From Ruminococcus sp. (GTDB lineage Bacteria; Bacillota; Clostridia; Lachnospirales; Lachnospiraceae), in the NCBI GenBank assembly GCA_013911065.1, contig JACERV010000010.1:62001-126000 (forward strand): DNA of 64,000 nt, read 5' to 3'. Made by a program: the position numbers and the translations under genes. Below the pieces are notes generated by a model. It was not told where the DNA came from. It searched no databases and was given only the letters and a program-made list of their open reading frames with translations. Each line of letters begins with the position of its first letter. Position 1 is the stretch's first letter. Below, piece by piece: positions 1 through 64,000 of this stretch.

Positions 1-1791
1 AAATTAAAAGGCCGGGAAGAAAAGCCCTTTGCGGTTATGTTTGGTTCCGTAAGTGAGATAGAGGAATACTGTCAGGTTACAGAGGAGGAACGGCTGCTTT
101 TAGAATCCGGTCCCAGACCCATTGTATTACTTTATTCTAATAATGAAAAGATGGCACCTTCCACGTATAAAGGAAGTATTTACTGCGGAGCATTTTTACC
201 ATACACTCCGCTGCAGGTTATGCTGATTCATAACTGCGGCCCTTTGATCATGACAAGTGCAAATATTTCGGACCAGCCCATTATTAAAGAAGATAGTGTT
301 ATGCTGTCCCTGGGTGCACCGCTGCTTGACGGAGTATTATACAATACAAGGCGGATTATCAGGTCTGTAGATGATTCTGTAGCAAAGATTATAGATAAGA
401 AACCTCAGTTAGTACGAAGAAGCAGGGGATATGTACCTTATCCGGTCTTTTTGCCGGACTGTGGTAAGGATGTAAAAATATTTGCTGCCGGAGGAGACTT
501 GAAAGCTGCATTCTGCCTGTATCATCATGGAAATGCAGTTGTGTCTCAGTATTTTGGTGATTTGGAAGAGAATGCAGTTTTTGAAGAATATAAGGCTTCA
601 GTTGAAGATTTATGCGAATTGTTAAAAATTACTCCGGATTTGACGGTCTGTGACCTGCACCCGAATTATTTTTCTTCCAAATATACAAAAGCACTAAACA
701 AACCGATTCTTTATGTCCAGCATCATCATGCCCATATTGCATCTGTTATGGCCGAGCATCATCTGAAAGGGAAAGTTTTGGGAATTGCCTTTGACGGTAC
801 TGGATATGGAACGGACGGACATGTCTGGGGCAGTGAATTTTTGATTTGTGAGGGCAGCGGATTTCAGCGGGCCGCCCATTTGGCATATACGCCGATGCTG
901 GGCGGGGACCAGTCTATGCGGGATGCAAAAAAGACAGCAGCTTGTTTTCTTCTAAACTATGGCCTGGACCAGTTTATAAAAGACAGCAGAAGTGATATAA
1001 TCAAAGCAGCTCTGGAGCATGAGGTTCATACAGTATTGACATCAAGTATGGGCAGATTGTTTGATGCAATATCTAGTATTCTGGAAATATCGGATGAAAA
1101 CCGGTATGAAGGAGAGTGTGCTGCGTCTTTAGAAAAGGAAGCTCTTTTGGCGGAGAAAAATAATGTTTCACCCCGGTCCATGTCATTTGGCATCCTTCAA
1201 ACAAAGGAATGCCTGGTGATAGATCCCGGTCCCATATTCGAGACTATTGGAAGAGGCTGGAGTGAAAAAGGAGAAGAAAGTAAGGTGGTTCTGCGCCAGT
1301 CCCTGGCACTTGGTTTTCACTATGCATTGGCGGAGATTGCATTACAGGTGTGTATTCTGGTGAGGGAAAAAGAAGGGATAAACACCATCGCTTTTAGCGG
1401 CGGTGTGTTCCAAAACTCGGTATTGTCTAACCGGATGACCAAGATTCTGAGAGAACAGTATTTTGAAGTATATTACAATATAGCCGTTCCTCCAAATGAC
1501 GGGTCAATTAGTCTGGGACAGACCTATATAGGGTTAATGACAGAAGAAAGAGAAGGTGATGGTATGTGTGTTGCTGTACCTGGAAAGATAATGGAGATAA
1601 ATGGTGATACTGCAAAAGTAGATATTATGAATAATATTTGTGACATCAATATCAAATTAGTTCATGTAAAGATTGGAGATTACGTGCTGATTCATGCAGG
1701 ATGTGCGATTGATGTGGTGGGGGAGGATTCTGCCCTGGATATACTTAGCATGTTTGAGGAGCTGGAGGAAGAAATAAATGATAACCCTTGA
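1..1791 (+). CDS. hypF-hypC: HypF carbamoyltransferase C-terminal part (5' truncated by window edge) fused in frame to HypC
   Basis: Frame is open from base 1 (KLKGREEKPFAVMFGSV), so the listed ATG at 37 is internal. HypF/Kae1-type motifs VQHHHAHIASVMAEH, GIAFDGTGYGTDG and FSGGVFQNSVL. C-terminal ~75 aa begins MCVAVPGKIMEI, typical of HypC. Confidence 0.93.
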   Translation, partial: KLKGREEKPFAVMFGSVSEIEEYCQVTEEERLLLESGPRPIVLLYSNNEKMAPSTYKGSIYCGAFLPYTPLQVMLIHNCGPLIMTSANISDQPIIKEDSVMLSLGAPLLDGVLYNTRRIIRSVDDSVAKIIDKKPQLVRRSRGYVPYPVFLPDCGKDVKIFAAGGDLKAAFCLYHHGNAVVSQYFGDLEENAVFEEYKASVEDLCELLKITPDLTVCDLHPNYFSSKYTKALNKPILYVQHHHAHIASVMAEHHLKGKVLGIAFDGTGYGTDGHVWGSEFLICEGSGFQRAAHLAYTPMLGGDQSMRDAKKTAACFLLNYGLDQFIKDSRSDIIKAALEHEVHTVLTSSMGRLFDAISSILEISDENRYEGECAASLEKEALLAEKNNVSPRSMSFGILQTKECLVIDPGPIFETIGRGWSEKGEESKVVLRQSLALGFHYALAEIALQVCILVREKEGINTIAFSGGVFQNSVLSNRMTKILREQYFEVYYNIAVPPNDGSISLGQTYIGLMTEEREGDGMCVAVPGKIMEINGDTAKVDIMNNICDINIKLVHVKIGDYVLIHAGCAIDVVGEDSALDILSMFEELEEEINDNP

Positions 1792-2833
1792 GCAAATCGT
1801 GAGAGAATTAAAATCCTATGACGGAGATGAAATCAAAATTATGGAGGTTTGCGGAACGCACACCTCCAGTATATTTAAAAATGGAATAAGAACCTTGATT
1901 TCCCCTAAAATCAGGTTAATTTCCGGTCCCGGATGTCCTGTGTGTGTGACACCTTCTGCTTATGTAGATAAACTGGTGGACATAGCCGGGCAGGAAGGCT
2001 ATTGCGTTCTCACATTTGGAGATATGATGAAGGTGAAGGGCAGTCAGATGTCCCTGACAGAGGCGGTTGCCAAAGGAGCTGACGTGAAAGTATTATATTC
2101 TCCGCTAGATGCCGTAAAGCTTGCATTAGAGAACAAAAATATACAGTATGTTTTTGCTGCCGTGGGGTTTGAAACGACAACTCCTATTTATGGGGTATTG
2201 CTTGAAGACGTTATAAAGAATGAGATACACAATTTGAAGCTGCTCACTTCTCTGAAAACGATTGTTCCGGCTGTTTCCTATGTATGTGAGCATGAAGAAA
2301 AGATTGGTGCTTTTCTTTCCCCGGGTCATGTAAGCGTTGTTATTGGCTGTGATATTTACAGGGACCTGGCAGAAAAATATAAAAAGCCATTTGTAGTGGC
2401 GGGGTTTGAAGGAAAGCATATCCTTGCTGCGATTTATGAAATTTTGCGTCAGATAAAACAAAACCGGCATGACATGAAAAACATGTATGTGGGCGCTGTT
2501 ACAGAAAAAGGGAATCTGGAAGCTCAGTTAATGATTCAGAAGTATTTTGAGGTGAAAGATGACTTTTGGAGAGGAATTGGCACCATAGAAAAGTCGGCTT
2601 ATGGGCTGAAGGCAGAATATGCCCGGTATGATGCGGGAAGTTGTTTTGGAGAATTTAAAGAAAGCCTTCCAAAGGGATGTAAATGTAAAGAGGTCATTTT
2701 GGGCAGAATAAATCCAATGGAATGTCCTTTGTTTTCCAAAGGCTGCACTCCTCTCAATGCCCTGGGACCCTGCATGGTATCAGCGGAGGGAGTGTGTGGA
2801 ATCTGGTATAAAAATGTTACAGGGCACCTGTGA
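1778..2833 (+). CDS. hypD: Hydrogenase maturation protein HypD
   Basis: MEVCGTHTSSIFKNGI, ISGPGCPVCVTP, FAAVGFETTTP motifs; overlaps the hypF-hypC 3' end by 14 nt. Confidence 0.95.
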   Translation: MITLEQIVRELKSYDGDEIKIMEVCGTHTSSIFKNGIRTLISPKIRLISGPGCPVCVTPSAYVDKLVDIAGQEGYCVLTFGDMMKVKGSQMSLTEAVAKGADVKVLYSPLDAVKLALENKNIQYVFAAVGFETTTPIYGVLLEDVIKNEIHNLKLLTSLKTIVPAVSYVCEHEEKIGAFLSPGHVSVVIGCDIYRDLAEKYKKPFVVAGFEGKHILAAIYEILRQIKQNRHDMKNMYVGAVTEKGNLEAQLMIQKYFEVKDDFWRGIGTIEKSAYGLKAEYARYDAGSCFGEFKESLPKGCKCKEVILGRINPMECPLFSKGCTPLNALGPCMVSAEGVCGIWYKNVTGHL

Positions 2834-2863
2834 ACAGTAACATAAGAATAGAGGGAGAGAAGC

Positions 2864-3841
2864 ATGAACATTGATTTATCACATGGCAGCGGGGGGAAGC
2901 AGACAAGTAATCTGATACACGATATATTTTTGAAAAACTTTGACAATGAAATTCTAAATAAATTAGAGGATGCAGCAGTTCTTGATATCAGCGGCAGGAT
3001 TGCCTATACAACGGACTCTTTTGTTGTAACACCTATGTTTTTTCCCGGAGGTGATATCGGGAAACTGGCGGTGTGCGGAACCGTCAATGATCTTTCTATG
3101 ATGGGAGCTAGGCCCAAATATCTTACTGCCGGGTTTATCATTGAAGCAGCCGCGGATATGGAACAGTTGAATCAGATTGCACAAACTATGAAAATAACTG
3201 CTCTGGAAGCGGATGTAAAAATTGTGGCAGGAGATACTAAGGTAGTAGAGGGAAGCGGAAATATTTATATTAATACATCTGGGGTAGGAGATATTTTAAA
3301 AGAAGGCGTCAGTATCCAAAATTGCTCCATCGGAGATGCGATTTTACTTTCCGGTAACCTTGGGGAGCATCATGCAGCAATTATGTCAGACAGGATGGGA
3401 ATTAAGAATACAATTTCCAGCGATTGTGCCCCTCTTTTTTCTATTGTTTCAGATTTGCTGGAAAAAGGGATTGATGTTCACTGCATGCGTGATGTGACAA
3501 GAGGCGGCCTTGCTACTGTCCTGAACGAAGTTTCAGAAAGCTCAAATTGCAGAGTTGAAATATCCGAAACGTCTATACCTGTAAGCCGGGAGGTAAGAGG
3601 ATTTTGTGACATTCTGGGACTTGATCCTTTGTATATGGCAAATGAAGGAAAAATGATAGCTGTGGTACCTGGGGAACAGGCAGAAAAAGCTCTCGCAGCC
3701 ATGAAACAGAATAAGTATGGAAAGAATGCTGAAATTATTGGAAAAATTACTGAGGGAAGCGGAGTTTTTATGACAACAGCACTGCGTGGCAGCCGGATTA
3801 TTGATATTCTTTATGGTGAAGGACTGCCGCGGATCTGTTAG
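2864..3841 (+). CDS. hypE: Hydrogenase maturation protein HypE
   Basis: LSHGSGGKQT N-terminus, PurM-like fold motifs, C-terminal PRIC ending at Cys. Confidence 0.95.
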   Translation: MNIDLSHGSGGKQTSNLIHDIFLKNFDNEILNKLEDAAVLDISGRIAYTTDSFVVTPMFFPGGDIGKLAVCGTVNDLSMMGARPKYLTAGFIIEAAADMEQLNQIAQTMKITALEADVKIVAGDTKVVEGSGNIYINTSGVGDILKEGVSIQNCSIGDAILLSGNLGEHHAAIMSDRMGIKNTISSDCAPLFSIVSDLLEKGIDVHCMRDVTRGGLATVLNEVSESSNCRVEISETSIPVSREVRGFCDILGLDPLYMANEGKMIAVVPGEQAEKALAAMKQNKYGKNAEIIGKITEGSGVFMTTALRGSRIIDILYGEGLPRIC

Positions 3842-3872
3842 CCGGCAGTGATTGGCAGGGTCCTTCCGGGCT

Positions 3873-4024
3873 CAGCGAAAAGAACTCATTATATAACAAA
3901 GAGTTTGTGAAACAAACTCTTGCGCTTGCGGCGGTCGCATAGCGACATCTACCGCTTACGCCGCAGTGTGATCCCCCGGAGGGTTTTTATATAATGAGAA
4001 ATGCAATTTCTCATTATATAAAAA
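3873..4024. repeat. Composite intergenic hairpin repeat
   Basis: CTCATTATATAA (after hypE) is inverted as TTATATAATGAG at ~3987-3998. Inner hairpins: AAGAGTTTGT-gaa-ACAAACTCTT (3899-3921), GTCGC-ata-GCGAC, GCGGCG/CGCCGC. Terminal 19-bp perfect hairpin TTTTTATATAATGAGAAAT-gca-ATTTCTCATTATATAAAAA at 3984-4024. Confidence 0.85.
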
Positions 4025-4028
4025 AACG

Positions 4029-4057
4029 TTGTGTTTACATACGAAAACAGTTATAAT
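4029..4057 (+). promoter_or_regulatory. Putative sigma-A promoter for asnB
   Basis: TTGTGT - 17 nt - TATAAT. Confidence 0.6.
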
Positions 4058-4101
4058 GAGTTGCAAGTTACGAGAAGTATCATTAAAGGAGAAAACATTT
4101 T

Positions 4102-5982
4102 ATGTGTGGATTTGCAGGTTTTGTAGGAGAGGTTGAAGATAGAGAGCAGGTGTTGGTCCGTATGATGGACACGATTGTGCATCGAGGACCAGACAGTGCT
4201 GGAAAATACGTGGATGAAGACGCGGCGTTGGGATTCAGGCGTTTAAGTATTATTGACCTTTCGTCTGTAGGGGATCAGCCCCTTTATAATGAAGACAGAA
4301 GTCTGGTGCTTGTATTCAATGGTGAGATTTACAACTATCAGGACCTGAGAGAGGAACTGTTGGAGGCAGGACATATTTTTACATCGAATACAGACTCGGA
4401 GACTCTTCTTCATGGTTACGAGCAGTGGGGAGAGAGCCTTGTGGACAGGCTGCGGGGAATGTATGCATTTGTAATTTGGGATATAAATAGAAAGAAACTT
4501 TTTGCAGCAAGGGATATTTTTGGAATTAAGCCTCTGTATTATGCTCAGATGAATGGTACTCTGATGTTTGGCTCAGAGATTAAGTCTTTTATGGAACACC
4601 CTAAGTTCGACAAGATTTTTAATGAGGCAGCTCTTGGAAATTATTTGTCCTTCCAGTTTGTTCCAACAAATGAAACATTTTTTAAAGGAGTATTCTGTCT
4701 GCAGCCGGGACATACCTTTACTTATGAAAATGGAGAAATGACCATAAACCGTTATTTTGAACCGCATTTTACGGGCGACAGTAAGAAGTCATTCGAGGAA
4801 ATTGTAGAAGATGTAGAAAATATTATGAAAGACTCTGTTGAAAAGCATAAAATCAGTGATGTTGAGGTTGCTTCTTATTTATCAAGCGGGGTGGATTCCA
4901 GTTACCTCACTTACTTAGGCCAGGTAGACAGAACTTTCACAGTGGGATTTGATGAAGGAAAATATAGTGAAATACAGGATGCAAAGGAATTTGCTGCCAG
5001 CATTAATATGCAAAATGATGCAAAAGTAATCACGCCGGAGGAATACTGGGATAAATTGTCAGATATCCAGTATTATATGGACGAGCCTGTGGCAGATCCT
5101 GCCGCTGTTGCACTTTACTTCCTGAGCCAGGAGGCTGCTAAAAAGGTAAAAGTAGTGCTATCCGGGGAAGGCTCGGATGAGCTGTTCGGCGGCTATAATA
5201 TTTACTGTGAGCCGCTGGAGCATACTGGTTTTAATAAACTTCCTATGTTTTTGAGAAGATTTATGGGGAAATTTGCAGAATACTGTCTGCCCCGGGGGAT
5301 GAAGGGAAGAGGATTCCTGATGCGCCACGGCAAGACGTTGGAAGAACGGTATTTCGCAAATGCTACAAATATTTTTACGGAGCGAGAGGCAAATAAAATA
5401 CTGAAAAAAGGTTGTGAGCCGGGAATCCAGAAGGTGACCCGTCCATTTTATGACAGGGTAAAAGGCAAAGATCCGGTCACAAAGATGCAGTATGTAGACT
5501 TGCATCTCTGGCTTGTTCATGACATTCTGATGAAAGGCGATAAGATGGGAATGGCAAATTCTCTGGAGGTCAGGGTGCCTTTCTTGGATAAAAAAGTCCT
5601 GGAGCTGGCAGAGACTCTTCCGCTGGATTATAAAGTCAGAGCTCCAAAAACAAAGGTTGCGCTCCGGGCTGCTGCAGAGAAAGTAATCAGAAGTAAGACT
5701 GCAGAGAAGAAAAAACTTGGGTTTCCTATACCGACAAGGGTATGGCTGAAAGAGGAGAAGTATTATAAGATTGTAAGAGAAATGTTCACCTCAGAAGCGG
5801 CGAAGAAGTTTTTCAATACAGACATGCTTGTTAAGATGCTGGATAACCATAAAAATGGAAAGAATACCAATGAGAAGACGGATAACAGCCGTAAAATTTG
5901 GACAGTTTATATTTTTCTTGTATGGTATGACCGGTTTTTTGAGCATGGAAAGCCGGTGCATCCTGCAATGAGTGGTAAATAA
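4102..5982 (+). CDS. asnB: Asparagine synthase (glutamine-hydrolysing)
   Basis: MCGFAGFVG N-terminal Cys amidotransferase, HRGPDSAGKY, FNGEIYNYQDLR, SYLSSGVDSSYL, LSGEGSDELFGGY. Confidence 0.95.
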   Translation: MCGFAGFVGEVEDREQVLVRMMDTIVHRGPDSAGKYVDEDAALGFRRLSIIDLSSVGDQPLYNEDRSLVLVFNGEIYNYQDLREELLEAGHIFTSNTDSETLLHGYEQWGESLVDRLRGMYAFVIWDINRKKLFAARDIFGIKPLYYAQMNGTLMFGSEIKSFMEHPKFDKIFNEAALGNYLSFQFVPTNETFFKGVFCLQPGHTFTYENGEMTINRYFEPHFTGDSKKSFEEIVEDVENIMKDSVEKHKISDVEVASYLSSGVDSSYLTYLGQVDRTFTVGFDEGKYSEIQDAKEFAASINMQNDAKVITPEEYWDKLSDIQYYMDEPVADPAAVALYFLSQEAAKKVKVVLSGEGSDELFGGYNIYCEPLEHTGFNKLPMFLRRFMGKFAEYCLPRGMKGRGFLMRHGKTLEERYFANATNIFTEREANKILKKGCEPGIQKVTRPFYDRVKGKDPVTKMQYVDLHLWLVHDILMKGDKMGMANSLEVRVPFLDKKVLELAETLPLDYKVRAPKTKVALRAAAEKVIRSKTAEKKKLGFPIPTRVWLKEEKYYKIVREMFTSEAAKKFFNTDMLVKMLDNHKNGKNTNEKTDNSRKIWTVYIFLVWYDRFFEHGKPVHPAMSGK

Positions 5983-5996
5983 GCGGGGGAGATATT

Positions 5997-7190
5997 ATGA
6001 GAAGCAGAACGGCACAGGCCTCCCCCAGGACGCCCAAAAGGCGGAAACGGGAGGCTGGAAGGGCCACGCAATATTTTGATTATGATTTACTGCTGGTCAT
6101 TATCTTTTTAATGTGCTTTGGGCTGGTGATGCTGTATAGTACCAGTGCATACAACGCACAGGCAGACTTTAGCGGAGATGATATGTATTACTTTTCCAAA
6201 CAGGCAATCATTAGTATTTTAAGTTTTGGTGTCATGTTTGTTGTCTCCAAAATAGATTATCATATTTACGGGGCCTTTTCTTATGAATGTTACATATTTG
6301 CTATGATTATGATGGCTCTTGTACAGACGCCCCTTGGCGTTGAGATTTACGGTGCAAAAAGGTGGATACAGCTTCCGGGAAATCTGACTCTGCAGCCTTC
6401 GGAGATTACAAAGATAGCGGTGATTCTGTTCATATCTTATGAATTATGCAGGCTGCAAAAGAAAATCAATACCCGGGAGGGAATAATCCGCATTATGCTA
6501 TTTGGTGCTGCCGCCTCCGGCGGGGTTCTGTTTTTGACGGAAAACCTGAGTACGGCGATTATCGTCATGTTCATTACCTGTGTACTGCTTTTTATTGTGC
6601 ATCCTAAGACAAAGCCATTTATTATGCTTGCAGGAGGGGCAATGGCTTTCGCGGCAGTAGCGGTTTCCATTCTGGCAGCGACCATTACAACAAGTGAAAA
6701 TTTCCGTATGCGCCGGATTATTGCATGGCTGGACTTGGAAAACAATCAGGACGGCGGAGGGTTTCAGGTAATGCAGGGGATGTATGCCATTGGCTCCGGC
6801 GGTTTTTTTGGAAAGGGACTGGGAAACAGTGCCCAGAAGCTGGGAGTTATCCCGGAGGTACAAAATGATTTCATCCTTTCTGTTGTATGTGAAGAACTTG
6901 GTGTATTCGGTGCAATTGTAATACTCGTTCTATTTGGTCTGCTTTTGTACCGTTTGATGTTTATTGCAAGAAATGCTCCGGATATGTATGGCTCATTGGT
7001 GGCTGTGGGAATTTTTGCACACATTGCGCTTCAGGTTATACTGAATATAGCGGTAGTGACGAACATGATTCCTACAACAGGGATTACCCTTCCTTTCATC
7101 AGTTACGGGGGAACCTCGATACTATTTCTTATGGCAGAGATGGGCATCGCCCTGGGAATCTCCCGGAAAATAAAATTAAATGAAGAATAA
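5997..7190 (+). CDS. SEDS family peptidoglycan polymerase (FtsW/RodA/SpoVE), copy 1
   Basis: Multi-TM; LYSTSAYN, AKRWI, LQPSEITKIAVILF, FISYGGTSILF. Confidence 0.9.
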   Translation: MRSRTAQASPRTPKRRKREAGRATQYFDYDLLLVIIFLMCFGLVMLYSTSAYNAQADFSGDDMYYFSKQAIISILSFGVMFVVSKIDYHIYGAFSYECYIFAMIMMALVQTPLGVEIYGAKRWIQLPGNLTLQPSEITKIAVILFISYELCRLQKKINTREGIIRIMLFGAAASGGVLFLTENLSTAIIVMFITCVLLFIVHPKTKPFIMLAGGAMAFAAVAVSILAATITTSENFRMRRIIAWLDLENNQDGGGFQVMQGMYAIGSGGFFGKGLGNSAQKLGVIPEVQNDFILSVVCEELGVFGAIVILVLFGLLLYRLMFIARNAPDMYGSLVAVGIFAHIALQVILNIAVVTNMIPTTGITLPFISYGGTSILFLMAEMGIALGISRKIKLNEE

Positions 7191-7233
7191 TTGAAAAAAA
7201 TACCTTTTCATATGCCATAAAATATGCTATATT

Positions 7234-7260
7234 GATATGTAGTATTTAAAACTACATATC
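7234..7260. repeat. Hairpin GATATGTAGT-atttaaa-ACTACATATC
   Basis: Perfect 10-bp inverted repeat just 5' of nested-hairpin element copy A. Confidence 0.75.
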
Positions 7261-7265
7261 AGGGT

Positions 7266-7396
7266 AACATCCATATCACTAAGGCGTGAAAGAACCCCGC
7301 CTAAGTCGACAGGATGTACTTTGCAGCTAAAGTTTGGAAAGACCAAACCTACCATATTGAACATTAGCAGTTCAATAAGTATTAGCTGCATAAGCA
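7266..7396 (+). repeat. Hairpin element copy A (upstream of degV)
   Basis: AACATCC...AGGATGTACTTTGCAGCTAA...TTAGCTGCATAAGCA; inner hairpins GTTTG-GAAAGAC-CAAAC and TTGAAC-attagca-GTTCAA. Shares blocks with copies B and C. Confidence 0.85.
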
Positions 7397-7437
7397 TAGA
7401 TATAGAATGCACGATGTAGGGTGCGGGAGGATATGGC

Positions 7438-8277
7438 ATGAGTTATAAAGTGATTGTTGACAGCTGCGGCGAACTTACAGAAGAGATGAAGAACAGCGGG
7501 TTTTACGAAACGGCCTCTCTAACAATGGAAGTAGATGGAGTCCGGATTATAGATGATACAACATTTAACCAGACAGATTTCTTAAAGCGTGTGGCGGCGA
7601 GTGCAGAAAGCCCCAAATCTTCCTGCCCGTCACCCCAGGAATATATGGAGCTTTACCACTGCGGCGCAGAAAGAGTTTACGCAGTGACATTATCTTCGGA
7701 ATTAAGCGGTTCTTATAATAGTGCTGAGCTTGGCAGAAAATTATATATGGAAGAATATGGAGAGAAGGATATCTATGTGTTCAACTCCCGCGCCGCATCA
7801 GTGGCGGAGACGCTTATAGCAATGAAAGTCCGTGAATGTGAAGATGCGGGCATGACTTTTCAGGAAGTGATTGCTGCTGTAGAAGGGTATATTGCAGACC
7901 AGCATACTTATTTTGTACTGGAGACTCTGGACACGCTTAGAAAAAATGGAAGACTCACAGGGATTAAGGCTATTGTAGCCAGTGCTTTAAACATTAAGCC
8001 GGTTATGGGGGCAAAGCCGGAGGGTGTCATATGTCAGCTGGGGCAGGCCAGAGGTATAAAGAGAGCACTGGAGAAGATGATAGATCATATTATAGCGGAG
8101 TTAAAGAATCCGGAAGAAAAGGTGCTGGCAATTGCTCATTGTAATTGTAAGGATAGAGCATTGGAAGTACAGCGTATGGTTTTGGAAAGAGTAAAAGTGA
8201 AATCCAGTTTTATTGTAGACACGGCAGGTATCAGCACGATGTATGCCAGTGACGGCGGAATAATAGTTGTGATATAG
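7438..8277 (+). CDS. DegV family fatty-acid-binding protein
   Basis: VIVDSCGELTEEM, VTLSSELSGSYNSA, LETLDTLRKNGRLTG. Confidence 0.9.
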   Translation: MSYKVIVDSCGELTEEMKNSGFYETASLTMEVDGVRIIDDTTFNQTDFLKRVAASAESPKSSCPSPQEYMELYHCGAERVYAVTLSSELSGSYNSAELGRKLYMEEYGEKDIYVFNSRAASVAETLIAMKVRECEDAGMTFQEVIAAVEGYIADQHTYFVLETLDTLRKNGRLTGIKAIVASALNIKPVMGAKPEGVICQLGQARGIKRALEKMIDHIIAELKNPEEKVLAIAHCNCKDRALEVQRMVLERVKVKSSFIVDTAGISTMYASDGGIIVVI

Positions 8278-8355
8278 AAAAGTTTGTGCTAAAATGCTGT
8301 ATAGGCAGTGGGGCCGGGTGGAGGCTTCTAATTGAGCATGAAGGAGTTTGGGAAT

Positions 8356-8592
8356 ATGAGTCAGGAAAAAGTAGACCGATATAAAGTGGAAAAAGCAAAC
8401 CGGAAGAAAATCATGAGGAAACAGCGGGTGATGAATATTGTCCGGAAAGGGATGCTGGTATTGGCAGCATTTGTACTGGTGGGATGGCTTGGATACTCTG
8501 CATATCAAAAGCATGATTCAGGAAAAGAGCGGCCGTTAGCAGAGGTTAATTATGAGCCCATCAACAACTACATGAGCCAGCTGGATCAGTAG
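8356..8592 (+). CDS. Small single-TM protein of unknown function
   Basis: ORF track starts at 8332, but ATG 8356 has SD AAGGAG at 8341-8346; one TM segment (GMLVLAAFVLVGWLGYSAY). Confidence 0.55.
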   Translation: MSQEKVDRYKVEKANRKKIMRKQRVMNIVRKGMLVLAAFVLVGWLGYSAYQKHDSGKERPLAEVNYEPINNYMSQLDQ

Positions 8593-8629
8593 GTTTAAGA
8601 AGTATAAAAATGAAAAAGGCGAAAAACAG

Positions 8630-8659
8630 GGCAGTCTGTCAGGACTGCCTTATTTTTTT
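8630..8659 (+). terminator. Intrinsic terminator before the dcw cluster
   Basis: GGCAGTC-tgtcag-GACTGCC then TTATTTTTTT. Confidence 0.9.
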
Positions 8660-8720
8660 GTCTTTTTTACTGAGCCGTCCCGGATTTATCTTCTTATCGT
8701 AAAAGTTTTGAAAAAAGTAC

Positions 8721-8802
8721 TTGAAAATGGGGGGAGTGTGGTTTACAATGGAGTCAAGTGGTAGGAAGTGGTAGACAGTGGTGTAAAGTGGGAGGAATGT
8801 GG
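8721..8802 (+). promoter_or_regulatory. mraZ promoter followed by MraZ-type operator repeats
   Basis: TTGAAA (8721) - 17 nt - TACAAT (8744-8749), then GTGG at 8758, 8768, 8778, 8788 and 8799 (10,10,10,11 bp steps; units like AAGTGGTAGG). Confidence 0.88.
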
Positions 8803-8829
8803 AGGCCCACTTCGCAGAAGGGGTTCCGG

Positions 8830-9267
8830 ATGTTACTAGGGGAGTTTAATCATACAATTGATGAAAAAGGCCGATTAATCATCCCAGCCAAGTTACGAGA
8901 CGATTTGGGAGAAAGTTTCGTAATCTGTAATGGCTTGGAGGGCTGCCTTTTTGTGTACTCCATGGACGAATGGAATAACTTTGTTACCGAACTGGAAACT
9001 TTGCCACGTATGAATAAAGATGCCAGAATATTCAAGCGTTATTTCTTCGGAAGCGCATCAGAAGGCAGTTTTGACAAGCAGGGGAGAGTTTTAGTTCCCC
9101 CTACACTCAGGAAAGCAGCCGGACTGGAAAAAGATGTTGTCCTGGTAGGAGTACAGGACCGCGTTGAAATCTGGGATAAAGCACTTTGGGAAGATAAGAG
9201 TCAGGTCAGTGAAGAGGATTTGGATGCGATTGCAGAGCGTATGGAGTCAATCGGTATCCGGATTTAA
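8830..9267 (+). CDS. mraZ: Transcriptional regulator / division cluster protein MraZ
   Basis: MLLGEFNHTIDEKGRLIIPAKLR; second repeat GSFDKQGRVLVPPTLR. The upstream start at 8758 would translate the operator repeats. Confidence 0.95.
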   Translation: MLLGEFNHTIDEKGRLIIPAKLRDDLGESFVICNGLEGCLFVYSMDEWNNFVTELETLPRMNKDARIFKRYFFGSASEGSFDKQGRVLVPPTLRKAAGLEKDVVLVGVQDRVEIWDKALWEDKSQVSEEDLDAIAERMESIGIRI

Positions 9268-9304
9268 CCTTGGCACTCAGACCAAATAACACATGGAGGA
9301 ATTT

Positions 9305-10243
9305 ATGGCATTCAAGCACGCATCAGTTTTACTGAAAGAGACTGTGGATGGCCTGGCTGTAAAGCCGGATGGAATCTACGTCGACGCTACACTCGGAGGA
9401 GGCGGACATGCCTGGGAGGTGTGTAAGCGGTTAAGCAGCAAGGGGAGTTTTATAGGAATAGACCAGGATGCGGCTGCAATTGAGGCAGCGAGTATCCGAT
9501 TACTCGACTTCGGGGAGAGAGTTACAATAATCAGGAGCAATTATTGTGATATGAAGCCGAGGCTCCAAGAGATAGGCATTGACAAAGTGGATGGAATCGT
9601 ACTGGATTTGGGCGTATCTTCTTATCAGCTGGATACGGCAGACCGGGGGTTTTCCTACCGGTCCGATGCTCCTCTGGACATGAGGATGGACCAGAGGCAG
9701 AAAATGACAGCAAAGGATATCGTCAATGACTACAGTGAATCAGACCTTTACCGCGTAATTCGCGATTACGGGGAAGACCGGTTCGCGAAGAACATTGCGA
9801 AACATATCGCAATAGCACGCGGGAGGGGTCCGATTGAAACAACGGGACAGTTAAATGAAATTATAAGACAAGCTATCCCGATGAAGTTTCAGAAAATGGC
9901 CGGGCATCCTTCTAAGAGAACATTTCAGGCAATTCGGATAGAGTTGAATCATGAATTGGATGTCTTAAAGGATACACTGGATGATATGATTGATTTATTG
10001 AATCCAGGCGGAAGGATTTGTATTATTACCTTCCATTCACTGGAAGACAGGATTGTGAAGAGCGCATTCAGGAAGAATGAGAATCCGTGTACTTGTCCAA
10101 GTCATTTCCCGGTATGTATATGTGGAAACATATCAAAGGGAAAGGTGATTACAAGAAAACCAATTTTACCAAATGAGGAAGAACTGGCTGAAAACAGCCG
10201 TTCAAAAAGCGCAAAGCTGAGAATCTTTGAGCGAGGAGTATAG
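9305..10243 (+). CDS. rsmH: 16S rRNA (cytosine1402-N4)-methyltransferase
   Basis: [57 protein letters not shown]. Confidence 0.95.
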
Positions 10244-10305
10244 CATATAAATTCGTCAGGAAGGGGAGAGCCTGACGAGACAGTATTAGGAAAGGGGCAG
10301 ACAGT

Positions 10306-10848
10306 ATGGCGGCAAGAAGACGGATATCATCATCTGGACGGGCAAAAAGCATAAACGGCAGCTACAGGCAGGAATATGTTTATGGTAACACAGTACGCCA
10401 GCCGGAAATTCTGCCAAAGAAAAGAGTACAGGAGAAACCAAAGAATCCAGCCAGGACAAGCCGTCAGGTACGCAAAAACCGCAGACGTGCATTAAGTATG
10501 AGTCCTGCATATGTGGTATTCCAGATGATTGCTGCAGCTTGTGCAGTTATGATATGTGTTGGATACCTGAGACTGCAGTCAGATATTGTGAGCAGATCTG
10601 AAAACATTTCTGCATTACAGGAAGAACTGGCGGATTTGACAGAACAAAATGATACGGCCTATCATGCAGCCGCAGATTCTGTAAACCTGGAGGAAATCCG
10701 CAGTAAGGCGATGAACGAGATGGGAATGGTATATGCAGCGCAGGGAAATGTGATAGAGTATGAAAGTCTTACCGGCGATTATGTGAAGCAGTACAGCGAT
10801 ATACCATCTGACGGTGTTCTTGCAAAGTCTAAGGCGGCATCAGATTAA
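10306..10848 (+). CDS. ftsL: FtsL-like septum protein
   Basis: Basic N-terminus, single TM, short coiled coil; position between rsmH and the PBP gene. Confidence 0.75.
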   Translation: MAARRRISSSGRAKSINGSYRQEYVYGNTVRQPEILPKKRVQEKPKNPARTSRQVRKNRRRALSMSPAYVVFQMIAAACAVMICVGYLRLQSDIVSRSENISALQEELADLTEQNDTAYHAAADSVNLEEIRSKAMNEMGMVYAAQGNVIEYESLTGDYVKQYSDIPSDGVLAKSKAASD

Positions 10849-10859
10849 GGATATAAAAT

Positions 10860-12881
10860 ATGGCAAAACGAAATAGAAGAAACAGGTTTAACTTTTTAAC
10901 AAAACGATTTTCGAAAAAAATGCAGAAAAAGCTGGTAATGCTATTTATGGCAATTATACTGGCTTTTATTGTTCTTGTGGGAAGAATTACATATATTAAT
11001 GCCTCAAAAGGAAATAAATACACGAAAATCGTGCTCGACCAGCAGGAATATGACAGCAGGGTAATCCCTTATAAGCGGGGAGATATTGTGGACCGGAACG
11101 GGACCAGGATTGTTACCAGCGAGAGGGTGTATAATGTCATATTGGATGTAAATGTAATGATGTCCAAGGATGATTATATTGCTCCTACCATTCAGGTACT
11201 GGAAGAGTGTTTTGGAGTAAAGGAAGCTGATGTCAGAAAGCGGATGGAAGAAAGCCCTGACAGCCACTATGAGATACTGGCCAAGGGAGTGTCTTATGAC
11301 AAGGCAAAAAAATTTCAGGATATAGAGGCAGATCAAGAGAAGAATGAAAATGTGAAGGGCATCTGGCTGGAAGATGATTATCAGAGGTCTTATCCATATG
11401 ATTCACTGGCAAGTGATGTGATAGGCTTTACCACCGCAGGAAATCAGGGAGCCATAGGGATTGAAAGTGCATACAATAGCATATTGAATGGAACAGATGG
11501 ACGGGAGTATGGTTATTTTGACAGTGCCTCTACAGTAAAACGTACTGTGAAGCCTGCAAAAAATGGAGATACCGTAGTGTCCACTATTGATGTGACGCTG
11601 CAAAGTATTGTGGAGCAGTGTATCAAGGAGTTCAATGAGGAACATGCCGGAGAAGAAAGAGAAGGTGAACTGGGAAGTAAGAATACAGCAGTTATCATTA
11701 TGAACCCGAATACAGGAGAAATCCTTGCTGAGGCATCTTATCCCAATTTTAATTTGAATGATCCGAGAGATTTGTCTTCCTTATATCCGAAAGAAAAATT
11801 GGCAGATATGACGGAGGAAGAACAACTGGATGCGCTAAATTCATTATGGCGGAACTTCTGTGTCAGTGATGCCTATGAGCCGGGGTCTACAGCTAAGCCA
11901 TTTACAGTAGCAACAGGGCTGGAGACAGGTGCTTTAACGGGAAACGAGTCCTATGTGTGCAATGGTTTTCTTCATGTAGGAGATTATGATATTTACTGTC
12001 ACCTTAAGACAGGGCACGGAGTACAGACGTTGGAACAGGCGGTAGCGAATTCCTGTAATGTTGCCTTGATGGAGGCTGCACAGTCTATTGGGGTGAAGAA
12101 CTTTGCCCGGTATCAGCGTATTTTTGGATTTGGTGAATATACGGGAATCGATTTACCGGGAGAAGCGTCCACGGCATCTCTTATTTATACAGACGAAACC
12201 ATGGGAATTACAGATCTCGCAACGAATTCTTTTGGCCAGGGATTTAACGTGACAATGACGCAAATGGCGGCGGCCTTCTCATCACTGATAAATGGAGGAT
12301 ACTATTATGAGCCTCACATCGTAAAACAAATTCAAGATGAGAGCGGAAGTGTCATTGAGACAAAAAATCCGGTGCTTCTCAGAAAAACAGTATCAACTGA
12401 GACATCCAAAATGATCAAACAATATATGAAGACAGTTATGACATCGGGAACAGGCCAGGGAGCAGCCGTGGCGGGTTATGATATTGGAGGAAAAACCGGT
12501 ACAGCCGAGAAACTTCCCCGTAATAATGGAAAGTATTTACTATCCTTTATAGGATATGCACCCCAGGAAAATCCGGAGGTAATGGTTTATGTGGTTGTGG
12601 ATGAGCCAAATGTGGCGAAGCAGGACACCAGCTCCTATGTGCTGGGGCTTTCCCAAAAAATCATGGCCCAGGCCTTCCCTTATTTGAATATAACCACAGA
12701 AGAGGGTTATGTACCTGATGCCGGTGAAACAGTCTCAGGAGATGACACATCCCAGCAGACAGACTATGCAGATTTTGATTCTGCTTATGAAGATACATAT
12801 GATAATGCCGATGGCTCTTACATTGATGAAGATTATAGCCCGGACCTGGATGACTGGGCTTCGGGGCAGCCGGCACAATAG
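10860..12881 (+). CDS. Class B penicillin-binding protein (FtsI/SpoVD type), copy 1
   Basis: RGDIVDRNGTRI, YEPGSTAKPFT, SFGQGFNVT, GGKTGTAEK; acidic C-terminal tail. Confidence 0.92.
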   Translation: MAKRNRRNRFNFLTKRFSKKMQKKLVMLFMAIILAFIVLVGRITYINASKGNKYTKIVLDQQEYDSRVIPYKRGDIVDRNGTRIVTSERVYNVILDVNVMMSKDDYIAPTIQVLEECFGVKEADVRKRMEESPDSHYEILAKGVSYDKAKKFQDIEADQEKNENVKGIWLEDDYQRSYPYDSLASDVIGFTTAGNQGAIGIESAYNSILNGTDGREYGYFDSASTVKRTVKPAKNGDTVVSTIDVTLQSIVEQCIKEFNEEHAGEEREGELGSKNTAVIIMNPNTGEILAEASYPNFNLNDPRDLSSLYPKEKLADMTEEEQLDALNSLWRNFCVSDAYEPGSTAKPFTVATGLETGALTGNESYVCNGFLHVGDYDIYCHLKTGHGVQTLEQAVANSCNVALMEAAQSIGVKNFARYQRIFGFGEYTGIDLPGEASTASLIYTDETMGITDLATNSFGQGFNVTMTQMAAAFSSLINGGYYYEPHIVKQIQDESGSVIETKNPVLLRKTVSTETSKMIKQYMKTVMTSGTGQGAAVAGYDIGGKTGTAEKLPRNNGKYLLSFIGYAPQENPEVMVYVVVDEPNVAKQDTSSYVLGLSQKIMAQAFPYLNITTEEGYVPDAGETVSGDDTSQQTDYADFDSAYEDTYDNADGSYIDEDYSPDLDDWASGQPAQ

Positions 12882-12889
12882 ATACGCAT

Positions 12890-12940
12890 AACCTTACAAA
12901 AGATGTAATATGTTATAAAAATATCTTTTGTAAGGTTTTT
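12890..12940 (+). terminator. Intrinsic terminator-like hairpin between the two PBP genes
   Basis: AACCTTACAAAAGAT (12890-12904) / ATCTTTTGTAAGGTT (12923-12937), perfect 15 bp, T-run, then ATG at 12945. Confidence 0.88.
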
Positions 12941-12944
12941 ATTT

Positions 12945-14729
12945 ATGAAGAACAAAACATATAATAAGAAAAAAATACTTGTCGTCTTTATTGGTGCTTC
13001 CATGATTCTTTTGGGATTAATCGGACGTTTGGTTTATTTGATGGTATTTGATGCAGAATATTATCAAAAAAAGGCGGAATCTCTTCATGAGAGGGAGAGA
13101 GAAATTAAAGCAGCAAGAGGCGAAATTGTGGACAGGAATAAAACAGTGCTGGCTACAAATAAGACAGTCTGCACAATTTCTGTCATACACAATCAGATTG
13201 AGGACCCGGAATTAGTCATCCAGACATTGATGAAGGAATTGGAGATGGATGAATCCAAGATTAGGAAACGTGTGGAAAAAGTTTCTTCTATAGAAAAAAT
13301 AAAAACAAATGTGGATAAAGAAACAGGGGATAGAATCCGTAATTATAATCTGGCAGGTGTAAAAGTAGACGAGGATTTTAAACGCTATTATCCGTACAAT
13401 GAAATTGCATCTAAAGTGCTTGGATTTACAGGCGGGGATAATCAGGGTATCATCGGACTTGAGGTGAAGTATGAGGAATATTTAAAAGGAATTAATGGAA
13501 CCATTCTGACAACAACCGATGCAAGAGGAATCGAATTGGAAGGTGTGGCAGAAGACAGGGTTGAGCCTATAGCAGGGCAGACACTTCAACTCAGTCTGGA
13601 CTATAATATCCAGGCATTCTGTGAGCAGGCCGCATTGAAGGTTATGGAAGAAAAACAGGCAGATGCTGTATCCATACTATTAATGAATCCCCAGAATGGA
13701 GAAATTCTGGCAATGGTCAATGTTCCGGAATTTAATCTGAATGAGCCGTATATACTAAATACAGAAGTAGATATGGACACGTTGACAGACGAAGAACTGC
13801 AGAACCAATTGAATCAGATGTGGAGGAATGGCTGTATCAATGATACTTATGAGCCAGGTTCTACTTTTAAAATTATTACAACGGCCGCCTGCCTGGAAGA
13901 AGGTGTCGTGAGTTTAAATGATACGTTCTCCTGCCCCGGATACCGGGTTGTAGAAGACCGCAAAATAAGGTGCCATAAAGTCGGGGGACATGGAACAGAG
14001 ACATTTGTCCAGGCAATTCAGAATTCCTGCAATCCTGTGTTCATCGATATTGGGCTTCGTCTGGGCTCTGATAAATTTTATGATTATTTTGGTCAATTTG
14101 GACTTCTTAATCTGACCAATGTAGATTTACCGGGTGAGGCTGGAACGATTATGCATAAAAAGGAAGATATTGGAACAGTAGAGCTGGCAACCATGTCTTT
14201 TGGGCAGTCTTTTCAGATTACGCCAATTCAGATGGCTGCAACAGTCAGCTCCCTTATTAACGGGGGAAGACGGATCACTCCCCATTTGGGAAAGGCAGTT
14301 TTGGATAAAGAAGGAAATGTGGTTGAAGAATTAGACTATAAAGAAAAAAATGGAGTTGTATCCCAGGAAACTTCTGCTACCATGCGTATGCTTCTGGAAG
14401 GTGTGGTTTCAGAAGGGACGGGGAGAAATGCATATATTGAAGGGTATTCTATCGGGGGAAAAACGGCGACTTCACAGACTCTGCCAAGAAGTGCAAATAA
14501 ATATATTTCTTCCTTTATCGGATTTGCACCCGCAGAGAACCCGCAGGTACTGGGAATGGTAGTGATACATAATCCGCAGGGTGTGTATTATGGGGGCACA
14601 ATTGCCGCACCGGTAATGAAAAATATTTTTGACAATGTACTTCCCTATCTGGGGATAGAGAAGACCGAAACTGTTGGTGAAGAGAATACAGAAACTGTAG
14701 ATAAGGAGAAAACAGAAGCTGCGGATTAA
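12945..14729 (+). CDS. Class B penicillin-binding protein (FtsI/SpoVD type), copy 2
   Basis: RGEIVDRNKTVLA, YEPGSTFKIIT, NSCNPVFI, SFGQSFQIT, GGKTATSQ. Confidence 0.92.
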   Translation: MKNKTYNKKKILVVFIGASMILLGLIGRLVYLMVFDAEYYQKKAESLHEREREIKAARGEIVDRNKTVLATNKTVCTISVIHNQIEDPELVIQTLMKELEMDESKIRKRVEKVSSIEKIKTNVDKETGDRIRNYNLAGVKVDEDFKRYYPYNEIASKVLGFTGGDNQGIIGLEVKYEEYLKGINGTILTTTDARGIELEGVAEDRVEPIAGQTLQLSLDYNIQAFCEQAALKVMEEKQADAVSILLMNPQNGEILAMVNVPEFNLNEPYILNTEVDMDTLTDEELQNQLNQMWRNGCINDTYEPGSTFKIITTAACLEEGVVSLNDTFSCPGYRVVEDRKIRCHKVGGHGTETFVQAIQNSCNPVFIDIGLRLGSDKFYDYFGQFGLLNLTNVDLPGEAGTIMHKKEDIGTVELATMSFGQSFQITPIQMAATVSSLINGGRRITPHLGKAVLDKEGNVVEELDYKEKNGVVSQETSATMRMLLEGVVSEGTGRNAYIEGYSIGGKTATSQTLPRSANKYISSFIGFAPAENPQVLGMVVIHNPQGVYYGGTIAAPVMKNIFDNVLPYLGIEKTETVGEENTETVDKEKTEAAD

Positions 14730-14737
14730 GAGAATTC

Positions 14738-14766
14738 TTGAAAAACAAAAGCCAATGAGGTATACT
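14738..14766 (+). promoter_or_regulatory. Putative sigma-A promoter before mraY
   Basis: TTGAAA - 17 nt - TATACT. Confidence 0.6.
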
Positions 14767-14860
14767 AAATGAAGTGTCGGCTGGAAATGGGCGGCAGGTT
14801 AGCAAAAGAAAGCAGACTAAAGCTGCTTTCGTTTAACAAAAGAGATGAAGAGGTGTGTGT

Positions 14861-15817
14861 ATGAGTTATCATGTTGTGATTCCAGTGCTGATTTCATTTG
14901 CATTGAGCTTGCTGGTGGGGCCGGTTGTAATACCGTTTCTTAGAAAATTGAAAATGGGGCAGACCGAGAGGGCAGATGGGGTGCAATCCCATTTAAAAAA
15001 AGCGGGGACTCCCACTATGGGAGGTGTAATCATTCTTGGCAGTGTGGTAATTACCTCCCTGTTTTATGTGAAGAGTTCCCCGAATATCATCCCCATTCTG
15101 TTTCTGACCATAGGGTTTGGGCTGATTGGTTTTTTGGATGATTACTTAAAAGTTGTGATGAAGCGTTCAGATGGCCTTTATCCAAAGCAAAAGATGGCGC
15201 TTCAGATTGTGGTGACAGCTGTTTTTGCCTATTACATTATAAGAGTGGCTAAGATCCCGCTGACCCTTTTGATTCCGTTTTCCGGAGGCAAGTATTGGGA
15301 CATTGGATGGCTGGCGATTGTGCTTTTGTTCGTTGCAGTTATCGGAACAGTAAATGGCACGAACTTTACAGACGGGCTGGATGGTCTGGCTTCCAGCGTT
15401 ACTGTATTGGTAGCCACTTTCTTTACGGTTGTAGCTATTGGAACGGAAAGCGGAGTAGAGCCGATTACCTGTGCAGTTGTGGGAGCGCTGTTGGGATTCC
15501 TTCTATTTAATGTGTATCCTGCCAGTGTTTTTATGGGAGATACGGGCTCCCTCGCGTTGGGAGGATTTGTAGCAGGTACGGCTTATATCATGCAGATGCC
15601 GTTGTTTATAATCATTGTAGGGTTGATTTATCTGGTAGAAGTAGCTTCTGTTATGATACAGGTTGCTTATTTTAAGAAGACAGGCGGAAAGCGTTTCTTT
15701 AAAATGGCGCCGATTCATCATCATTTTGAGCTATGTGGGTGGTCCGAGACAAAAGTGGTTGCAGTATTCTCTATAATCACTGCTATTCTCTGTCTCATCG
15801 CACTCATGGGGGTATAG
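14861..15817 (+). CDS. mraY: Phospho-N-acetylmuramoyl-pentapeptide transferase
   Basis: KKAGTPTMGGVIIL, DDYLKV, NGTNFTDGLDGLA, MAPIHHHFELCGWSE. The ORF track start 14855 is a GTG; ATG 14861 is preferred. Confidence 0.96.
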   Translation: MSYHVVIPVLISFALSLLVGPVVIPFLRKLKMGQTERADGVQSHLKKAGTPTMGGVIILGSVVITSLFYVKSSPNIIPILFLTIGFGLIGFLDDYLKVVMKRSDGLYPKQKMALQIVVTAVFAYYIIRVAKIPLTLLIPFSGGKYWDIGWLAIVLLFVAVIGTVNGTNFTDGLDGLASSVTVLVATFFTVVAIGTESGVEPITCAVVGALLGFLLFNVYPASVFMGDTGSLALGGFVAGTAYIMQMPLFIIIVGLIYLVEVASVMIQVAYFKKTGGKRFFKMAPIHHHFELCGWSETKVVAVFSIITAILCLIALMGV

Positions 15818-15819
15818 TA

Positions 15820-17181
15820 ATGGATATGAAAGATAAAAAGGTTCTGGTATTTGGCTCCGGTATTAGCGGAGTGGCAGCAAGCCGCCTGCTTCTTAGCCAG
15901 GGTGCGGAAGTAGTTCTCTATGATGGAAATACTTCAGCAGATGCAGCCAGAATTGAAAGTGAAATTTGCGGGGACGGGCAGACTCATGTACAGGTTGTAT
16001 TAGGAGAACTGCCAGAAGAACTTTTGGACAGCTTAAATCTGGTTATTATAAGCCCGGGCGTACCCACAGACCTCCCTGTAGTAAACCAGATGAAGAAAAG
16101 AAAAATACCTGTCTGGGGAGAAATAGAACTTGCTTATGTTCTGAGCAAGGGAGATGTACTTGCGATTACCGGAACGAACGGAAAAACAACAACAACGGCA
16201 CTGCTCGGTGAGATTATGAAAAATTATAAAGAGAGCACCTTTGTGGTGGGAAACATTGGAACTCCTTATACGGGTGTTGCACTGGATACGAAAGAGGATT
16301 CTGTTGTTGTTGCGGAAATGAGCAGTTTTCAGTTGGAAAGTATACATACCTTCCGGCCTAAGGTAAGCGCAGTGCTTAATATTACACCGGATCACTTAAA
16401 CCGCCATCATACGATGGAGGCTTATATAGAAGCAAAGCAGAATATAGCCAAAAACCAGACCGAAGAGGACATCTGTGTACTGAATTATGAGGATCAGGTT
16501 ACAAGAGGATTTGGAGAAAAAGTCAACGCACAGGTTCTATATTTCAGCAGCCAGCGTAAACTAGAAAAAGGAATCTACCTGGACCGGGGGGATATCATCT
16601 GTCATATCTCAGACGGACCGGAGAAAATTTGTCATGTAAATGAACTGAAGGTTCTGGGGACACATAACCATGAGAATGTTATGGCAGCGGCAGTCATGGC
16701 AGCAGCCTATAAAGTTCCTATGGAAATTATAAGAAAAACGATTATGGAATTTCAGGGAGTAGAGCACCGGATTGAATTTGTTGCAGAGAAAAATGAAATC
16801 GCATTTTATAATGACTCAAAGGGAACAAACCCGGATGCGGCAATCAAAGGGATTCAGGCAATGAACCGCCCCACGCTGTTGATAGGGGGCGGCTATAATA
16901 AGGATTCTTCTTATGAAGAATGGATTCAGGCTTTTGACGGAAAAGTAAAAAAATTGGTGCTGTTGGGCGCGACAAGAGAGAAAATTGATGAAACAGCCAG
17001 AAGATTAGGGTTTACAGATACCATTCTCGTGGATACATTGGAGGAGGCTGTGGAAGCCTGTGTAAAACATGCCAAGTCAGGGGATGCTGTTCTCTTATCA
17101 CCAGCTTGTGCAAGCTGGGGGATGTTTCAGAATTATGAAGAACGTGGAGATAAATTCAAAGAACTTGTAAATCGTTTATAA
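15820..17181 (+). CDS. murD: UDP-N-acetylmuramoylalanine-D-glutamate ligase
   Basis: ITGTNGKTTTTALLGEI, AVLNITPDHLNRH, YNDSKGTNPDA. The ORF track start 15733 overlaps mraY; ATG 15820 follows a G-rich SD. Confidence 0.95.
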   Translation: MDMKDKKVLVFGSGISGVAASRLLLSQGAEVVLYDGNTSADAARIESEICGDGQTHVQVVLGELPEELLDSLNLVIISPGVPTDLPVVNQMKKRKIPVWGEIELAYVLSKGDVLAITGTNGKTTTTALLGEIMKNYKESTFVVGNIGTPYTGVALDTKEDSVVVAEMSSFQLESIHTFRPKVSAVLNITPDHLNRHHTMEAYIEAKQNIAKNQTEEDICVLNYEDQVTRGFGEKVNAQVLYFSSQRKLEKGIYLDRGDIICHISDGPEKICHVNELKVLGTHNHENVMAAAVMAAAYKVPMEIIRKTIMEFQGVEHRIEFVAEKNEIAFYNDSKGTNPDAAIKGIQAMNRPTLLIGGGYNKDSSYEEWIQAFDGKVKKLVLLGATREKIDETARRLGFTDTILVDTLEEAVEACVKHAKSGDAVLLSPACASWGMFQNYEERGDKFKELVNRL

Positions 17182-17195
17182 GGAGTGAATTTATA

Positions 17196-18281
17196 TTGGA
17201 GCGTCCGGCTAAAAAAAGGCGGTATGACTACACATTGCTGATTGTTGTGTTACTTTTGGTAAGTATAGGGCTGGTCCTTTTATATAGTACCAGTGCTTAT
17301 AATGGGCGGGTAAAATTCCATGATTCTTTCTATTATCTGAAAAAGCAGGGTTTTGCAACTGCCTTGGGGATGGTTGGAATGCTGGTTGTGGCAAATATCG
17401 ATTATCACAAATGGGTGCCCATGGCGAATCTGGGATATCTGACAGCCATTCTGTTATCGGTTGCAGTTATGTTTATAGGAGACGAGTACAATGGGTCCAA
17501 AAGATGGTTGTCTTTGGGACCTATTTCTTTTCAGCCTTCCGAGTTTGCCAAGGTAGCAGTTATACTTTTTCTTGCATGTTTAGTCACAAAAAATGTAAAA
17601 AAAATGGGGAAATTCAGAACTCTTGTAAAGGTAATGATTCCTGTTCTTCCTGTAGTAGGGCTGGTAGGAGCCAGTAACCTGAGTACTGCGATTATCATTA
17701 TGGGTATTGCGGTTGTTTTGATATTTGTGGCAAGCCCCAGGTATGCCCAGTTTGTCTGGATGGGAGGTGCCGGTGTAGGGTTCATGGCAATCTTTTTAGC
17801 ACTGGAGAGCTACCGCCTGGAGAGATTGGCCATCTGGCGAAACCCGGAAATGTATGAAAAAGGATATCAGACCTTGCAGGGGCTGTATGCAATCGGTTCG
17901 GGCGGGCTTTTTGGAAGGGGCCTTGGAGAAAGTGTGCAAAAACTAGGGTTTTTGCCGGAAGCACAAAATGATATGATATTTTCTATTATATGTGAAGAAC
18001 TGGGTCTGGTGGGAGCCAGCCTGATTGTAATCTTGTTTTTAATCTTAATCTGGCGGTTCTTTGTTATTGCAACCCATGCGAAAGACCTGCTGGGTGCCTT
18101 GATTGCCGCCGGGGCAATGGCCCATATGATGATTCAGGTAATTCTCAATATTGCGGTTGTGACAAATACAATACCAAATACGGGAATTACACTCCCCTTC
18201 ATTAGCTATGGAGGAACATCCGTTATGTTTCTTCTTTTAGAAATGGGACTTGTACTAAGTGTTTCAAATCTGATAGAATGA
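17196..18281 (+). CDS. SEDS family protein (FtsW/SpoVE), copy 2, dcw position
   Basis: LLYSTSAYNGR, GSKRWLSLGPISFQPSE, PFISYGGTSVMF; TTG start with AAGGAG SD. Confidence 0.92.
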   Translation: MERPAKKRRYDYTLLIVVLLLVSIGLVLLYSTSAYNGRVKFHDSFYYLKKQGFATALGMVGMLVVANIDYHKWVPMANLGYLTAILLSVAVMFIGDEYNGSKRWLSLGPISFQPSEFAKVAVILFLACLVTKNVKKMGKFRTLVKVMIPVLPVVGLVGASNLSTAIIIMGIAVVLIFVASPRYAQFVWMGGAGVGFMAIFLALESYRLERLAIWRNPEMYEKGYQTLQGLYAIGSGGLFGRGLGESVQKLGFLPEAQNDMIFSIICEELGLVGASLIVILFLILIWRFFVIATHAKDLLGALIAAGAMAHMMIQVILNIAVVTNTIPNTGITLPFISYGGTSVMFLLLEMGLVLSVSNLIE

Positions 18282-18364
18282 TGGTAGCTATTCGGCGTTT
18301 AGCCGTGGCGATATGGAGCATAGCGGAATCAGGCTGGTCTCCTATTGAATAAGGAGGACTGTAG

Positions 18365-19267
18365 ATGAAGCGCAAAAATAAAAGCAGGCGTGAAGAATAT
18401 GAAAAGTTCGATGACGAAGCATATGTGAATGAAATGCTGGACTGGGAAGAAGAACATCCTCCTAAGCCAAGGAAGAAAAAACGTCACGGTGTGTTTCTCG
18501 GACTTTTAACCTTTATTTTGGGAATTGCAATTATCATATTTGCATTTCTGCTTCTTTTCCATATTCAGAAGGTAGAAGTAAAAGGAAATAAATATTGTAC
18601 TCAGAATGATATCATAGGCTGGCTGAGGGAAGACAAATATGCAGTAAATTCTGTATATGTCTGGTGGAAATATAACCGTGAGGGTATAGAACAGCTCCCG
18701 GTGGTGGAATCTTCGAAGGTCGTGCTAAAAACACCGTGGACAGTACAATTTAAGGTGAAGGAAAAAGAAATTACAGGTTATATTGATTATAAAAACCAGT
18801 ATCTCTACTTTGATAAGGAAGGAACGGCAGTGCTGGTGACCGGAGAAAAACTTGACGGGGCAGCTTATTTGGAAGGTATGGATGTAGATACATCAAAGGT
18901 AAAGCTGGGTGAAGTGCTGCCTGTCTCAGATAAAAAGGTGTTCCGGGGAATTGTAGAGCTCTCACAGCTCCTTGTGAGATACGAACTTACCCCGGACAGT
19001 ATTACCTGTGTAGGAGGAGGTCTGAATCTTTACTTTGGAAGTGTGGAGGTCCTTTTGGGAAAGACAAATTATGGGGACCGTATTGCACAGATTCCTCCTA
19101 TTTTAGAAAAGCTGTCCGAACAGTATCCTGACAGCAAGGGTACCCTCCACCTGGAAAACTATGATGTTTCTGATAAGGCAATCCGCTTCGTGCCGGAGGC
19201 AGAGGAGGAGAGTAACGTTACAGATCCGGAACAAGGGGAAGAAGAGATAGCAGCAGTTCAGCCATAA
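18365..19267 (+). CDS. ftsQ: FtsQ/DivIB cell division protein
   Basis: Single TM, POTRA-like VEVKGNKYCTQNDI, between the SEDS gene and ftsZ. Confidence 0.85.
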   Translation: MKRKNKSRREEYEKFDDEAYVNEMLDWEEEHPPKPRKKKRHGVFLGLLTFILGIAIIIFAFLLLFHIQKVEVKGNKYCTQNDIIGWLREDKYAVNSVYVWWKYNREGIEQLPVVESSKVVLKTPWTVQFKVKEKEITGYIDYKNQYLYFDKEGTAVLVTGEKLDGAAYLEGMDVDTSKVKLGEVLPVSDKKVFRGIVELSQLLVRYELTPDSITCVGGGLNLYFGSVEVLLGKTNYGDRIAQIPPILEKLSEQYPDSKGTLHLENYDVSDKAIRFVPEAEEESNVTDPEQGEEEIAAVQP

Positions 19268-19323
19268 GCACGAATACCCTTTGCTGAACTGTAACAAAAA
19301 ATCGGAAAATAAGCAAAAATCTA

Positions 19324-19352
19324 TTGATTATTTACGGGAAAGACTATATTAT
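19324..19352 (+). promoter_or_regulatory. Putative sigma-A promoter before ftsZ
   Basis: TTGATT - 17 nt - TATTAT. Confidence 0.55.
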
Positions 19353-19431
19353 ATACATATTGGATTATATCGTTCAATTATAAAGGGAAGTATAAGGTAA
19401 TATTAATAAGACCATAAAGGAGGAAATACTC

Positions 19432-20640
19432 TTGTTAGAAATTAAAACAAACGAATCAGAAGCGGCTGCAAGAATAATTGTTATCGGAGTCGGCGGCGGC
19501 GGTAATAACGCAGTAAACCGCATGATTGATGAGCAGATTGCAGGCGTGGAATTTATCGCAATCAATACAGATAAGCAGGCACTCCAATTATGTAAAGCTC
19601 CAACTCTGATGCAGATCGGCGAGAAGCTGACGAAAGGTCTCGGTGCAGGTGCACAGCCGGAAGTAGGGGAGAAGGCTGCGGAGGAAAGTGCTGAAGAGAT
19701 ATCTGCCGCATTGAAAGGTGCCGACATGGTATTTGTAACATGCGGTATGGGAGGCGGAACAGGAACAGGAGCTACTCCGGTGGTTGCGCGTATTGCGAAA
19801 GAGCAGGGTGCATTGACGGTAGGTGTTGTCACAAAACCATTCCGTTTCGAATCAAGAACACGTATGTCCAATGCCCAGACGGGAATAGATAAATTGAAAG
19901 AAAATGTGGATACACTGATTGTCATTCCGAATGACAAGCTGTTAGAAGTCGTTGACAGAAGGACAACCATGCCGGAAGCTCTTAAGAAAGCTGACGAAGT
20001 ACTCCAGCAGGGTATTCAGGGTATCACAGACTTGATTAATGTACCATCACTGATTAACCTGGACTTTGCAGATATCCAGACTGTTATGAAGGACAAGGGT
20101 ATCGCGCATATCGGTATCGGTGCAGGCCGTGGAGATGACAAGGCTTTGGAGGCAGTAAAACAGGCTGTTGCCAGTCCGCTGCTTGAGACAACCATTCAGG
20201 GAGCATCTCATGTTATCATCAATATTTCTGGTGATATTACACTGATGGATGCGTCCGATGCGGCTGAATATGTACAGGAATTAGCCGGAGAGAATGCAAA
20301 TATTATCTTTGGTGCTATGTATGATGATTCCAGGTCTGACGAGGCTACAATCACCGTTATTGCAACCGGCTTACATAATGTAGGCGGAAGTTCTTCCAAG
20401 CTGAAAGCAAGACTGGAAGGACAGCAGAAGGTAGGGTCTATTCTTCCTTCCGGAGATATGGTGAGCAGAAGTCCTATAGATATGGAACAGCGCAGAGCTG
20501 CTACAGCAGGAAGAACAGGGGCAGCATCTCCGTCAGGGCGGACGCCAGGAAGTGCAATGCCGACGCTGGAACAGCCAAGAACACCATCAAGTAAGGTGAA
20601 AGAGCAGTCTATCAAAATTCCGGATTTCTTTAAGAAATAA
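19432..20640 (+). CDS. ftsZ: Cell division protein FtsZ
   Basis: [36 protein letters not shown]-terminal [12 protein letters not shown] start with AAAGGAGG SD. Confidence 0.98.
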
Positions 20641-20708
20641 TCCGAATTTCCTGTAAGGCTGCAGAAAAGCAGTAAAGAGGATTTTGAGAATTTGATAAGG
20701 TAAGAGAT

Positions 20709-20744
20709 AGCAGGAGAACCGCAGAAACGGGACTCCTGCTTTTT
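20709..20744 (+). terminator. Intrinsic terminator after ftsZ
   Basis: AGCAGGAG...CTCCTGCT then TTTT. Confidence 0.8.
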
Positions 20745-20806
20745 ATGTCATAGGAAACCGGTCTCTGAAGCAGGAAACCGAAATATGTGGAACGACGGGA
20801 GTGTAT

Positions 20807-22663
20807 ATGTTAAAATGGAGCAAAACAACGGATAAAGGAATGGAGGAAATGTTGCCGGTGAAAAAGTGGAAGCTTAGTCTGGTATGGAAGATATCTATAT
20901 TTATGACGGTGATTATATCTGTACTGATTATGGTTGTGTCTGTTGTGTATCTGCAGACCTTTACCATGTCGGCCAGGGAGGATGCGGGCAGGGAGCTGGA
21001 GCAGTCGTTGATAAAAGTAGAGCAGAATATAACGGGTAACCTGGAGAATGCCCATGCTTTTTTGAATGACTTGTTTTACAAGCAGGAATTCTCTTACTTT
21101 ATGAACGGTAAAAACATCCTTTCAAAAAGTGAAATGAATTATTATATTTCATCTTTGGAGTCGGCGCTGACAAACGGGAGGTACTTATATAATAATATGT
21201 TTGGAAACTTCTGGGTGTATTCATCAAATAAACAAATTGGTGAAAATCAGGGGTGTGATTGGCAGTTTCACATGGATACCCTGAGGAAGAAAGAGTACTA
21301 TGGAGAAATTATGGACAATCCGGAAAAGTGGCTATATGGAAAAGTAAGAAACATGAATTTGGTAACCACTACTTTTAAGACAGATAAGCTGAACATGGGA
21401 GATTCAGGGAATGAAATTTTACCTCTTTACCGGAAAGTTTATGACCTGAATACAAAAGAGGTAGTCGGGGTGGTTGAAATAGATCTGAACGTGGCACGGC
21501 TCTCAGATAGTGTAAACTTGGAATCGGAAAGAGGAAACCGGGGGATTATGGTTCTGGATGATTCGAAAAACGTCATGGTAGACACTTTCCAAAGTTCTCA
21601 GGGGGTCGTAGAGAAAATAAAGGACGCGATAAAGGAAAAGTCAGGAACAGAAACCTTCTCTTATGATGGGGGACTCTATATGATGTCGTACCATACCTTG
21701 AAAGATACAAACCTGATAACAGTGTCCATTGTAAACCAGGAAAATCTGCAGACCTTTTTGCGGACCCGTGTCATGCTGGTATGGTGCGTGTGCATTTTGT
21801 GCCTGCTTGTTTTGTTTGGTATTGTTTATTATCTTGTGCACAATATGCTGAAACGTTTAGTTATCCTTGATGATATGATGGGGAAGGTGAGAGAAGGGAA
21901 TTTTGGAGTTGTCATTGCGGATGATAATGTGGAAGATGAAGTCACACGGATTACGCAATCATTTAATGAAATGTCTATAAGGCTTAATAAGGTGATAGAG
22001 GAAAAGGTACAGTATGAGCAGGCACAGAAAGAAGCGGAACTAAAAGCATTGCAGGCACAGATTAATCCTCATTTCTTATATAATACATTGGAAAATATGC
22101 GTATGCAGTGTGAAATTGATGAGTACTATTCCCTGGGAAACAGCCTGTCGGTACTGGGAGAATTATTCCGTTACAGTATAAGCTGGGGGGCAGATGAGGT
22201 GCGCTTCGAACTGGAATGGAAGAATCTGAAAGATTATATTTCTATTATGCAGATGCGTTACGGTGATTCTGTAGAATTTGTCTTGGAAAAAGATGATAAT
22301 TTAGATGATGTGATTGTACCCAAATTGATTCTCCAGCCACTGATAGAAAATAGTTTTAATCATGGGTTTAAAAATAAGATCCCTCCGTGGGAGGTGAGCA
22401 TAACTGCTAAAAATCAGGAGAATGCCTTAGTGATTACGATTACAGACAATGGCAATGGCATCGAGCCGGAAAGACTGGCAATGCTCCAGAAATGTATGGA
22501 AGAAAACCGGCCTTTCCAGGATGGGGAGAGTAAAAGAAACTCTATCGGTGTTACCAATGTAAAGCAAAGAATCGGACTGCTTTGCAGGCCGGGCAGTACC
22601 ATGCATATAGAAAGCCAGCCCGGAGCCGGGACAAAAATCGTACTTATTATTGTTTCCATGTAG
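20807..22663 (+). CDS. YesM-type sensor histidine kinase
   Basis: N-terminal TM, extracellular Cache-like region, HAMP, His_kinase motif LQAQINPHFLYNTLENMR, ITDNGNGI ATPase. Exact start uncertain. Confidence 0.92.
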   Translation: MLKWSKTTDKGMEEMLPVKKWKLSLVWKISIFMTVIISVLIMVVSVVYLQTFTMSAREDAGRELEQSLIKVEQNITGNLENAHAFLNDLFYKQEFSYFMNGKNILSKSEMNYYISSLESALTNGRYLYNNMFGNFWVYSSNKQIGENQGCDWQFHMDTLRKKEYYGEIMDNPEKWLYGKVRNMNLVTTTFKTDKLNMGDSGNEILPLYRKVYDLNTKEVVGVVEIDLNVARLSDSVNLESERGNRGIMVLDDSKNVMVDTFQSSQGVVEKIKDAIKEKSGTETFSYDGGLYMMSYHTLKDTNLITVSIVNQENLQTFLRTRVMLVWCVCILCLLVLFGIVYYLVHNMLKRLVILDDMMGKVREGNFGVVIADDNVEDEVTRITQSFNEMSIRLNKVIEEKVQYEQAQKEAELKALQAQINPHFLYNTLENMRMQCEIDEYYSLGNSLSVLGELFRYSISWGADEVRFELEWKNLKDYISIMQMRYGDSVEFVLEKDDNLDDVIVPKLILQPLIENSFNHGFKNKIPPWEVSITAKNQENALVITITDNGNGIEPERLAMLQKCMEENRPFQDGESKRNSIGVTNVKQRIGLLCRPGSTMHIESQPGAGTKIVLIIVSM

Positions 22664-22677
22664 AATAGGAGATAGAA

Positions 22678-24249
22678 ATGTTTAGGTTATTAATAGCAGA
22701 TGATGAGCAGTTTATTCGAAAAGGGATTATTTCCATACTAAAGAAGAATCTGACGGAGGAAATCCAGTGCATAGAAGCTGCAAACGGGCAGGAGGCATTG
22801 GAAAAAGCCAGGGAAACAGCGCTGAATTTGATTATTACAGATATCAGTATGCCGGGATGTGATGGATTGGAATTCATAAAGCAGATAAGGGAGGAGAATA
22901 AAACAATACCTGTTGTCATTTTATCCGGATATGATAATTTTGAGTATGCTCAGAGGGCAATACGTCTGGGAGTCAGTGAATATATCATGAAGCCTATAAA
23001 AAAACAGGAGTTCATTACTCTGATACAGGAGTACATAGATGATATCAGAAAGCAGAGGGCCAGGAGCATTCAGGAGCTGAACCGGAAAATGGAAAATGAC
23101 AGAATTATGGAGCGCCTGAAGCATGATTTTCTGTTAGGACTTCTCAAATGCCCAAGCAGTGCGGAAGCAGAGCGCTATTTGATACAACTAAAAGAACTGG
23201 GGATGGAGTTTGAGTCAAAGTTATATATTTGTGCGGTGATTGAATACAAAGTGAGGGAAGATAATCAGGATTACATGGACTTTGCTGCGAAAAATATTTT
23301 GGATGAATACTTGAATTTGGAGGCGGAAAATGAAAGAATCATCAATGTTACCTATGATAAAGGGCAAATTGTTACCATATTCGAAGGCAGCAACCAGCTA
23401 TCTCTTCAGGAGTCCAAGAAAAAGCTGATAAGGAAAGCCGCTTCTCTTATTAAGAAGTACTGCAAGACAGAAGTTTATGCGGGAATCGGAGATGTGGCAT
23501 ATGATTTTATTCATCTGCATACTTCGTTGAGACATGCGCTGCTGGCAGCGAATTTTAAGCTGTATGGACATGGGGATATTGTAATGGTCTATGACGAAAT
23601 AGAAAAAGAGTCTGCGGTAAAGGCACCAAATCTTGTGAAGTATATGAAACCTGTTGAGAATATTAATATATTTCATATTTTGGAGGAAATGCAGAAAATC
23701 TTGAATCAAGGGGAAAATAAACAGGTCATTAATGCCCTGAAAAAAGAGTATGAAGACATTCAGGAATATATCAGCCTTCAGCTTATCAGACATCAGACTG
23801 GAAAAGACGGGGAACTAAGCGCTTATACACCTCTGGCTCATTGCTGGGATTTCAGTGAAGTAAAAAGGGAGCTGAAGGAAAGGATTGAACTCCTGCAGCA
23901 GTCTCTGAATAAAGGGAACCAGGGAAATACACAGTTGAGTAAGATGATACTGCAGTATGTAGATGAACATATTACAGAGGAGCTGGACCTGAATCTGATC
24001 GCGGACAAGTTTAACAGAACTCCCGGATATATCAGTACTATTTTTAAACGGCATACAGAAGGCGGATTTAATACCTATCTGACAAACGAGAGAATAAAAA
24101 TTGCAAAAAAGTTAATTGGGGACAGTAGTATTCCTATACAAGAAATTAGTGAGCTCAGCGGATTCAGCAATTCAAAATATTTCTCTGTCGTATTTAAGAA
24201 AATGACGGGGGAGTCACCCAGAGAATACAGAGCCAGACATATCAGATAA
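22678..24249 (+). CDS. YesN-type response regulator (receiver + AraC HTH)
   Basis: LLIADDEQFIRKGI, ITDISMPGCDG, C-terminal tandem HTH ADKFNRTPGYISTIFKRH...SGFSNSKYFSVVFKKMTGESPREYR. Confidence 0.94.
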   Translation: MFRLLIADDEQFIRKGIISILKKNLTEEIQCIEAANGQEALEKARETALNLIITDISMPGCDGLEFIKQIREENKTIPVVILSGYDNFEYAQRAIRLGVSEYIMKPIKKQEFITLIQEYIDDIRKQRARSIQELNRKMENDRIMERLKHDFLLGLLKCPSSAEAERYLIQLKELGMEFESKLYICAVIEYKVREDNQDYMDFAAKNILDEYLNLEAENERIINVTYDKGQIVTIFEGSNQLSLQESKKKLIRKAASLIKKYCKTEVYAGIGDVAYDFIHLHTSLRHALLAANFKLYGHGDIVMVYDEIEKESAVKAPNLVKYMKPVENINIFHILEEMQKILNQGENKQVINALKKEYEDIQEYISLQLIRHQTGKDGELSAYTPLAHCWDFSEVKRELKERIELLQQSLNKGNQGNTQLSKMILQYVDEHITEELDLNLIADKFNRTPGYISTIFKRHTEGGFNTYLTNERIKIAKKLIGDSSIPIQEISELSGFSNSKYFSVVFKKMTGESPREYRARHIR

Positions 24250-24269
24250 TGCAGTAAAGACACTTTTAT

Positions 24270-24332
24270 AAGAGGATGTTGCGAAATCTAGTATCTTTCT
24301 TTAAGATATTTGTATTTTGCAGCATCCTCTTT
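24270..24332 (+). terminator. Hairpin after response regulator, probable terminator
   Basis: AAGAGGATGTTGC / GCAGCATCCTCTT (one G-T wobble). Confidence 0.55.
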
Positions 24333-24523
24333 GATAATTGTATCACAAACTATATGAAAAATTTAAACTTAATTGTAAAAATTCAAACCTTTTTCCCAGG
24401 CAGAAAGGCGGTAAAATAAGTTTGCAGTGACAAAGCAAGTGGGGCGTACAAATTGTGGGAATGCATTTTCTAACGCACCCGAACTAACGTCAGAAAAAGA
24501 AATGCAGGAAAGGGGCGGGGGTC

Positions 24524-26005
24524 TTGAATTTATTAGAGATGCGGGCAATTGAAAAAAGCTTCAATACGGTAAAAGTGCTGCACGGGGTTGATTTTGTATT
24601 ACGGCCGGGGACAGTACATGCACTGATGGGAGAAAATGGTGCGGGGAAATCCACACTGATGAAAGCATTGGCAGGAATACATAAATGCGACAAAGGTTCC
24701 ATGATGATTAAAGGAAAAGAGATTGAAATCACTTCTCCAAAACATTCCCAGTCTTTGGGAGTAGCAATGATTCACCAGGAATTATCACCGGTGCCGGAAA
24801 TGACTGTTGCGGAGAATATTTACCTTGGAAGAGAACCGGAGAAAGGGATTTTCCTTGATTATGCACAGTTGTATAAACAGACTGAAGAATTACTTGCAAG
24901 TCTGAATGTGAAAATAAGCCCTAAGGCAAGGGTGGGGGATTTGAAAGTTGCGGACCAGCAATTGGTAGAAATTGCAAAGGCCATTTCCTTAAATGCCGAA
25001 ATCATCATTATGGATGAGCCGACATCGGCAATTACGGATAAAGAAGTGGAAAATTTATTTCATGTAATCAGGGATTTGAAAGACCAGCAAAAGGGGATTA
25101 TTTATATTTCTCATAAAATGGATGAGATTTTCCAGATTGCAGATGACATTACGGTGCTCAGGGATGGGAGATATGTAAACACCTGGCAGGCAAAAGACAT
25201 TGACAATAATATTCTCATTAAAAATATGGTTGGCCGGGAATTAACAGAGATATTCCCCAAAACCGAAGTTCCCATTGCCGACACTATGCTGGAAGTAAAG
25301 AACTTTTCTGTCACAGGGCAATTTGAGGATATCAGCTTGCGCGTCAGAAAGGGTGAAATATTTGGGATTGCGGGGCTTGTAGGGGCAGGAAGAACGGAAC
25401 TGATGCATGCAATTTTCGGATTGAGCAAAAAAGACAAGGGTGAGATTATCTTCGATGGAAAAAAACTGGATATCCATAATCCAAAAGATGCGATTAAACA
25501 TGGAATTGCATATGTGACGGAGGATAGAAAGGACGAAGGACTGGTGCTTGAGATGAGCGTGGGGCAAAATATTACCCTTCCCTCTATGAAAGAGATGAGC
25601 GAGGGCCTGTTCATTAACTCCGGGAAGGAGAATCGGACCATTAAACATCAGATTGAGCAGCTGCGCATTAAGCTGAATAGTTCAAGGCAGCTTGTAAAAT
25701 CTCTTTCCGGGGGGAATCAACAGAAGGTAGTATTGGCAAAATGGCTGATACGGGAACCAAGACTGCTTATTCTGGATGAACCTACCAGAGGAATCGATGT
25801 AGGTGCAAAGGCGGAGATCTATAAAATCATGTGTGAGTTCGTTTCCAAAGGAAATGCAATTATTATGATTTCATCGGAAATGCCTGAGGTCATGGGAATG
25901 GCAGACAGAGTACTGGTGCTGAGCAATGGCAAAGCAGGCGGAGAGCTGGAGAGAAGGGAATTTGGGCAGGAACGTATTATGGAGATGGCAGTATCACATA
26001 TATAA
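24524..26005 (+). CDS. Sugar ABC transporter ATPase (RbsA type, two ABC domains)
   Basis: GENGAGKSTLMKALAG, SLSGGNQQKVVLAKWL, LDEPTRGIDVGAKAEIY. Confidence 0.95.
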   Translation: MNLLEMRAIEKSFNTVKVLHGVDFVLRPGTVHALMGENGAGKSTLMKALAGIHKCDKGSMMIKGKEIEITSPKHSQSLGVAMIHQELSPVPEMTVAENIYLGREPEKGIFLDYAQLYKQTEELLASLNVKISPKARVGDLKVADQQLVEIAKAISLNAEIIIMDEPTSAITDKEVENLFHVIRDLKDQQKGIIYISHKMDEIFQIADDITVLRDGRYVNTWQAKDIDNNILIKNMVGRELTEIFPKTEVPIADTMLEVKNFSVTGQFEDISLRVRKGEIFGIAGLVGAGRTELMHAIFGLSKKDKGEIIFDGKKLDIHNPKDAIKHGIAYVTEDRKDEGLVLEMSVGQNITLPSMKEMSEGLFINSGKENRTIKHQIEQLRIKLNSSRQLVKSLSGGNQQKVVLAKWLIREPRLLILDEPTRGIDVGAKAEIYKIMCEFVSKGNAIIMISSEMPEVMGMADRVLVLSNGKAGGELERREFGQERIMEMAVSHI

Positions 26006-26020
26006 TGGAGAGGTAAAGGG

Positions 26021-26983
26021 ATGGAAAAGGCGATAGAAAAAAGACAATTTAACATAAAAGAATTTGCTGCAAAATATGGAGTTATCATCGGGCTGATTCT
26101 GATTATGACATTTTTTACGGTAATGAAAGCAAAGTTTCTGACAGTGGATAATATGCTGAACATGCTGAGGCAGACATCCATTAACGGATTTTTGGCGATT
26201 GGAATGACATTTGTAGTTCTGACCGGAGGAATTGATCTTTCCGTAGGGTCTATAGTTGGTGCCTCCGGCATGTTTGCCGCACTGGTGGCAAGGACAGAGA
26301 CAGGAATGCCTTGGTTTCTGGCGGTGCTTACAGGTTTGGCAGTGGGGCTGATGCTGGGACTTCTCAATGGAATTATTATTGCATATTTAAAGGTTCCTGC
26401 ATTTATTGCTACCCTGGGTATGCTGAGTATAGCCAGAGGGGTTACGTTTATGGCAAGTGATGCCAAGCCGGTTCCGGGGCTTAGCCCCCAGTTCCTGAAA
26501 ATGGGCGGCGGAAGTATTGGAATCATTCCCATACCGATTATTGTTCTTGCAGCAGTGCTTGTAGTTTGTTATATAGTACTGTATAAAACAAGATATGGAC
26601 GTTATGTATTTGCAACAGGAGGCAATCCCGTATCTGCAAGGGTATCCGGTATTAATGTAAAGATGATTATCTGCTCGGTGTATATGATTTCTGGTGTTCT
26701 TGCAGGACTTGCAGGAGTTATCTTGACTTCCCGTGTAACATCAGGGCTTGCAGCCAGCGGAGAAGGATATGAAGTAGATGCCATTGCAGCTGCAGTTATC
26801 GGCGGCAACAGCCTGGCGGGAGGCAGAGGCCGGCTGTGGGGTACAATTATCGGCTTTCTGATTATGGGAGCGATGAACAATGGATTAGATATGATGGCAG
26901 TTTCTTCCTACTGGCAGTTAGTTATCAAAGGAATTATTATTATAGGTGCAGTTATGCTGGATTCCCTGAATGAGTCTAAGTAG
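26021..26983 (+). CDS. Sugar ABC transporter permease (RbsC type)
   Basis: GIDLSVGSIVG, VPAFIATLGMLSIARG, IAAAVIGGNSLAGGRG. Confidence 0.94.
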   Translation: MEKAIEKRQFNIKEFAAKYGVIIGLILIMTFFTVMKAKFLTVDNMLNMLRQTSINGFLAIGMTFVVLTGGIDLSVGSIVGASGMFAALVARTETGMPWFLAVLTGLAVGLMLGLLNGIIIAYLKVPAFIATLGMLSIARGVTFMASDAKPVPGLSPQFLKMGGGSIGIIPIPIIVLAAVLVVCYIVLYKTRYGRYVFATGGNPVSARVSGINVKMIICSVYMISGVLAGLAGVILTSRVTSGLAASGEGYEVDAIAAAVIGGNSLAGGRGRLWGTIIGFLIMGAMNNGLDMMAVSSYWQLVIKGIIIIGAVMLDSLNESK

Positions 26984-27062
26984 AATGCCTTATAGACAAA
27001 TAAGAAGCAAAGCGGGTCTAAGGCTATCCGTTTTGACATAAAAAATAAGGAGGATTTAAGAA

Positions 27063-28028
27063 ATGAAAAAGAGGGTATTAAGTATTTTGATGTGTGCAGT
27101 CATGGTGGGCTCAATGCTTATAGGGTGCGGAGCAGCAGATAAGCAGGCAAAGAGTAAAGCAAAAGAGGACAGTTCTGAAGAAACAATTAAAATCGGTATT
27201 ACACTCTACAGTTTAAAAAATGAGTTTACAGTAAGACTCGCCAATGCTGCAGAGGCAAAAGCAAAAGAACTGGGAGTTGAATTGAAAGTTTATGATGGAA
27301 ATTATGATCCGAGCACCCAGATCAGCCAGGTTGAAACAATGATTTCTGACGGATGCAAGGGAATCATTCTAAATCCTCAGGATGCGGAAGCATGCGCTCC
27401 CTGTGTGGATAAAGCTGTGGAAGCAGGAATTCCAATTGTAGGTGTTAATACAAGAGTAAAGAGCGACAAGCTCACAAGTTATGTAGGTTCTCAGGATGTA
27501 ACTGCCGGTGAAATGGAAATGCAGAAAATTGTAGACTTATTAGGCGGAAAAGGCAACATCGTAATTATTGAAGGTCCTATGGGACAATCTGCACAGATTG
27601 AAAGAAGAGAAGGTATCCGAAACATTCTGGACAAAAACCCGGACATCAAAGTACTTGCAGAGAAGACTGCAAACTGGTCACGCTCAGAGGCAATGACTGT
27701 AATGGAAACATGGCTCCAGGCTTTTGACCAAATTGATGCAATTGTTGCTGAAAATGATGAGATGGCCCTTGGTGCAAGAGAGGCAGTAAAAGCAGCAGGA
27801 AAAGATATTCCCGCTATTGGAGTTGATGGTATAACAGATGCATTAAATGCAGTAGAAAATGATGATCTTGTAGCATCTATCTTCCAGGATGGAGCAGGCC
27901 AGGGAAGCAAGGCAGTAGAAGTTCTGGTAAATGCAATCAAAGGTGATACAGTAGAAGAGAACTACTGGATTGATTTTGAGGAAGTAAACAAAGACAACGT
28001 TGCAGAATTCAAAAAGAGAGCACAATAG
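27063..28028 (+). CDS. Sugar ABC transporter substrate-binding lipoprotein (RbsB type)
   Basis: Lipobox SMLIGCG, IKIGITLYSLKNEF, periplasmic-binding fold motifs. Confidence 0.93.
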   Translation: MKKRVLSILMCAVMVGSMLIGCGAADKQAKSKAKEDSSEETIKIGITLYSLKNEFTVRLANAAEAKAKELGVELKVYDGNYDPSTQISQVETMISDGCKGIILNPQDAEACAPCVDKAVEAGIPIVGVNTRVKSDKLTSYVGSQDVTAGEMEMQKIVDLLGGKGNIVIIEGPMGQSAQIERREGIRNILDKNPDIKVLAEKTANWSRSEAMTVMETWLQAFDQIDAIVAENDEMALGAREAVKAAGKDIPAIGVDGITDALNAVENDDLVASIFQDGAGQGSKAVEVLVNAIKGDTVEENYWIDFEEVNKDNVAEFKKRAQ

Positions 28029-28035
28029 TACAATA

Positions 28036-28070
28036 GGGGACAGTCCCTTTTCAAAAGGGACTGACCCTTT
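28036..28070. repeat. REP-like palindrome
   Basis: CAGTCCCTTTT-c-AAAAGGGACTG (28041-28063), flanked by GGGGA and ACCCTTTT. Confidence 0.7.
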
Positions 28071-28120
28071 TGAAAGCCGTTTTCAGAATATTCTGAACTT
28101 AAGAAAGGAGGAAGCTTGAA

Positions 28121-28888
28121 TTGATTAAATATTATGGGGTAGATGAAGAATTTTCATTAGAAGGGAAAACTGCGATTATTACAGGTGGTGCTGCAGGCAT
28201 AGGATATGCCACGGCGGAATTCTTTTCAAAAAAAGGAGTCAATCTTTGCTTAGCGGATTTAAATCCTAATGTAAATGAGGTGGCGAAGAAACTCCAGGAT
28301 AATGCGATTGGTGTGGCAGGAAATGCTACAGATGCAGAATACCGGAAGAAGGTACTGGAGGAAGCACTAAACGCCTTCGGACGGGTGGATATATTGGTGA
28401 ACTGTGCCGGAATCGTTGCACTGGAAAGTGCAGAGAGTCTGACTGAGACAGACTGGGACAGAACGATGGATGTGAATCTGAAAGCATCCTTTATGATGGC
28501 GCAGATGATAGGCAAATATTTTATTGATCATGAAGTGGATGGATGTATTGTTAACATGGCATCCCAGGCGGGAGTTATAGCACTTGATAAGCATGTGGCC
28601 TACTGTGCATCGAAAGGAGCAATCATTTCGATGACAAAGGTTCTTGCCTACGAGTGGGGGAAATACGGGATACGTGTAAACGCAGTTTCTCCCACAGTTG
28701 TACTGACAGAGCTTGGACATAAGGCATGGGATGGCCCTGTAGGAGATGCGTTTAAGAAGGAAATGCCTTCTGAGAGGTTTGCAGAGCCTGACGAAATTGC
28801 AGCAGCAATTGCATTTTTGTGCAGCGGCGGTGCAGCCATGATTACAGGGCACAACCTGATAATAGACGGCGGATATACAATCAAATAA
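28121..28888 (+). CDS. Short-chain dehydrogenase/reductase, probable polyol dehydrogenase
   Basis: GKTAIITGGAAGIGYATA, NCAGI, YCASKGAIISMTK, IDGGYTIK. Confidence 0.88.
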   Translation: MIKYYGVDEEFSLEGKTAIITGGAAGIGYATAEFFSKKGVNLCLADLNPNVNEVAKKLQDNAIGVAGNATDAEYRKKVLEEALNAFGRVDILVNCAGIVALESAESLTETDWDRTMDVNLKASFMMAQMIGKYFIDHEVDGCIVNMASQAGVIALDKHVAYCASKGAIISMTKVLAYEWGKYGIRVNAVSPTVVLTELGHKAWDGPVGDAFKKEMPSERFAEPDEIAAAIAFLCSGGAAMITGHNLIIDGGYTIK

Positions 28889-28915
28889 CTTTTTAACTAA
28901 TACTGGAGGAGAGAG

Positions 28916-29911
28916 ATGCAGAGAATATTAAATAATCCGGATGATATTGTAGATGAAATGCTGAAAGGGTTTTTGAAAGCCCATGGAGATATCGTGGAAG
29001 CAACAGAAAACCCCCGGGTGGTAAAGGCGAAAAACATACCGGAAGGAAAAGTAGGTGTGATTACAGGAGGGGGTTCCGGGCATAAGCCTGCATTTATTGG
29101 CTATGTGGGAAAAAACCTCTGTGATGCTGCGGCGGTAGGAGAAATCTGCTCCTCCCCGACTGCAGCGGCATTCCTGGATGCATGTAAGGCAGCGGACCAG
29201 GGACAAGGGGTTGCGTGTCTGTACGGGAACTACTCCGGAGATAACATGAATGTGAAAATGGCTGTTAAAATGGCAAAAAAGGCTGGTATTACGTTAAAAA
29301 CAGTAGTTGCCAACGATGATGTGGCATCTGCTCCTAAAGACCAGAGAGAAAAACGCCGGGGAGTCGCAGGCGAAGTACTCATGTGGAAAGTAGGGGGAGC
29401 CAAGGCAGCAGCAGGCGGCAGTCTGGATGAAGTAATTGCCGCATCCCAGAAAGCAATCGACAATACCAGAAGTGTGGGGATTGGTCTGACTCCATGTACC
29501 CTTCCAGCAGTAGGGCATCCGAACTTTGAAATTAAAGAAGGAACTATGGAGGTAGGAATCGGGCATCACGGAGAGCCGGGCATTGAAGTATGTGCTCTGG
29601 AGACAGCGGCTCAGATGGCAAAGCGCATGGTAGATGTGGTTGTTCCCGATTATCCGTTTGAATCCGGAGATGAGGTGGTTATACTTGTATCCGGTCTTGG
29701 AGCTACACCTGTTATGGAGCTGTACGTATTATATGATGAGATTGATAAACTCCTGCAGGAAATGGGGATTAAGACTCATAAGGCATATGTAGGTAACTAT
29801 TTTACCTCTCTTGAGATGATGGGAGCCACATTAACCATGATGAAATTAGATGATGAATTGAAGGAACTGATCGACATGCCGGCTAACAGCATGGGGTTAA
29901 AACAATTGTAG
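28916..29911 (+). CDS. Dihydroxyacetone kinase-type subunit DhaK
   Basis: ITGGGSGHKPAFIGYVG, YGNYSGDNMN, GIGHHGEPG. Confidence 0.92.
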   Translation: MQRILNNPDDIVDEMLKGFLKAHGDIVEATENPRVVKAKNIPEGKVGVITGGGSGHKPAFIGYVGKNLCDAAAVGEICSSPTAAAFLDACKAADQGQGVACLYGNYSGDNMNVKMAVKMAKKAGITLKTVVANDDVASAPKDQREKRRGVAGEVLMWKVGGAKAAAGGSLDEVIAASQKAIDNTRSVGIGLTPCTLPAVGHPNFEIKEGTMEVGIGHHGEPGIEVCALETAAQMAKRMVDVVVPDYPFESGDEVVILVSGLGATPVMELYVLYDEIDKLLQEMGIKTHKAYVGNYFTSLEMMGATLTMMKLDDELKELIDMPANSMGLKQL

Positions 29912-29913
29912 GA

Positions 29914-30094
29914 AACATCCATGTTACTAAGGAAACAACCATGCTGCTAAGTTCGAAAGAACCTCACTAAGCCAGCAGGTTGTGCTTTACTACTAAATTC
30001 GGAAAAACCTCATTAAGTAGTATAAGCAAGTCGACAGGATGTACTTTGCAGCTAAGGTTTGAAAAGACCAAACCTTAGCTGCATAAGCAGGAGG
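29914..30094 (+). repeat. Hairpin element copy B (upstream of dhaL), nested
   Basis: Outer AACATCC...GGATGT enclosing AACAACC...GGTTGT; 3' hairpin GCAGCTAAGGTTTG-AAAAGAC-CAAACCTTAGCTGC then ATAAGCAGGAGG (SD). Confidence 0.9.
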
Positions 30095-30096
30095 TA

Positions 30097-30741
30097 TTGC
30101 TTGTGAGTGGATTTAAAAATGCAGACGGTAAAGTGATATTGTGGAAGATGGTCAAAGGAATCCAGGATAATAAAGCATATCTTGGAGAAGTGGATGGCTT
30201 AATCGGCGACGGAGACCATGGAATGAATATGAATAAAGGGTTTACAGTGTTTGAGACAAGATTCAAGGATGAACCTTTTACTTTTACAGAAGGCCTGGAG
30301 GAGCTAGGAATGATTCTCCTAAATGAAATAGGCGGTTCCATGGGTCCGATTTATGGAACAATTTTTATGGATATGGCAGAAGCAGGAGAAGATATGGAAG
30401 AAATTGATCTGGACGGGCTGGGCCGTATGCTGGCAGCAGGACTGGAAGGATTATCCGGTATTGTAGAGGCAAAAGTAGGAGATAAGACATTGGTAGATAC
30501 TTTGGCTCCTGCAGTGGAATCTGTAAAAAAATCGGCAGAAGACAAAGACGATTATAAAACCGCTATGGAAAAGATGAAAGCTGCAGCAGAGAAAGGAAAA
30601 GATTCTACCAAGGACATGGTTGCAAAATTCGGCCGGTCCAGCCGTTTGGGAGAACGTTCCAGAGGAGTTCTGGATGCAGGATCAGTTTCCTGTTTTATCA
30701 TTCTCAGTGCAATGGCAGATGGGATAATGGAAGTAATGTAA
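30097..30741 (+). CDS. Dihydroxyacetone kinase-type subunit DhaL
   Basis: GEVDGLIGDGDHGMNMNKGF, GRSSRLGERSRGVLDAGS. TTG 30097 or GTG 30103 start. Confidence 0.9.
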   Translation: MLVSGFKNADGKVILWKMVKGIQDNKAYLGEVDGLIGDGDHGMNMNKGFTVFETRFKDEPFTFTEGLEELGMILLNEIGGSMGPIYGTIFMDMAEAGEDMEEIDLDGLGRMLAAGLEGLSGIVEAKVGDKTLVDTLAPAVESVKKSAEDKDDYKTAMEKMKAAAEKGKDSTKDMVAKFGRSSRLGERSRGVLDAGSVSCFIILSAMADGIMEVM

Positions 30742-30752
30742 GAAAGTGATAT

Positions 30753-30803
30753 AAAAAATACCAGGTAAAATTGGCTGTTCAGCCTTTTTACCTGGTATTT
30801 TTT
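30753..30803. terminator. Intrinsic, probably bidirectional terminator
   Basis: 18-bp arms AAAAAATACCAGGTAAAA / TTTTACCTGGTATTTTTT. Confidence 0.93.
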
Positions 30804-30834
30804 ATGTAACAGGAATCTCTCTTGTCCTGTTTTG

Positions 30835-30900
30835 TGTCGAAACAATTCTCGTTTTCCCCGTCATCATCTGACAAAATTTCAGGGCCAATCCATTTATAAT
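30835..30900 (+). promoter_or_regulatory. Spo0A-type control region of spoIIGA
   Basis: TGTCGAA (30835-30841) matches the 0A box; CTGACA (30868-30873) overlapping TGACAAA, 21-nt spacer, TATAAT (30895-30900). Confidence 0.7.
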
Positions 30901-30954
30901 AAGTCTTGCTTGAGTGCCAAATCGATTTAGTACCAACGAGAAAGAGGGTGGAGC

Positions 30955-31743
30955 ATGTACTATGAATTATACATAGACGTGTTATTTCTTGTAAATTTTA
31001 TGATGGACTCCCTTTTGCTCCTGACCGTGAATCAGATGCTGAAATGTTCTACCACACATGGACGTATTTATTTAGGCGGAGCTGTCGGCGCAGGACTGAC
31101 ATGTGCTGTAATAGCCATACCTGTGCCAGCCGTTATAAAATTTATTATATTCCACGCAATTATCAATACAATAATGATTAAAACTGGATTGAGAGTCAAA
31201 GGAAAGAAACAATTTTGGAAAGCATTTGGTCTGTTGTATATCGCATCCTTCTTGTTTGGAGGAATTCTGCAGGCACTCCATCCATACGTGCGGGTAGGAA
31301 GCCTGTTTTTTGCTTCGGCTGTCGGCTGTTATTACCTGATAAAAGGAATCTGGAGATTTCTTACAGGGCAAAAAGAGCTGCAGAAAAAATTATGCGAGAT
31401 TACATTATATACCGGTGCAGGTGAGCAGAGAGTGAAGGCATTAATCGACACCGGAAATAGTTTGAAAGACAATGTATCAAAAGAGCCGGTAAGTGTAATA
31501 GACCAGGCTCTGGCAAAAGCTATATTGACAGATAAAGATGCGCAAACCGGATTTCGTTACATACCATACAGAACGGTAGGGAAGGAAAGTATTATGCCTG
31601 TATTCCGTATAAAGAAAATGTGTGTCCATCTGGAAGAAGAACGGTGGATAGAAAATCCGGTCATCGGAGTTTGTGAGGAGCGTGTTTCAGAACAAGAAGA
31701 GTATCAGATGATTTTAAATCCGGACCTATTAGGAGGCATATAA
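30955..31743 (+). CDS. spoIIGA: Sigma-E processing peptidase SpoIIGA
   Basis: [32 protein letters not shown] aspartic protease motif; adjacent to sigE. Confidence 0.93.
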
Positions 31744-31744
31744 A

Positions 31745-32488
31745 ATGGTTGTAAAAGTAGCAGTACCCCAGCAGTTTAAGCTAAAAGTAATACCAGACAT
31801 CAGAAGTATTTTCTTCCCAAATCATAAAGAAATACATTATATTGGAGGATCCGAGGTGCTGCCGGCCCCGCTGGAGACTGAGCGGGAAACAGAGGTGATA
31901 CAACATCTCGGTTCAGAATATGACCAGGAGGCAAAGAAGCTTTTGATAGAGCATAATCTGCGGCTGGTTGTATACATAGCAAAAAAATTTGATAATACGG
32001 GTGTGGGTGTGGAGGATTTGATTTCGATTGGTACCATTGGATTGATTAAAGCCATCAATACCTTTAACCCTACAAAAAATATCAAGCTTGCCACATATGC
32101 GTCCCGTTGTATTGAAAATGAAATTTTGATGTATCTGCGCAGGAACAGCAAAACAAAAATGGAAGTATCCATAGATGAGCCGCTGAACGTGGATTGGGAC
32201 GGAAACGAACTTCTTTTGTCAGATATACTTGGCACAGAGGAGGATACTATATATAAAGATCTGGAGAATGAGGCAGAGCGAAAGCTGTTAATAAAAGCAA
32301 TTAACAAACTATCCAGCAGAGAAAAGCTGATTGTAAAAATGCGTTTTGGGCTGGACCATCCTGACGGGGAAGAAAAAACCCAGAAGGAAGTAGCAGATTT
32401 GCTGGGAATTTCCCAGTCATATATATCCAGGCTGGAGAAAAAGATTATGCAGAGATTAAAAAGAGAAATGATAAGGTATACTTCTTGA
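31745..32488 (+). CDS. sigE: Sporulation sigma factor sigma-E (pro-form)
   Basis: [13 protein letters not shown] pro-region, [40 protein letters not shown]. Confidence 0.97.
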
Positions 32489-32529
32489 ATTATTAATGTT
32501 CAGGCCAGCCTATTGAGATGTGATTATGG

Positions 32530-32573
32530 ATCTGGTTTTGCGATCAAAAGTGATTGCAAAACCAGATTTTTTT
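32530..32573 (+). terminator. Intrinsic terminator after sigE
   Basis: ATCTGGTTTTGC...GCAAAACCAGAT followed by TTTTTT. Confidence 0.92.
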
Positions 32574-32642
32574 GCTTGTAATAGGGAGTGGGACAGGTAT
32601 ATAATGATTACATGAAGTACGAACTAAGGGGAGGTAAGGCTT

Positions 32643-34253
32643 ATGAAACTGAAATTTATCGGAGCAGCTCATGAAGTAACGGGAAGCTGCCATCTATTGC
32701 AGGCAGCAGGAAAGAATATTTTAGTGGATTATGGCATGGAGCAAGGGCCTGATTTGTATGAGAATCCAGGGCTTCCAATTGCAGCATCAGAGGTTGACTA
32801 TGTACTTTTAACCCATGCGCATATTGATCATTCAGGGTTATTGCCTTTGTTGACAAAGAAGGGCTTTCAGGGACAGATAATTACAACATATGCTACTGCT
32901 GATTTGTGCAATATTATGCTTAGAGATAGTGCGCACATCCAGGAGTTTGAAGCAGAATGGCGCAACAGGAAAGGGCGCCGTGCAGGGCAGCCTGTGTATG
33001 AGCCAATTTATGTGCTCCAGGATGCACTGGATGCAATTGAGCGGATTGTCCCCTGCCAATACCGGGACCGTATCCGGTTGTGTGACGGTATTGAAGTACG
33101 CTTTACGGACGTTGGTCATTTACTTGGTTCTGCCAGTATTGAAGTGTGGATTACCGAGGTAGATATTACGAAGAAAATCGTATTTTCAGGAGATGTGGGA
33201 AACATTAACCAGCCTATTATAAAAAACCCCAGCTATACAGAGTCTGCAGATTATGTTGTGGTTGAATCCACTTATGGAAACCGTGTTCATTCCCGGGAAG
33301 ACATTGATTATGTAAAAGAATTTGTCCAAATTGTAAGGGAGACCTTTGATAAAAAGGGAAATGTAGTTATTCCTTCTTTTGCGGTGGGCAGGACACAGGA
33401 ATTATTATATCTTATCCGGGAAGTAAAAGAGCAGAACCTGTTGAAGGAATATCCCGACTTTGAGGTGTATCTGGATAGCCCGCTGGCCATTGAAGCAACA
33501 AAGATTTTTACAAAAAATATGAAGGAATGTTTTGACGAGGAGGCACTCCAGCTGGTCAATGCAGGAATCAATCCTCTTATATTTCCAGGGCTGAAGACAT
33601 CTGTCACCAGTGAAGATTCCAAAATGATTAATTTCATTCAAAAACCAAAGGTTATTATATCTGCCTCCGGTATGTGCGATGCAGGGCGTATCCGGCACCA
33701 TCTGAAACATAACCTGTGGCGGGAAGAATGTACCATTTTGTTTGTTGGTTATCAGGCCAATGGAACATTGGGAAGGAGGATTTTGGACGGTGAGAAGAAT
33801 GTGAAGCTTTTTGGTGAACCAATCGAAGTCCATGCCAGAATTGCCAGCCTTCATGGTGTCAGCGGTCATGCGGATATGAACGGGCTGTTGGATTGGCTGG
33901 GTGGATTTAAGACGCCCATTGAGAGAGTATTTGTAGTACACGGTGAGGATACGGTGGCGGAGGAATTTGCAAATACCATACAGGAAAGACTGGGACATCC
34001 GTCGTGGGCTCCATTTCCAAGCGCTGAGGCCGACCTGGCATCAAATGAAGTTGTGAATGAAGGTGTCCGCATACCTGTGAAAGCAAGGAAGCCGGCTCAA
34101 AAACGCGCAGATGCGGCATTTGAAAGACTGCTTGCAGCGGGCAGACGTCTGTTGGATGTTATTTATAAGAATGAGGGAATTGCCAATAAAGATAAAGCAA
34201 AGTTTGAAAGTCAGATTCATAATCTGGCGGATAAATGGGATAGCTGGGAGTAG
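32643..34253 (+). CDS. Metallo-beta-lactamase / beta-CASP RNA-processing family protein
   Basis: LTHAHIDHSGLLP, DVGHLLGSASIEVW, FSGDVGN, ISASGMCDAGRIRHHL, HGVSGHADMNGL. Confidence 0.92.
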   Translation: MKLKFIGAAHEVTGSCHLLQAAGKNILVDYGMEQGPDLYENPGLPIAASEVDYVLLTHAHIDHSGLLPLLTKKGFQGQIITTYATADLCNIMLRDSAHIQEFEAEWRNRKGRRAGQPVYEPIYVLQDALDAIERIVPCQYRDRIRLCDGIEVRFTDVGHLLGSASIEVWITEVDITKKIVFSGDVGNINQPIIKNPSYTESADYVVVESTYGNRVHSREDIDYVKEFVQIVRETFDKKGNVVIPSFAVGRTQELLYLIREVKEQNLLKEYPDFEVYLDSPLAIEATKIFTKNMKECFDEEALQLVNAGINPLIFPGLKTSVTSEDSKMINFIQKPKVIISASGMCDAGRIRHHLKHNLWREECTILFVGYQANGTLGRRILDGEKNVKLFGEPIEVHARIASLHGVSGHADMNGLLDWLGGFKTPIERVFVVHGEDTVAEEFANTIQERLGHPSWAPFPSAEADLASNEVVNEGVRIPVKARKPAQKRADAAFERLLAAGRRLLDVIYKNEGIANKDKAKFESQIHNLADKWDSWE

Positions 34254-34260
34254 AAAACCC

Positions 34261-34288
34261 TTGACTTTTATGCCATATATGCTAAAAT
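34261..34288 (+). promoter_or_regulatory. Promoter of the putative ncRNA
   Basis: TTGACT - 16 nt - TAAAAT. Confidence 0.65.
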
Positions 34289-34294
34289 GATTGT

Positions 34295-34652
34295 GTCATG
34301 CATAGATACTGTAATCGGAACTATCATGCAAATATAGGCCAGACAGTGATTCTGTCTAAAGCTCATCGGACAGGGCTGGCCGCTGCCGCGGGTGGTGATA
34401 TAGCGCCACATATTGATCGAGTTAAAAGCTCAGTTTTATAAGCTGGTTAATTATAACCTTGCAAATGCATACCACTTGTGAAATGTTCAATAGAGGAGTA
34501 GTAAAAGTATATTTGCTGTATAAGCTCTGATGAGAGGACAAAGATTACTGTATACACTGTGCGGATTATTTTATTTGTGAAATACGATAAGAAAATTTCG
34601 GAACATGATGTATATAACAGGTAGTGCTGCTTTTGCGCACTACCTGTTTTTT
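34295..34652 (+). ncRNA. Unassigned structured RNA candidate (~350 nt), free-standing or leader of the polyamine operon
   Basis: Promoter-to-terminator unit without a convincing ORF; internal complementarities TGCATaGATA/TATCATGCA, GGCCAG/CTGGCC, ACAG/CTGT, GCAAAT-ATAC/GTAT-ATTTGC. Confidence 0.55.
34617..34652 (+). terminator. Intrinsic terminator
   Basis: ACAGGTAGTGC-tgcttttgc-GCACTACCTGT then TTTTT. Confidence 0.9.
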
Positions 34653-34686
34653 ATATATAGGAAACTATGTTTCCTATATATAAAAA
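34648..34686. repeat. 18-bp hairpin related to the 3984-4024 hairpin
   Basis: TTTTTATATATAGGAAAC-tat-GTTTCCTATATATAAAAA followed by CCCTC, i.e. inverted orientation of the GAGGGTTTTTATATA module at 3979. Confidence 0.85.
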
Positions 34687-34763
34687 CCCTCTGGATGCAT
34701 AACACGCATAAGGAAAAATGGCCGCTAAAGCGACCGCGCTTCATAGACATGGGAGGTGGAAGA

Positions 34764-36218
34764 ATGAATCAAAAACGACAATTACATGCACCAATTTACA
34801 GTGCACTTGAACGCTTCCGAAAAAAGAGGGTGGTTCCCTTTGATGTACCCGGCCATAAAAGAGGCAGGGGAAACCCGGAACTGGTAGAATTATTAGGAGA
34901 AAAATGTGTAGGGATTGATGTGAATTCCATGAAACCACTGGATAATCTCTGTCATCCTGTGTCCGTTATAAAAGAAGCGGAGGAGTTAGCAGCAGATGCG
35001 TTTGGGGCAGCCCACGCCTTCCTGATGGTGGGAGGAACTACTTCTTCTGTCCAGACCATGATACTTTCAGCGTGTAAAGCGGGGGACAAAATCATATTGC
35101 CCAGAAATGTACACAAGAGCGTGATTAATGCTTTAGTACTTTGCGGTGCCATTCCGGTATATATAGACCCAAAGGTGGATCAGATGCTGGGTATTCCGCT
35201 GGGTATGGAGCTGGAGGATGTGGAAAAGGCAATCAAGGAGCACCCGGATGCTTCGGCAGTGTTTGTCAATAATCCGACATACTACGGAATATGCTCTGAT
35301 ATCAGGAGCATTGTAAAAATAGCACATAAGCATGGTATGCTTGTGTTGGCGGATGAGGCTCACGGGACCCATCTGTATTTTGGAAAGGATCTTCCCTGTT
35401 CTGGAATGGAAGCCGGTGCGGATATGGCGGCGGTGTCCATGCACAAATCGGGAGGAAGTCTGACCCAGAGTTCCCTGCTTCTTACAGGTCCGGGAATGAA
35501 TGCCCGTTATGTGGGGCAGATTATTAATCTGACCCAGACAACCAGTGCTTCCTATCTGCTCATGTCCAGTCTGGATATTTCCAGAAGGAATCTTGCCCTC
35601 AGAGGGGAGGAGACTTTTGCAAAAGTAGCCCAGATGGCGGAGTACGCCAGAGAAGAAATCAACGGCATCGGGGGCTACTATGCCTATGGCTCGGAACTGA
35701 AAAATGGAGGCAGTATTTTTGACTTTGATGTGACCAAGCTGGCTGTTTATACGAGGGATATCGGTCTGGCGGGAATTGAAGTATATGATTTGCTGCGGGA
35801 TGAGTATGATATTCAGATTGAGTTCGGGGATATCAGTAATATTCTTGCTTACATTTCGATTGGGGACAGAATTCAGGATATTGAGCGCCTGGTTGGGGCG
35901 TTGGCGGACATCAAAAGGCTTTACAAAGAGCCTAAGAAAAATGTATTCCTGGCGGAATATATCGCTCCTAAAGTTGTAACCACACCTCAGGAGGCATTTT
36001 ATGCAGAGAAGGAAAGTCTTCCCATTGAAGAGACTGCAGGAAGAGTATCCGGGGAATTTGTGATGTGCTATCCTCCGGGAATCCCGATTCTGGCACCTGG
36101 GGAGCAGATTACAAAGGAGCTGACGGGTTATATCCAGTTTGCGAAGGAAAAGGGATGTTCCATGCAGGGACCTGAAAGTCCCGACCTTTCCAGGTTAAAT
36201 GTTTTAAAGGAGGATTAA
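34764..36218 (+). CDS. speA: Orn/Lys/Arg decarboxylase family, probable arginine decarboxylase
   Basis: PFDVPGHKRGRG, ADEAHGTHLYF, VSMHKSGGSLTQ (PLP Lys). The ORF track start 34605 reads through the terminator and repeat; ATG 34764 has SD GGGAGG. Confidence 0.88.
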   Translation: MNQKRQLHAPIYSALERFRKKRVVPFDVPGHKRGRGNPELVELLGEKCVGIDVNSMKPLDNLCHPVSVIKEAEELAADAFGAAHAFLMVGGTTSSVQTMILSACKAGDKIILPRNVHKSVINALVLCGAIPVYIDPKVDQMLGIPLGMELEDVEKAIKEHPDASAVFVNNPTYYGICSDIRSIVKIAHKHGMLVLADEAHGTHLYFGKDLPCSGMEAGADMAAVSMHKSGGSLTQSSLLLTGPGMNARYVGQIINLTQTTSASYLLMSSLDISRRNLALRGEETFAKVAQMAEYAREEINGIGGYYAYGSELKNGGSIFDFDVTKLAVYTRDIGLAGIEVYDLLRDEYDIQIEFGDISNILAYISIGDRIQDIERLVGALADIKRLYKEPKKNVFLAEYIAPKVVTTPQEAFYAEKESLPIEETAGRVSGEFVMCYPPGIPILAPGEQITKELTGYIQFAKEKGCSMQGPESPDLSRLNVLKED

Positions 36219-36222
36219 GAAA

Positions 36223-37077
36223 ATGGATTTCTGGGTAAGTGAAATGCATACGAATAACGTGAAAATCTCTATCCGGGTGGAACAGCAGTTGTTCAGTGCA
36301 CAGAGTGAATTCCAAAGGATTGATATTTTTGAAACACCCGAATTTGGAAAAGTGCTGACTTCTAACGGAAATATAATTTTCACGGAACAGGATGAATTTA
36401 TTTATGATGAGATGATTGTACATGTTCCTATGGCGGTACATCCCCGTGTCAGAAATGTACTGGTCATCGGCGGAGGGGACGGCGGTGTTGCCAGAGAATT
36501 GTCTTATTATGGGGAGATAGAGCATATTGATGTGGTGGAGCCGGACCAGTTATTTGTATATGCCTGTCGGGAGCACTTCCCGGAAGATGCCAATGGGCTG
36601 GATGATGCCCGGGTCTCCATGTATTATGAGGACGGGTTAAAATTCCTGCGTTCCAGACAAGATGCCTATGATTTGATTATCAATGACTGTACGGATCCCC
36701 TGGGGCATGCGGCAGGGCTGTTTACAAAGGAGTTTTATGGAAGCTGTTTCCAGGCACTTCATGAGGACGGCATTATGGTTTACCAGCATGGCAGTCCTTT
36801 CTATGACGAGGACGAAGATAGCTGCCGGATTATGCATAGAAAGGCGTACCGCAGTTTTCCAATTAACAGGGTATACCAGGCCCATATCCCCACCTGTCCG
36901 GCAGGCTACTGGCTGTTTGGGTTTGCCTCAAGAAAGTACCATCCAATCAAAGACATGGATGCGAAAAGGTGGAAGAAAAGAGAGATAAAAACAAGTTATT
37001 ATACAACCAATCTGCATATGGGTGCCTTTATGCTTCCCAGGTATGTGGAGGATTTGTTAGAAGAGGAGGAAGTTTAA
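36223..37077 (+). CDS. speE: Spermidine synthase family protein
   Basis: EFQRIDIFETPEFGKVL, VIGGGDGGVARELS, DCTDPLGHAAGLFTKEFY. Confidence 0.88.
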   Translation: MDFWVSEMHTNNVKISIRVEQQLFSAQSEFQRIDIFETPEFGKVLTSNGNIIFTEQDEFIYDEMIVHVPMAVHPRVRNVLVIGGGDGGVARELSYYGEIEHIDVVEPDQLFVYACREHFPEDANGLDDARVSMYYEDGLKFLRSRQDAYDLIINDCTDPLGHAAGLFTKEFYGSCFQALHEDGIMVYQHGSPFYDEDEDSCRIMHRKAYRSFPINRVYQAHIPTCPAGYWLFGFASRKYHPIKDMDAKRWKKREIKTSYYTTNLHMGAFMLPRYVEDLLEEEEV

Positions 37078-37078
37078 A

Positions 37079-38338
37079 ATGAGCAGAGTATTAATAATTG
37101 GCTGTGGTGGTGTTGCGTCTGTAGCAATTCAGAAATGCTGTCAGAATGAAGGCGTATTCACGGAGATTTGTATTGCAAGCAGGACAAAGGAAAAGTGTGA
37201 TGCTTTGAAAGAAAAGCTGGAGGGAAAAACCTCTGTAAAACTAACAACGGCCTATGTGGATGCAGATTGTGTGGAAGAAGTGGTTTCCCTTATTAATGAA
37301 TATAAACCAGAGGTGGTTTTAAATCTGGCACTGCCCTATCAGGACCTTACAATTATGGAAGCCTGTCTGGAGTGTGGTGTGAATTATATTGACACTGCAA
37401 ATTATGAGCCGGAGAATACAGATGATCCGAAATGGCGCGAGATCTATGAAAAGCGCTGCAGAGAAAAAGGATTCACTGCATATTTTGACTACAGCTGGCA
37501 GTGGGATTACGCTGAAAAATTCCGGGAAAAGAACCTGACAGCCGTTTTAGGTTCAGGATTTGACCCGGGGGTAACCAGTGTTTTTACAGCCTACGCACAG
37601 AAGCATTATTTTGATGAAATACACACTATTGATATTTTGGACTGTAACGGCGGAGACCACGGCTATCCCTTTGCTACCAACTTTAATCCTGAAATCAACC
37701 TCCGGGAAGTTTCTGCTAACGGAAGCTATTGGGAGAACGGACACTGGGTGGAGACAGAGCCAATGGAAATCAAGAGGACTTATGATTTTCCGCAGGTAGG
37801 TGAAAAGGATATGTACCTCCTCCACCATGAAGAAATCGAGTCATTAGCAAAGAATATACCAGGTGTGAAGCGTATCCGGTTTTTCATGACCTTTGGGGAA
37901 AGTTATCTGACCCATATGAAATGTCTGGAAAATGTAGGAATGCTCTCTACCAGTCCTATTGAATTTGACGGAAAAGAAATTGTTCCGATTCAGTTTTTAA
38001 AGGCATTGCTGCCTGATCCCGCCACATTGGGCCCCCGCACAAAGGGGAAAACCAATATTGGCTGTATTTATACCGGTATCAAAGATGGAAAAGAGAGAAC
38101 TATTTATATCTATAATGTGTGTGACCACCAGGAATGCTACAAAGAGGTAGGCAGTCAGGCAATCAGTTATACAACAGGAGTTCCGGCTATGATTGGAACT
38201 GCGCTGGTTGCAGAGGGAATCTGGGATAAGAAAGGTGCGGTGAATCTGGAGGAACTGGACCCCGACCCATTTATGGATATGTTGAATCAATATGGGCTTC
38301 CCTGGGTGGTAGAAGAACATCCAATGACGGTGGAATAA
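37079..38338 (+). CDS. Saccharopine dehydrogenase family, probable carboxynorspermidine/carboxyspermidine synthase
   Basis: LIIGCGGVASVAIQKC, DTANYEPEN, YSWQWDYAEKF, GSGFDPGVTSVF; next to an NspC-like gene. Confidence 0.88.
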   Translation: MSRVLIIGCGGVASVAIQKCCQNEGVFTEICIASRTKEKCDALKEKLEGKTSVKLTTAYVDADCVEEVVSLINEYKPEVVLNLALPYQDLTIMEACLECGVNYIDTANYEPENTDDPKWREIYEKRCREKGFTAYFDYSWQWDYAEKFREKNLTAVLGSGFDPGVTSVFTAYAQKHYFDEIHTIDILDCNGGDHGYPFATNFNPEINLREVSANGSYWENGHWVETEPMEIKRTYDFPQVGEKDMYLLHHEEIESLAKNIPGVKRIRFFMTFGESYLTHMKCLENVGMLSTSPIEFDGKEIVPIQFLKALLPDPATLGPRTKGKTNIGCIYTGIKDGKERTIYIYNVCDHQECYKEVGSQAISYTTGVPAMIGTALVAEGIWDKKGAVNLEELDPDPFMDMLNQYGLPWVVEEHPMTVE

Positions 38339-38341
38339 AAA

Positions 38342-39469
38342 ATGAAGATAGAGGAATTAAAAACGCCGGTTTATTTGGTGGATGAGAAGAAGCTGGAGGA
38401 AAATCTTCAGATACTGGCAGAAGTACAACAGAATACCGGATGCCGGATTTTGCTGGCACAGAAGGCATTTTCTATGTATAAGGTTTACCCTTTGATTAGA
38501 AAATACCTGGCAGGAGCAACTGCCAGCGGGCTGTATGAGGCAAGGCTGGGGGCAGAAGAAATGGGCGGAGAGAACCATGTGTTTTCCCCTGCCTATACAG
38601 AGGCAGAAATGAGGGAACTTTGTACAATTTGCGGTCATATCAGCTTTAATTCTATTTCACAGTTAGAAAAGCACAGGAAGATATGGGAAACGGCACCAGT
38701 CAGTGTAGGACTTCGGGTGAATCCGGAGTATTCTACCCAGGAGGACCATGAAATTTATGACCCTTGTGCTCCAGGCTCCCGTCTGGGAATCCGGTTGTCT
38801 CAGTTTCCCCCGGAACTGCCCAGAGGGGTGGAAGGGCTGCATATCCATACTTTGTGTGAACAGGATGCAGCACCTTTGATTGAGACTTTTGAGGCAGTAG
38901 AAAAAAAGTTTGGAAAATACCTTCACCAAATCAAATGGCTGAACCTGGGAGGCGGACATCATATTACGAGACCGGGATATGACAGAGAGGCGCTGGAGAC
39001 GTTAATTTGCAGAATACAGGACGCATACAAGGTAAAGGTTTATTTAGAGCCGGGAGAAGCCATTGCTCTGAATGCTGGATATTTTATTACAGAAGTCATG
39101 GATATTGTGGAGTGGGAAACTCCTGCTCTTATTTTGGATGGCTCTGCAGCCTGCCATATGCCTGATGTGCTGGAAATGCCTTACCGGCCTCCTTTGAAAA
39201 ACAGCGGACTGCCGGGGGAACGGGCAGTTACCTGTAAGCTCGGTTCAAGAACCTGCCTTGCGGGAGATATCATAGGAGAATACAGCTTTGATGTCCGGCC
39301 TGAAATTGGCGACAGACTTGTATTTGAGGATATGGCAATCTACACTATGGTGAAAAATAATACCTTCAATGGAATGCCCCTTCCAGACATTGTATTACTT
39401 CGCAAAAATGGAGAATGTGAACTTGTCAGGCGATTTGATTATAAAGATTTTAAGGAGCGCTTATCCTGA
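38342..39469 (+). CDS. nspC: Carboxynorspermidine decarboxylase
   Basis: LAQKAFSMYKVYPLIRKYLAGATASGLYEARLG, LNLGGGHHITRPGYD, LEPGEAIALNAGY. Confidence 0.92.
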   Translation: MKIEELKTPVYLVDEKKLEENLQILAEVQQNTGCRILLAQKAFSMYKVYPLIRKYLAGATASGLYEARLGAEEMGGENHVFSPAYTEAEMRELCTICGHISFNSISQLEKHRKIWETAPVSVGLRVNPEYSTQEDHEIYDPCAPGSRLGIRLSQFPPELPRGVEGLHIHTLCEQDAAPLIETFEAVEKKFGKYLHQIKWLNLGGGHHITRPGYDREALETLICRIQDAYKVKVYLEPGEAIALNAGYFITEVMDIVEWETPALILDGSAACHMPDVLEMPYRPPLKNSGLPGERAVTCKLGSRTCLAGDIIGEYSFDVRPEIGDRLVFEDMAIYTMVKNNTFNGMPLPDIVLLRKNGECELVRRFDYKDFKERLS

Positions 39470-40605
39470 TGAAGAAATTAGACAGCTTACCAAAAAAAGA
39501 CGGATATCATATGCCGGCGGAATTTGCTCCCCATGCAGGCACTTTGGTAATCTGGCCGGTGCGCCCGGGCAGTTGGGGGAAAGATCCGGCAGAAGCCCAG
39601 GAGGCATTTTGCAGGCTGATTCATGAAATATCTAAAGGTGAAAAAGTTTACGTACTGGCAGATGACGGGCATATAGAAGAGGCCCGCAGTGCAGTTGGAA
39701 AAATGGTTAGAGAAAAGCCCGGGCAGGAAATTGTCCTTCTGACGATAGACAGTGACGATGCATGGGCAAGAGATGTATGTCCAACCTTTCTGACAGATGG
39801 TTTCCATGTCCGGGGCGTGAACTGGAAATTTAATGCATGGGGTGGCGAAGCAGACGGCCTGTATGCTTCCTGGGAAAAAGACAATGCTGTGGCAGAAAAG
39901 GTTTGTGCTGCTTTGGACTGTTCCTGTTATGATGCAGGGGACTTTGTGTTGGAGGGCGGTTCCATCCATTCTGACGGCGAAGGAACAGTTCTGGTTACAG
40001 AAAGTTGTCTGTTAAGCAGCGGCAGAAATCCCGGTCTTTCTAAAGAGCAGATAGAGCAGAAGCTAAAAGATTATCTGGGCGCTGAGAAAGTTCTGTGGCT
40101 TCCCAGGGGGATTTCCAGGGACGAAACCAATGAGCATGTGGATAATGTCTGTGCTTTTACTGCCCCGGGTGAAGTTGTTCTGGCCTGGACCGATAACTCT
40201 GAAGATGAACAGTACGAACTCTCAAAGGCCTGCCTGGACTATCTGGAAGCGCAGGAAGATGCCAAAGGGCGGAAACTGGTGGTTCACAAGCTGCCTATAC
40301 CGGAGGTTCCCGTCTGCGTCAAGAAAGAGGACGTGGACAAATATGAGTTTGAGGTTGGGGAAGATATCAGAGAGACAGGAGAAAGGCTTGCTGCCAGTTA
40401 TGTGAATTTTTATTTTACGAACGATTCCGTAATAGTCCCCCAGTTCGGCGGGGAGAATAAGGAAAGTGACAGGTGTGCCATGGACATTCTGAGGCGTATC
40501 TGTTCCGGACGTAAAATAACAGGAATTGACAGCCGTATCATCCTGCTGGGCGGGGGGAATATCCACTGTATTACCCAGCAGATACCAAAAGGAGAAATGC
40601 AATGA
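39469..40605 (+). CDS. aguA: Agmatine deiminase
   Basis: MPAEFAPHAGTLVIWPVRPGSW, DDAWARDVCPTF, EGGSIHSDGEGT, GGGNIHCITQQIP. Confidence 0.96.
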   Translation: MKKLDSLPKKDGYHMPAEFAPHAGTLVIWPVRPGSWGKDPAEAQEAFCRLIHEISKGEKVYVLADDGHIEEARSAVGKMVREKPGQEIVLLTIDSDDAWARDVCPTFLTDGFHVRGVNWKFNAWGGEADGLYASWEKDNAVAEKVCAALDCSCYDAGDFVLEGGSIHSDGEGTVLVTESCLLSSGRNPGLSKEQIEQKLKDYLGAEKVLWLPRGISRDETNEHVDNVCAFTAPGEVVLAWTDNSEDEQYELSKACLDYLEAQEDAKGRKLVVHKLPIPEVPVCVKKEDVDKYEFEVGEDIRETGERLAASYVNFYFTNDSVIVPQFGGENKESDRCAMDILRRICSGRKITGIDSRIILLGGGNIHCITQQIPKGEMQ

Positions 40606-41486
40606 GCAAAGCAACAGTTGCCGTTATCCAGATGCAGTGCACAAAGGAAGTTCGGCAGAATATAGAAAATGCGGAAAAGTATGTACGCCAGGCCGCAGAC
40701 ATGGGCGGGCAGATTATACTTTTGCCGGAATTGTTTGAGCGGCAGTATTTTTGTCAGGAAAGACAGTATGGATATTATAGTTATGCGCTAAGTGCAGAGG
40801 AGAATCCGGCAGTGTGCAGGATGCGGGAGCTGGCCCGGGAACTGTCACTGGTTATTATCGTCAGCTTTTATGAAAAATCGGGAAATGTATTATACAATTC
40901 TGCAGCTGTAGTGGACGCAGATGGGAGTCTGCTGGGAGTTTACCGCAAAACTCATATTCCGGACGACCACTTTTATCAGGAAAAATTTTATTTTACTCCG
41001 GGAGATACCGGATTTACTGTGTGGGATACGCGGTATGGAAAAGTCGGTGTGGGAATCTGCTGGGACCAGTGGTTTCCGGAGACTGCCCGGTGCCTGGCTT
41101 TAAAAGGGGCCGATGTGATTCTGTATCCAACTGCTATTGGCAGTGAGCCTATACTGGATTGCGACAGCTCCGGTCACTGGATGAGAACTATGCAGGGCCA
41201 TGCGGCGGCAAATATTGTCCCGGTGGCGGCAGCCAACCGGTATGGCGTGGAAATGGTGGAACCCTGTGCAGAAAATGCAGAACAAAACTCTGCTTTGGAA
41301 TTTTATGGAAGCAGTTTTATTACAGATGAAACCGGCGATATTTTATGCTGTGCAAAAAAAAGTGGGACAAAAATTCTGCTTGCGAAATTTGATTTTGAAA
41401 AAATCAGGCGAGAGCGGCTGGAATGGGGATTATTCAGGGATAGAAGGCCAGATTGCTATGAAGAGATATGCAGCCATTTTAAATAG
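40602..41486 (+). CDS. aguB: N-carbamoylputrescine amidase
   Basis: Nitrilase-fold ILLPELFERQYFCQ, YRKTHIPDDHFYQEKFYF, VGICWDQWFPE. Confidence 0.95.
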   Translation: MSKATVAVIQMQCTKEVRQNIENAEKYVRQAADMGGQIILLPELFERQYFCQERQYGYYSYALSAEENPAVCRMRELARELSLVIIVSFYEKSGNVLYNSAAVVDADGSLLGVYRKTHIPDDHFYQEKFYFTPGDTGFTVWDTRYGKVGVGICWDQWFPETARCLALKGADVILYPTAIGSEPILDCDSSGHWMRTMQGHAAANIVPVAAANRYGVEMVEPCAENAEQNSALEFYGSSFITDETGDILCCAKKSGTKILLAKFDFEKIRRERLEWGLFRDRRPDCYEEICSHFK

Positions 41487-41552
41487 ACCGTATTTGTCAA
41501 GGTCTAAAACTTTCTAAAATTTGCCCAGTCTGGGAATAAGCAGTGCATGGAT

Positions 41553-41600
41553 TGAGAATCATTTTACTAGATTAAAATTTTTCATCTAGGAGGATTCTCA
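41553..41600 (+). promoter_or_regulatory. RBS-sequestering hairpin in sigG leader
   Basis: TGAGAATC (41553-41560)/GATTCTCA (41593-41600) and CTAGAT (41567-41572)/ATCTAG (41584-41589) enclose SD AGGAGG (41588-41593). Confidence 0.8.
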
Positions 41601-41602
41601 TT

Positions 41603-42382
41603 ATGGCTCTGAATAAAGTTGAACTATGTGGCGTGAATACAGCGAAGCTTCCACTCTTGAAAGAAGAAGAGAAGGAGGCTTTGTTTACTCGTATCAAGGC
41701 GGGGGACGAAGAAGCAAGGGAAGAGTATATCAAAGGAAATTTAAGGCTGGTCCTGAGCGTGATTAAGCGTTTTTCCAACAGCAATGAAAATGCAGACGAT
41801 TTATTCCAGATCGGGTGTGTGGGTTTGATGAAGGCGGTAGATAATTTTGACCCTGACAGGCTGGTGAAATTTTCGACTTATGCTGTCCCCATGATTATCG
41901 GAGAAGTGCGCAGATACCTGAGGGACAATAATTCCATCCGGGTCAGCCGCTCTCTGCGCGATACAGCATATAAGGCAATTTATGCAAAAGAAGGATTTAT
42001 GAAAAAGCACTTAAAAGAGCCTACTGTCCAGGAAATTGCGGAGGAAATCGGAATCTCCAAGGAAGATATTGTGTTTGCCCTGGACGCAATCCAGATGCCC
42101 ATGAGCCTGCATGAACCGGTTTATAATGAGGGTGGAGACACACTCTATGTCATGGATCAGGTCAGTGACAAAAAAAATAAAGAAGAAAACTGGGTGGAAG
42201 AATTGTCACTTGAGGCAGCTATGGAGCGTCTCAATGAGCGGGAACGCTATATAATTACCCTGCGGTTTTTCGAAGGCAAAACCCAGATGGAAGTAGCAGA
42301 AGAAATAAAAATATCCCAGGCCCAGGTAAGCCGGCTGGAAAAAAACGCCCTAAAAGTAATGAAACAATATCTATTGGGGTGA
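41603..42382 (+). CDS. sigG: Sporulation sigma factor sigma-G
   Basis: VELCGVNTAKLPLL N-terminus, GNLRLVLSVIKRF, IRVSRSLRDTAYKA, SQAQVSRLEKNAL. Confidence 0.96.
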   Translation: MALNKVELCGVNTAKLPLLKEEEKEALFTRIKAGDEEAREEYIKGNLRLVLSVIKRFSNSNENADDLFQIGCVGLMKAVDNFDPDRLVKFSTYAVPMIIGEVRRYLRDNNSIRVSRSLRDTAYKAIYAKEGFMKKHLKEPTVQEIAEEIGISKEDIVFALDAIQMPMSLHEPVYNEGGDTLYVMDQVSDKKNKEENWVEELSLEAAMERLNERERYIITLRFFEGKTQMEVAEEIKISQAQVSRLEKNALKVMKQYLLG

Positions 42383-42387
42383 CCGAT

Positions 42388-42522
42388 AGTGATTAGCGAG
42401 GTATTTTCGAGCTTAGCACGTAGGTCGTTCTTTGAGATTAGCGAGGTCTTTTACGAGCTTAGCGAAAAGAACTTCCTTTCCAAGCAGCGGAGAAAGGTGA
42501 GCTTAGCGAAAAGAACTTCCCT
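42388..42522 (+). repeat. Degenerate ~45-bp tandem repeat
   Basis: GAGCTTAGCGAAAAGAACTTCC at 42455-42476 and again at 42499-42520 (22/22); GATTAGCGAGGT at 42391 and 42436. Confidence 0.85.
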
Positions 42523-42609
42523 TAAACTTCCTTATGGTAACTTGATATTTACATTTTCACGACTTTATACTATGATAAATATAGAATAAAGTGAAAATGG
42601 AGAGGAACC

Positions 42610-43269
42610 ATGTATAAAATTTGCATTTTTGACTTAGACGGAACCTTGGTGGATACGTTGGATTCTTTGGCTTTTTCTGTAAATGAGACATTAAAAGAGA
42701 TGGGACTTCCGCCGGTTACCAGAGACGAGTGCCGCATATTTGTAGGAGAGGGCGCCAGACGATTGATGGAAAAGGCGCTGCTGGCAGGCGGGCAGGAGAA
42801 TCTACAGCGACTTGATGAGGCCATGGAAATATATGGTCGTATATTTGATGCCAACTGCACATATCATGTAATATCCTATGACGGAATCCCTGAGCTGTTA
42901 AGAGAAATGAAGGCTTTAGGTATTCGCCTGGCAGTGTTGTCCAACAAGCCTGACAGACAAACTGTCCGTGTAGCAGAAGAGATTTTTGGAAAAGATACTT
43001 TTCAGTGGATCCAGGGGCAGAAGGCAGGCATACCCAGAAAGCCTGACCCATCCGCGGCACTTAAGATTGCCGGGGAACTGGGGGCCGGACCGGAGGAAAC
43101 TATCTATATCGGAGATTCAGAGGTGGATATTGCAACCGGTACGGCAGCGAAGATGATGACCATTGGGGCATCTTGGGGCTTTAGGGGCAGGGCGGCACTT
43201 GAGGCAGCAGGAGCCGGAGCAATTGCAGATGCTCCGGAAGAAATTCTAAAATGGATTCGTGAAACTTAG
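42610..43269 (+). CDS. HAD hydrolase, phosphoglycolate phosphatase-like
   Basis: FDLDGTLVDTLDSL, AVLSNKPDRQT, YIGDSEVDIATG. Confidence 0.9.
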   Translation: MYKICIFDLDGTLVDTLDSLAFSVNETLKEMGLPPVTRDECRIFVGEGARRLMEKALLAGGQENLQRLDEAMEIYGRIFDANCTYHVISYDGIPELLREMKALGIRLAVLSNKPDRQTVRVAEEIFGKDTFQWIQGQKAGIPRKPDPSAALKIAGELGAGPEETIYIGDSEVDIATGTAAKMMTIGASWGFRGRAALEAAGAGAIADAPEEILKWIRET

Positions 43270-43282
43270 GAGGTGGAAAGTC

Positions 43283-43546
43283 ATGAATGAATATGATGAG
43301 GAGTGCCTGATCACATTTTTAAAGAAGCAAGCTCAATTATTTGATGAACCGGTAGCGGGAACATTGGAGGAAGCCGAAGCTTTTCTGGAAGACTGTATGG
43401 CAGTGGTAGTTGGCTCCTTCAAAGAAGTAAGGGAATATTTCGAGGAAAGTGGAATTGATGTGGACACAATGTCAGACGAAGAACTGGAAGACGCTTCCGA
43501 GGTTTTTGCACTTCCAGGCGGCCGGTATCTGATTGTGGAGGGATAG
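43283..43546 (+). CDS. Small acidic protein of unknown function
   Basis: ATG 43283 with AGGAGG SD; listed start 43259 lies inside the previous gene. Confidence 0.6.
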   Translation: MNEYDEECLITFLKKQAQLFDEPVAGTLEEAEAFLEDCMAVVVGSFKEVREYFEESGIDVDTMSDEELEDASEVFALPGGRYLIVEG

Positions 43547-43582
43547 GATTCTGAAAAGTTTCATAAGCAATAGGATAAAGAT

Positions 43583-43614
43583 AAAAGCCGCAGTATCATT
43601 TCACTGCGGCTTTT
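43583..43614. terminator. Bidirectional terminator between convergent genes
   Basis: AAAAGCCGCAGT / ACTGCGGCTTTT. Confidence 0.9.
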
Positions 43615-44054
43615 GTTATAGCCTCTTTTATTGCATCCAGGATTACCTGAGAGGTGTAAGGTGTATCTTTGGAGAGGGATATATCCTCCAGAGATTGTTT
43701 CTCGTAGACCTGATCGGCGATATCCTCAATAGCAGGCTGGATAAGCGGAAATACAGTCGTCATAGCCTCATCCAGATTGGAAAAGCGTATAGAGTTGATA
43801 TGAGCCTCATCTACCGATACTTCAACTTCCAGATTTGTGTTGTTTAAGGTCAGCGTGGAAGTATAGATGCCCGGAGTGTATTGTTTTTTCGCGTCTGCAC
43901 CTTTATCCTTCCCTCCCGGGCGGAACATGACAACCAGTAAAATTACCAGCAGTATGCCAAGTGCCACGAAGACAGTAGTATAGATAATTTCTTTCATGTG
44001 CAGAACGATAATTTTAGTTTTGGAACCCATTGAAGAGACCTCCCGTGTAGTCAT
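43596..44054 (-). CDS. Membrane-anchored extracytoplasmic protein of unknown function, weakly FMN-binding-domain-like
   Basis: N-terminal TM; YTPGIYTSTLTLNNTNLEVEVSVDEAHINSIRF. Convergent with the flanking + strand gene. Confidence 0.7.
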   Translation of the reverse strand: MTTREVSSMGSKTKIIVLHMKEIIYTTVFVALGILLVILLVVMFRPGGKDKGADAKKQYTPGIYTSTLTLNNTNLEVEVSVDEAHINSIRFSNLDEAMTTVFPLIQPAIEDIADQVYEKQSLEDISLSKDTPYTSQVILDAIKEAITKAAVK

Positions 44055-44202
44055 TTTAGTTCTGGATAATGGAAGCAGAGAGAAAAACTGCCCATTTCAC
44101 TTTTTATAAGTGTATGACAGGAAATAGAAAAATATTCGTGAGTTTTGCGTGACAAATAGAGTGCCCTACTGTAAAATGGATAAGAATGAAGAGGTGAAGC
44201 AT

Positions 44203-44781
44203 ATGTATATCATAGCAGGTCTGGGAAATCCGGACAAACAATATGAAGGTACAAGACATAATGTGGGATTTGAAGTGATAGATTCCATTGCAGAAAAATA
44301 CAATATAGCTGTAGATATAAAAAAACACCGCGCTTTTATAGGAAAGGGAATTATTGGCGGGCAAAAGGTCATCCTGGCCAAACCCCAGACTTATATGAAC
44401 CTGAGCGGAGAAAGTATTATCAGTCTTGTGGAATATTATAAAATAGATGTGGAGCAGGAACTGATTGTCATTTATGATGATGTCAGCCTTGATGTAGGAG
44501 CACTTAGAATCCGTGAAAAGGGAAGTGCAGGCGGACATAATGGAATTAAGAATATTATTGCCCACCTGGGAGGGCAGGTTTTTCCCAGAATTAAAATGGG
44601 GGTAGGTGAAAAGCCTCCCAGATATGATTTAGCAGATTATGTGCTGGGGCATTTTACGAAAGCGGAGCATGAGCTGATAGAAGAGGGCTGCAGATCTGCG
44701 GCACATGCTGTGGAAATGATAACCGCCGGGGATATAAAGGCAGCAATGAATCAGTATAACCGGAAAAAGAAGGAAGAGTAA
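44203..44781 (+). CDS. pth: Peptidyl-tRNA hydrolase
   Basis: MYIIAGLGNPDKQYEGTRHNVGFEVID, KPQTYMNLSGES, GSAGGHNGIKNI. Confidence 0.96.
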   Translation: MYIIAGLGNPDKQYEGTRHNVGFEVIDSIAEKYNIAVDIKKHRAFIGKGIIGGQKVILAKPQTYMNLSGESIISLVEYYKIDVEQELIVIYDDVSLDVGALRIREKGSAGGHNGIKNIIAHLGGQVFPRIKMGVGEKPPRYDLADYVLGHFTKAEHELIEEGCRSAAHAVEMITAGDIKAAMNQYNRKKKEE

Positions 44782-44786
44782 AAGAC

Positions 44787-47700
44787 ATGCAGGCTTTTTT
44801 AGCACCACTTGCCGAATTGGCAGAGTATAAAGAAATATTAGACAGACGGCGAAAGGATGAAGGAATTTTACAGATAGCAGGCTGTGTGAATTCCCAGAAA
44901 ACACATTTGATTTATTCATTGGGCGATGGTTGCTTTTATAAAATCATCGTTTTTTCCAGTGACGAAAAAGCCAAAAAGGCTTATGAAGAATACCGGTTTC
45001 TGGATGAAAATGTATATCTTTATGCAGCCCGGGATTTGTTGTTTTATCATGCCGATATCAAAGGAAAATATCTTGCAAAGCAAAGGATGGAAGTTGTGCA
45101 GGCCATCCTTGAGACAGAAGAGAGACAGGGGGCAGAGGCAGCCGGCATTACGGTGATTACAACGATAGATGCATTTTTGGATGGTATGCCGTCTTTGGAA
45201 GAGATTGCGAAACAAAAAATTCATGTGTCAGGAATCGGAAGTATTAACCTTACACAGCTACAGGAAAGACTGGTGTCCATAGGGTATGAGCGTGAGGTTG
45301 AGATTGAAGGACCGGGCCAGTTTGCTGTCAGAGGCGGGATTTTGGACATATTTCCTCTGACGGAAGAAATGCCGGTGCGCATCGAATTGTGGGGGGATGA
45401 GGTAGACTCTATCCGTACATTCGATGTAGAAAGCCAGCGCTCGGTGGAGAACCTGGATGAGGTAGATATCTATCCCGCGGCAGAATTTCTTGGAGAAGGC
45501 AAAGAAGGTGTTTCGTTTTTGGATTATTTTCCCAGGGGCAAGAGTCTTCTTTTTTTGGATGAGCCGCTGCGTCTCATAGAACGTGCCGATGAAGTAGAGG
45601 AAGAGTTCCAAAACAGCCGAAGAAACCGGGAAGAGGCCGGAATTCAGGATACAGACGATGAACTCAAGGTATTTCCTGTAAAAGACATCATAGAGAAGAT
45701 GAACCGGTATTGTGGAGTCGGGGCAACAACGCTGGAATCCAAGTGCGGCAGTTTTCATGTGCGGGAGACATACAGCCTTCAGACAAAGGGGGTAAATCCG
45801 TATAATAACAGTTTTGAAATGCTTACCAGGGATTTAAAGAGACTGAAACGCAGTGGATACCGGGTTATTTTGCTTTCGGGCTCCAGAACCCGGGCCAAGC
45901 GCCTGGCAGAGGACTTGAGAGATTATGATTTGAGCAGTTTTTACAACGAGGACATGCACCGCATTGTACAGCCAGGTGAGATTATGGTGGCTTACGGTCA
46001 CGTGTCTGAGGGATATGAATATCCCATGTTGAAGTTTATGGTGATATCGGAGACGGATATCTTCGGAAAGCAGAAGAGAAAGAAACGCCGTAAAGTCTAT
46101 GAAGGTCAGAAAATCCAGAATTTCTCAGAGCTTAAAGTGGGGGATTATGTAGTCCATGAGAACCACGGCCTGGGGGTTTACCGGGGAATTGAAAAGATAG
46201 AGGTAGACAAAATCACAAAAGATTATATGAAGATTTCCTATGCCGAAGGCGGAGCTCTTTATATTTTAGCAACACAGCTTGATTTGATCCAGAAATACGC
46301 AGGGGCCGATGCGAAGAAGCCTAAGCTGAACAAGCTGGGCGGGACACAGTGGACAAAGACCAGGAATCAGGTGCGGCAGGCAGTAAAAGCTGTAGCAAAG
46401 GACCTGGTGGAGCTTTATGCGGCAAGACAGGAGGCCCAGGGCTTTGTATATGAGCAGGATACTGTGTGGCAGAAAGAATTTGAGGAAATGTTTCCCTTTG
46501 AGGAAACAGAAGACCAGTTAGAGGCCATCGCTGATACCAAACGGGATATGGAAAGTAAAAAAATCATGGACCGGCTGATTTGCGGGGATGTGGGATATGG
46601 AAAGACGGAGATTGCAATCCGTGCCGCATTTAAAGCAGTTCAGGAAGGGAAGCAGGTTGTCTACCTGGTACCTACCACTATTCTGGCTCAGCAGCACTAT
46701 AATACATTTGTGCAGAGAATGAGGGATTTCCCGGTACGGGTGGACCTTCTCTGCCGTTTCCGCACGTCCATGCAGCAGAGAAAAACAGTGGATGACCTGA
46801 CAAAAGGGCTGGTTGATATTGTGATTGGAACTCACAGGGTTTTGTCAAAAGATGTGCAGTTTAAGGATTTAGGCCTTCTGATTATTGATGAAGAACAGCG
46901 CTTTGGTGTAACCCATAAAGAAAAAATTAAGAAACTGAGGGAAAACGTGGATGTACTGACTCTGACTGCAACACCTATTCCGAGAACACTCCATATGAGT
47001 TTGATTGGAATCCGTGACATGAGTGTTCTGGAGGAGGCTCCTATGGATAGGCTTCCGATTCAGACTTACGTTATGGAATATAACGATGAGATGGTACGTG
47101 AGGCAATCGAAAGAGAGTTGTCCAGGGGAGGGCAGGTATACTATGTTTACAACCGTGTCAGTGATATTGCAGATGTTGCAGGCAGAATCCAAAAGCTGGT
47201 GCCTGAGGCGGCGGTATCCTTCGCTCATGGTCAGATGAACGAACGTCAGCTGGAAAATATTATGTATGATTTTATCAATGGAGATATTGATGTGCTGGTA
47301 TCTACCACAATCATTGAGACAGGGCTGGATATTTCGAATGTAAATACAATGATTATCCACGATGCCGACAGGCTGGGGCTGTCCCAGCTTTATCAGCTCA
47401 GAGGAAGAGTGGGGCGTTCCAACCGGATGGCCTATGCATTTTTGCTGTACCGGAGGGATAAGCTGCTCAAGGAAGTGGCTGAAAAACGTCTGGCAGCAAT
47501 CCGGGAGTTCACAGATTTGGGCTCGGGCTTTAAAATCGCCATGCGGGACCTGGAAATCAGGGGAGCAGGAAATCTTCTCGGAGCTGAGCAGCATGGACAT
47601 ATGGAGGCTGTGGGATATGATTTGTATTGTAAAATGCTGAATGAGGCAGTGAAGCAGCTGAAAGGTGAAATGGAAGAAGATATTTATACCACTACTATGG

Positions 47701-48149
47701 ATTTGAATATCGATGCCTATATTCCGGAATCTTATATTCCAAATGAATATCAGAAACTGGATATCTATAAGAGGATTGCAAGTATAGAGAATGAAGAGGA
47801 AATGGACGACATGATTGAAGAGCTGATTGACCGTTTTGGGGATATACCAAAGAAAGTACAGCAGCTTCTGAATATTGCAGGCCTAAAAGCACTTGCTCAT
47901 TCTTCTTATGTAACAGCAGTAGAGCAAAAAGGGGACTCCTACCAGTTTACTATGTATGAAAAAGCCAGAGTACAGCCCCAGAGGATTCCCGGTCTCTTGA
48001 AAGTATACAATGGAAGTCTGATATTTAAGGCAGAAACGCCGCCTTATTTTCTTTATCAAAAAAAGGGATATAACAAAAAAGAGAAAGATGAAAATGTACT
48101 GGAGCTGGTGAAAAAGCTGTTAAATGACATAAAAGGCTTGTTAGAATAA
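44787..48149 (+). CDS. mfd: Transcription-repair coupling factor
   Basis: UvrB-like N-terminus, RecG-like helicase motifs GDVGYGKTEIAIRAAF, DEEQRFGV, TRCF C-terminus. Confidence 0.97.
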   Translation: MQAFLAPLAELAEYKEILDRRRKDEGILQIAGCVNSQKTHLIYSLGDGCFYKIIVFSSDEKAKKAYEEYRFLDENVYLYAARDLLFYHADIKGKYLAKQRMEVVQAILETEERQGAEAAGITVITTIDAFLDGMPSLEEIAKQKIHVSGIGSINLTQLQERLVSIGYEREVEIEGPGQFAVRGGILDIFPLTEEMPVRIELWGDEVDSIRTFDVESQRSVENLDEVDIYPAAEFLGEGKEGVSFLDYFPRGKSLLFLDEPLRLIERADEVEEEFQNSRRNREEAGIQDTDDELKVFPVKDIIEKMNRYCGVGATTLESKCGSFHVRETYSLQTKGVNPYNNSFEMLTRDLKRLKRSGYRVILLSGSRTRAKRLAEDLRDYDLSSFYNEDMHRIVQPGEIMVAYGHVSEGYEYPMLKFMVISETDIFGKQKRKKRRKVYEGQKIQNFSELKVGDYVVHENHGLGVYRGIEKIEVDKITKDYMKISYAEGGALYILATQLDLIQKYAGADAKKPKLNKLGGTQWTKTRNQVRQAVKAVAKDLVELYAARQEAQGFVYEQDTVWQKEFEEMFPFEETEDQLEAIADTKRDMESKKIMDRLICGDVGYGKTEIAIRAAFKAVQEGKQVVYLVPTTILAQQHYNTFVQRMRDFPVRVDLLCRFRTSMQQRKTVDDLTKGLVDIVIGTHRVLSKDVQFKDLGLLIIDEEQRFGVTHKEKIKKLRENVDVLTLTATPIPRTLHMSLIGIRDMSVLEEAPMDRLPIQTYVMEYNDEMVREAIERELSRGGQVYYVYNRVSDIADVAGRIQKLVPEAAVSFAHGQMNERQLENIMYDFINGDIDVLVSTTIIETGLDISNVNTMIIHDADRLGLSQLYQLRGRVGRSNRMAYAFLLYRRDKLLKEVAEKRLAAIREFTDLGSGFKIAMRDLEIRGAGNLLGAEQHGHMEAVGYDLYCKMLNEAVKQLKGEMEEDIYTTTMDLNIDAYIPESYIPNEYQKLDIYKRIASIENEEEMDDMIEELIDRFGDIPKKVQQLLNIAGLKALAHSSYVTAVEQKGDSYQFTMYEKARVQPQRIPGLLKVYNGSLIFKAETPPYFLYQKKGYNKKEKDENVLELVKKLLNDIKGLLE

Positions 48150-48192
48150 GAAAAACGGGATATAATGGTAAAGTTAAAACATACGCAGGAGG

Positions 48193-49272
48193 ATGTTTAT
48201 GGGACAGTTCAGAAAAAGATTGATAATTACAGCGGCGGCAGGTATCTTTGCAGTATCATCTCTGATGGGATGCAGCAGCCGTTCTATGGATAATGAAGCG
48301 ATAGTTGCGGAAGTAGGAGGCGAAAAGATTTCACTGGGCGTTGCAAACTTTTATGCCAGAATGCAGCAGGCACAATATGAGTCATATTATGCTAGTTTTC
48401 TGGGTACGGCCGGAGAAGAGATGTGGACCCAGGATATGGGGGATGGAAAGACCTACGAAGAGACAACAAAGAAAAATGTACTGAAAGCTTTGGAAGATTT
48501 GTATCTCCTGAAGCAGCATGCTGCAGATTATGAGGCTGTACTGACAGAAGAAGATGAAAAAGCAATTGATAAGGCTGTCAGCCTTTTTGTGGAAGGCAAC
48601 ACTTTGGAAGGAAAAGAAGCAGTATCAGGAGAAGAGAAGTATGTGAAGACATTTCTGGAACTTGCTACGATTCAAAGCCGGATGGACGGGCCAATGAAGG
48701 AAGGCGTGGATGAAGAAGTCTCAGAAGAAGAGGCTGCTCAGAAGAGTATACAATATGTATTTTTCTCTTATACGAAATCCGCTGATGACGGCAATACAGA
48801 GCAAATGTCTGATGATGAGAAAGCTGCACTTAAGAAAACCGCACAGGAATTTGCGGAGAATATAAAGAACGGTGAGGATATGGAAGCAGCTGCGGCTGAG
48901 AAAGACCAAAAGGTGCTGACGGCATCTTTTGACTCAAAATCCACATCACCGTCTCCAGATCTGATAGAAGCGGCTGATGCACTGGAAAAAGAAGGTGATG
49001 TAACGGATATTGTAGAGACTGATAACGGTATTTACGTTGCAAAACTCACCAGCATGCTGGACCGGGAAGCTACAGACGCAAAGAAGACATCTATTGTGGA
49101 AGAGCGGAAACAGAAACAGTATGATTCTCTGCTGGAAGACTGGAGAAAAGCTACAGATATTAAAGAGCATAAAAGCGTATGGAAGAAGGTAAGTTTTATC
49201 GACCAGGGTGTTTCCATCAAAGAGAATACAGAGGAATCTGCCGACAAAACAACGAGCGAATCTGATAAGTAA
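48193..49272 (+). CDS. Peptidyl-prolyl isomerase lipoprotein (SurA/PrsA-like)
   Basis: Lipobox SSLMGCSS; SurA_N-like N-terminus and parvulin-like C-terminal half. Confidence 0.8.
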   Translation: MFMGQFRKRLIITAAAGIFAVSSLMGCSSRSMDNEAIVAEVGGEKISLGVANFYARMQQAQYESYYASFLGTAGEEMWTQDMGDGKTYEETTKKNVLKALEDLYLLKQHAADYEAVLTEEDEKAIDKAVSLFVEGNTLEGKEAVSGEEKYVKTFLELATIQSRMDGPMKEGVDEEVSEEEAAQKSIQYVFFSYTKSADDGNTEQMSDDEKAALKKTAQEFAENIKNGEDMEAAAAEKDQKVLTASFDSKSTSPSPDLIEAADALEKEGDVTDIVETDNGIYVAKLTSMLDREATDAKKTSIVEERKQKQYDSLLEDWRKATDIKEHKSVWKKVSFIDQGVSIKENTEESADKTTSESDK

Positions 49273-49279
49273 ACGAATG

Positions 49280-49354
49280 GGGCAGTTTTATCCAAAGTCA
49301 AATACTTCGCGGCAGTTGCCAAGATTAAGCGGGCTTGACTTTGGCTCGTTGCCC
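49280..49354 (+). promoter_or_regulatory. Candidate structured leader upstream of mntP
   Basis: CCAAAGTCAA (49292-49301)/TTGACTTTGG (49335-49344), extended by GGGCA/TGCCC. Confidence 0.45.
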
Positions 49355-49362
49355 GGGGGAAT

Positions 49363-49415
49363 AAATGAGACTCATGTACGGTGTATTTGCCGTGCATGAG
49401 CCTCATTTTGCGTTT
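49363..49415 (+). terminator. Terminator-like hairpin
   Basis: AAATGAG-a-CTCATG-t-ACGG...CCGT-g-CATGAG-c-CTCATTT, T-rich tail TTTTGCGTTTCTT. Confidence 0.75.
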
Positions 49416-49476
49416 CTTGTAAGACACAGAAACCTGCGGCACAGACCTGAAATTTACTTACATAGGAGGAATACAA

Positions 49477-50040
49477 ATGGGAATAATGGAATTATTTTTG
49501 CTGGCTTCAGGGCTGTCAATGGATGCGTTTGCAGTGTCTGTCTGTAAGGGCCTGGCGATGCCGGGGATTACCGTAAAAAAAGCGTCTGTAGTAGGCGTAT
49601 GGTTCGGCGGGTTCCAGGCATTGATGCCCCTGCTTGGATATTTTCTTGGTACACAGTTTAAAGATAAAATTACAGACATTGACCACTGGATTATATTTAT
49701 CCTGCTTGGTATCATCGGTTTTAACATGATCCGGGAAGCATTGTCAGGAGAATGTGAGGCCACCAATGACGCACTGGATATAAAAACAATGTTTGTGCTT
49801 GCTGTAGCCACCAGCATTGATGCTCTGGCTGTGGGAATTACATTTGCATTCCTTAATGTGAAGATTTTTTCTGCCGTATCCTTTATTGGTGTGACTACAT
49901 TTATTTTATCGGCCGCAGGTGTTAAAATTGGAAATGTATTCGGGACAAAATATAAGGCAAAGGCAGAGCTGGCAGGCGGAGTTATTCTGATATTGCTGGG
50001 AACAAAGATATTGCTGGAACATCTTGGCTTGCTTTTATAA
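49477..50040 (+). CDS. mntP: Manganese efflux pump MntP
   Basis: [32 protein letters not shown]. Confidence 0.94.
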
Positions 50041-50041
50041 G

Positions 50042-50926
50042 TCAGAAGTCCCAGCACCCATCAATCACTTCTCTTGCTACATAAAGGGAACGGTCCTCCC
50101 TTGTACGCAGTGTCCATTTTACAAGTGTCAGCTGCCGTTCTTGTATTTCAATACAAGTAATGCATCTGGGATGCACGCAGCTCCCGGTATTGAAATAGGG
50201 GAATTCATTTGATCCTAACATGGGCCTGTGGGTATGACCCGCAACCAGAATCTTCTTCTCCTTGCTGGCCCAGTCCGATAGACGTTTTTCTATCTTTTTT
50301 TTCTGTGTATAGCTTCTGGCTGCACTTGTCGGATCGGATACACCCACGGCCTCTAAAGGCTTCCAGAGATACCGGACAAGAAATCTGCTTACAGGACTTA
50401 AATTGTTATTCAAAAAATCTGCCTGATGCCCATGTATCAGGTACAAATCATTTCCATGTTCCATATCTCTTAAAATCAGACTTTGCATATAGCATATATC
50501 GGGAAACAGCGGGACTTCGGATATCTGACCACTGACATGGTAAGTGGAACAATGCCGTTTGCAGTAACCACACCGCTTCTTACTTAGATCATGGTTTCCA
50601 TAAAGCATGAACAGACGGTTTTTATTCTTATATTTGGCCAGCAGCCAGAATACATTGCTGTGTATGTCAATGATTCTTGCAAAGGAACGGTTTTCCCACA
50701 GTTCATCTCCATCCCCCAGTTCAATATAAGTGTATCCTTTTTCATAATAATAGTTCAGTGCGGCAAAATAGAGATTCTGGTTTTTTAGAAAATTATCATT
50801 GTGGTTGCCGGTGCCCCTGTGACAGTCACTCATAAGTACAAAGCGGGAAGTGCTGTACAGGGGAACTTCCAAGGCATCTTCAAAAGCACGGGAAATACGT
50901 TTATACCAACTCATGAGCATCCCCAT
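50042..50926 (-). CDS. Calcineurin-like metallophosphoesterase
   Basis: LMSDCHRGTGNHND, LGDGDELWENR, YGNHDLSKK, VAGHTHRPM. Confidence 0.88.
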   Translation of the reverse strand: MGMLMSWYKRISRAFEDALEVPLYSTSRFVLMSDCHRGTGNHNDNFLKNQNLYFAALNYYYEKGYTYIELGDGDELWENRSFARIIDIHSNVFWLLAKYKNKNRLFMLYGNHDLSKKRCGYCKRHCSTYHVSGQISEVPLFPDICYMQSLILRDMEHGNDLYLIHGHQADFLNNNLSPVSRFLVRYLWKPLEAVGVSDPTSAARSYTQKKKIEKRLSDWASKEKKILVAGHTHRPMLGSNEFPYFNTGSCVHPRCITCIEIQERQLTLVKWTLRTREDRSLYVAREVIDGCWDF

Positions 50927-51807
50927 CTCTTTCTTCTGAACTTTCTGATACGAAGTATTTTTCGAAAAATAGGGGGCATAAAGTAATACAGATATAACAT
51001 CCGGTCCACGGTCATATCAAAAGGACTTGTTATCCATAGATAGAGACGGCAAAATATTCTGGATTTCCAAAGCACATAGCTTTGTACCCAGGAGTCCCAT
51101 GGAACACTTGGAACACTCTTGGGTTCCGTGAAGTAGAATTGTACAGTGCTGCTATAAACCAGCAGTTCACTGTTCTTATAGCCAAGCCTGTCAAGAGCAG
51201 CGGTAAAAGCATGGCACATATCTTCATCAGGAAAGGTTATGGTAATCTCTAGATTCAAGTCTTCCGGCTGGTTGGAAACTCCTGTCATAAAACCTGCCAG
51301 CCACCAATGGGGCTTGTAAATGCTGAAAAGAGTTCCGTTAGAATCTATCAGGCGCAGTTTTATAGGAAGCATTTCTTCCTGAGGGACAGCATGGAAGATT
51401 GTCTGCGGTCTCAGTGCCGGGGGGACAACAGAGTCCGCGCAGTAGATTCCAGCTTCTGCTCCGGTATAAATACCATATTGCCCCTTCCAGAACTTAATCA
51501 GCCAGGTTTTACCATGGTAATTGAAATATACCGGTTCACAGTCAAAGACCATATTCAGAGAAAGGGCTGCCAGATCGTAAAAATCTCCATATCCAAGCTT
51601 TCTCTGCCATGCATCGGTCCGGGCAGCAAACACATCCTGAACGAATAAGTAAGAGAAGCCGAAGGGCCGCGCCAATTCACTCAGCAGACTGCATTTCTCA
51701 AAATAAGGCATTTCATAAACTTTTCTTCGGATGTATTTTCTTCTGCGCCGGAGCAGCAAAAAAAGAAGAACCAATAATACAATCAAACCGGGAATAATGA
51801 TATACAT
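50911..51807 (-). CDS. Membrane-anchored protein of unknown function
   Basis: N-terminal TM plus Arg-rich stretch; 16-nt overlap with the downstream phosphoesterase gene. Confidence 0.7.
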   Translation of the reverse strand: MYIIIPGLIVLLVLLFLLLRRRRKYIRRKVYEMPYFEKCSLLSELARPFGFSYLFVQDVFAARTDAWQRKLGYGDFYDLAALSLNMVFDCEPVYFNYHGKTWLIKFWKGQYGIYTGAEAGIYCADSVVPPALRPQTIFHAVPQEEMLPIKLRLIDSNGTLFSIYKPHWWLAGFMTGVSNQPEDLNLEITITFPDEDMCHAFTAALDRLGYKNSELLVYSSTVQFYFTEPKSVPSVPWDSWVQSYVLWKSRIFCRLYLWITSPFDMTVDRMLYLYYFMPPIFRKILRIRKFRRKRWGCS

Positions 51808-51894
51808 ACTAAAATTCCTAAAGCTGTTCTTCCTATACTATATGCAGAATCTTATAAACCGTGTATCTGTTCAGAGCCATGAACGGATACACCG

Positions 51895-51925
51895 CAAGCC
51901 CCATCGCCAAAGGCGATGGGGCTTG
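51895..51925. terminator. Strong hairpin terminator
   Basis: CAAGCCCCATCGCC-aaa-GGCGATGGGGCTTG then TTATT. Confidence 0.85.
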
Positions 51926-52030
51926 TTATTGCATGCTTAATGTTTTCACAGGTCCTGTGCAGTAAATGCACAGTCCTGTACGGAACAGTTACAAAACTGT
52001 GACCACTTCCCGGCACAGCCGAAACCGTAA

Positions 52031-52516
52031 TTAAATATATTCTAACTTCTCAAAATACTGCATCAGGATATCAGCACAGTTCTCAACCCCAAGTTTGGAA
52101 GTGTCAAGTATCATATGGTAGTCGTTTACATCTCCCCAGGTTTTTCCTACATGTTCATAATAATACGCAGCACGTTCTTCATCTGTATGCTCCACCTTCT
52201 CACGGGCATCCTCGTAGGAGAGAGATTCGAGCTCCATGATTCTATATATGCGGTCCTCTTTGTCTGCATAAACGAAAATGTTCAGAACATTCATTTTGTC
52301 CTTCAGGATATCCGAAGCACAGCGGCCAAGGATGATGCAGGGATTGGCAGCAAGTTCACGGATAGCTTCCGCTTCGGTATCATACATGTGGGCACCAATC
52401 TGTTGTTCAATATATGCTTTGTCATATACAGGGATATCCAGCCGTTCGGAAAGCTCTTTTGCAATCACACTTGCACCGGTGCCGAAACGGCGGCTCATGG
52501 TAATTACTAATTTCAT
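52031..52516 (-). CDS. Cytidylate kinase-like family protein
   Basis: ITMSRRFGTGASVIAKELSERLDIPVYDK, IILGRCASDIL. Confidence 0.85.
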   Translation of the reverse strand: MKLVITMSRRFGTGASVIAKELSERLDIPVYDKAYIEQQIGAHMYDTEAEAIRELAANPCIILGRCASDILKDKMNVLNIFVYADKEDRIYRIMELESLSYEDAREKVEHTDEERAAYYYEHVGKTWGDVNDYHMILDTSKLGVENCADILMQYFEKLEYI

Positions 52517-52688
52517 GTGAATTCCTCCTTCGTGTATGCGATTAAGTTTTATGTAAATACTTTGTTTTTCTTATTATAACATTAATCCAGAAGAGGGAAA
52601 AGGAAAAAAAGAAAATTGCCCGGAGGGTTTGCATAATGGTTCCGCAGGTATTATAATAAGCAGTATCCGATTTGAAAGGGGACGTGCC

Positions 52689-53123
52689 ATGAAAAGTAAA
52701 AAAAATTGGTTTGTTATTGCCTGTGTGTTTGTATTTTTGGTACTTCTTTTCATATCGAAAGAAGTAGGAGAGCGCAGCGGCCAAGAGGTGGCATCCGGAC
52801 TGAAAAATGAGAGCACTTCCTGCCGGAGCCAGGACCAGGCTGCAGGCATGAAAAGGGGAGAGAGAGGAACCATTCTTTTTTGGGAATCTAAAGAGGACAG
52901 TTTCATAAATGACGGCAGGACAAGAGAAGAGATGGCTGTAATTCCCCTATTTTTTCTGATAGATTTCCTAATAATCATTTTCTCAAGACTATTTCCAGGA
53001 GGCAGGACATGGCTGGTTATTTGGTCATTCTGTATGGCATTTCAAGGATATACTATGCGTAAGCTTTGCATTCTCCAGGCTCAGGATGGAAAAAAGGAAC
53101 CCTATTTCTATTTTGTTTCATAA
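52689..53123 (+). CDS. Hypothetical membrane protein
   Basis: Two predicted TM segments; ATG 52689 preferred over the listed 52629. Confidence 0.5.
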   Translation: MKSKKNWFVIACVFVFLVLLFISKEVGERSGQEVASGLKNESTSCRSQDQAAGMKRGERGTILFWESKEDSFINDGRTREEMAVIPLFFLIDFLIIIFSRLFPGGRTWLVIWSFCMAFQGYTMRKLCILQAQDGKKEPYFYFVS

Positions 53124-53184
53124 GGATAAAAAAGGATTATCTGGATAGCTATGCAAGCCAGGGTAAATAAGAGGAGGATATATT

Positions 53185-55341
53185 TTGAAGGCGAAAAAAA
53201 GAAATGTATGGATTGTACTGTGTGTCATTGCAGCGTTTATTTATATTGCCATTTTCGGACTGGGAAGTGGATTTAAGGGTGCAGTGGATATGCGTTTCGG
53301 GATCGATATCCGAGGGGGCGTAGAAGCTATATTCGAACCTGAGGGAGTGGATAAGGCGCCCTCTGCATCGGATTTGGAATCTGCCAGAATCGTAATAGAA
53401 AACCGTCTGGATGCACAGAACATACTGGACCGTGAAGTGACAGTAGATAAAGAGAACGGAAATATCATTGTCCGCTTCCCTTGGAAGTCTGATGAGAAGG
53501 AGTTCAATCCCGAGGCGGCGATTGCTGAATTAGGAGAAACTGCAAAGCTGACCTTCCGCGACCCGGAGGGGAATGTATTGGTAGAGGGGAAGGATGTAAC
53601 TGACAGCCAGGTGGTAAGGGACCAGCAGACTGGGGAATATGTAGTTTCTCTTAAGTTTGACAAGGCTGGTGCAGAAGATTTTGCAGATGCCACGACAAAA
53701 CTTGTAGGCAAGTCTATGGGCATTTATATGGATGAGGAGCAGATTTCCAATCCCCTTGTGCGGGAAGCTATTCAAGGAGGAGAGGCTGTTATCAACGGAA
53801 TGGATTCCCAGGAGGAGGCAAAGGCTCTGTCTGAGAAAATCAACGCCGGAGCACTGCCCTTTTCTCTCAAGACAACGAACTATAATACCATCAGCCCCAC
53901 ACTGGGCAGCGGTGCACTGAAAGCAATGACATCAGCCGCAGCAGTGGCATTTATTCTGGTATGCCTGTTCATGATGACGTATTACCGGCTTCCGGGCCTG
54001 ATTGCCTGCCTGACGATGGTTTTCCAGATGAGCCTGCAGGTACTGGCGCTTTCTGTACCCCAGTATACATTGACCCTTCCTGGAATTGCAGGTTTAATCT
54101 TATCGCTGGGTATGGCAGTGGATGCGAACGTTATCATTAACGAGCGTATCGGTGAAGAATTAAGCAAAGGAAGCAGTATTAAGAATGCAGTGAAGATGGG
54201 ATATAAAAATGCGTTTTCTTCTGTATTGGATGGAAATATTACAACGGCGGCAATTGCTGTGATTTTGATGATTTTCGGATCCGGAACGATGCTCAGTTTT
54301 GGTTATACGCTGCTGACGGGAGTTCTACTTAATCTGGCAGTTGGTGTCTGGCTCTCCAGAATTATGTTAAGCTCGGTGGTTCTGTATCCTAAGTTCCAGA
54401 ACCTAAAGCTGTTCTATATGAAGAAGACAAGAAAGGTTATAGATTTTCTTGGGAAGCGAAAAGCGATTTTCCTATTTACGGCAGCAATGCTTCTTGTAGG
54501 TTCTATCATCAGTGGAATGCGCGGTATTACATTGGATACCCAGTTTACAGGAGGGGTTATCCTGAAATATACCTGTGAAGGCACACCGGATACCGCCCAG
54601 GCGGCTCAGGCGGCTGAGGAGGTGTTGAACCGTCCGGTCAACGCCCAGGCTGGAGAAGATTTTGTATCCGGGCAGACAAAGCTGGTATTGAATCTTGGCG
54701 GCCATCAGGGAATCTCACCACAGGAACAGGCAAAAGTGCTTGATGCCTTAAATAAAGTCCAGCCTGAACAAAAATACAAGTCGTCAGAAAGCTATGCGGT
54801 AGAGCCTTACATCGGAGCACGTGCGCTGAAAAATTCTGCAATTGCGATTGTATTGGCAATGTTGTTTATTATTGTTTATATTGCACTGCGTTTTTCTGTA
54901 TTGTCAGGGCTATCTGCCGGAATATCAGGAGTAATTGCTCTTATATACGATGTATTTATTGTATTTTTGGTGTTTGGAGTCTGCAAAATACCAATTAATG
55001 ATGCTTTTGTGTCTGTAACCCTGACAATTATCGGATATTCAATTAACGATACAATTGTCCTTTATGACAGGATACGGGAGCATATGCGTACACGTACGAA
55101 AGAAGGACTTATACCCCTTGTAAACCAGAGTATTACCGAGACATTGGGACGGTCAATTAATACAGCATTTACCACAGTACTCTGTGTAGCGGTCATTTTA
55201 GTTTTTGCGGTAATTTATAATATAGATTCAATCAGAGTCTTTGCACTTCCTATGCTGGTCGGAATGATAAGCGGGTGTTATTCTTCCATATGTGTAGCAG
55301 CATCTGTATGGGTGACATGGAAAAATAGGAAAAAATCTTAA
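53185..55341 (+). CDS. secDF: Fused protein translocase subunit SecDF
   Basis: DMRFGIDIRGGVEAIFEP (SecD), LSLGMAVDANVIINERIGEE, DTQFTGGVILKY and IGYSINDTIVLYDRIRE (SecF) in one ORF. Confidence 0.95.
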   Translation: MKAKKRNVWIVLCVIAAFIYIAIFGLGSGFKGAVDMRFGIDIRGGVEAIFEPEGVDKAPSASDLESARIVIENRLDAQNILDREVTVDKENGNIIVRFPWKSDEKEFNPEAAIAELGETAKLTFRDPEGNVLVEGKDVTDSQVVRDQQTGEYVVSLKFDKAGAEDFADATTKLVGKSMGIYMDEEQISNPLVREAIQGGEAVINGMDSQEEAKALSEKINAGALPFSLKTTNYNTISPTLGSGALKAMTSAAAVAFILVCLFMMTYYRLPGLIACLTMVFQMSLQVLALSVPQYTLTLPGIAGLILSLGMAVDANVIINERIGEELSKGSSIKNAVKMGYKNAFSSVLDGNITTAAIAVILMIFGSGTMLSFGYTLLTGVLLNLAVGVWLSRIMLSSVVLYPKFQNLKLFYMKKTRKVIDFLGKRKAIFLFTAAMLLVGSIISGMRGITLDTQFTGGVILKYTCEGTPDTAQAAQAAEEVLNRPVNAQAGEDFVSGQTKLVLNLGGHQGISPQEQAKVLDALNKVQPEQKYKSSESYAVEPYIGARALKNSAIAIVLAMLFIIVYIALRFSVLSGLSAGISGVIALIYDVFIVFLVFGVCKIPINDAFVSVTLTIIGYSINDTIVLYDRIREHMRTRTKEGLIPLVNQSITETLGRSINTAFTTVLCVAVILVFAVIYNIDSIRVFALPMLVGMISGCYSSICVAASVWVTWKNRKKS

Positions 55342-55488
55342 TTTTACTTTAAGGAGTCTTAATAAAACTTCATCCTGTTGCGAAAAGTGCGGAAAAATGC
55401 TATCATAACCTGGTATATACCCTGCGCATATGTGAGCGGTAAAGAAATTAATCGCAGAGCACAGGAAGAAATGAAGGGAGCATGACAG

Positions 55489-57162
55489 ATGGGTCAGCAA
55501 AAGATGAGCGCAAGTGAGCGGGAAGCATATAGAAAAGAGCAGGCCAGAAAACGCCGCAGGATGGAAGAAAAACAGAGAAGGACAGTAAGTGAGAACCCGG
55601 CTAAATCAGTGGCGGGCGGCTCAGGCAGAAAAAGCGGCAGCCAAGGTCCGGCCGGAAAAAATAGAGGGAATGATAAAGGAACCGGGAAGAAGCAGACTTC
55701 TAATAAGATAAGCAGACAGATTGGAATCATTCTGTGTGGAATCCAGTTGGCTGTAACTTTGGTATTTATTGTAGCTTTGCTGGTCCTGAATATGCTGCCG
55801 ATGAAATATCTGGGGGTAATCGTGGGCATGCTGCTGGTGCTTTGGATTATTCTGCTGGTTGGACAGCTTATATCTAAGAAAAAAGCAATTGCCGGAAAGG
55901 TAATCAGTGTTCTCATGTCTATTGTGCTGGCGTTTGGTTCCTACTATATATTTAAAACAAATGGAACAGTTGAAAATATAAGCGGCGGTAATAAAAAAGT
56001 GGATAAGATGGTAGTTGCGGTGCTGGCGGAGGATCAGGCCGAGACGATTGAAGATGCAGCCGGTTACGATTTTGGTGTGCAGTATACCATGAAGGGGGAC
56101 GATGTTAAAAGTACAGTAGAATCGATCAACCAGGAATTGGGAAGTGATATTTCTACAGTAGAATACAACAGTCTGAATGAACAGGCAGCAGCATTGCATG
56201 ACGGTGAAGTCCAGGCTATTATCTATAATGATGCTTATACATCAATTCTAGAGGAAGCTTTTGAAGGATACAGCAATGCAGTGAAGATTATTTACTCTCA
56301 TGAAATTACAAGTGAAATTGAGAATACGGCAGCGGACGTAAAAGTAGCCGATGACTCTTTTACAGTGTACATCAGCGGTATTGATGTGTATGGGGCTATT
56401 GAGACCAACAGCCGCAGTGATGTAAATATGATAGCAACTGTGAACCCTACTACTCATCAGATTCTTTTAGTCACTACACCTAGGGACTATTATGTGGAAA
56501 TTCCTGGGATTTCAGGCGGACAGAAGGATAAGCTGACTCATGCGGGTATTTACGGAGTAGATGCGTCTATGGCTACTTTGGAAGAGCTTTATGATACAGA
56601 GATTGATTTCTATGCAAGAGTAAACTTTACCTCTCTTGTACAAATGGTAGATGCACTGGGAGGAGTGGATGTGATATCCGAGCAGGCCTTTACAACGAGT
56701 GATGAATCCGGACTGGTAATGAATGTGGCACAGGGAGAGAATCATTTTACCGGGCAGCAGGCACTGGCGTTTTCCAGAGAGAGAATGAATGTGGACGGCG
56801 GGGATTTCCAGAGAGGAAAAAACCAGCAGGCTGTGATTATAGCTATGATTAAGAAGGCGGTTTCACCTGCTATTTTGACTGGCGCCAATGGAATTTTGAG
56901 CAGCATAAGCGGAAATGTGGATACGAACATGTCCCAGGAACAGATTCAGGAATTGATTAAAAGTCAGCTTGCTGGCGGGGGAGCATGGAATATCAAATCC
57001 ATGGCAGCAGAAGGAACGGGGGATGACCAGGAATGTTATTCCTCTCCAGGCAGCATACTCTATGTAACCCAGCCTGATCTGAATACTGTTACGGCTATCA
57101 AAGACGCCATTGATGCAGTGGAAAACGGTGAGCTGCTGCCGGATTCAGAAGTGGCTCAATAA
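55489..57162 (+). CDS. LytR-CpsA-Psr family protein
   Basis: SDVNMIATVNPTTHQILLVTTPRDYYVEI, KLTHAGIYGVDAS, FSRERMNVDGGDFQRGKNQQ. Confidence 0.93.
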   Translation: MGQQKMSASEREAYRKEQARKRRRMEEKQRRTVSENPAKSVAGGSGRKSGSQGPAGKNRGNDKGTGKKQTSNKISRQIGIILCGIQLAVTLVFIVALLVLNMLPMKYLGVIVGMLLVLWIILLVGQLISKKKAIAGKVISVLMSIVLAFGSYYIFKTNGTVENISGGNKKVDKMVVAVLAEDQAETIEDAAGYDFGVQYTMKGDDVKSTVESINQELGSDISTVEYNSLNEQAAALHDGEVQAIIYNDAYTSILEEAFEGYSNAVKIIYSHEITSEIENTAADVKVADDSFTVYISGIDVYGAIETNSRSDVNMIATVNPTTHQILLVTTPRDYYVEIPGISGGQKDKLTHAGIYGVDASMATLEELYDTEIDFYARVNFTSLVQMVDALGGVDVISEQAFTTSDESGLVMNVAQGENHFTGQQALAFSRERMNVDGGDFQRGKNQQAVIIAMIKKAVSPAILTGANGILSSISGNVDTNMSQEQIQELIKSQLAGGGAWNIKSMAAEGTGDDQECYSSPGSILYVTQPDLNTVTAIKDAIDAVENGELLPDSEVAQ

Positions 57163-57185
57163 AAGGGATACTGAGGAAAAGAAAT

Positions 57186-59162
57186 ATGATAAAACTGTTT
57201 AAAAAGTGGGACCTTTCTATTGTTTATAAAGTGCTTTTGGTATTTTTGGACCTTGCATTTATCAATGTCAGTTCGTTTCTGGCATTGTGGGTCCGCTTCA
57301 ATATGCATATTAGTGAGATACCAATTGAGTATGCCGATTCGGTGAAAGAACTGATTGTGGTGAATACGCTTGTTACGGTTGCCATTTTTGCGGTATGCAG
57401 GCTTTATACAAGTTTGTGGAGATTTGCAAGCATCAAGGAGCTGATATATATTATTGAAGCCTGCATGGCATCGGTTTTATTTAATATTTTAGCTTATTAT
57501 CTTACTTACAGGATTATATACAGAAGTTATTTTCCATTGTATGTTACGGCCTTGTTCCTGCTTACCTGCTTCAGCCGTTTTTCTTACAGGCTGGCAAGGC
57601 TGCTTTACCGCGGAAATATTCATGGGCGTCATGTGCGTAATACCATGATTATCGGAGCAGGAGAGGCGTGCAATGTAGTGATGAAGGAGCTGGAACTCAG
57701 CACGGAGCTGGACGCAAAAATCTGTTGTGTGATTGATGATAATCCAAGAAAACACGGAACGTATATTCATGGAGTAAAAGTAGTCGGCGGCAGAGAAGAT
57801 ATCCTCAAGAATGTAGAGAAATACCGTATTAATGAGATTATTGTTGCCATTCCCAGTGCAGACAAAAGGGAAAGGCAGAAAATTCTGGAAATCTGTCAGA
57901 AGATTTCTGACTGTGAGCTGAAAATTCTTCCCGGAGTATATCAGTTAGTAAATGGGGAGGTCAGCGTTTCCAAGCTGCGTAATGTGGAAATAGAAGACTT
58001 GCTGGGGAGAGATCCTATACGGGTGACGACAGAGAAAATCGGGCGTTATGTATCGGGAAAAGCCGTGCTGGTGACAGGCGGAGGCGGAAGCATCGGCAGT
58101 GAGCTTTGCCGTCAGATTGCGGCAAACGGCGTGAAACAGTTGATTATTTTTGATATTTATGAGAATAATGCCTATGAAATCCAGCAGGAGCTGAAAGCCA
58201 AATATCCAAATCTGGATTTGATTGTACTGATTGGTTCTGTCAGAAACGGAAGAAAGTTAAATAGTATTTTCGCCAAGTACCGCCCTGATATCGTATATCA
58301 TGCGGCAGCGCATAAGCATGTTCCGTTGATGGAGGACAGCCCAAACGAAGCAATTAAAAATAATGTGTTTGGAACGTATAAGACTGCATTGGCGGCAGAC
58401 AGATACGGAGTAGAAAAGTTTGTCCTCATTTCCACAGACAAAGCAGTGAATCCGACGAATATTATGGGGGCATCCAAGCGGATGTGTGAGATGATTATCC
58501 AGGTGTTCAACAGGCGCTCAGAGACAGAGTATGTAGCGGTACGTTTTGGAAATGTGTTAGGCAGTAACGGCAGTGTGATACCATTATTTAAGAAGCAGAT
58601 AGAAGCAGGCGGGCCGGTTACAGTAACCCACCCGGATATTATCCGGTATTTTATGACCATACCGGAGGCAGTATCTTTAGTACTGCAGGCAGGAGCCAGT
58701 GCGAAAGGCGGAGAGATATTTGTTCTGGATATGGGGCAGCCGGTACGAATTGTAGATTTAGCAAAAAATTTAATCCGGTTATCCGGATATACTCTTGGTG
58801 TAGACATAGATATCCGGTATACCGGTCTGCGTCCGGGAGAAAAACTATATGAAGAGCTTTTGATGGCAGAAGAAGGCTTGGAAAGTACGGAAAATCAGAA
58901 AATCCATATTGGGAAACCTATTGAATTTGATGAAAAGGAATTTTTAAAAGATTTGGAAGACTTATACCAGGCAGCATATGCGGAGACAGACGATATGAAA
59001 TATATTGTCCATAAGATTATTCCAACTTACCGTTTAAGAGAAGCAGATATCCTCAGAGATCAGCAGATACAGGCATGTTGGAAAAAGGAATTTACAGACA
59101 CCCGCTCCAAGCTGCCTAGTGCTTTTTTGGACGGAGGAACCGCTCATAAGGAGGATATATGA
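57186..59162 (+). CDS. Membrane nucleotide-sugar 4,6-dehydratase (CapD/FlaA1/PglF type)
   Basis: N-terminal TM region, GGGGSIGSELCRQI, HAAAHKHVPLMEDSP, STDKAVNPTNIMGASKR (Met at the usual Tyr position). Confidence 0.93.
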   Translation: MIKLFKKWDLSIVYKVLLVFLDLAFINVSSFLALWVRFNMHISEIPIEYADSVKELIVVNTLVTVAIFAVCRLYTSLWRFASIKELIYIIEACMASVLFNILAYYLTYRIIYRSYFPLYVTALFLLTCFSRFSYRLARLLYRGNIHGRHVRNTMIIGAGEACNVVMKELELSTELDAKICCVIDDNPRKHGTYIHGVKVVGGREDILKNVEKYRINEIIVAIPSADKRERQKILEICQKISDCELKILPGVYQLVNGEVSVSKLRNVEIEDLLGRDPIRVTTEKIGRYVSGKAVLVTGGGGSIGSELCRQIAANGVKQLIIFDIYENNAYEIQQELKAKYPNLDLIVLIGSVRNGRKLNSIFAKYRPDIVYHAAAHKHVPLMEDSPNEAIKNNVFGTYKTALAADRYGVEKFVLISTDKAVNPTNIMGASKRMCEMIIQVFNRRSETEYVAVRFGNVLGSNGSVIPLFKKQIEAGGPVTVTHPDIIRYFMTIPEAVSLVLQAGASAKGGEIFVLDMGQPVRIVDLAKNLIRLSGYTLGVDIDIRYTGLRPGEKLYEELLMAEEGLESTENQKIHIGKPIEFDEKEFLKDLEDLYQAAYAETDDMKYIVHKIIPTYRLREADILRDQQIQACWKKEFTDTRSKLPSAFLDGGTAHKEDI

Positions 59163-60364
59163 AAATACCATTTTCACCACCGGATATTACAGAAGAAGAA
59201 ATTACAGAAGTAGCTGAGACATTGCGCAGCGGATGGATCACCACAGGCCCCAGGACGAAGGAGTTTGAATGCAGAATTGCAGAATACTGCCATACTAGAA
59301 AAGCAGTCTGTCTTAACTCTGCCACGGCCTGTCTGGAGATGACACTTCATGTGATGGGAATTGGCCCGGGAGATGAGGTCATTACCACTGCGTATACTTA
59401 CTCGGCTACAGCCAGCTGTATTTGCCATGTGGGAGCAATGCCCGTTCTGGTAGATACATTGCCGGGTTCTTATGAAATGGACCCACAAAAGGTGCGTGAG
59501 GCAGTGACGGAACGTACGAAGGCTATTATCTCAGTAGATTTAGGAGGTGTAATTTATAGCCGGTATGATGAAATTTTTCGGATTGTGGAAGAAAAGAGGC
59601 CTATATTTAGTCCCTCCAATGAAAAACAGGAGGCTTTGGGAAGAATTCTTATAATCGCGGATGCTGCCCACGCTTTTGGATCCTGGAGAGATGGGAAGAT
59701 ATGCGGGGAGATTGCAGATTTTACTTGCTTTTCCTTCCATGCGGTGAAAAACCTGACTACAGCGGAAGGCGGTGCTGTGACATGGTCCCAGGCAATTACA
59801 CAGGCCGGTCTGGATGAAGAGAAGTTATACAAAGAATATATGCTCCTTTCCCTTCATGGACAATCAAAAGATGCATTGGAGAAAACGCAGGCTGGTGCAT
59901 GGGAATATGATATCGTGGCACCTTATTATAAATGCAATATGACAGATATTATGGCTGCAATAGGACTGGTACAGCTAAAGCGCTATCCGGAAATCCTGAA
60001 ACGCAGGCGCAGTTTGATAGAGCAGTATAATAAAGGTTTGGACGGATGCCCTGTGGAAGTTCTGAATCACTATGGGGAGGATATGCAGTCCAGCGGACAT
60101 CTATATCTTGTACGTGTGCTTGACAAAACCCGTCAAGAATGTAACAATATAATCAATGAACTGGCAAAATCTGGGATTGCATCAAATGTCCACTATAAGC
60201 CTCTGCCCATGCTGACAGCATACAGTCAGATGGGATTTGATGTGAAAGATTATCCAAATGCTTATGCACAGTTTGAAAATGAAATTACACTGCCGCTTCA
60301 CACCTGTCTCACAGATGAACAGGTAGAATATGTTGCAGGTACATTCAGGAGATTAGTAATATGA
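59159..60364 (+). CDS. DegT/DnrJ/EryC1/StrS sugar aminotransferase
   Basis: LRSGWITTGPRTKEFE, DEVITTAYTYSATAS, FSFHAVKNLTTAEGG (PLP Lys); ATGA overlap with the previous gene. Confidence 0.94.
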   Translation: MKIPFSPPDITEEEITEVAETLRSGWITTGPRTKEFECRIAEYCHTRKAVCLNSATACLEMTLHVMGIGPGDEVITTAYTYSATASCICHVGAMPVLVDTLPGSYEMDPQKVREAVTERTKAIISVDLGGVIYSRYDEIFRIVEEKRPIFSPSNEKQEALGRILIIADAAHAFGSWRDGKICGEIADFTCFSFHAVKNLTTAEGGAVTWSQAITQAGLDEEKLYKEYMLLSLHGQSKDALEKTQAGAWEYDIVAPYYKCNMTDIMAAIGLVQLKRYPEILKRRRSLIEQYNKGLDGCPVEVLNHYGEDMQSSGHLYLVRVLDKTRQECNNIINELAKSGIASNVHYKPLPMLTAYSQMGFDVKDYPNAYAQFENEITLPLHTCLTDEQVEYVAGTFRRLVI

Positions 60365-61059
60365 TACTAAATTGGGAACAATTGCCGGAATCTATGCGCA
60401 GCGATTCTGTGCGGCCTTATTATGAAACATTGAAAAAGAAGCAGTCCGGCCTTTATATGAAACGTGGCTTGGATTTCTTATTTGCGTTTGTCCTGACGGT
60501 TGTCTTGTCACCAGTCATGGCAGGTGTAGCATTGTGGATAAAATTAGATAGCAGAGGTCCGGTCTTTTACAGGCAGGAGAGAATTACACGATATGGGAAA
60601 CCATATCGTATTTTCAAGTTTAGGACTATGGTTAATGGGGCTGATAAAAAAGGACCTCTGGTTACGGAAAAGCAGGACTCCAGAATTACAAGAGCAGGGC
60701 AGACTCTGCGCCGGTGCAGGTTGGATGAGCTGCCTCAGCTGCTGAACATTCTCCGGGGAGAAATGTCCTTTGTGGGAACAAGGCCCGAGGTAAGGAAATA
60801 TGTAGCCCAGTATACAGGGGAAATGCATGCAACATTGCTGCTCCCGGCGGGGGTTACCTCCCGGACCAGTATCCTGTTTAAGGATGAAGATGTGCTGCTG
60901 GAAAAATACCAGAAAGAAACAGGAAAGACAGTGGACCAGGTGTATGTAGAGTATATCCTTCCGGTGAAGATGAAATACAATTTACAGTATTTGAAGCAGT
61001 TCAGCTTTTTCGGTGATATCAAGGTGATGTTTGAAACAGTTCTGGCGGTGTTAAAGTAA
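60361..61059 (+). CDS. Polyprenyl-phosphate phosphoglycosyl transferase (PglC/WcaJ type)
   Basis: RGLDFLFAFVLTVVLSPVM, GPVFYRQERITRYGKPYRIFKFRTM, DELPQLLNILRGEMSFVGTRPE. Confidence 0.94.
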   Translation: MILNWEQLPESMRSDSVRPYYETLKKKQSGLYMKRGLDFLFAFVLTVVLSPVMAGVALWIKLDSRGPVFYRQERITRYGKPYRIFKFRTMVNGADKKGPLVTEKQDSRITRAGQTLRRCRLDELPQLLNILRGEMSFVGTRPEVRKYVAQYTGEMHATLLLPAGVTSRTSILFKDEDVLLEKYQKETGKTVDQVYVEYILPVKMKYNLQYLKQFSFFGDIKVMFETVLAVLK

Positions 61060-61067
61060 ATATAGAA

Positions 61068-61271
61068 GCATCCATGTCACTAAGGCAGAAAGGACTAGGC
61101 TCAAGGAAACATCCATGTTACTAAGACCTGAAACTACCAGGTCAAGTCACCAGGATGTACTTTGCAGCGTAAGCTCTGAAAATACCAGAGCTAAGCAGCA
61201 TAAGCAAGTCGGCAGGATGTACTTTGTAACTAGGGCTTGAAAGAACCAAGCCAAGTTACATAAGCAGGAGG
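61068..61271 (+). repeat. Hairpin element copy C (upstream of GT4 gene), nested
   Basis: Outer GCATCC...GGATGTACTTTG enclosing AACATCC...GGATGTACTTTG; ends TGTAACT..GGCTTG-AAAGAAC-CAAGCC..AGTTACATAAGCAGGAGG. Confidence 0.9.
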
Positions 61272-61277
61272 CGTAAG

Positions 61278-62498
61278 ATGAAGAAGATAGCAGTCATAAC
61301 AATGGGCGTGAGGCTGGATGGAGAACCAGGGTATACCCGATTCCGATATCTCTGTGAATTTTTGACAGAGGCAGGGTATCAGGTGGACTTGATTACAACT
61401 ACATTCCAGCATTGGGAAAAAGCTCAGCGTGATGTTAAAAAAATAAAAAAAGAAGATTACCCGTTTGGTTTGAAGTTCATCTATGAGCCTGGGTATAAAA
61501 GGAACGTGGATTTAAGAAGGGTACGCAGCCACCAGATTGCTGCAAAAAATCTGACAGCGCTGCTGGAAAAGGAAGGGAATTATGATTTGCTTTATGCAGA
61601 AATCCCTCCTAATGATGTAGCACTGGCATGTGCAGAATATGCGAAGAGAAAAGGCATTCCATTTGTGGCGGATGTGAATGATTTGTGGCCAGAGGCGATG
61701 AGGATGGTACTGGATATTCCTGTCCTCAGCAACCTTTTATTTTATCCATTGCAAAGGGATGCGGAGAAGGTATATTCTCTGGTATCAGGGGTTATCGGCA
61801 CTTCCGATGAATACAGGGACAGGCCTTTTAAAAATCAGAAGAGAAATGTGCCAAAGGCCACCGTATATGTAGGCAATGAGATTGCTGTTTTTGATAAAGG
61901 GGCCCAGGAAAATGATATGGCTGTAGTGAAGTCCCCAACCGAGTTCTGGGTGACCTATGCGGGGACAATCGGAACCAGCTATGATATCCGCACGATGGTT
62001 TTGGCAGGGGAGGAACTGGCCAAAAGAGGGAAACAGAATATCAAGGTCAAAATCCTGGGCGGCGGACCGTTGAAAGATGAGCTGGAAGCGCTTGCACGGG
62101 ACAGAAAGATTGATAACGTGGAGTTTGTAGGATATGCACCTTATGATAAAATGGCAGCATATTTGAAAAAATCTGATATCCTGGTAAATTCCTTTGTAAG
62201 GAAAGCTCCCCAGAGTATTGTGACAAAAATCGGGGATTACCTGGCTGCCGGAAAGGCAATGATTAATACTTGTATGAGTCCGGAATTCAGAAATAAGGTA
62301 GAGACGGACGGATTTGGTGTGAATATCGAGCCTGAAGATGTGAAGATTCTGGCAGATGCCATTGAAGATTTGTACAAAAATGAAGAGAAACGCCTGGACA
62401 TGGGAAAAAGGGCAAGGGAAATTGCAGAAGAGCAGTTTGACAGGCCGAAGTCATATAGAAAGATAGAAGAAATGCTTAGAGCATTGCTTACAGTTTAG
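61278..62498 (+). CDS. Glycosyltransferase, GT4-like
   Basis: YTRFRYLCEFLTEAGYQVDLIT, VTYAGTIGTSYDIRTMV, VKILGGGPLKDELEALA. Confidence 0.9.
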   Translation: MKKIAVITMGVRLDGEPGYTRFRYLCEFLTEAGYQVDLITTTFQHWEKAQRDVKKIKKEDYPFGLKFIYEPGYKRNVDLRRVRSHQIAAKNLTALLEKEGNYDLLYAEIPPNDVALACAEYAKRKGIPFVADVNDLWPEAMRMVLDIPVLSNLLFYPLQRDAEKVYSLVSGVIGTSDEYRDRPFKNQKRNVPKATVYVGNEIAVFDKGAQENDMAVVKSPTEFWVTYAGTIGTSYDIRTMVLAGEELAKRGKQNIKVKILGGGPLKDELEALARDRKIDNVEFVGYAPYDKMAAYLKKSDILVNSFVRKAPQSIVTKIGDYLAAGKAMINTCMSPEFRNKVETDGFGVNIEPEDVKILADAIEDLYKNEEKRLDMGKRAREIAEEQFDRPKSYRKIEEMLRALLTV

Positions 62499-62573
62499 CC
62501 ATAGGTACGATGCTGCTTTGATGCATACATCATTGAAAATTGCCATGGCCAGACTACAATAAAAAAGTAACAG

Positions 62574-63674
62574 TTGAGAGGTACTTTCATGGATACAAAA
62601 GAAGTTAAGAAGCCTTATTTTACAATTGTCATGCCTGCTTATGGTGTGGAGAAGTACATAGATAGAGCCATTTTGAGTATACAGAAGCAGACATTTGAAA
62701 ATTGGGAAATAGTGGTAGTAGATGACTGCTCAAAAGATAAGAGTGGTGAGATTGCCCGCAAGTATGCGGCAGGAGATTCCCGTATCCGGGTTATCCGGCA
62801 TGAAATTAATCAGGGTGTGAGTGCTGCCCGAAACACAGGTACAAAGGCGGCGTCAGGAGAATATATCTGGTATATGGACCCAGACGATTATGTGGATGTC
62901 ACGCTGCTGGAACAGGTATATGCCTCTATAAAGCGTAATCCGGCACAGGTCGTCCTATTTGGCCATGTGGAAGAGTATTATGACAAAAAGGGAAATCTTC
63001 AATATACTCATTCTATTTGTCCTAAAGAGTATTACTTTCAAACGTCAGCAGGGTTACGGCCTTATATCATTGAGTTAGAGCAGGAAACAATGTATGGTTA
63101 TCCATGGAATAAGATTTACTTGGTTTCCTATATCCGGGAATTAAAACTGGAATATGAGGATGTAAAACTGATAGAAGATATTGTATTTAATATTAAATAT
63201 TTTATGGATATTGAAACTCTGAACATTCTTCCTATCACACCTTACCATTATGGAAAGAAAATGGAAGAGAATCTGACAAACAAGTTTGTGCCTGATTACT
63301 TTGTGTTACACAGGCAAAGGATAGAAATGTTGTTTGATCAGTTTTCCTACTGGGGAATCTGTACTCCAGAGGTCCGAAGTATACTGGGGAGCCTCTATGC
63401 CCGGTATATACTTTCTGCCTTGGAACGAAATTGTAATAAAAATACAGGAATGAACCATGCGCAGCGCTATAAATGGTGCAGAGAAGTATTTGCCCAGGGT
63501 CTATTTAATGAGCTGATTCCAATAGCGCGGGCGAAGGATAGTATACCGCTTCGCATTACACTGGTATTATTCAGATGGAAAAAGGTAATCCTCTGTTTAA
63601 TGATGGGCCGGGGAATCTACATTGTAAAAAAGTTTATGCCTATGGTTTATTCTAAGGTGAAATCAGAACGGTAA
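62574..63674 (+). CDS. Glycosyltransferase family 2
   Basis: FTIVMPAYGVEKYIDRAILSIQKQTFENWEIVVVDDCSKDKSG, YIWYMDPDDYV. Confidence 0.94.
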   Translation: MRGTFMDTKEVKKPYFTIVMPAYGVEKYIDRAILSIQKQTFENWEIVVVDDCSKDKSGEIARKYAAGDSRIRVIRHEINQGVSAARNTGTKAASGEYIWYMDPDDYVDVTLLEQVYASIKRNPAQVVLFGHVEEYYDKKGNLQYTHSICPKEYYFQTSAGLRPYIIELEQETMYGYPWNKIYLVSYIRELKLEYEDVKLIEDIVFNIKYFMDIETLNILPITPYHYGKKMEENLTNKFVPDYFVLHRQRIEMLFDQFSYWGICTPEVRSILGSLYARYILSALERNCNKNTGMNHAQRYKWCREVFAQGLFNELIPIARAKDSIPLRITLVLFRWKKVILCLMMGRGIYIVKKFMPMVYSKVKSER

Positions 63675-63704
63675 ATGTGTGTGTTAAAAATTTTAAGGAG
63701 GATC

Positions 63705-64000
63705 ATGAAGAAAAATAAAGGATTCAAACAGGTACTATTTCTTTTTAAAATATGTTATTTAATGTATGTATTACTGGCATTTAATGCGTTTGTAAACGGG
63801 ACAGCCTGGATGAACAAGGCTTCGTATGTAATTACTGTGTTGGGAATCGGGGGAATCCTGTGGATGATCTTTCGTTATAAACGATATAAAAAAGCATATA
63901 ACGTGTGGCTACTCGGGGCTTTTGTGGTTAGTTATCTAATCAGTGCTGTAACACATCTTTCATATGGAGTGACAGAAAATGTGAAAGGTATGATTTGGCT
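63705..64000 (+). CDS. Multi-TM membrane protein (O-antigen polymerase/ligase-like?), truncated by window edge
   Basis: ATG after AAGGAGG; MKKNKGFKQVLFLFKICYLMYVLLAFNAFVNG... open to the window end. Confidence 0.6.
   Translation, partial: MKKNKGFKQVLFLFKICYLMYVLLAFNAFVNGTAWMNKASYVITVLGIGGILWMIFRYKRYKKAYNVWLLGAFVVSYLISAVTHLSYGVTENVKGMIW

Follow-up and report, generated by a model that had tools for sequence, protein, structure and literature searches.

A previously unlisted family of intergenic two-hairpin repeats in Lachnospiraceae

The hairpin-bearing sequences which lie ahead of degV, dhaL and a glycosyltransferase gene in the window (the whole 64,000-nt stretch of DNA analysed here) belong to a previously unlisted family of intergenic repeats, each of about 100 nt and present at about 40 sites per genome. 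We consider it probable that this element is a REP/BOX-like repeat, interspersed and non-autonomous, of Lachnospiraceae, that its fold is maintained at the level of the family, and that its nested forms arise from self-insertion and recombination. An earlier note, made from the letters of the window, had spoken of a "three-copy" element; this is true of the window alone, as a covariance model built from 30 copies has 52 matches in the window's genome (G000, Faecalicatena, 4.3-Mb), or 42 sites after neighbouring matches are joined. In the open-licence literature we found no description of this repeat family, nor of interspersed hairpin repeats in Lachnospiraceae.

Anatomy of the unit and its copies in the window

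The repeat unit (GGAAACATCC…ATAAGCA, about 102 nt) consists of two neighbouring hairpins, X and Y, both in the same orientation, and reads in full GGAAACATCC-A-TGTSAC-TAAG-stem-AAARRAC-stem-CTAAGTSGACA-GGATGT-ACTTTGCAAC-TAAG-stem-AAARRAC-stem-CTAAGTTGC-ATAAGCA, with fixed ends (GGAAAC...AGCA). Both hairpins have CTAAG on each arm, pairing with itself round a central conserved A·A mismatch, a feature which the earlier note had not pointed out; the conserved core can be written ACTARG-stem-AAARRAC loop-stem-CYAAGT. The 7-nt loop, AAARRAC, had been described as usually closed by G-C, and in our alignment of 30 copies this holds for hairpin X in 30/30 and for hairpin Y in 28/30. When folded, representative copies score 4.8 to 8.2 s.d. 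below their dinucleotide shuffles.

At the 5′ end of the unit, AAGGAAACATCCATG (for example at window 61105-61118) looks like a Shine-Dalgarno sequence followed by a start codon. This likeness is probably fortuitous, and it may lead to spurious small-protein annotations; the frame from the internal ATG to the unit end is open in 27/108 units and stopped in the other 81, and we set aside a small encoded peptide for that reason.

The described layout is present at all three places in the window, always on the + strand, and the places had been given correctly, the true limits of each copy being slightly wider. Copy 1 (7263-7396), upstream of degV (ORF 7438-8277), is a single two-hairpin unit matched by the model at 7263-7369 (E 1.2e-14, filters off). 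Its hairpin X (7267-7317) is closed by ACATCC (7267-7272) pairing with GGATGT (7312-7317), and its hairpin Y (7319-7394) is broken up by an unrelated small hairpin, TATTGAAC-ATTAGCA-GTTCAATA (7355-7377), which is a separate repeat, present or absent elsewhere. This second short repeat, CTTATTGAAC-ATTAGCA-GTTCAATAAG, was also seen in the L017 copy (2538-2671) and near G001:C1 573470; it interrupts hairpin Y in some copies, and at one intergenic site its presence differs between G000 and the related genome G001.

Copy 2, whose outer unit spans 29911-30089, lies upstream of the dhaL ORF (30097-30741); it begins with the G that ends the upstream stop codon, TAG, and GGAGG stands directly 3′ of it, ahead of dhaL. 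A complete inner unit of the ACAACC/GGTTGT subfamily (29931-30028; model E 6.9e-18) replaces the tip of the outer hairpin X, and the outer hairpin Y (30044-30087) has perfect 15-nt arms (30047-30061 and 30069-30083). Copy 3 (outer unit 61065-61266), upstream of the glycosyltransferase ORF (61278-62498) and again with GGAGG directly 3′, contains a complete inner unit (61105-61206; model E 9.3e-21) which adjoins the outer unit's own, decayed hairpin X. With filters off, the model also matches the outer halves of copy 2 (30030-30089) and copy 3 (61215-61266), and the next independent match in the window reaches only E 0.005. The nested architecture claimed for all three is found in copies 2 and 3, where a complete unit stands in place of or beside hairpin X, but not in copy 1.

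At window 34640-34750 there is also a palindromic A+T-rich insertion, TATATAGGAAACTATGTTTCCTATATA, missing from F. contorta, and similar indels were seen on G000:C11 near 78358 and 85345; other intergenic repeat families thus exist here.

Distribution in the family and conservation of the fold

A 17-nt pattern, allowing one mismatch, has 29 matches in the window's genome and 0 in a reversed control. In relatives, the covariance model has 58 matches in G001 (Faecalicatena contorta NLAE-zl-C134), 21 in G003 and 15 in G002 (Clostridium sp. C105KSO13), a few of the matches in the four genus genomes being weak or from other subfamilies. The covariance-model search of Lachnospiraceae which the earlier note had proposed yields further homologues in genus and family, with a model match in 16 of 299 sampled genomes of the family. 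The core pattern CTARGYTCGAAANNACCTYRCYAAG is found in 50 of the 299, with 0 control matches. In a class-wide sample of 391 genomes, 8 were core-positive, all 8 of them Lachnospiraceae, the core hairpin being absent from the sampled genomes of other families of the class; three matches outside Lachnospiraceae in a pattern scan of named genomes look like chance, and were rejected. Viral contigs, phages and plasmids gave no element match.

The suggestion that this is not a named RNA family is borne out, and we reject a known family: Rfam (release 15) has no match for the window, a permissive search with copy 2 gave best scores far under the gathering threshold, and among 11 loci from other genera only a T-box and tRNAs were matched, none of which is the element.

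Across genera the order GGAA-hairpin-hairpin is kept while the stems are unrelated (ACTCAATTTTAC/GTAAAATTGAGT in G162, ACATAAGCTTCAC/GTGAACTTATGT in G224), and folding of nine cross-genus sequences gave strong z-scores in 8/9, the weak one being G003_C11 (-1.2). In many Lachnospiraceae core hairpins (for example L094, L095 and L179), U.C/C.U mismatches become tandem G.A pairs (CGAG/CGAG) on the opposite strand, and RNA of the opposite strand is predicted to be the more stable in 9/9 cross-genus sequences tested. The same core also occurs in other subfamilies (ATTATACCATAAATAC-core...), which were seen at G003:C27:25039, 35243 and 37638, at G003:C12:50782 and at G277:C5:10353-10559; some stand in 91-nt tandem arrays, and they are not limited to the sense strand.

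The covariation which had been taken to indicate selected secondary structure persists over many copies. In the 30-copy alignment 92.5% of cells are paired, with two-sided changes at 19/37 pairs, and pairing falls to 26-40% when the partner strand is slid. Among 109 distinct copies, in an alignment which was fitted to the model and so leans towards it, 91.9% of cells are paired and 25/37 pairs show two-sided changes, the two-sided cells numbering 488, where shuffled alignments have 172 and slid ones no more than 43; as the copies are related and not independent, we claim no p-value. The clearest case is the third base of TGTSAC/GTSGACA (C-G, U-A, G-C). In 11 same-length ortholog pairs the changes in stems were few: 9 pairs were broken, 8 kept and 2 compensated. 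Covariation shows that pairing has been selected, and does not separate the RNA from the DNA level or reveal selection at each locus. Mispairs among 3885 cells comprise 97 G-U (about 2.5%) and 69 A-C; since neutral decay predicts similar numbers of the two, the sense strand can show no more than a modest preference for pairing as RNA.

Site variation, placement and the search for a mobiliser

G000 and G001 are collinear, with about 96% identity in the regions compared, and at about half of the orthologous sites examined the two genomes have the same element. No clear element is present in one of the two at G000:C10:63721, C11:43854 and C12:112891. The window itself has an element-free site (GGATAAGAATGAAGAGGTGAAGCATATG, 44178-44205, + strand), upstream of a pth-like ORF, whose F. 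contorta ortholog (G001:C13, model match 13919-14030) holds a nested element; other orthologous sites hold element remnants. Form also differs between the two genomes, with one unit against three in tandem at C10:144404, a nested against a tandem form at C11:61787, a plain against a nested form at C38:20062 and, between species, one hairpin against two at G001:C1:340492. Where one- and two-hairpin forms occupy the same site, the difference is a deletion between CTAAG repeats; at G001:C1:337812, the element has been replaced by another subfamily. Several "empty" sites retain a few element letters, so that deletion, and recombination between CTAAG repeats, have certainly contributed, and the evidence for loss through deletion is as good as that for gain.

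Such variation could be the work of deletions, slippage and gene conversion alone, acting between the copies of an old repeat which no longer moves. That would agree with the sharing of the element at about half of the compared sites, and with the many differences which are either deletions between direct CTAAG repeats or subfamily swaps at one site. However, G001 has no obvious remnant at the site corresponding to G000:C11:43854, nor has window 44178-44205 when set against G001:C13:13919, and the first spread of the copies would be left unexplained. We regard this reading as possible, though rather unlikely.

By simple ORF calls, all 31 full type-I copies of G000 which lie between same-strand genes are in sense; where the neighbours diverge or converge, the copy likewise reads in sense with one of them. 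Three matches in G000 depart from this: C12:9799, which is a half-element; C38:17774, which belongs to another subfamily; and C10:19397, the palindrome echo of a sense copy. The half-element (G000:C12:9799-9900), which has hairpin Y only and is fused to another G+C-rich palindromic repeat, is antisense to both its neighbour genes, unlike full copies; G001:C1:37142 is likely its ortholog. So strict an orientation is not what one would expect of a purely neutral repeat, and it counts against the reading favoured here, although the strands of replication and transcription are confounded: the leading strand has about 96.5% of the same-strand intergenic gaps (about 3.5% are on the lagging), so that orientation cannot part the one from the other. 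Two F. contorta copies oppose the local GC skew, yet are in sense with a flanking gene.

The sense placement of these 31 copies, together with the 11-18 nt by which many copies end ahead of a start codon, the strong covariation and the slight excess of G-U over A-C (97 to 69), would suit a cis-regulatory structured RNA (a riboswitch, a protein-binding leader or a translational control) before Shine-Dalgarno sequences. Against this, the downstream genes, named from their translations alone, have mostly core or housekeeping functions and no common theme, in agreement with the original remark that they are unrelated. Some copies follow the 3′ end of a gene whose neighbour is convergent, or stand immediately ahead of a terminator-like hairpin, and from one close species to another a copy may be nested, in tandem or lost. 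G-U pairs are few for an RNA family, and Rfam has no match. The 5′-UTR regulator which had been offered as one of two alternatives is thus unsupported, and we hold a cis-regulatory role for the element to be improbable. The other alternative, a non-autonomous mobile hairpin, is favoured by copy number, by the differences between species and by the nested and tandem copies.

What might move such a hairpin was sought among known transposases. In the Lachnospiraceae sample, Y1_Tnp shows no association with the core (31/50 core-positive genomes, 175/299 overall) and is missing from 8/20 core-rich genomes; the 1.5 kb around the Y1 genes examined contain no core, and no tnpA was seen beside any copy examined. 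With neither association nor linkage to the core, mobilisation by Y1/RAYT was rejected, as was a Y2/IS91 mobiliser, Y2_Tnp being absent from the genus. The genome regions read contain no autonomous copy with matching ends; a candidate parent, in which two 5′ ends lie 2.5 kb apart on G000:C49, was rejected, the ORFs enclosed resembling an ABC transporter. A long RAYT-like Y1_Tnp gene (258 aa) was observed at G000:C43:21934-22263 (L051), and is found in 4/4 genus genomes (258-266 aa); in G000 it has different hairpins (AAAGGGACTGACCC) beside it.

No target duplication was detected at 73 junctions, and AAG occurs at the 5′ junction of 8/32 sites (1.2 expected), although it is not fixed and its G may be the element's own. 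A pair of hairpins on one strand, a left-junction preference, the lack of duplication and the leading-strand orientation all resemble the published anatomy of hairpins moved on single-stranded DNA by Y1 transposases of the IS200/IS605 or RAYT type (PMC6006769). The missing Y1 association, the core-rich genomes which have no Y1, the lack of a core beside Y1 genes and the other hairpins beside the long Y1 gene of G000 argue against such a transposase, which we think a very doubtful agent here.

Likeness to known repeats and proposed mode of spread

In style, the closest known kind is the BOX elements of Streptococcus pneumoniae, which are composite, form stem-loops, insert into one another and have been judged parasitic (PMC3049150). 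The element shares with them its stem-loop modules, intergenic position at many sites, variable number of internal modules, mutual insertion and a likely effect on co-transcribed genes; the likeness is one of architecture only, the host group of BOX being different, and the element differs in its two direct hairpins with a common core, its strict sense orientation between same-strand genes and its self-insertion at the hairpin tip. In possible mechanism, REP/REPIN and IS200/IS605 hairpins are closest. REP/REPIN/BIME sequences with their RAYTs (PMC3733652, PMC6006769) are likewise high-copy, imperfect intergenic palindromes which occur in clusters and whose fold is conserved above sequence; but the element, in the 30-copy alignment, carries neither of the tags GTAG and CGTC at the foot of its hairpins, its conserved motif being ACTAAG inside the stem, its hairpin pairs are direct and not inverted, and it has no associated Y1 gene flanked by the same hairpins. 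With IS200/IS605-derived elements (PMC6006769) it has in common that a single strand bears two subterminal hairpins, that one sequence is preferred, though not fixed, at the left junction and that no target duplication was detected, but not an association with Y1 genes, and no tnpA with matching ends or autonomous relative was found. Classical MITEs have terminal inverted repeats and target site duplications; the ends of the element, GGAAAC and AGCA, are not inverted repeats, and no duplication was detected.

For the non-autonomous repeat which we favour, we propose that a trans-acting factor recognises the folded hairpins, as single-stranded DNA or RNA, and would thereby spread the unit. What selection would then act on is spreading, which preserves the fold because the folded copies are those that spread, and not the individual sites. 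The repeated CTAAG cores and TAAG-like junctions suggest that units insert into, and recombine with, each other, and that the nested and tandem forms, as well as those with one hairpin, arise in this way. Where a copy lies between co-transcribed genes it would be transcribed with them, and the stability or translation of the mRNA may incidentally be affected. More speculatively, the element could belong to a family-restricted superfamily of self-nesting hairpins which spreads without a HUH transposase, for example by a host enzyme acting on single-stranded DNA or by an RNA-level route, and which grows by a recursive hairpin grammar; we would give this extended proposal only a small chance.

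Proteobacteria and streptococci have well-described interspersed hairpin repeats, and Lachnospiraceae are a dominant family of the gut. For RNA discovery, the element is a warning: a sequence may covary strongly ahead of start codons and yet be no regulatory RNA. One repeat family here combines dozens of copies per genome, natural variants of occupancy and architecture at identical sites, and strong covariation, which makes it a good system for finding what moves transposase-less repeats and how intergenic hairpins affect expression.
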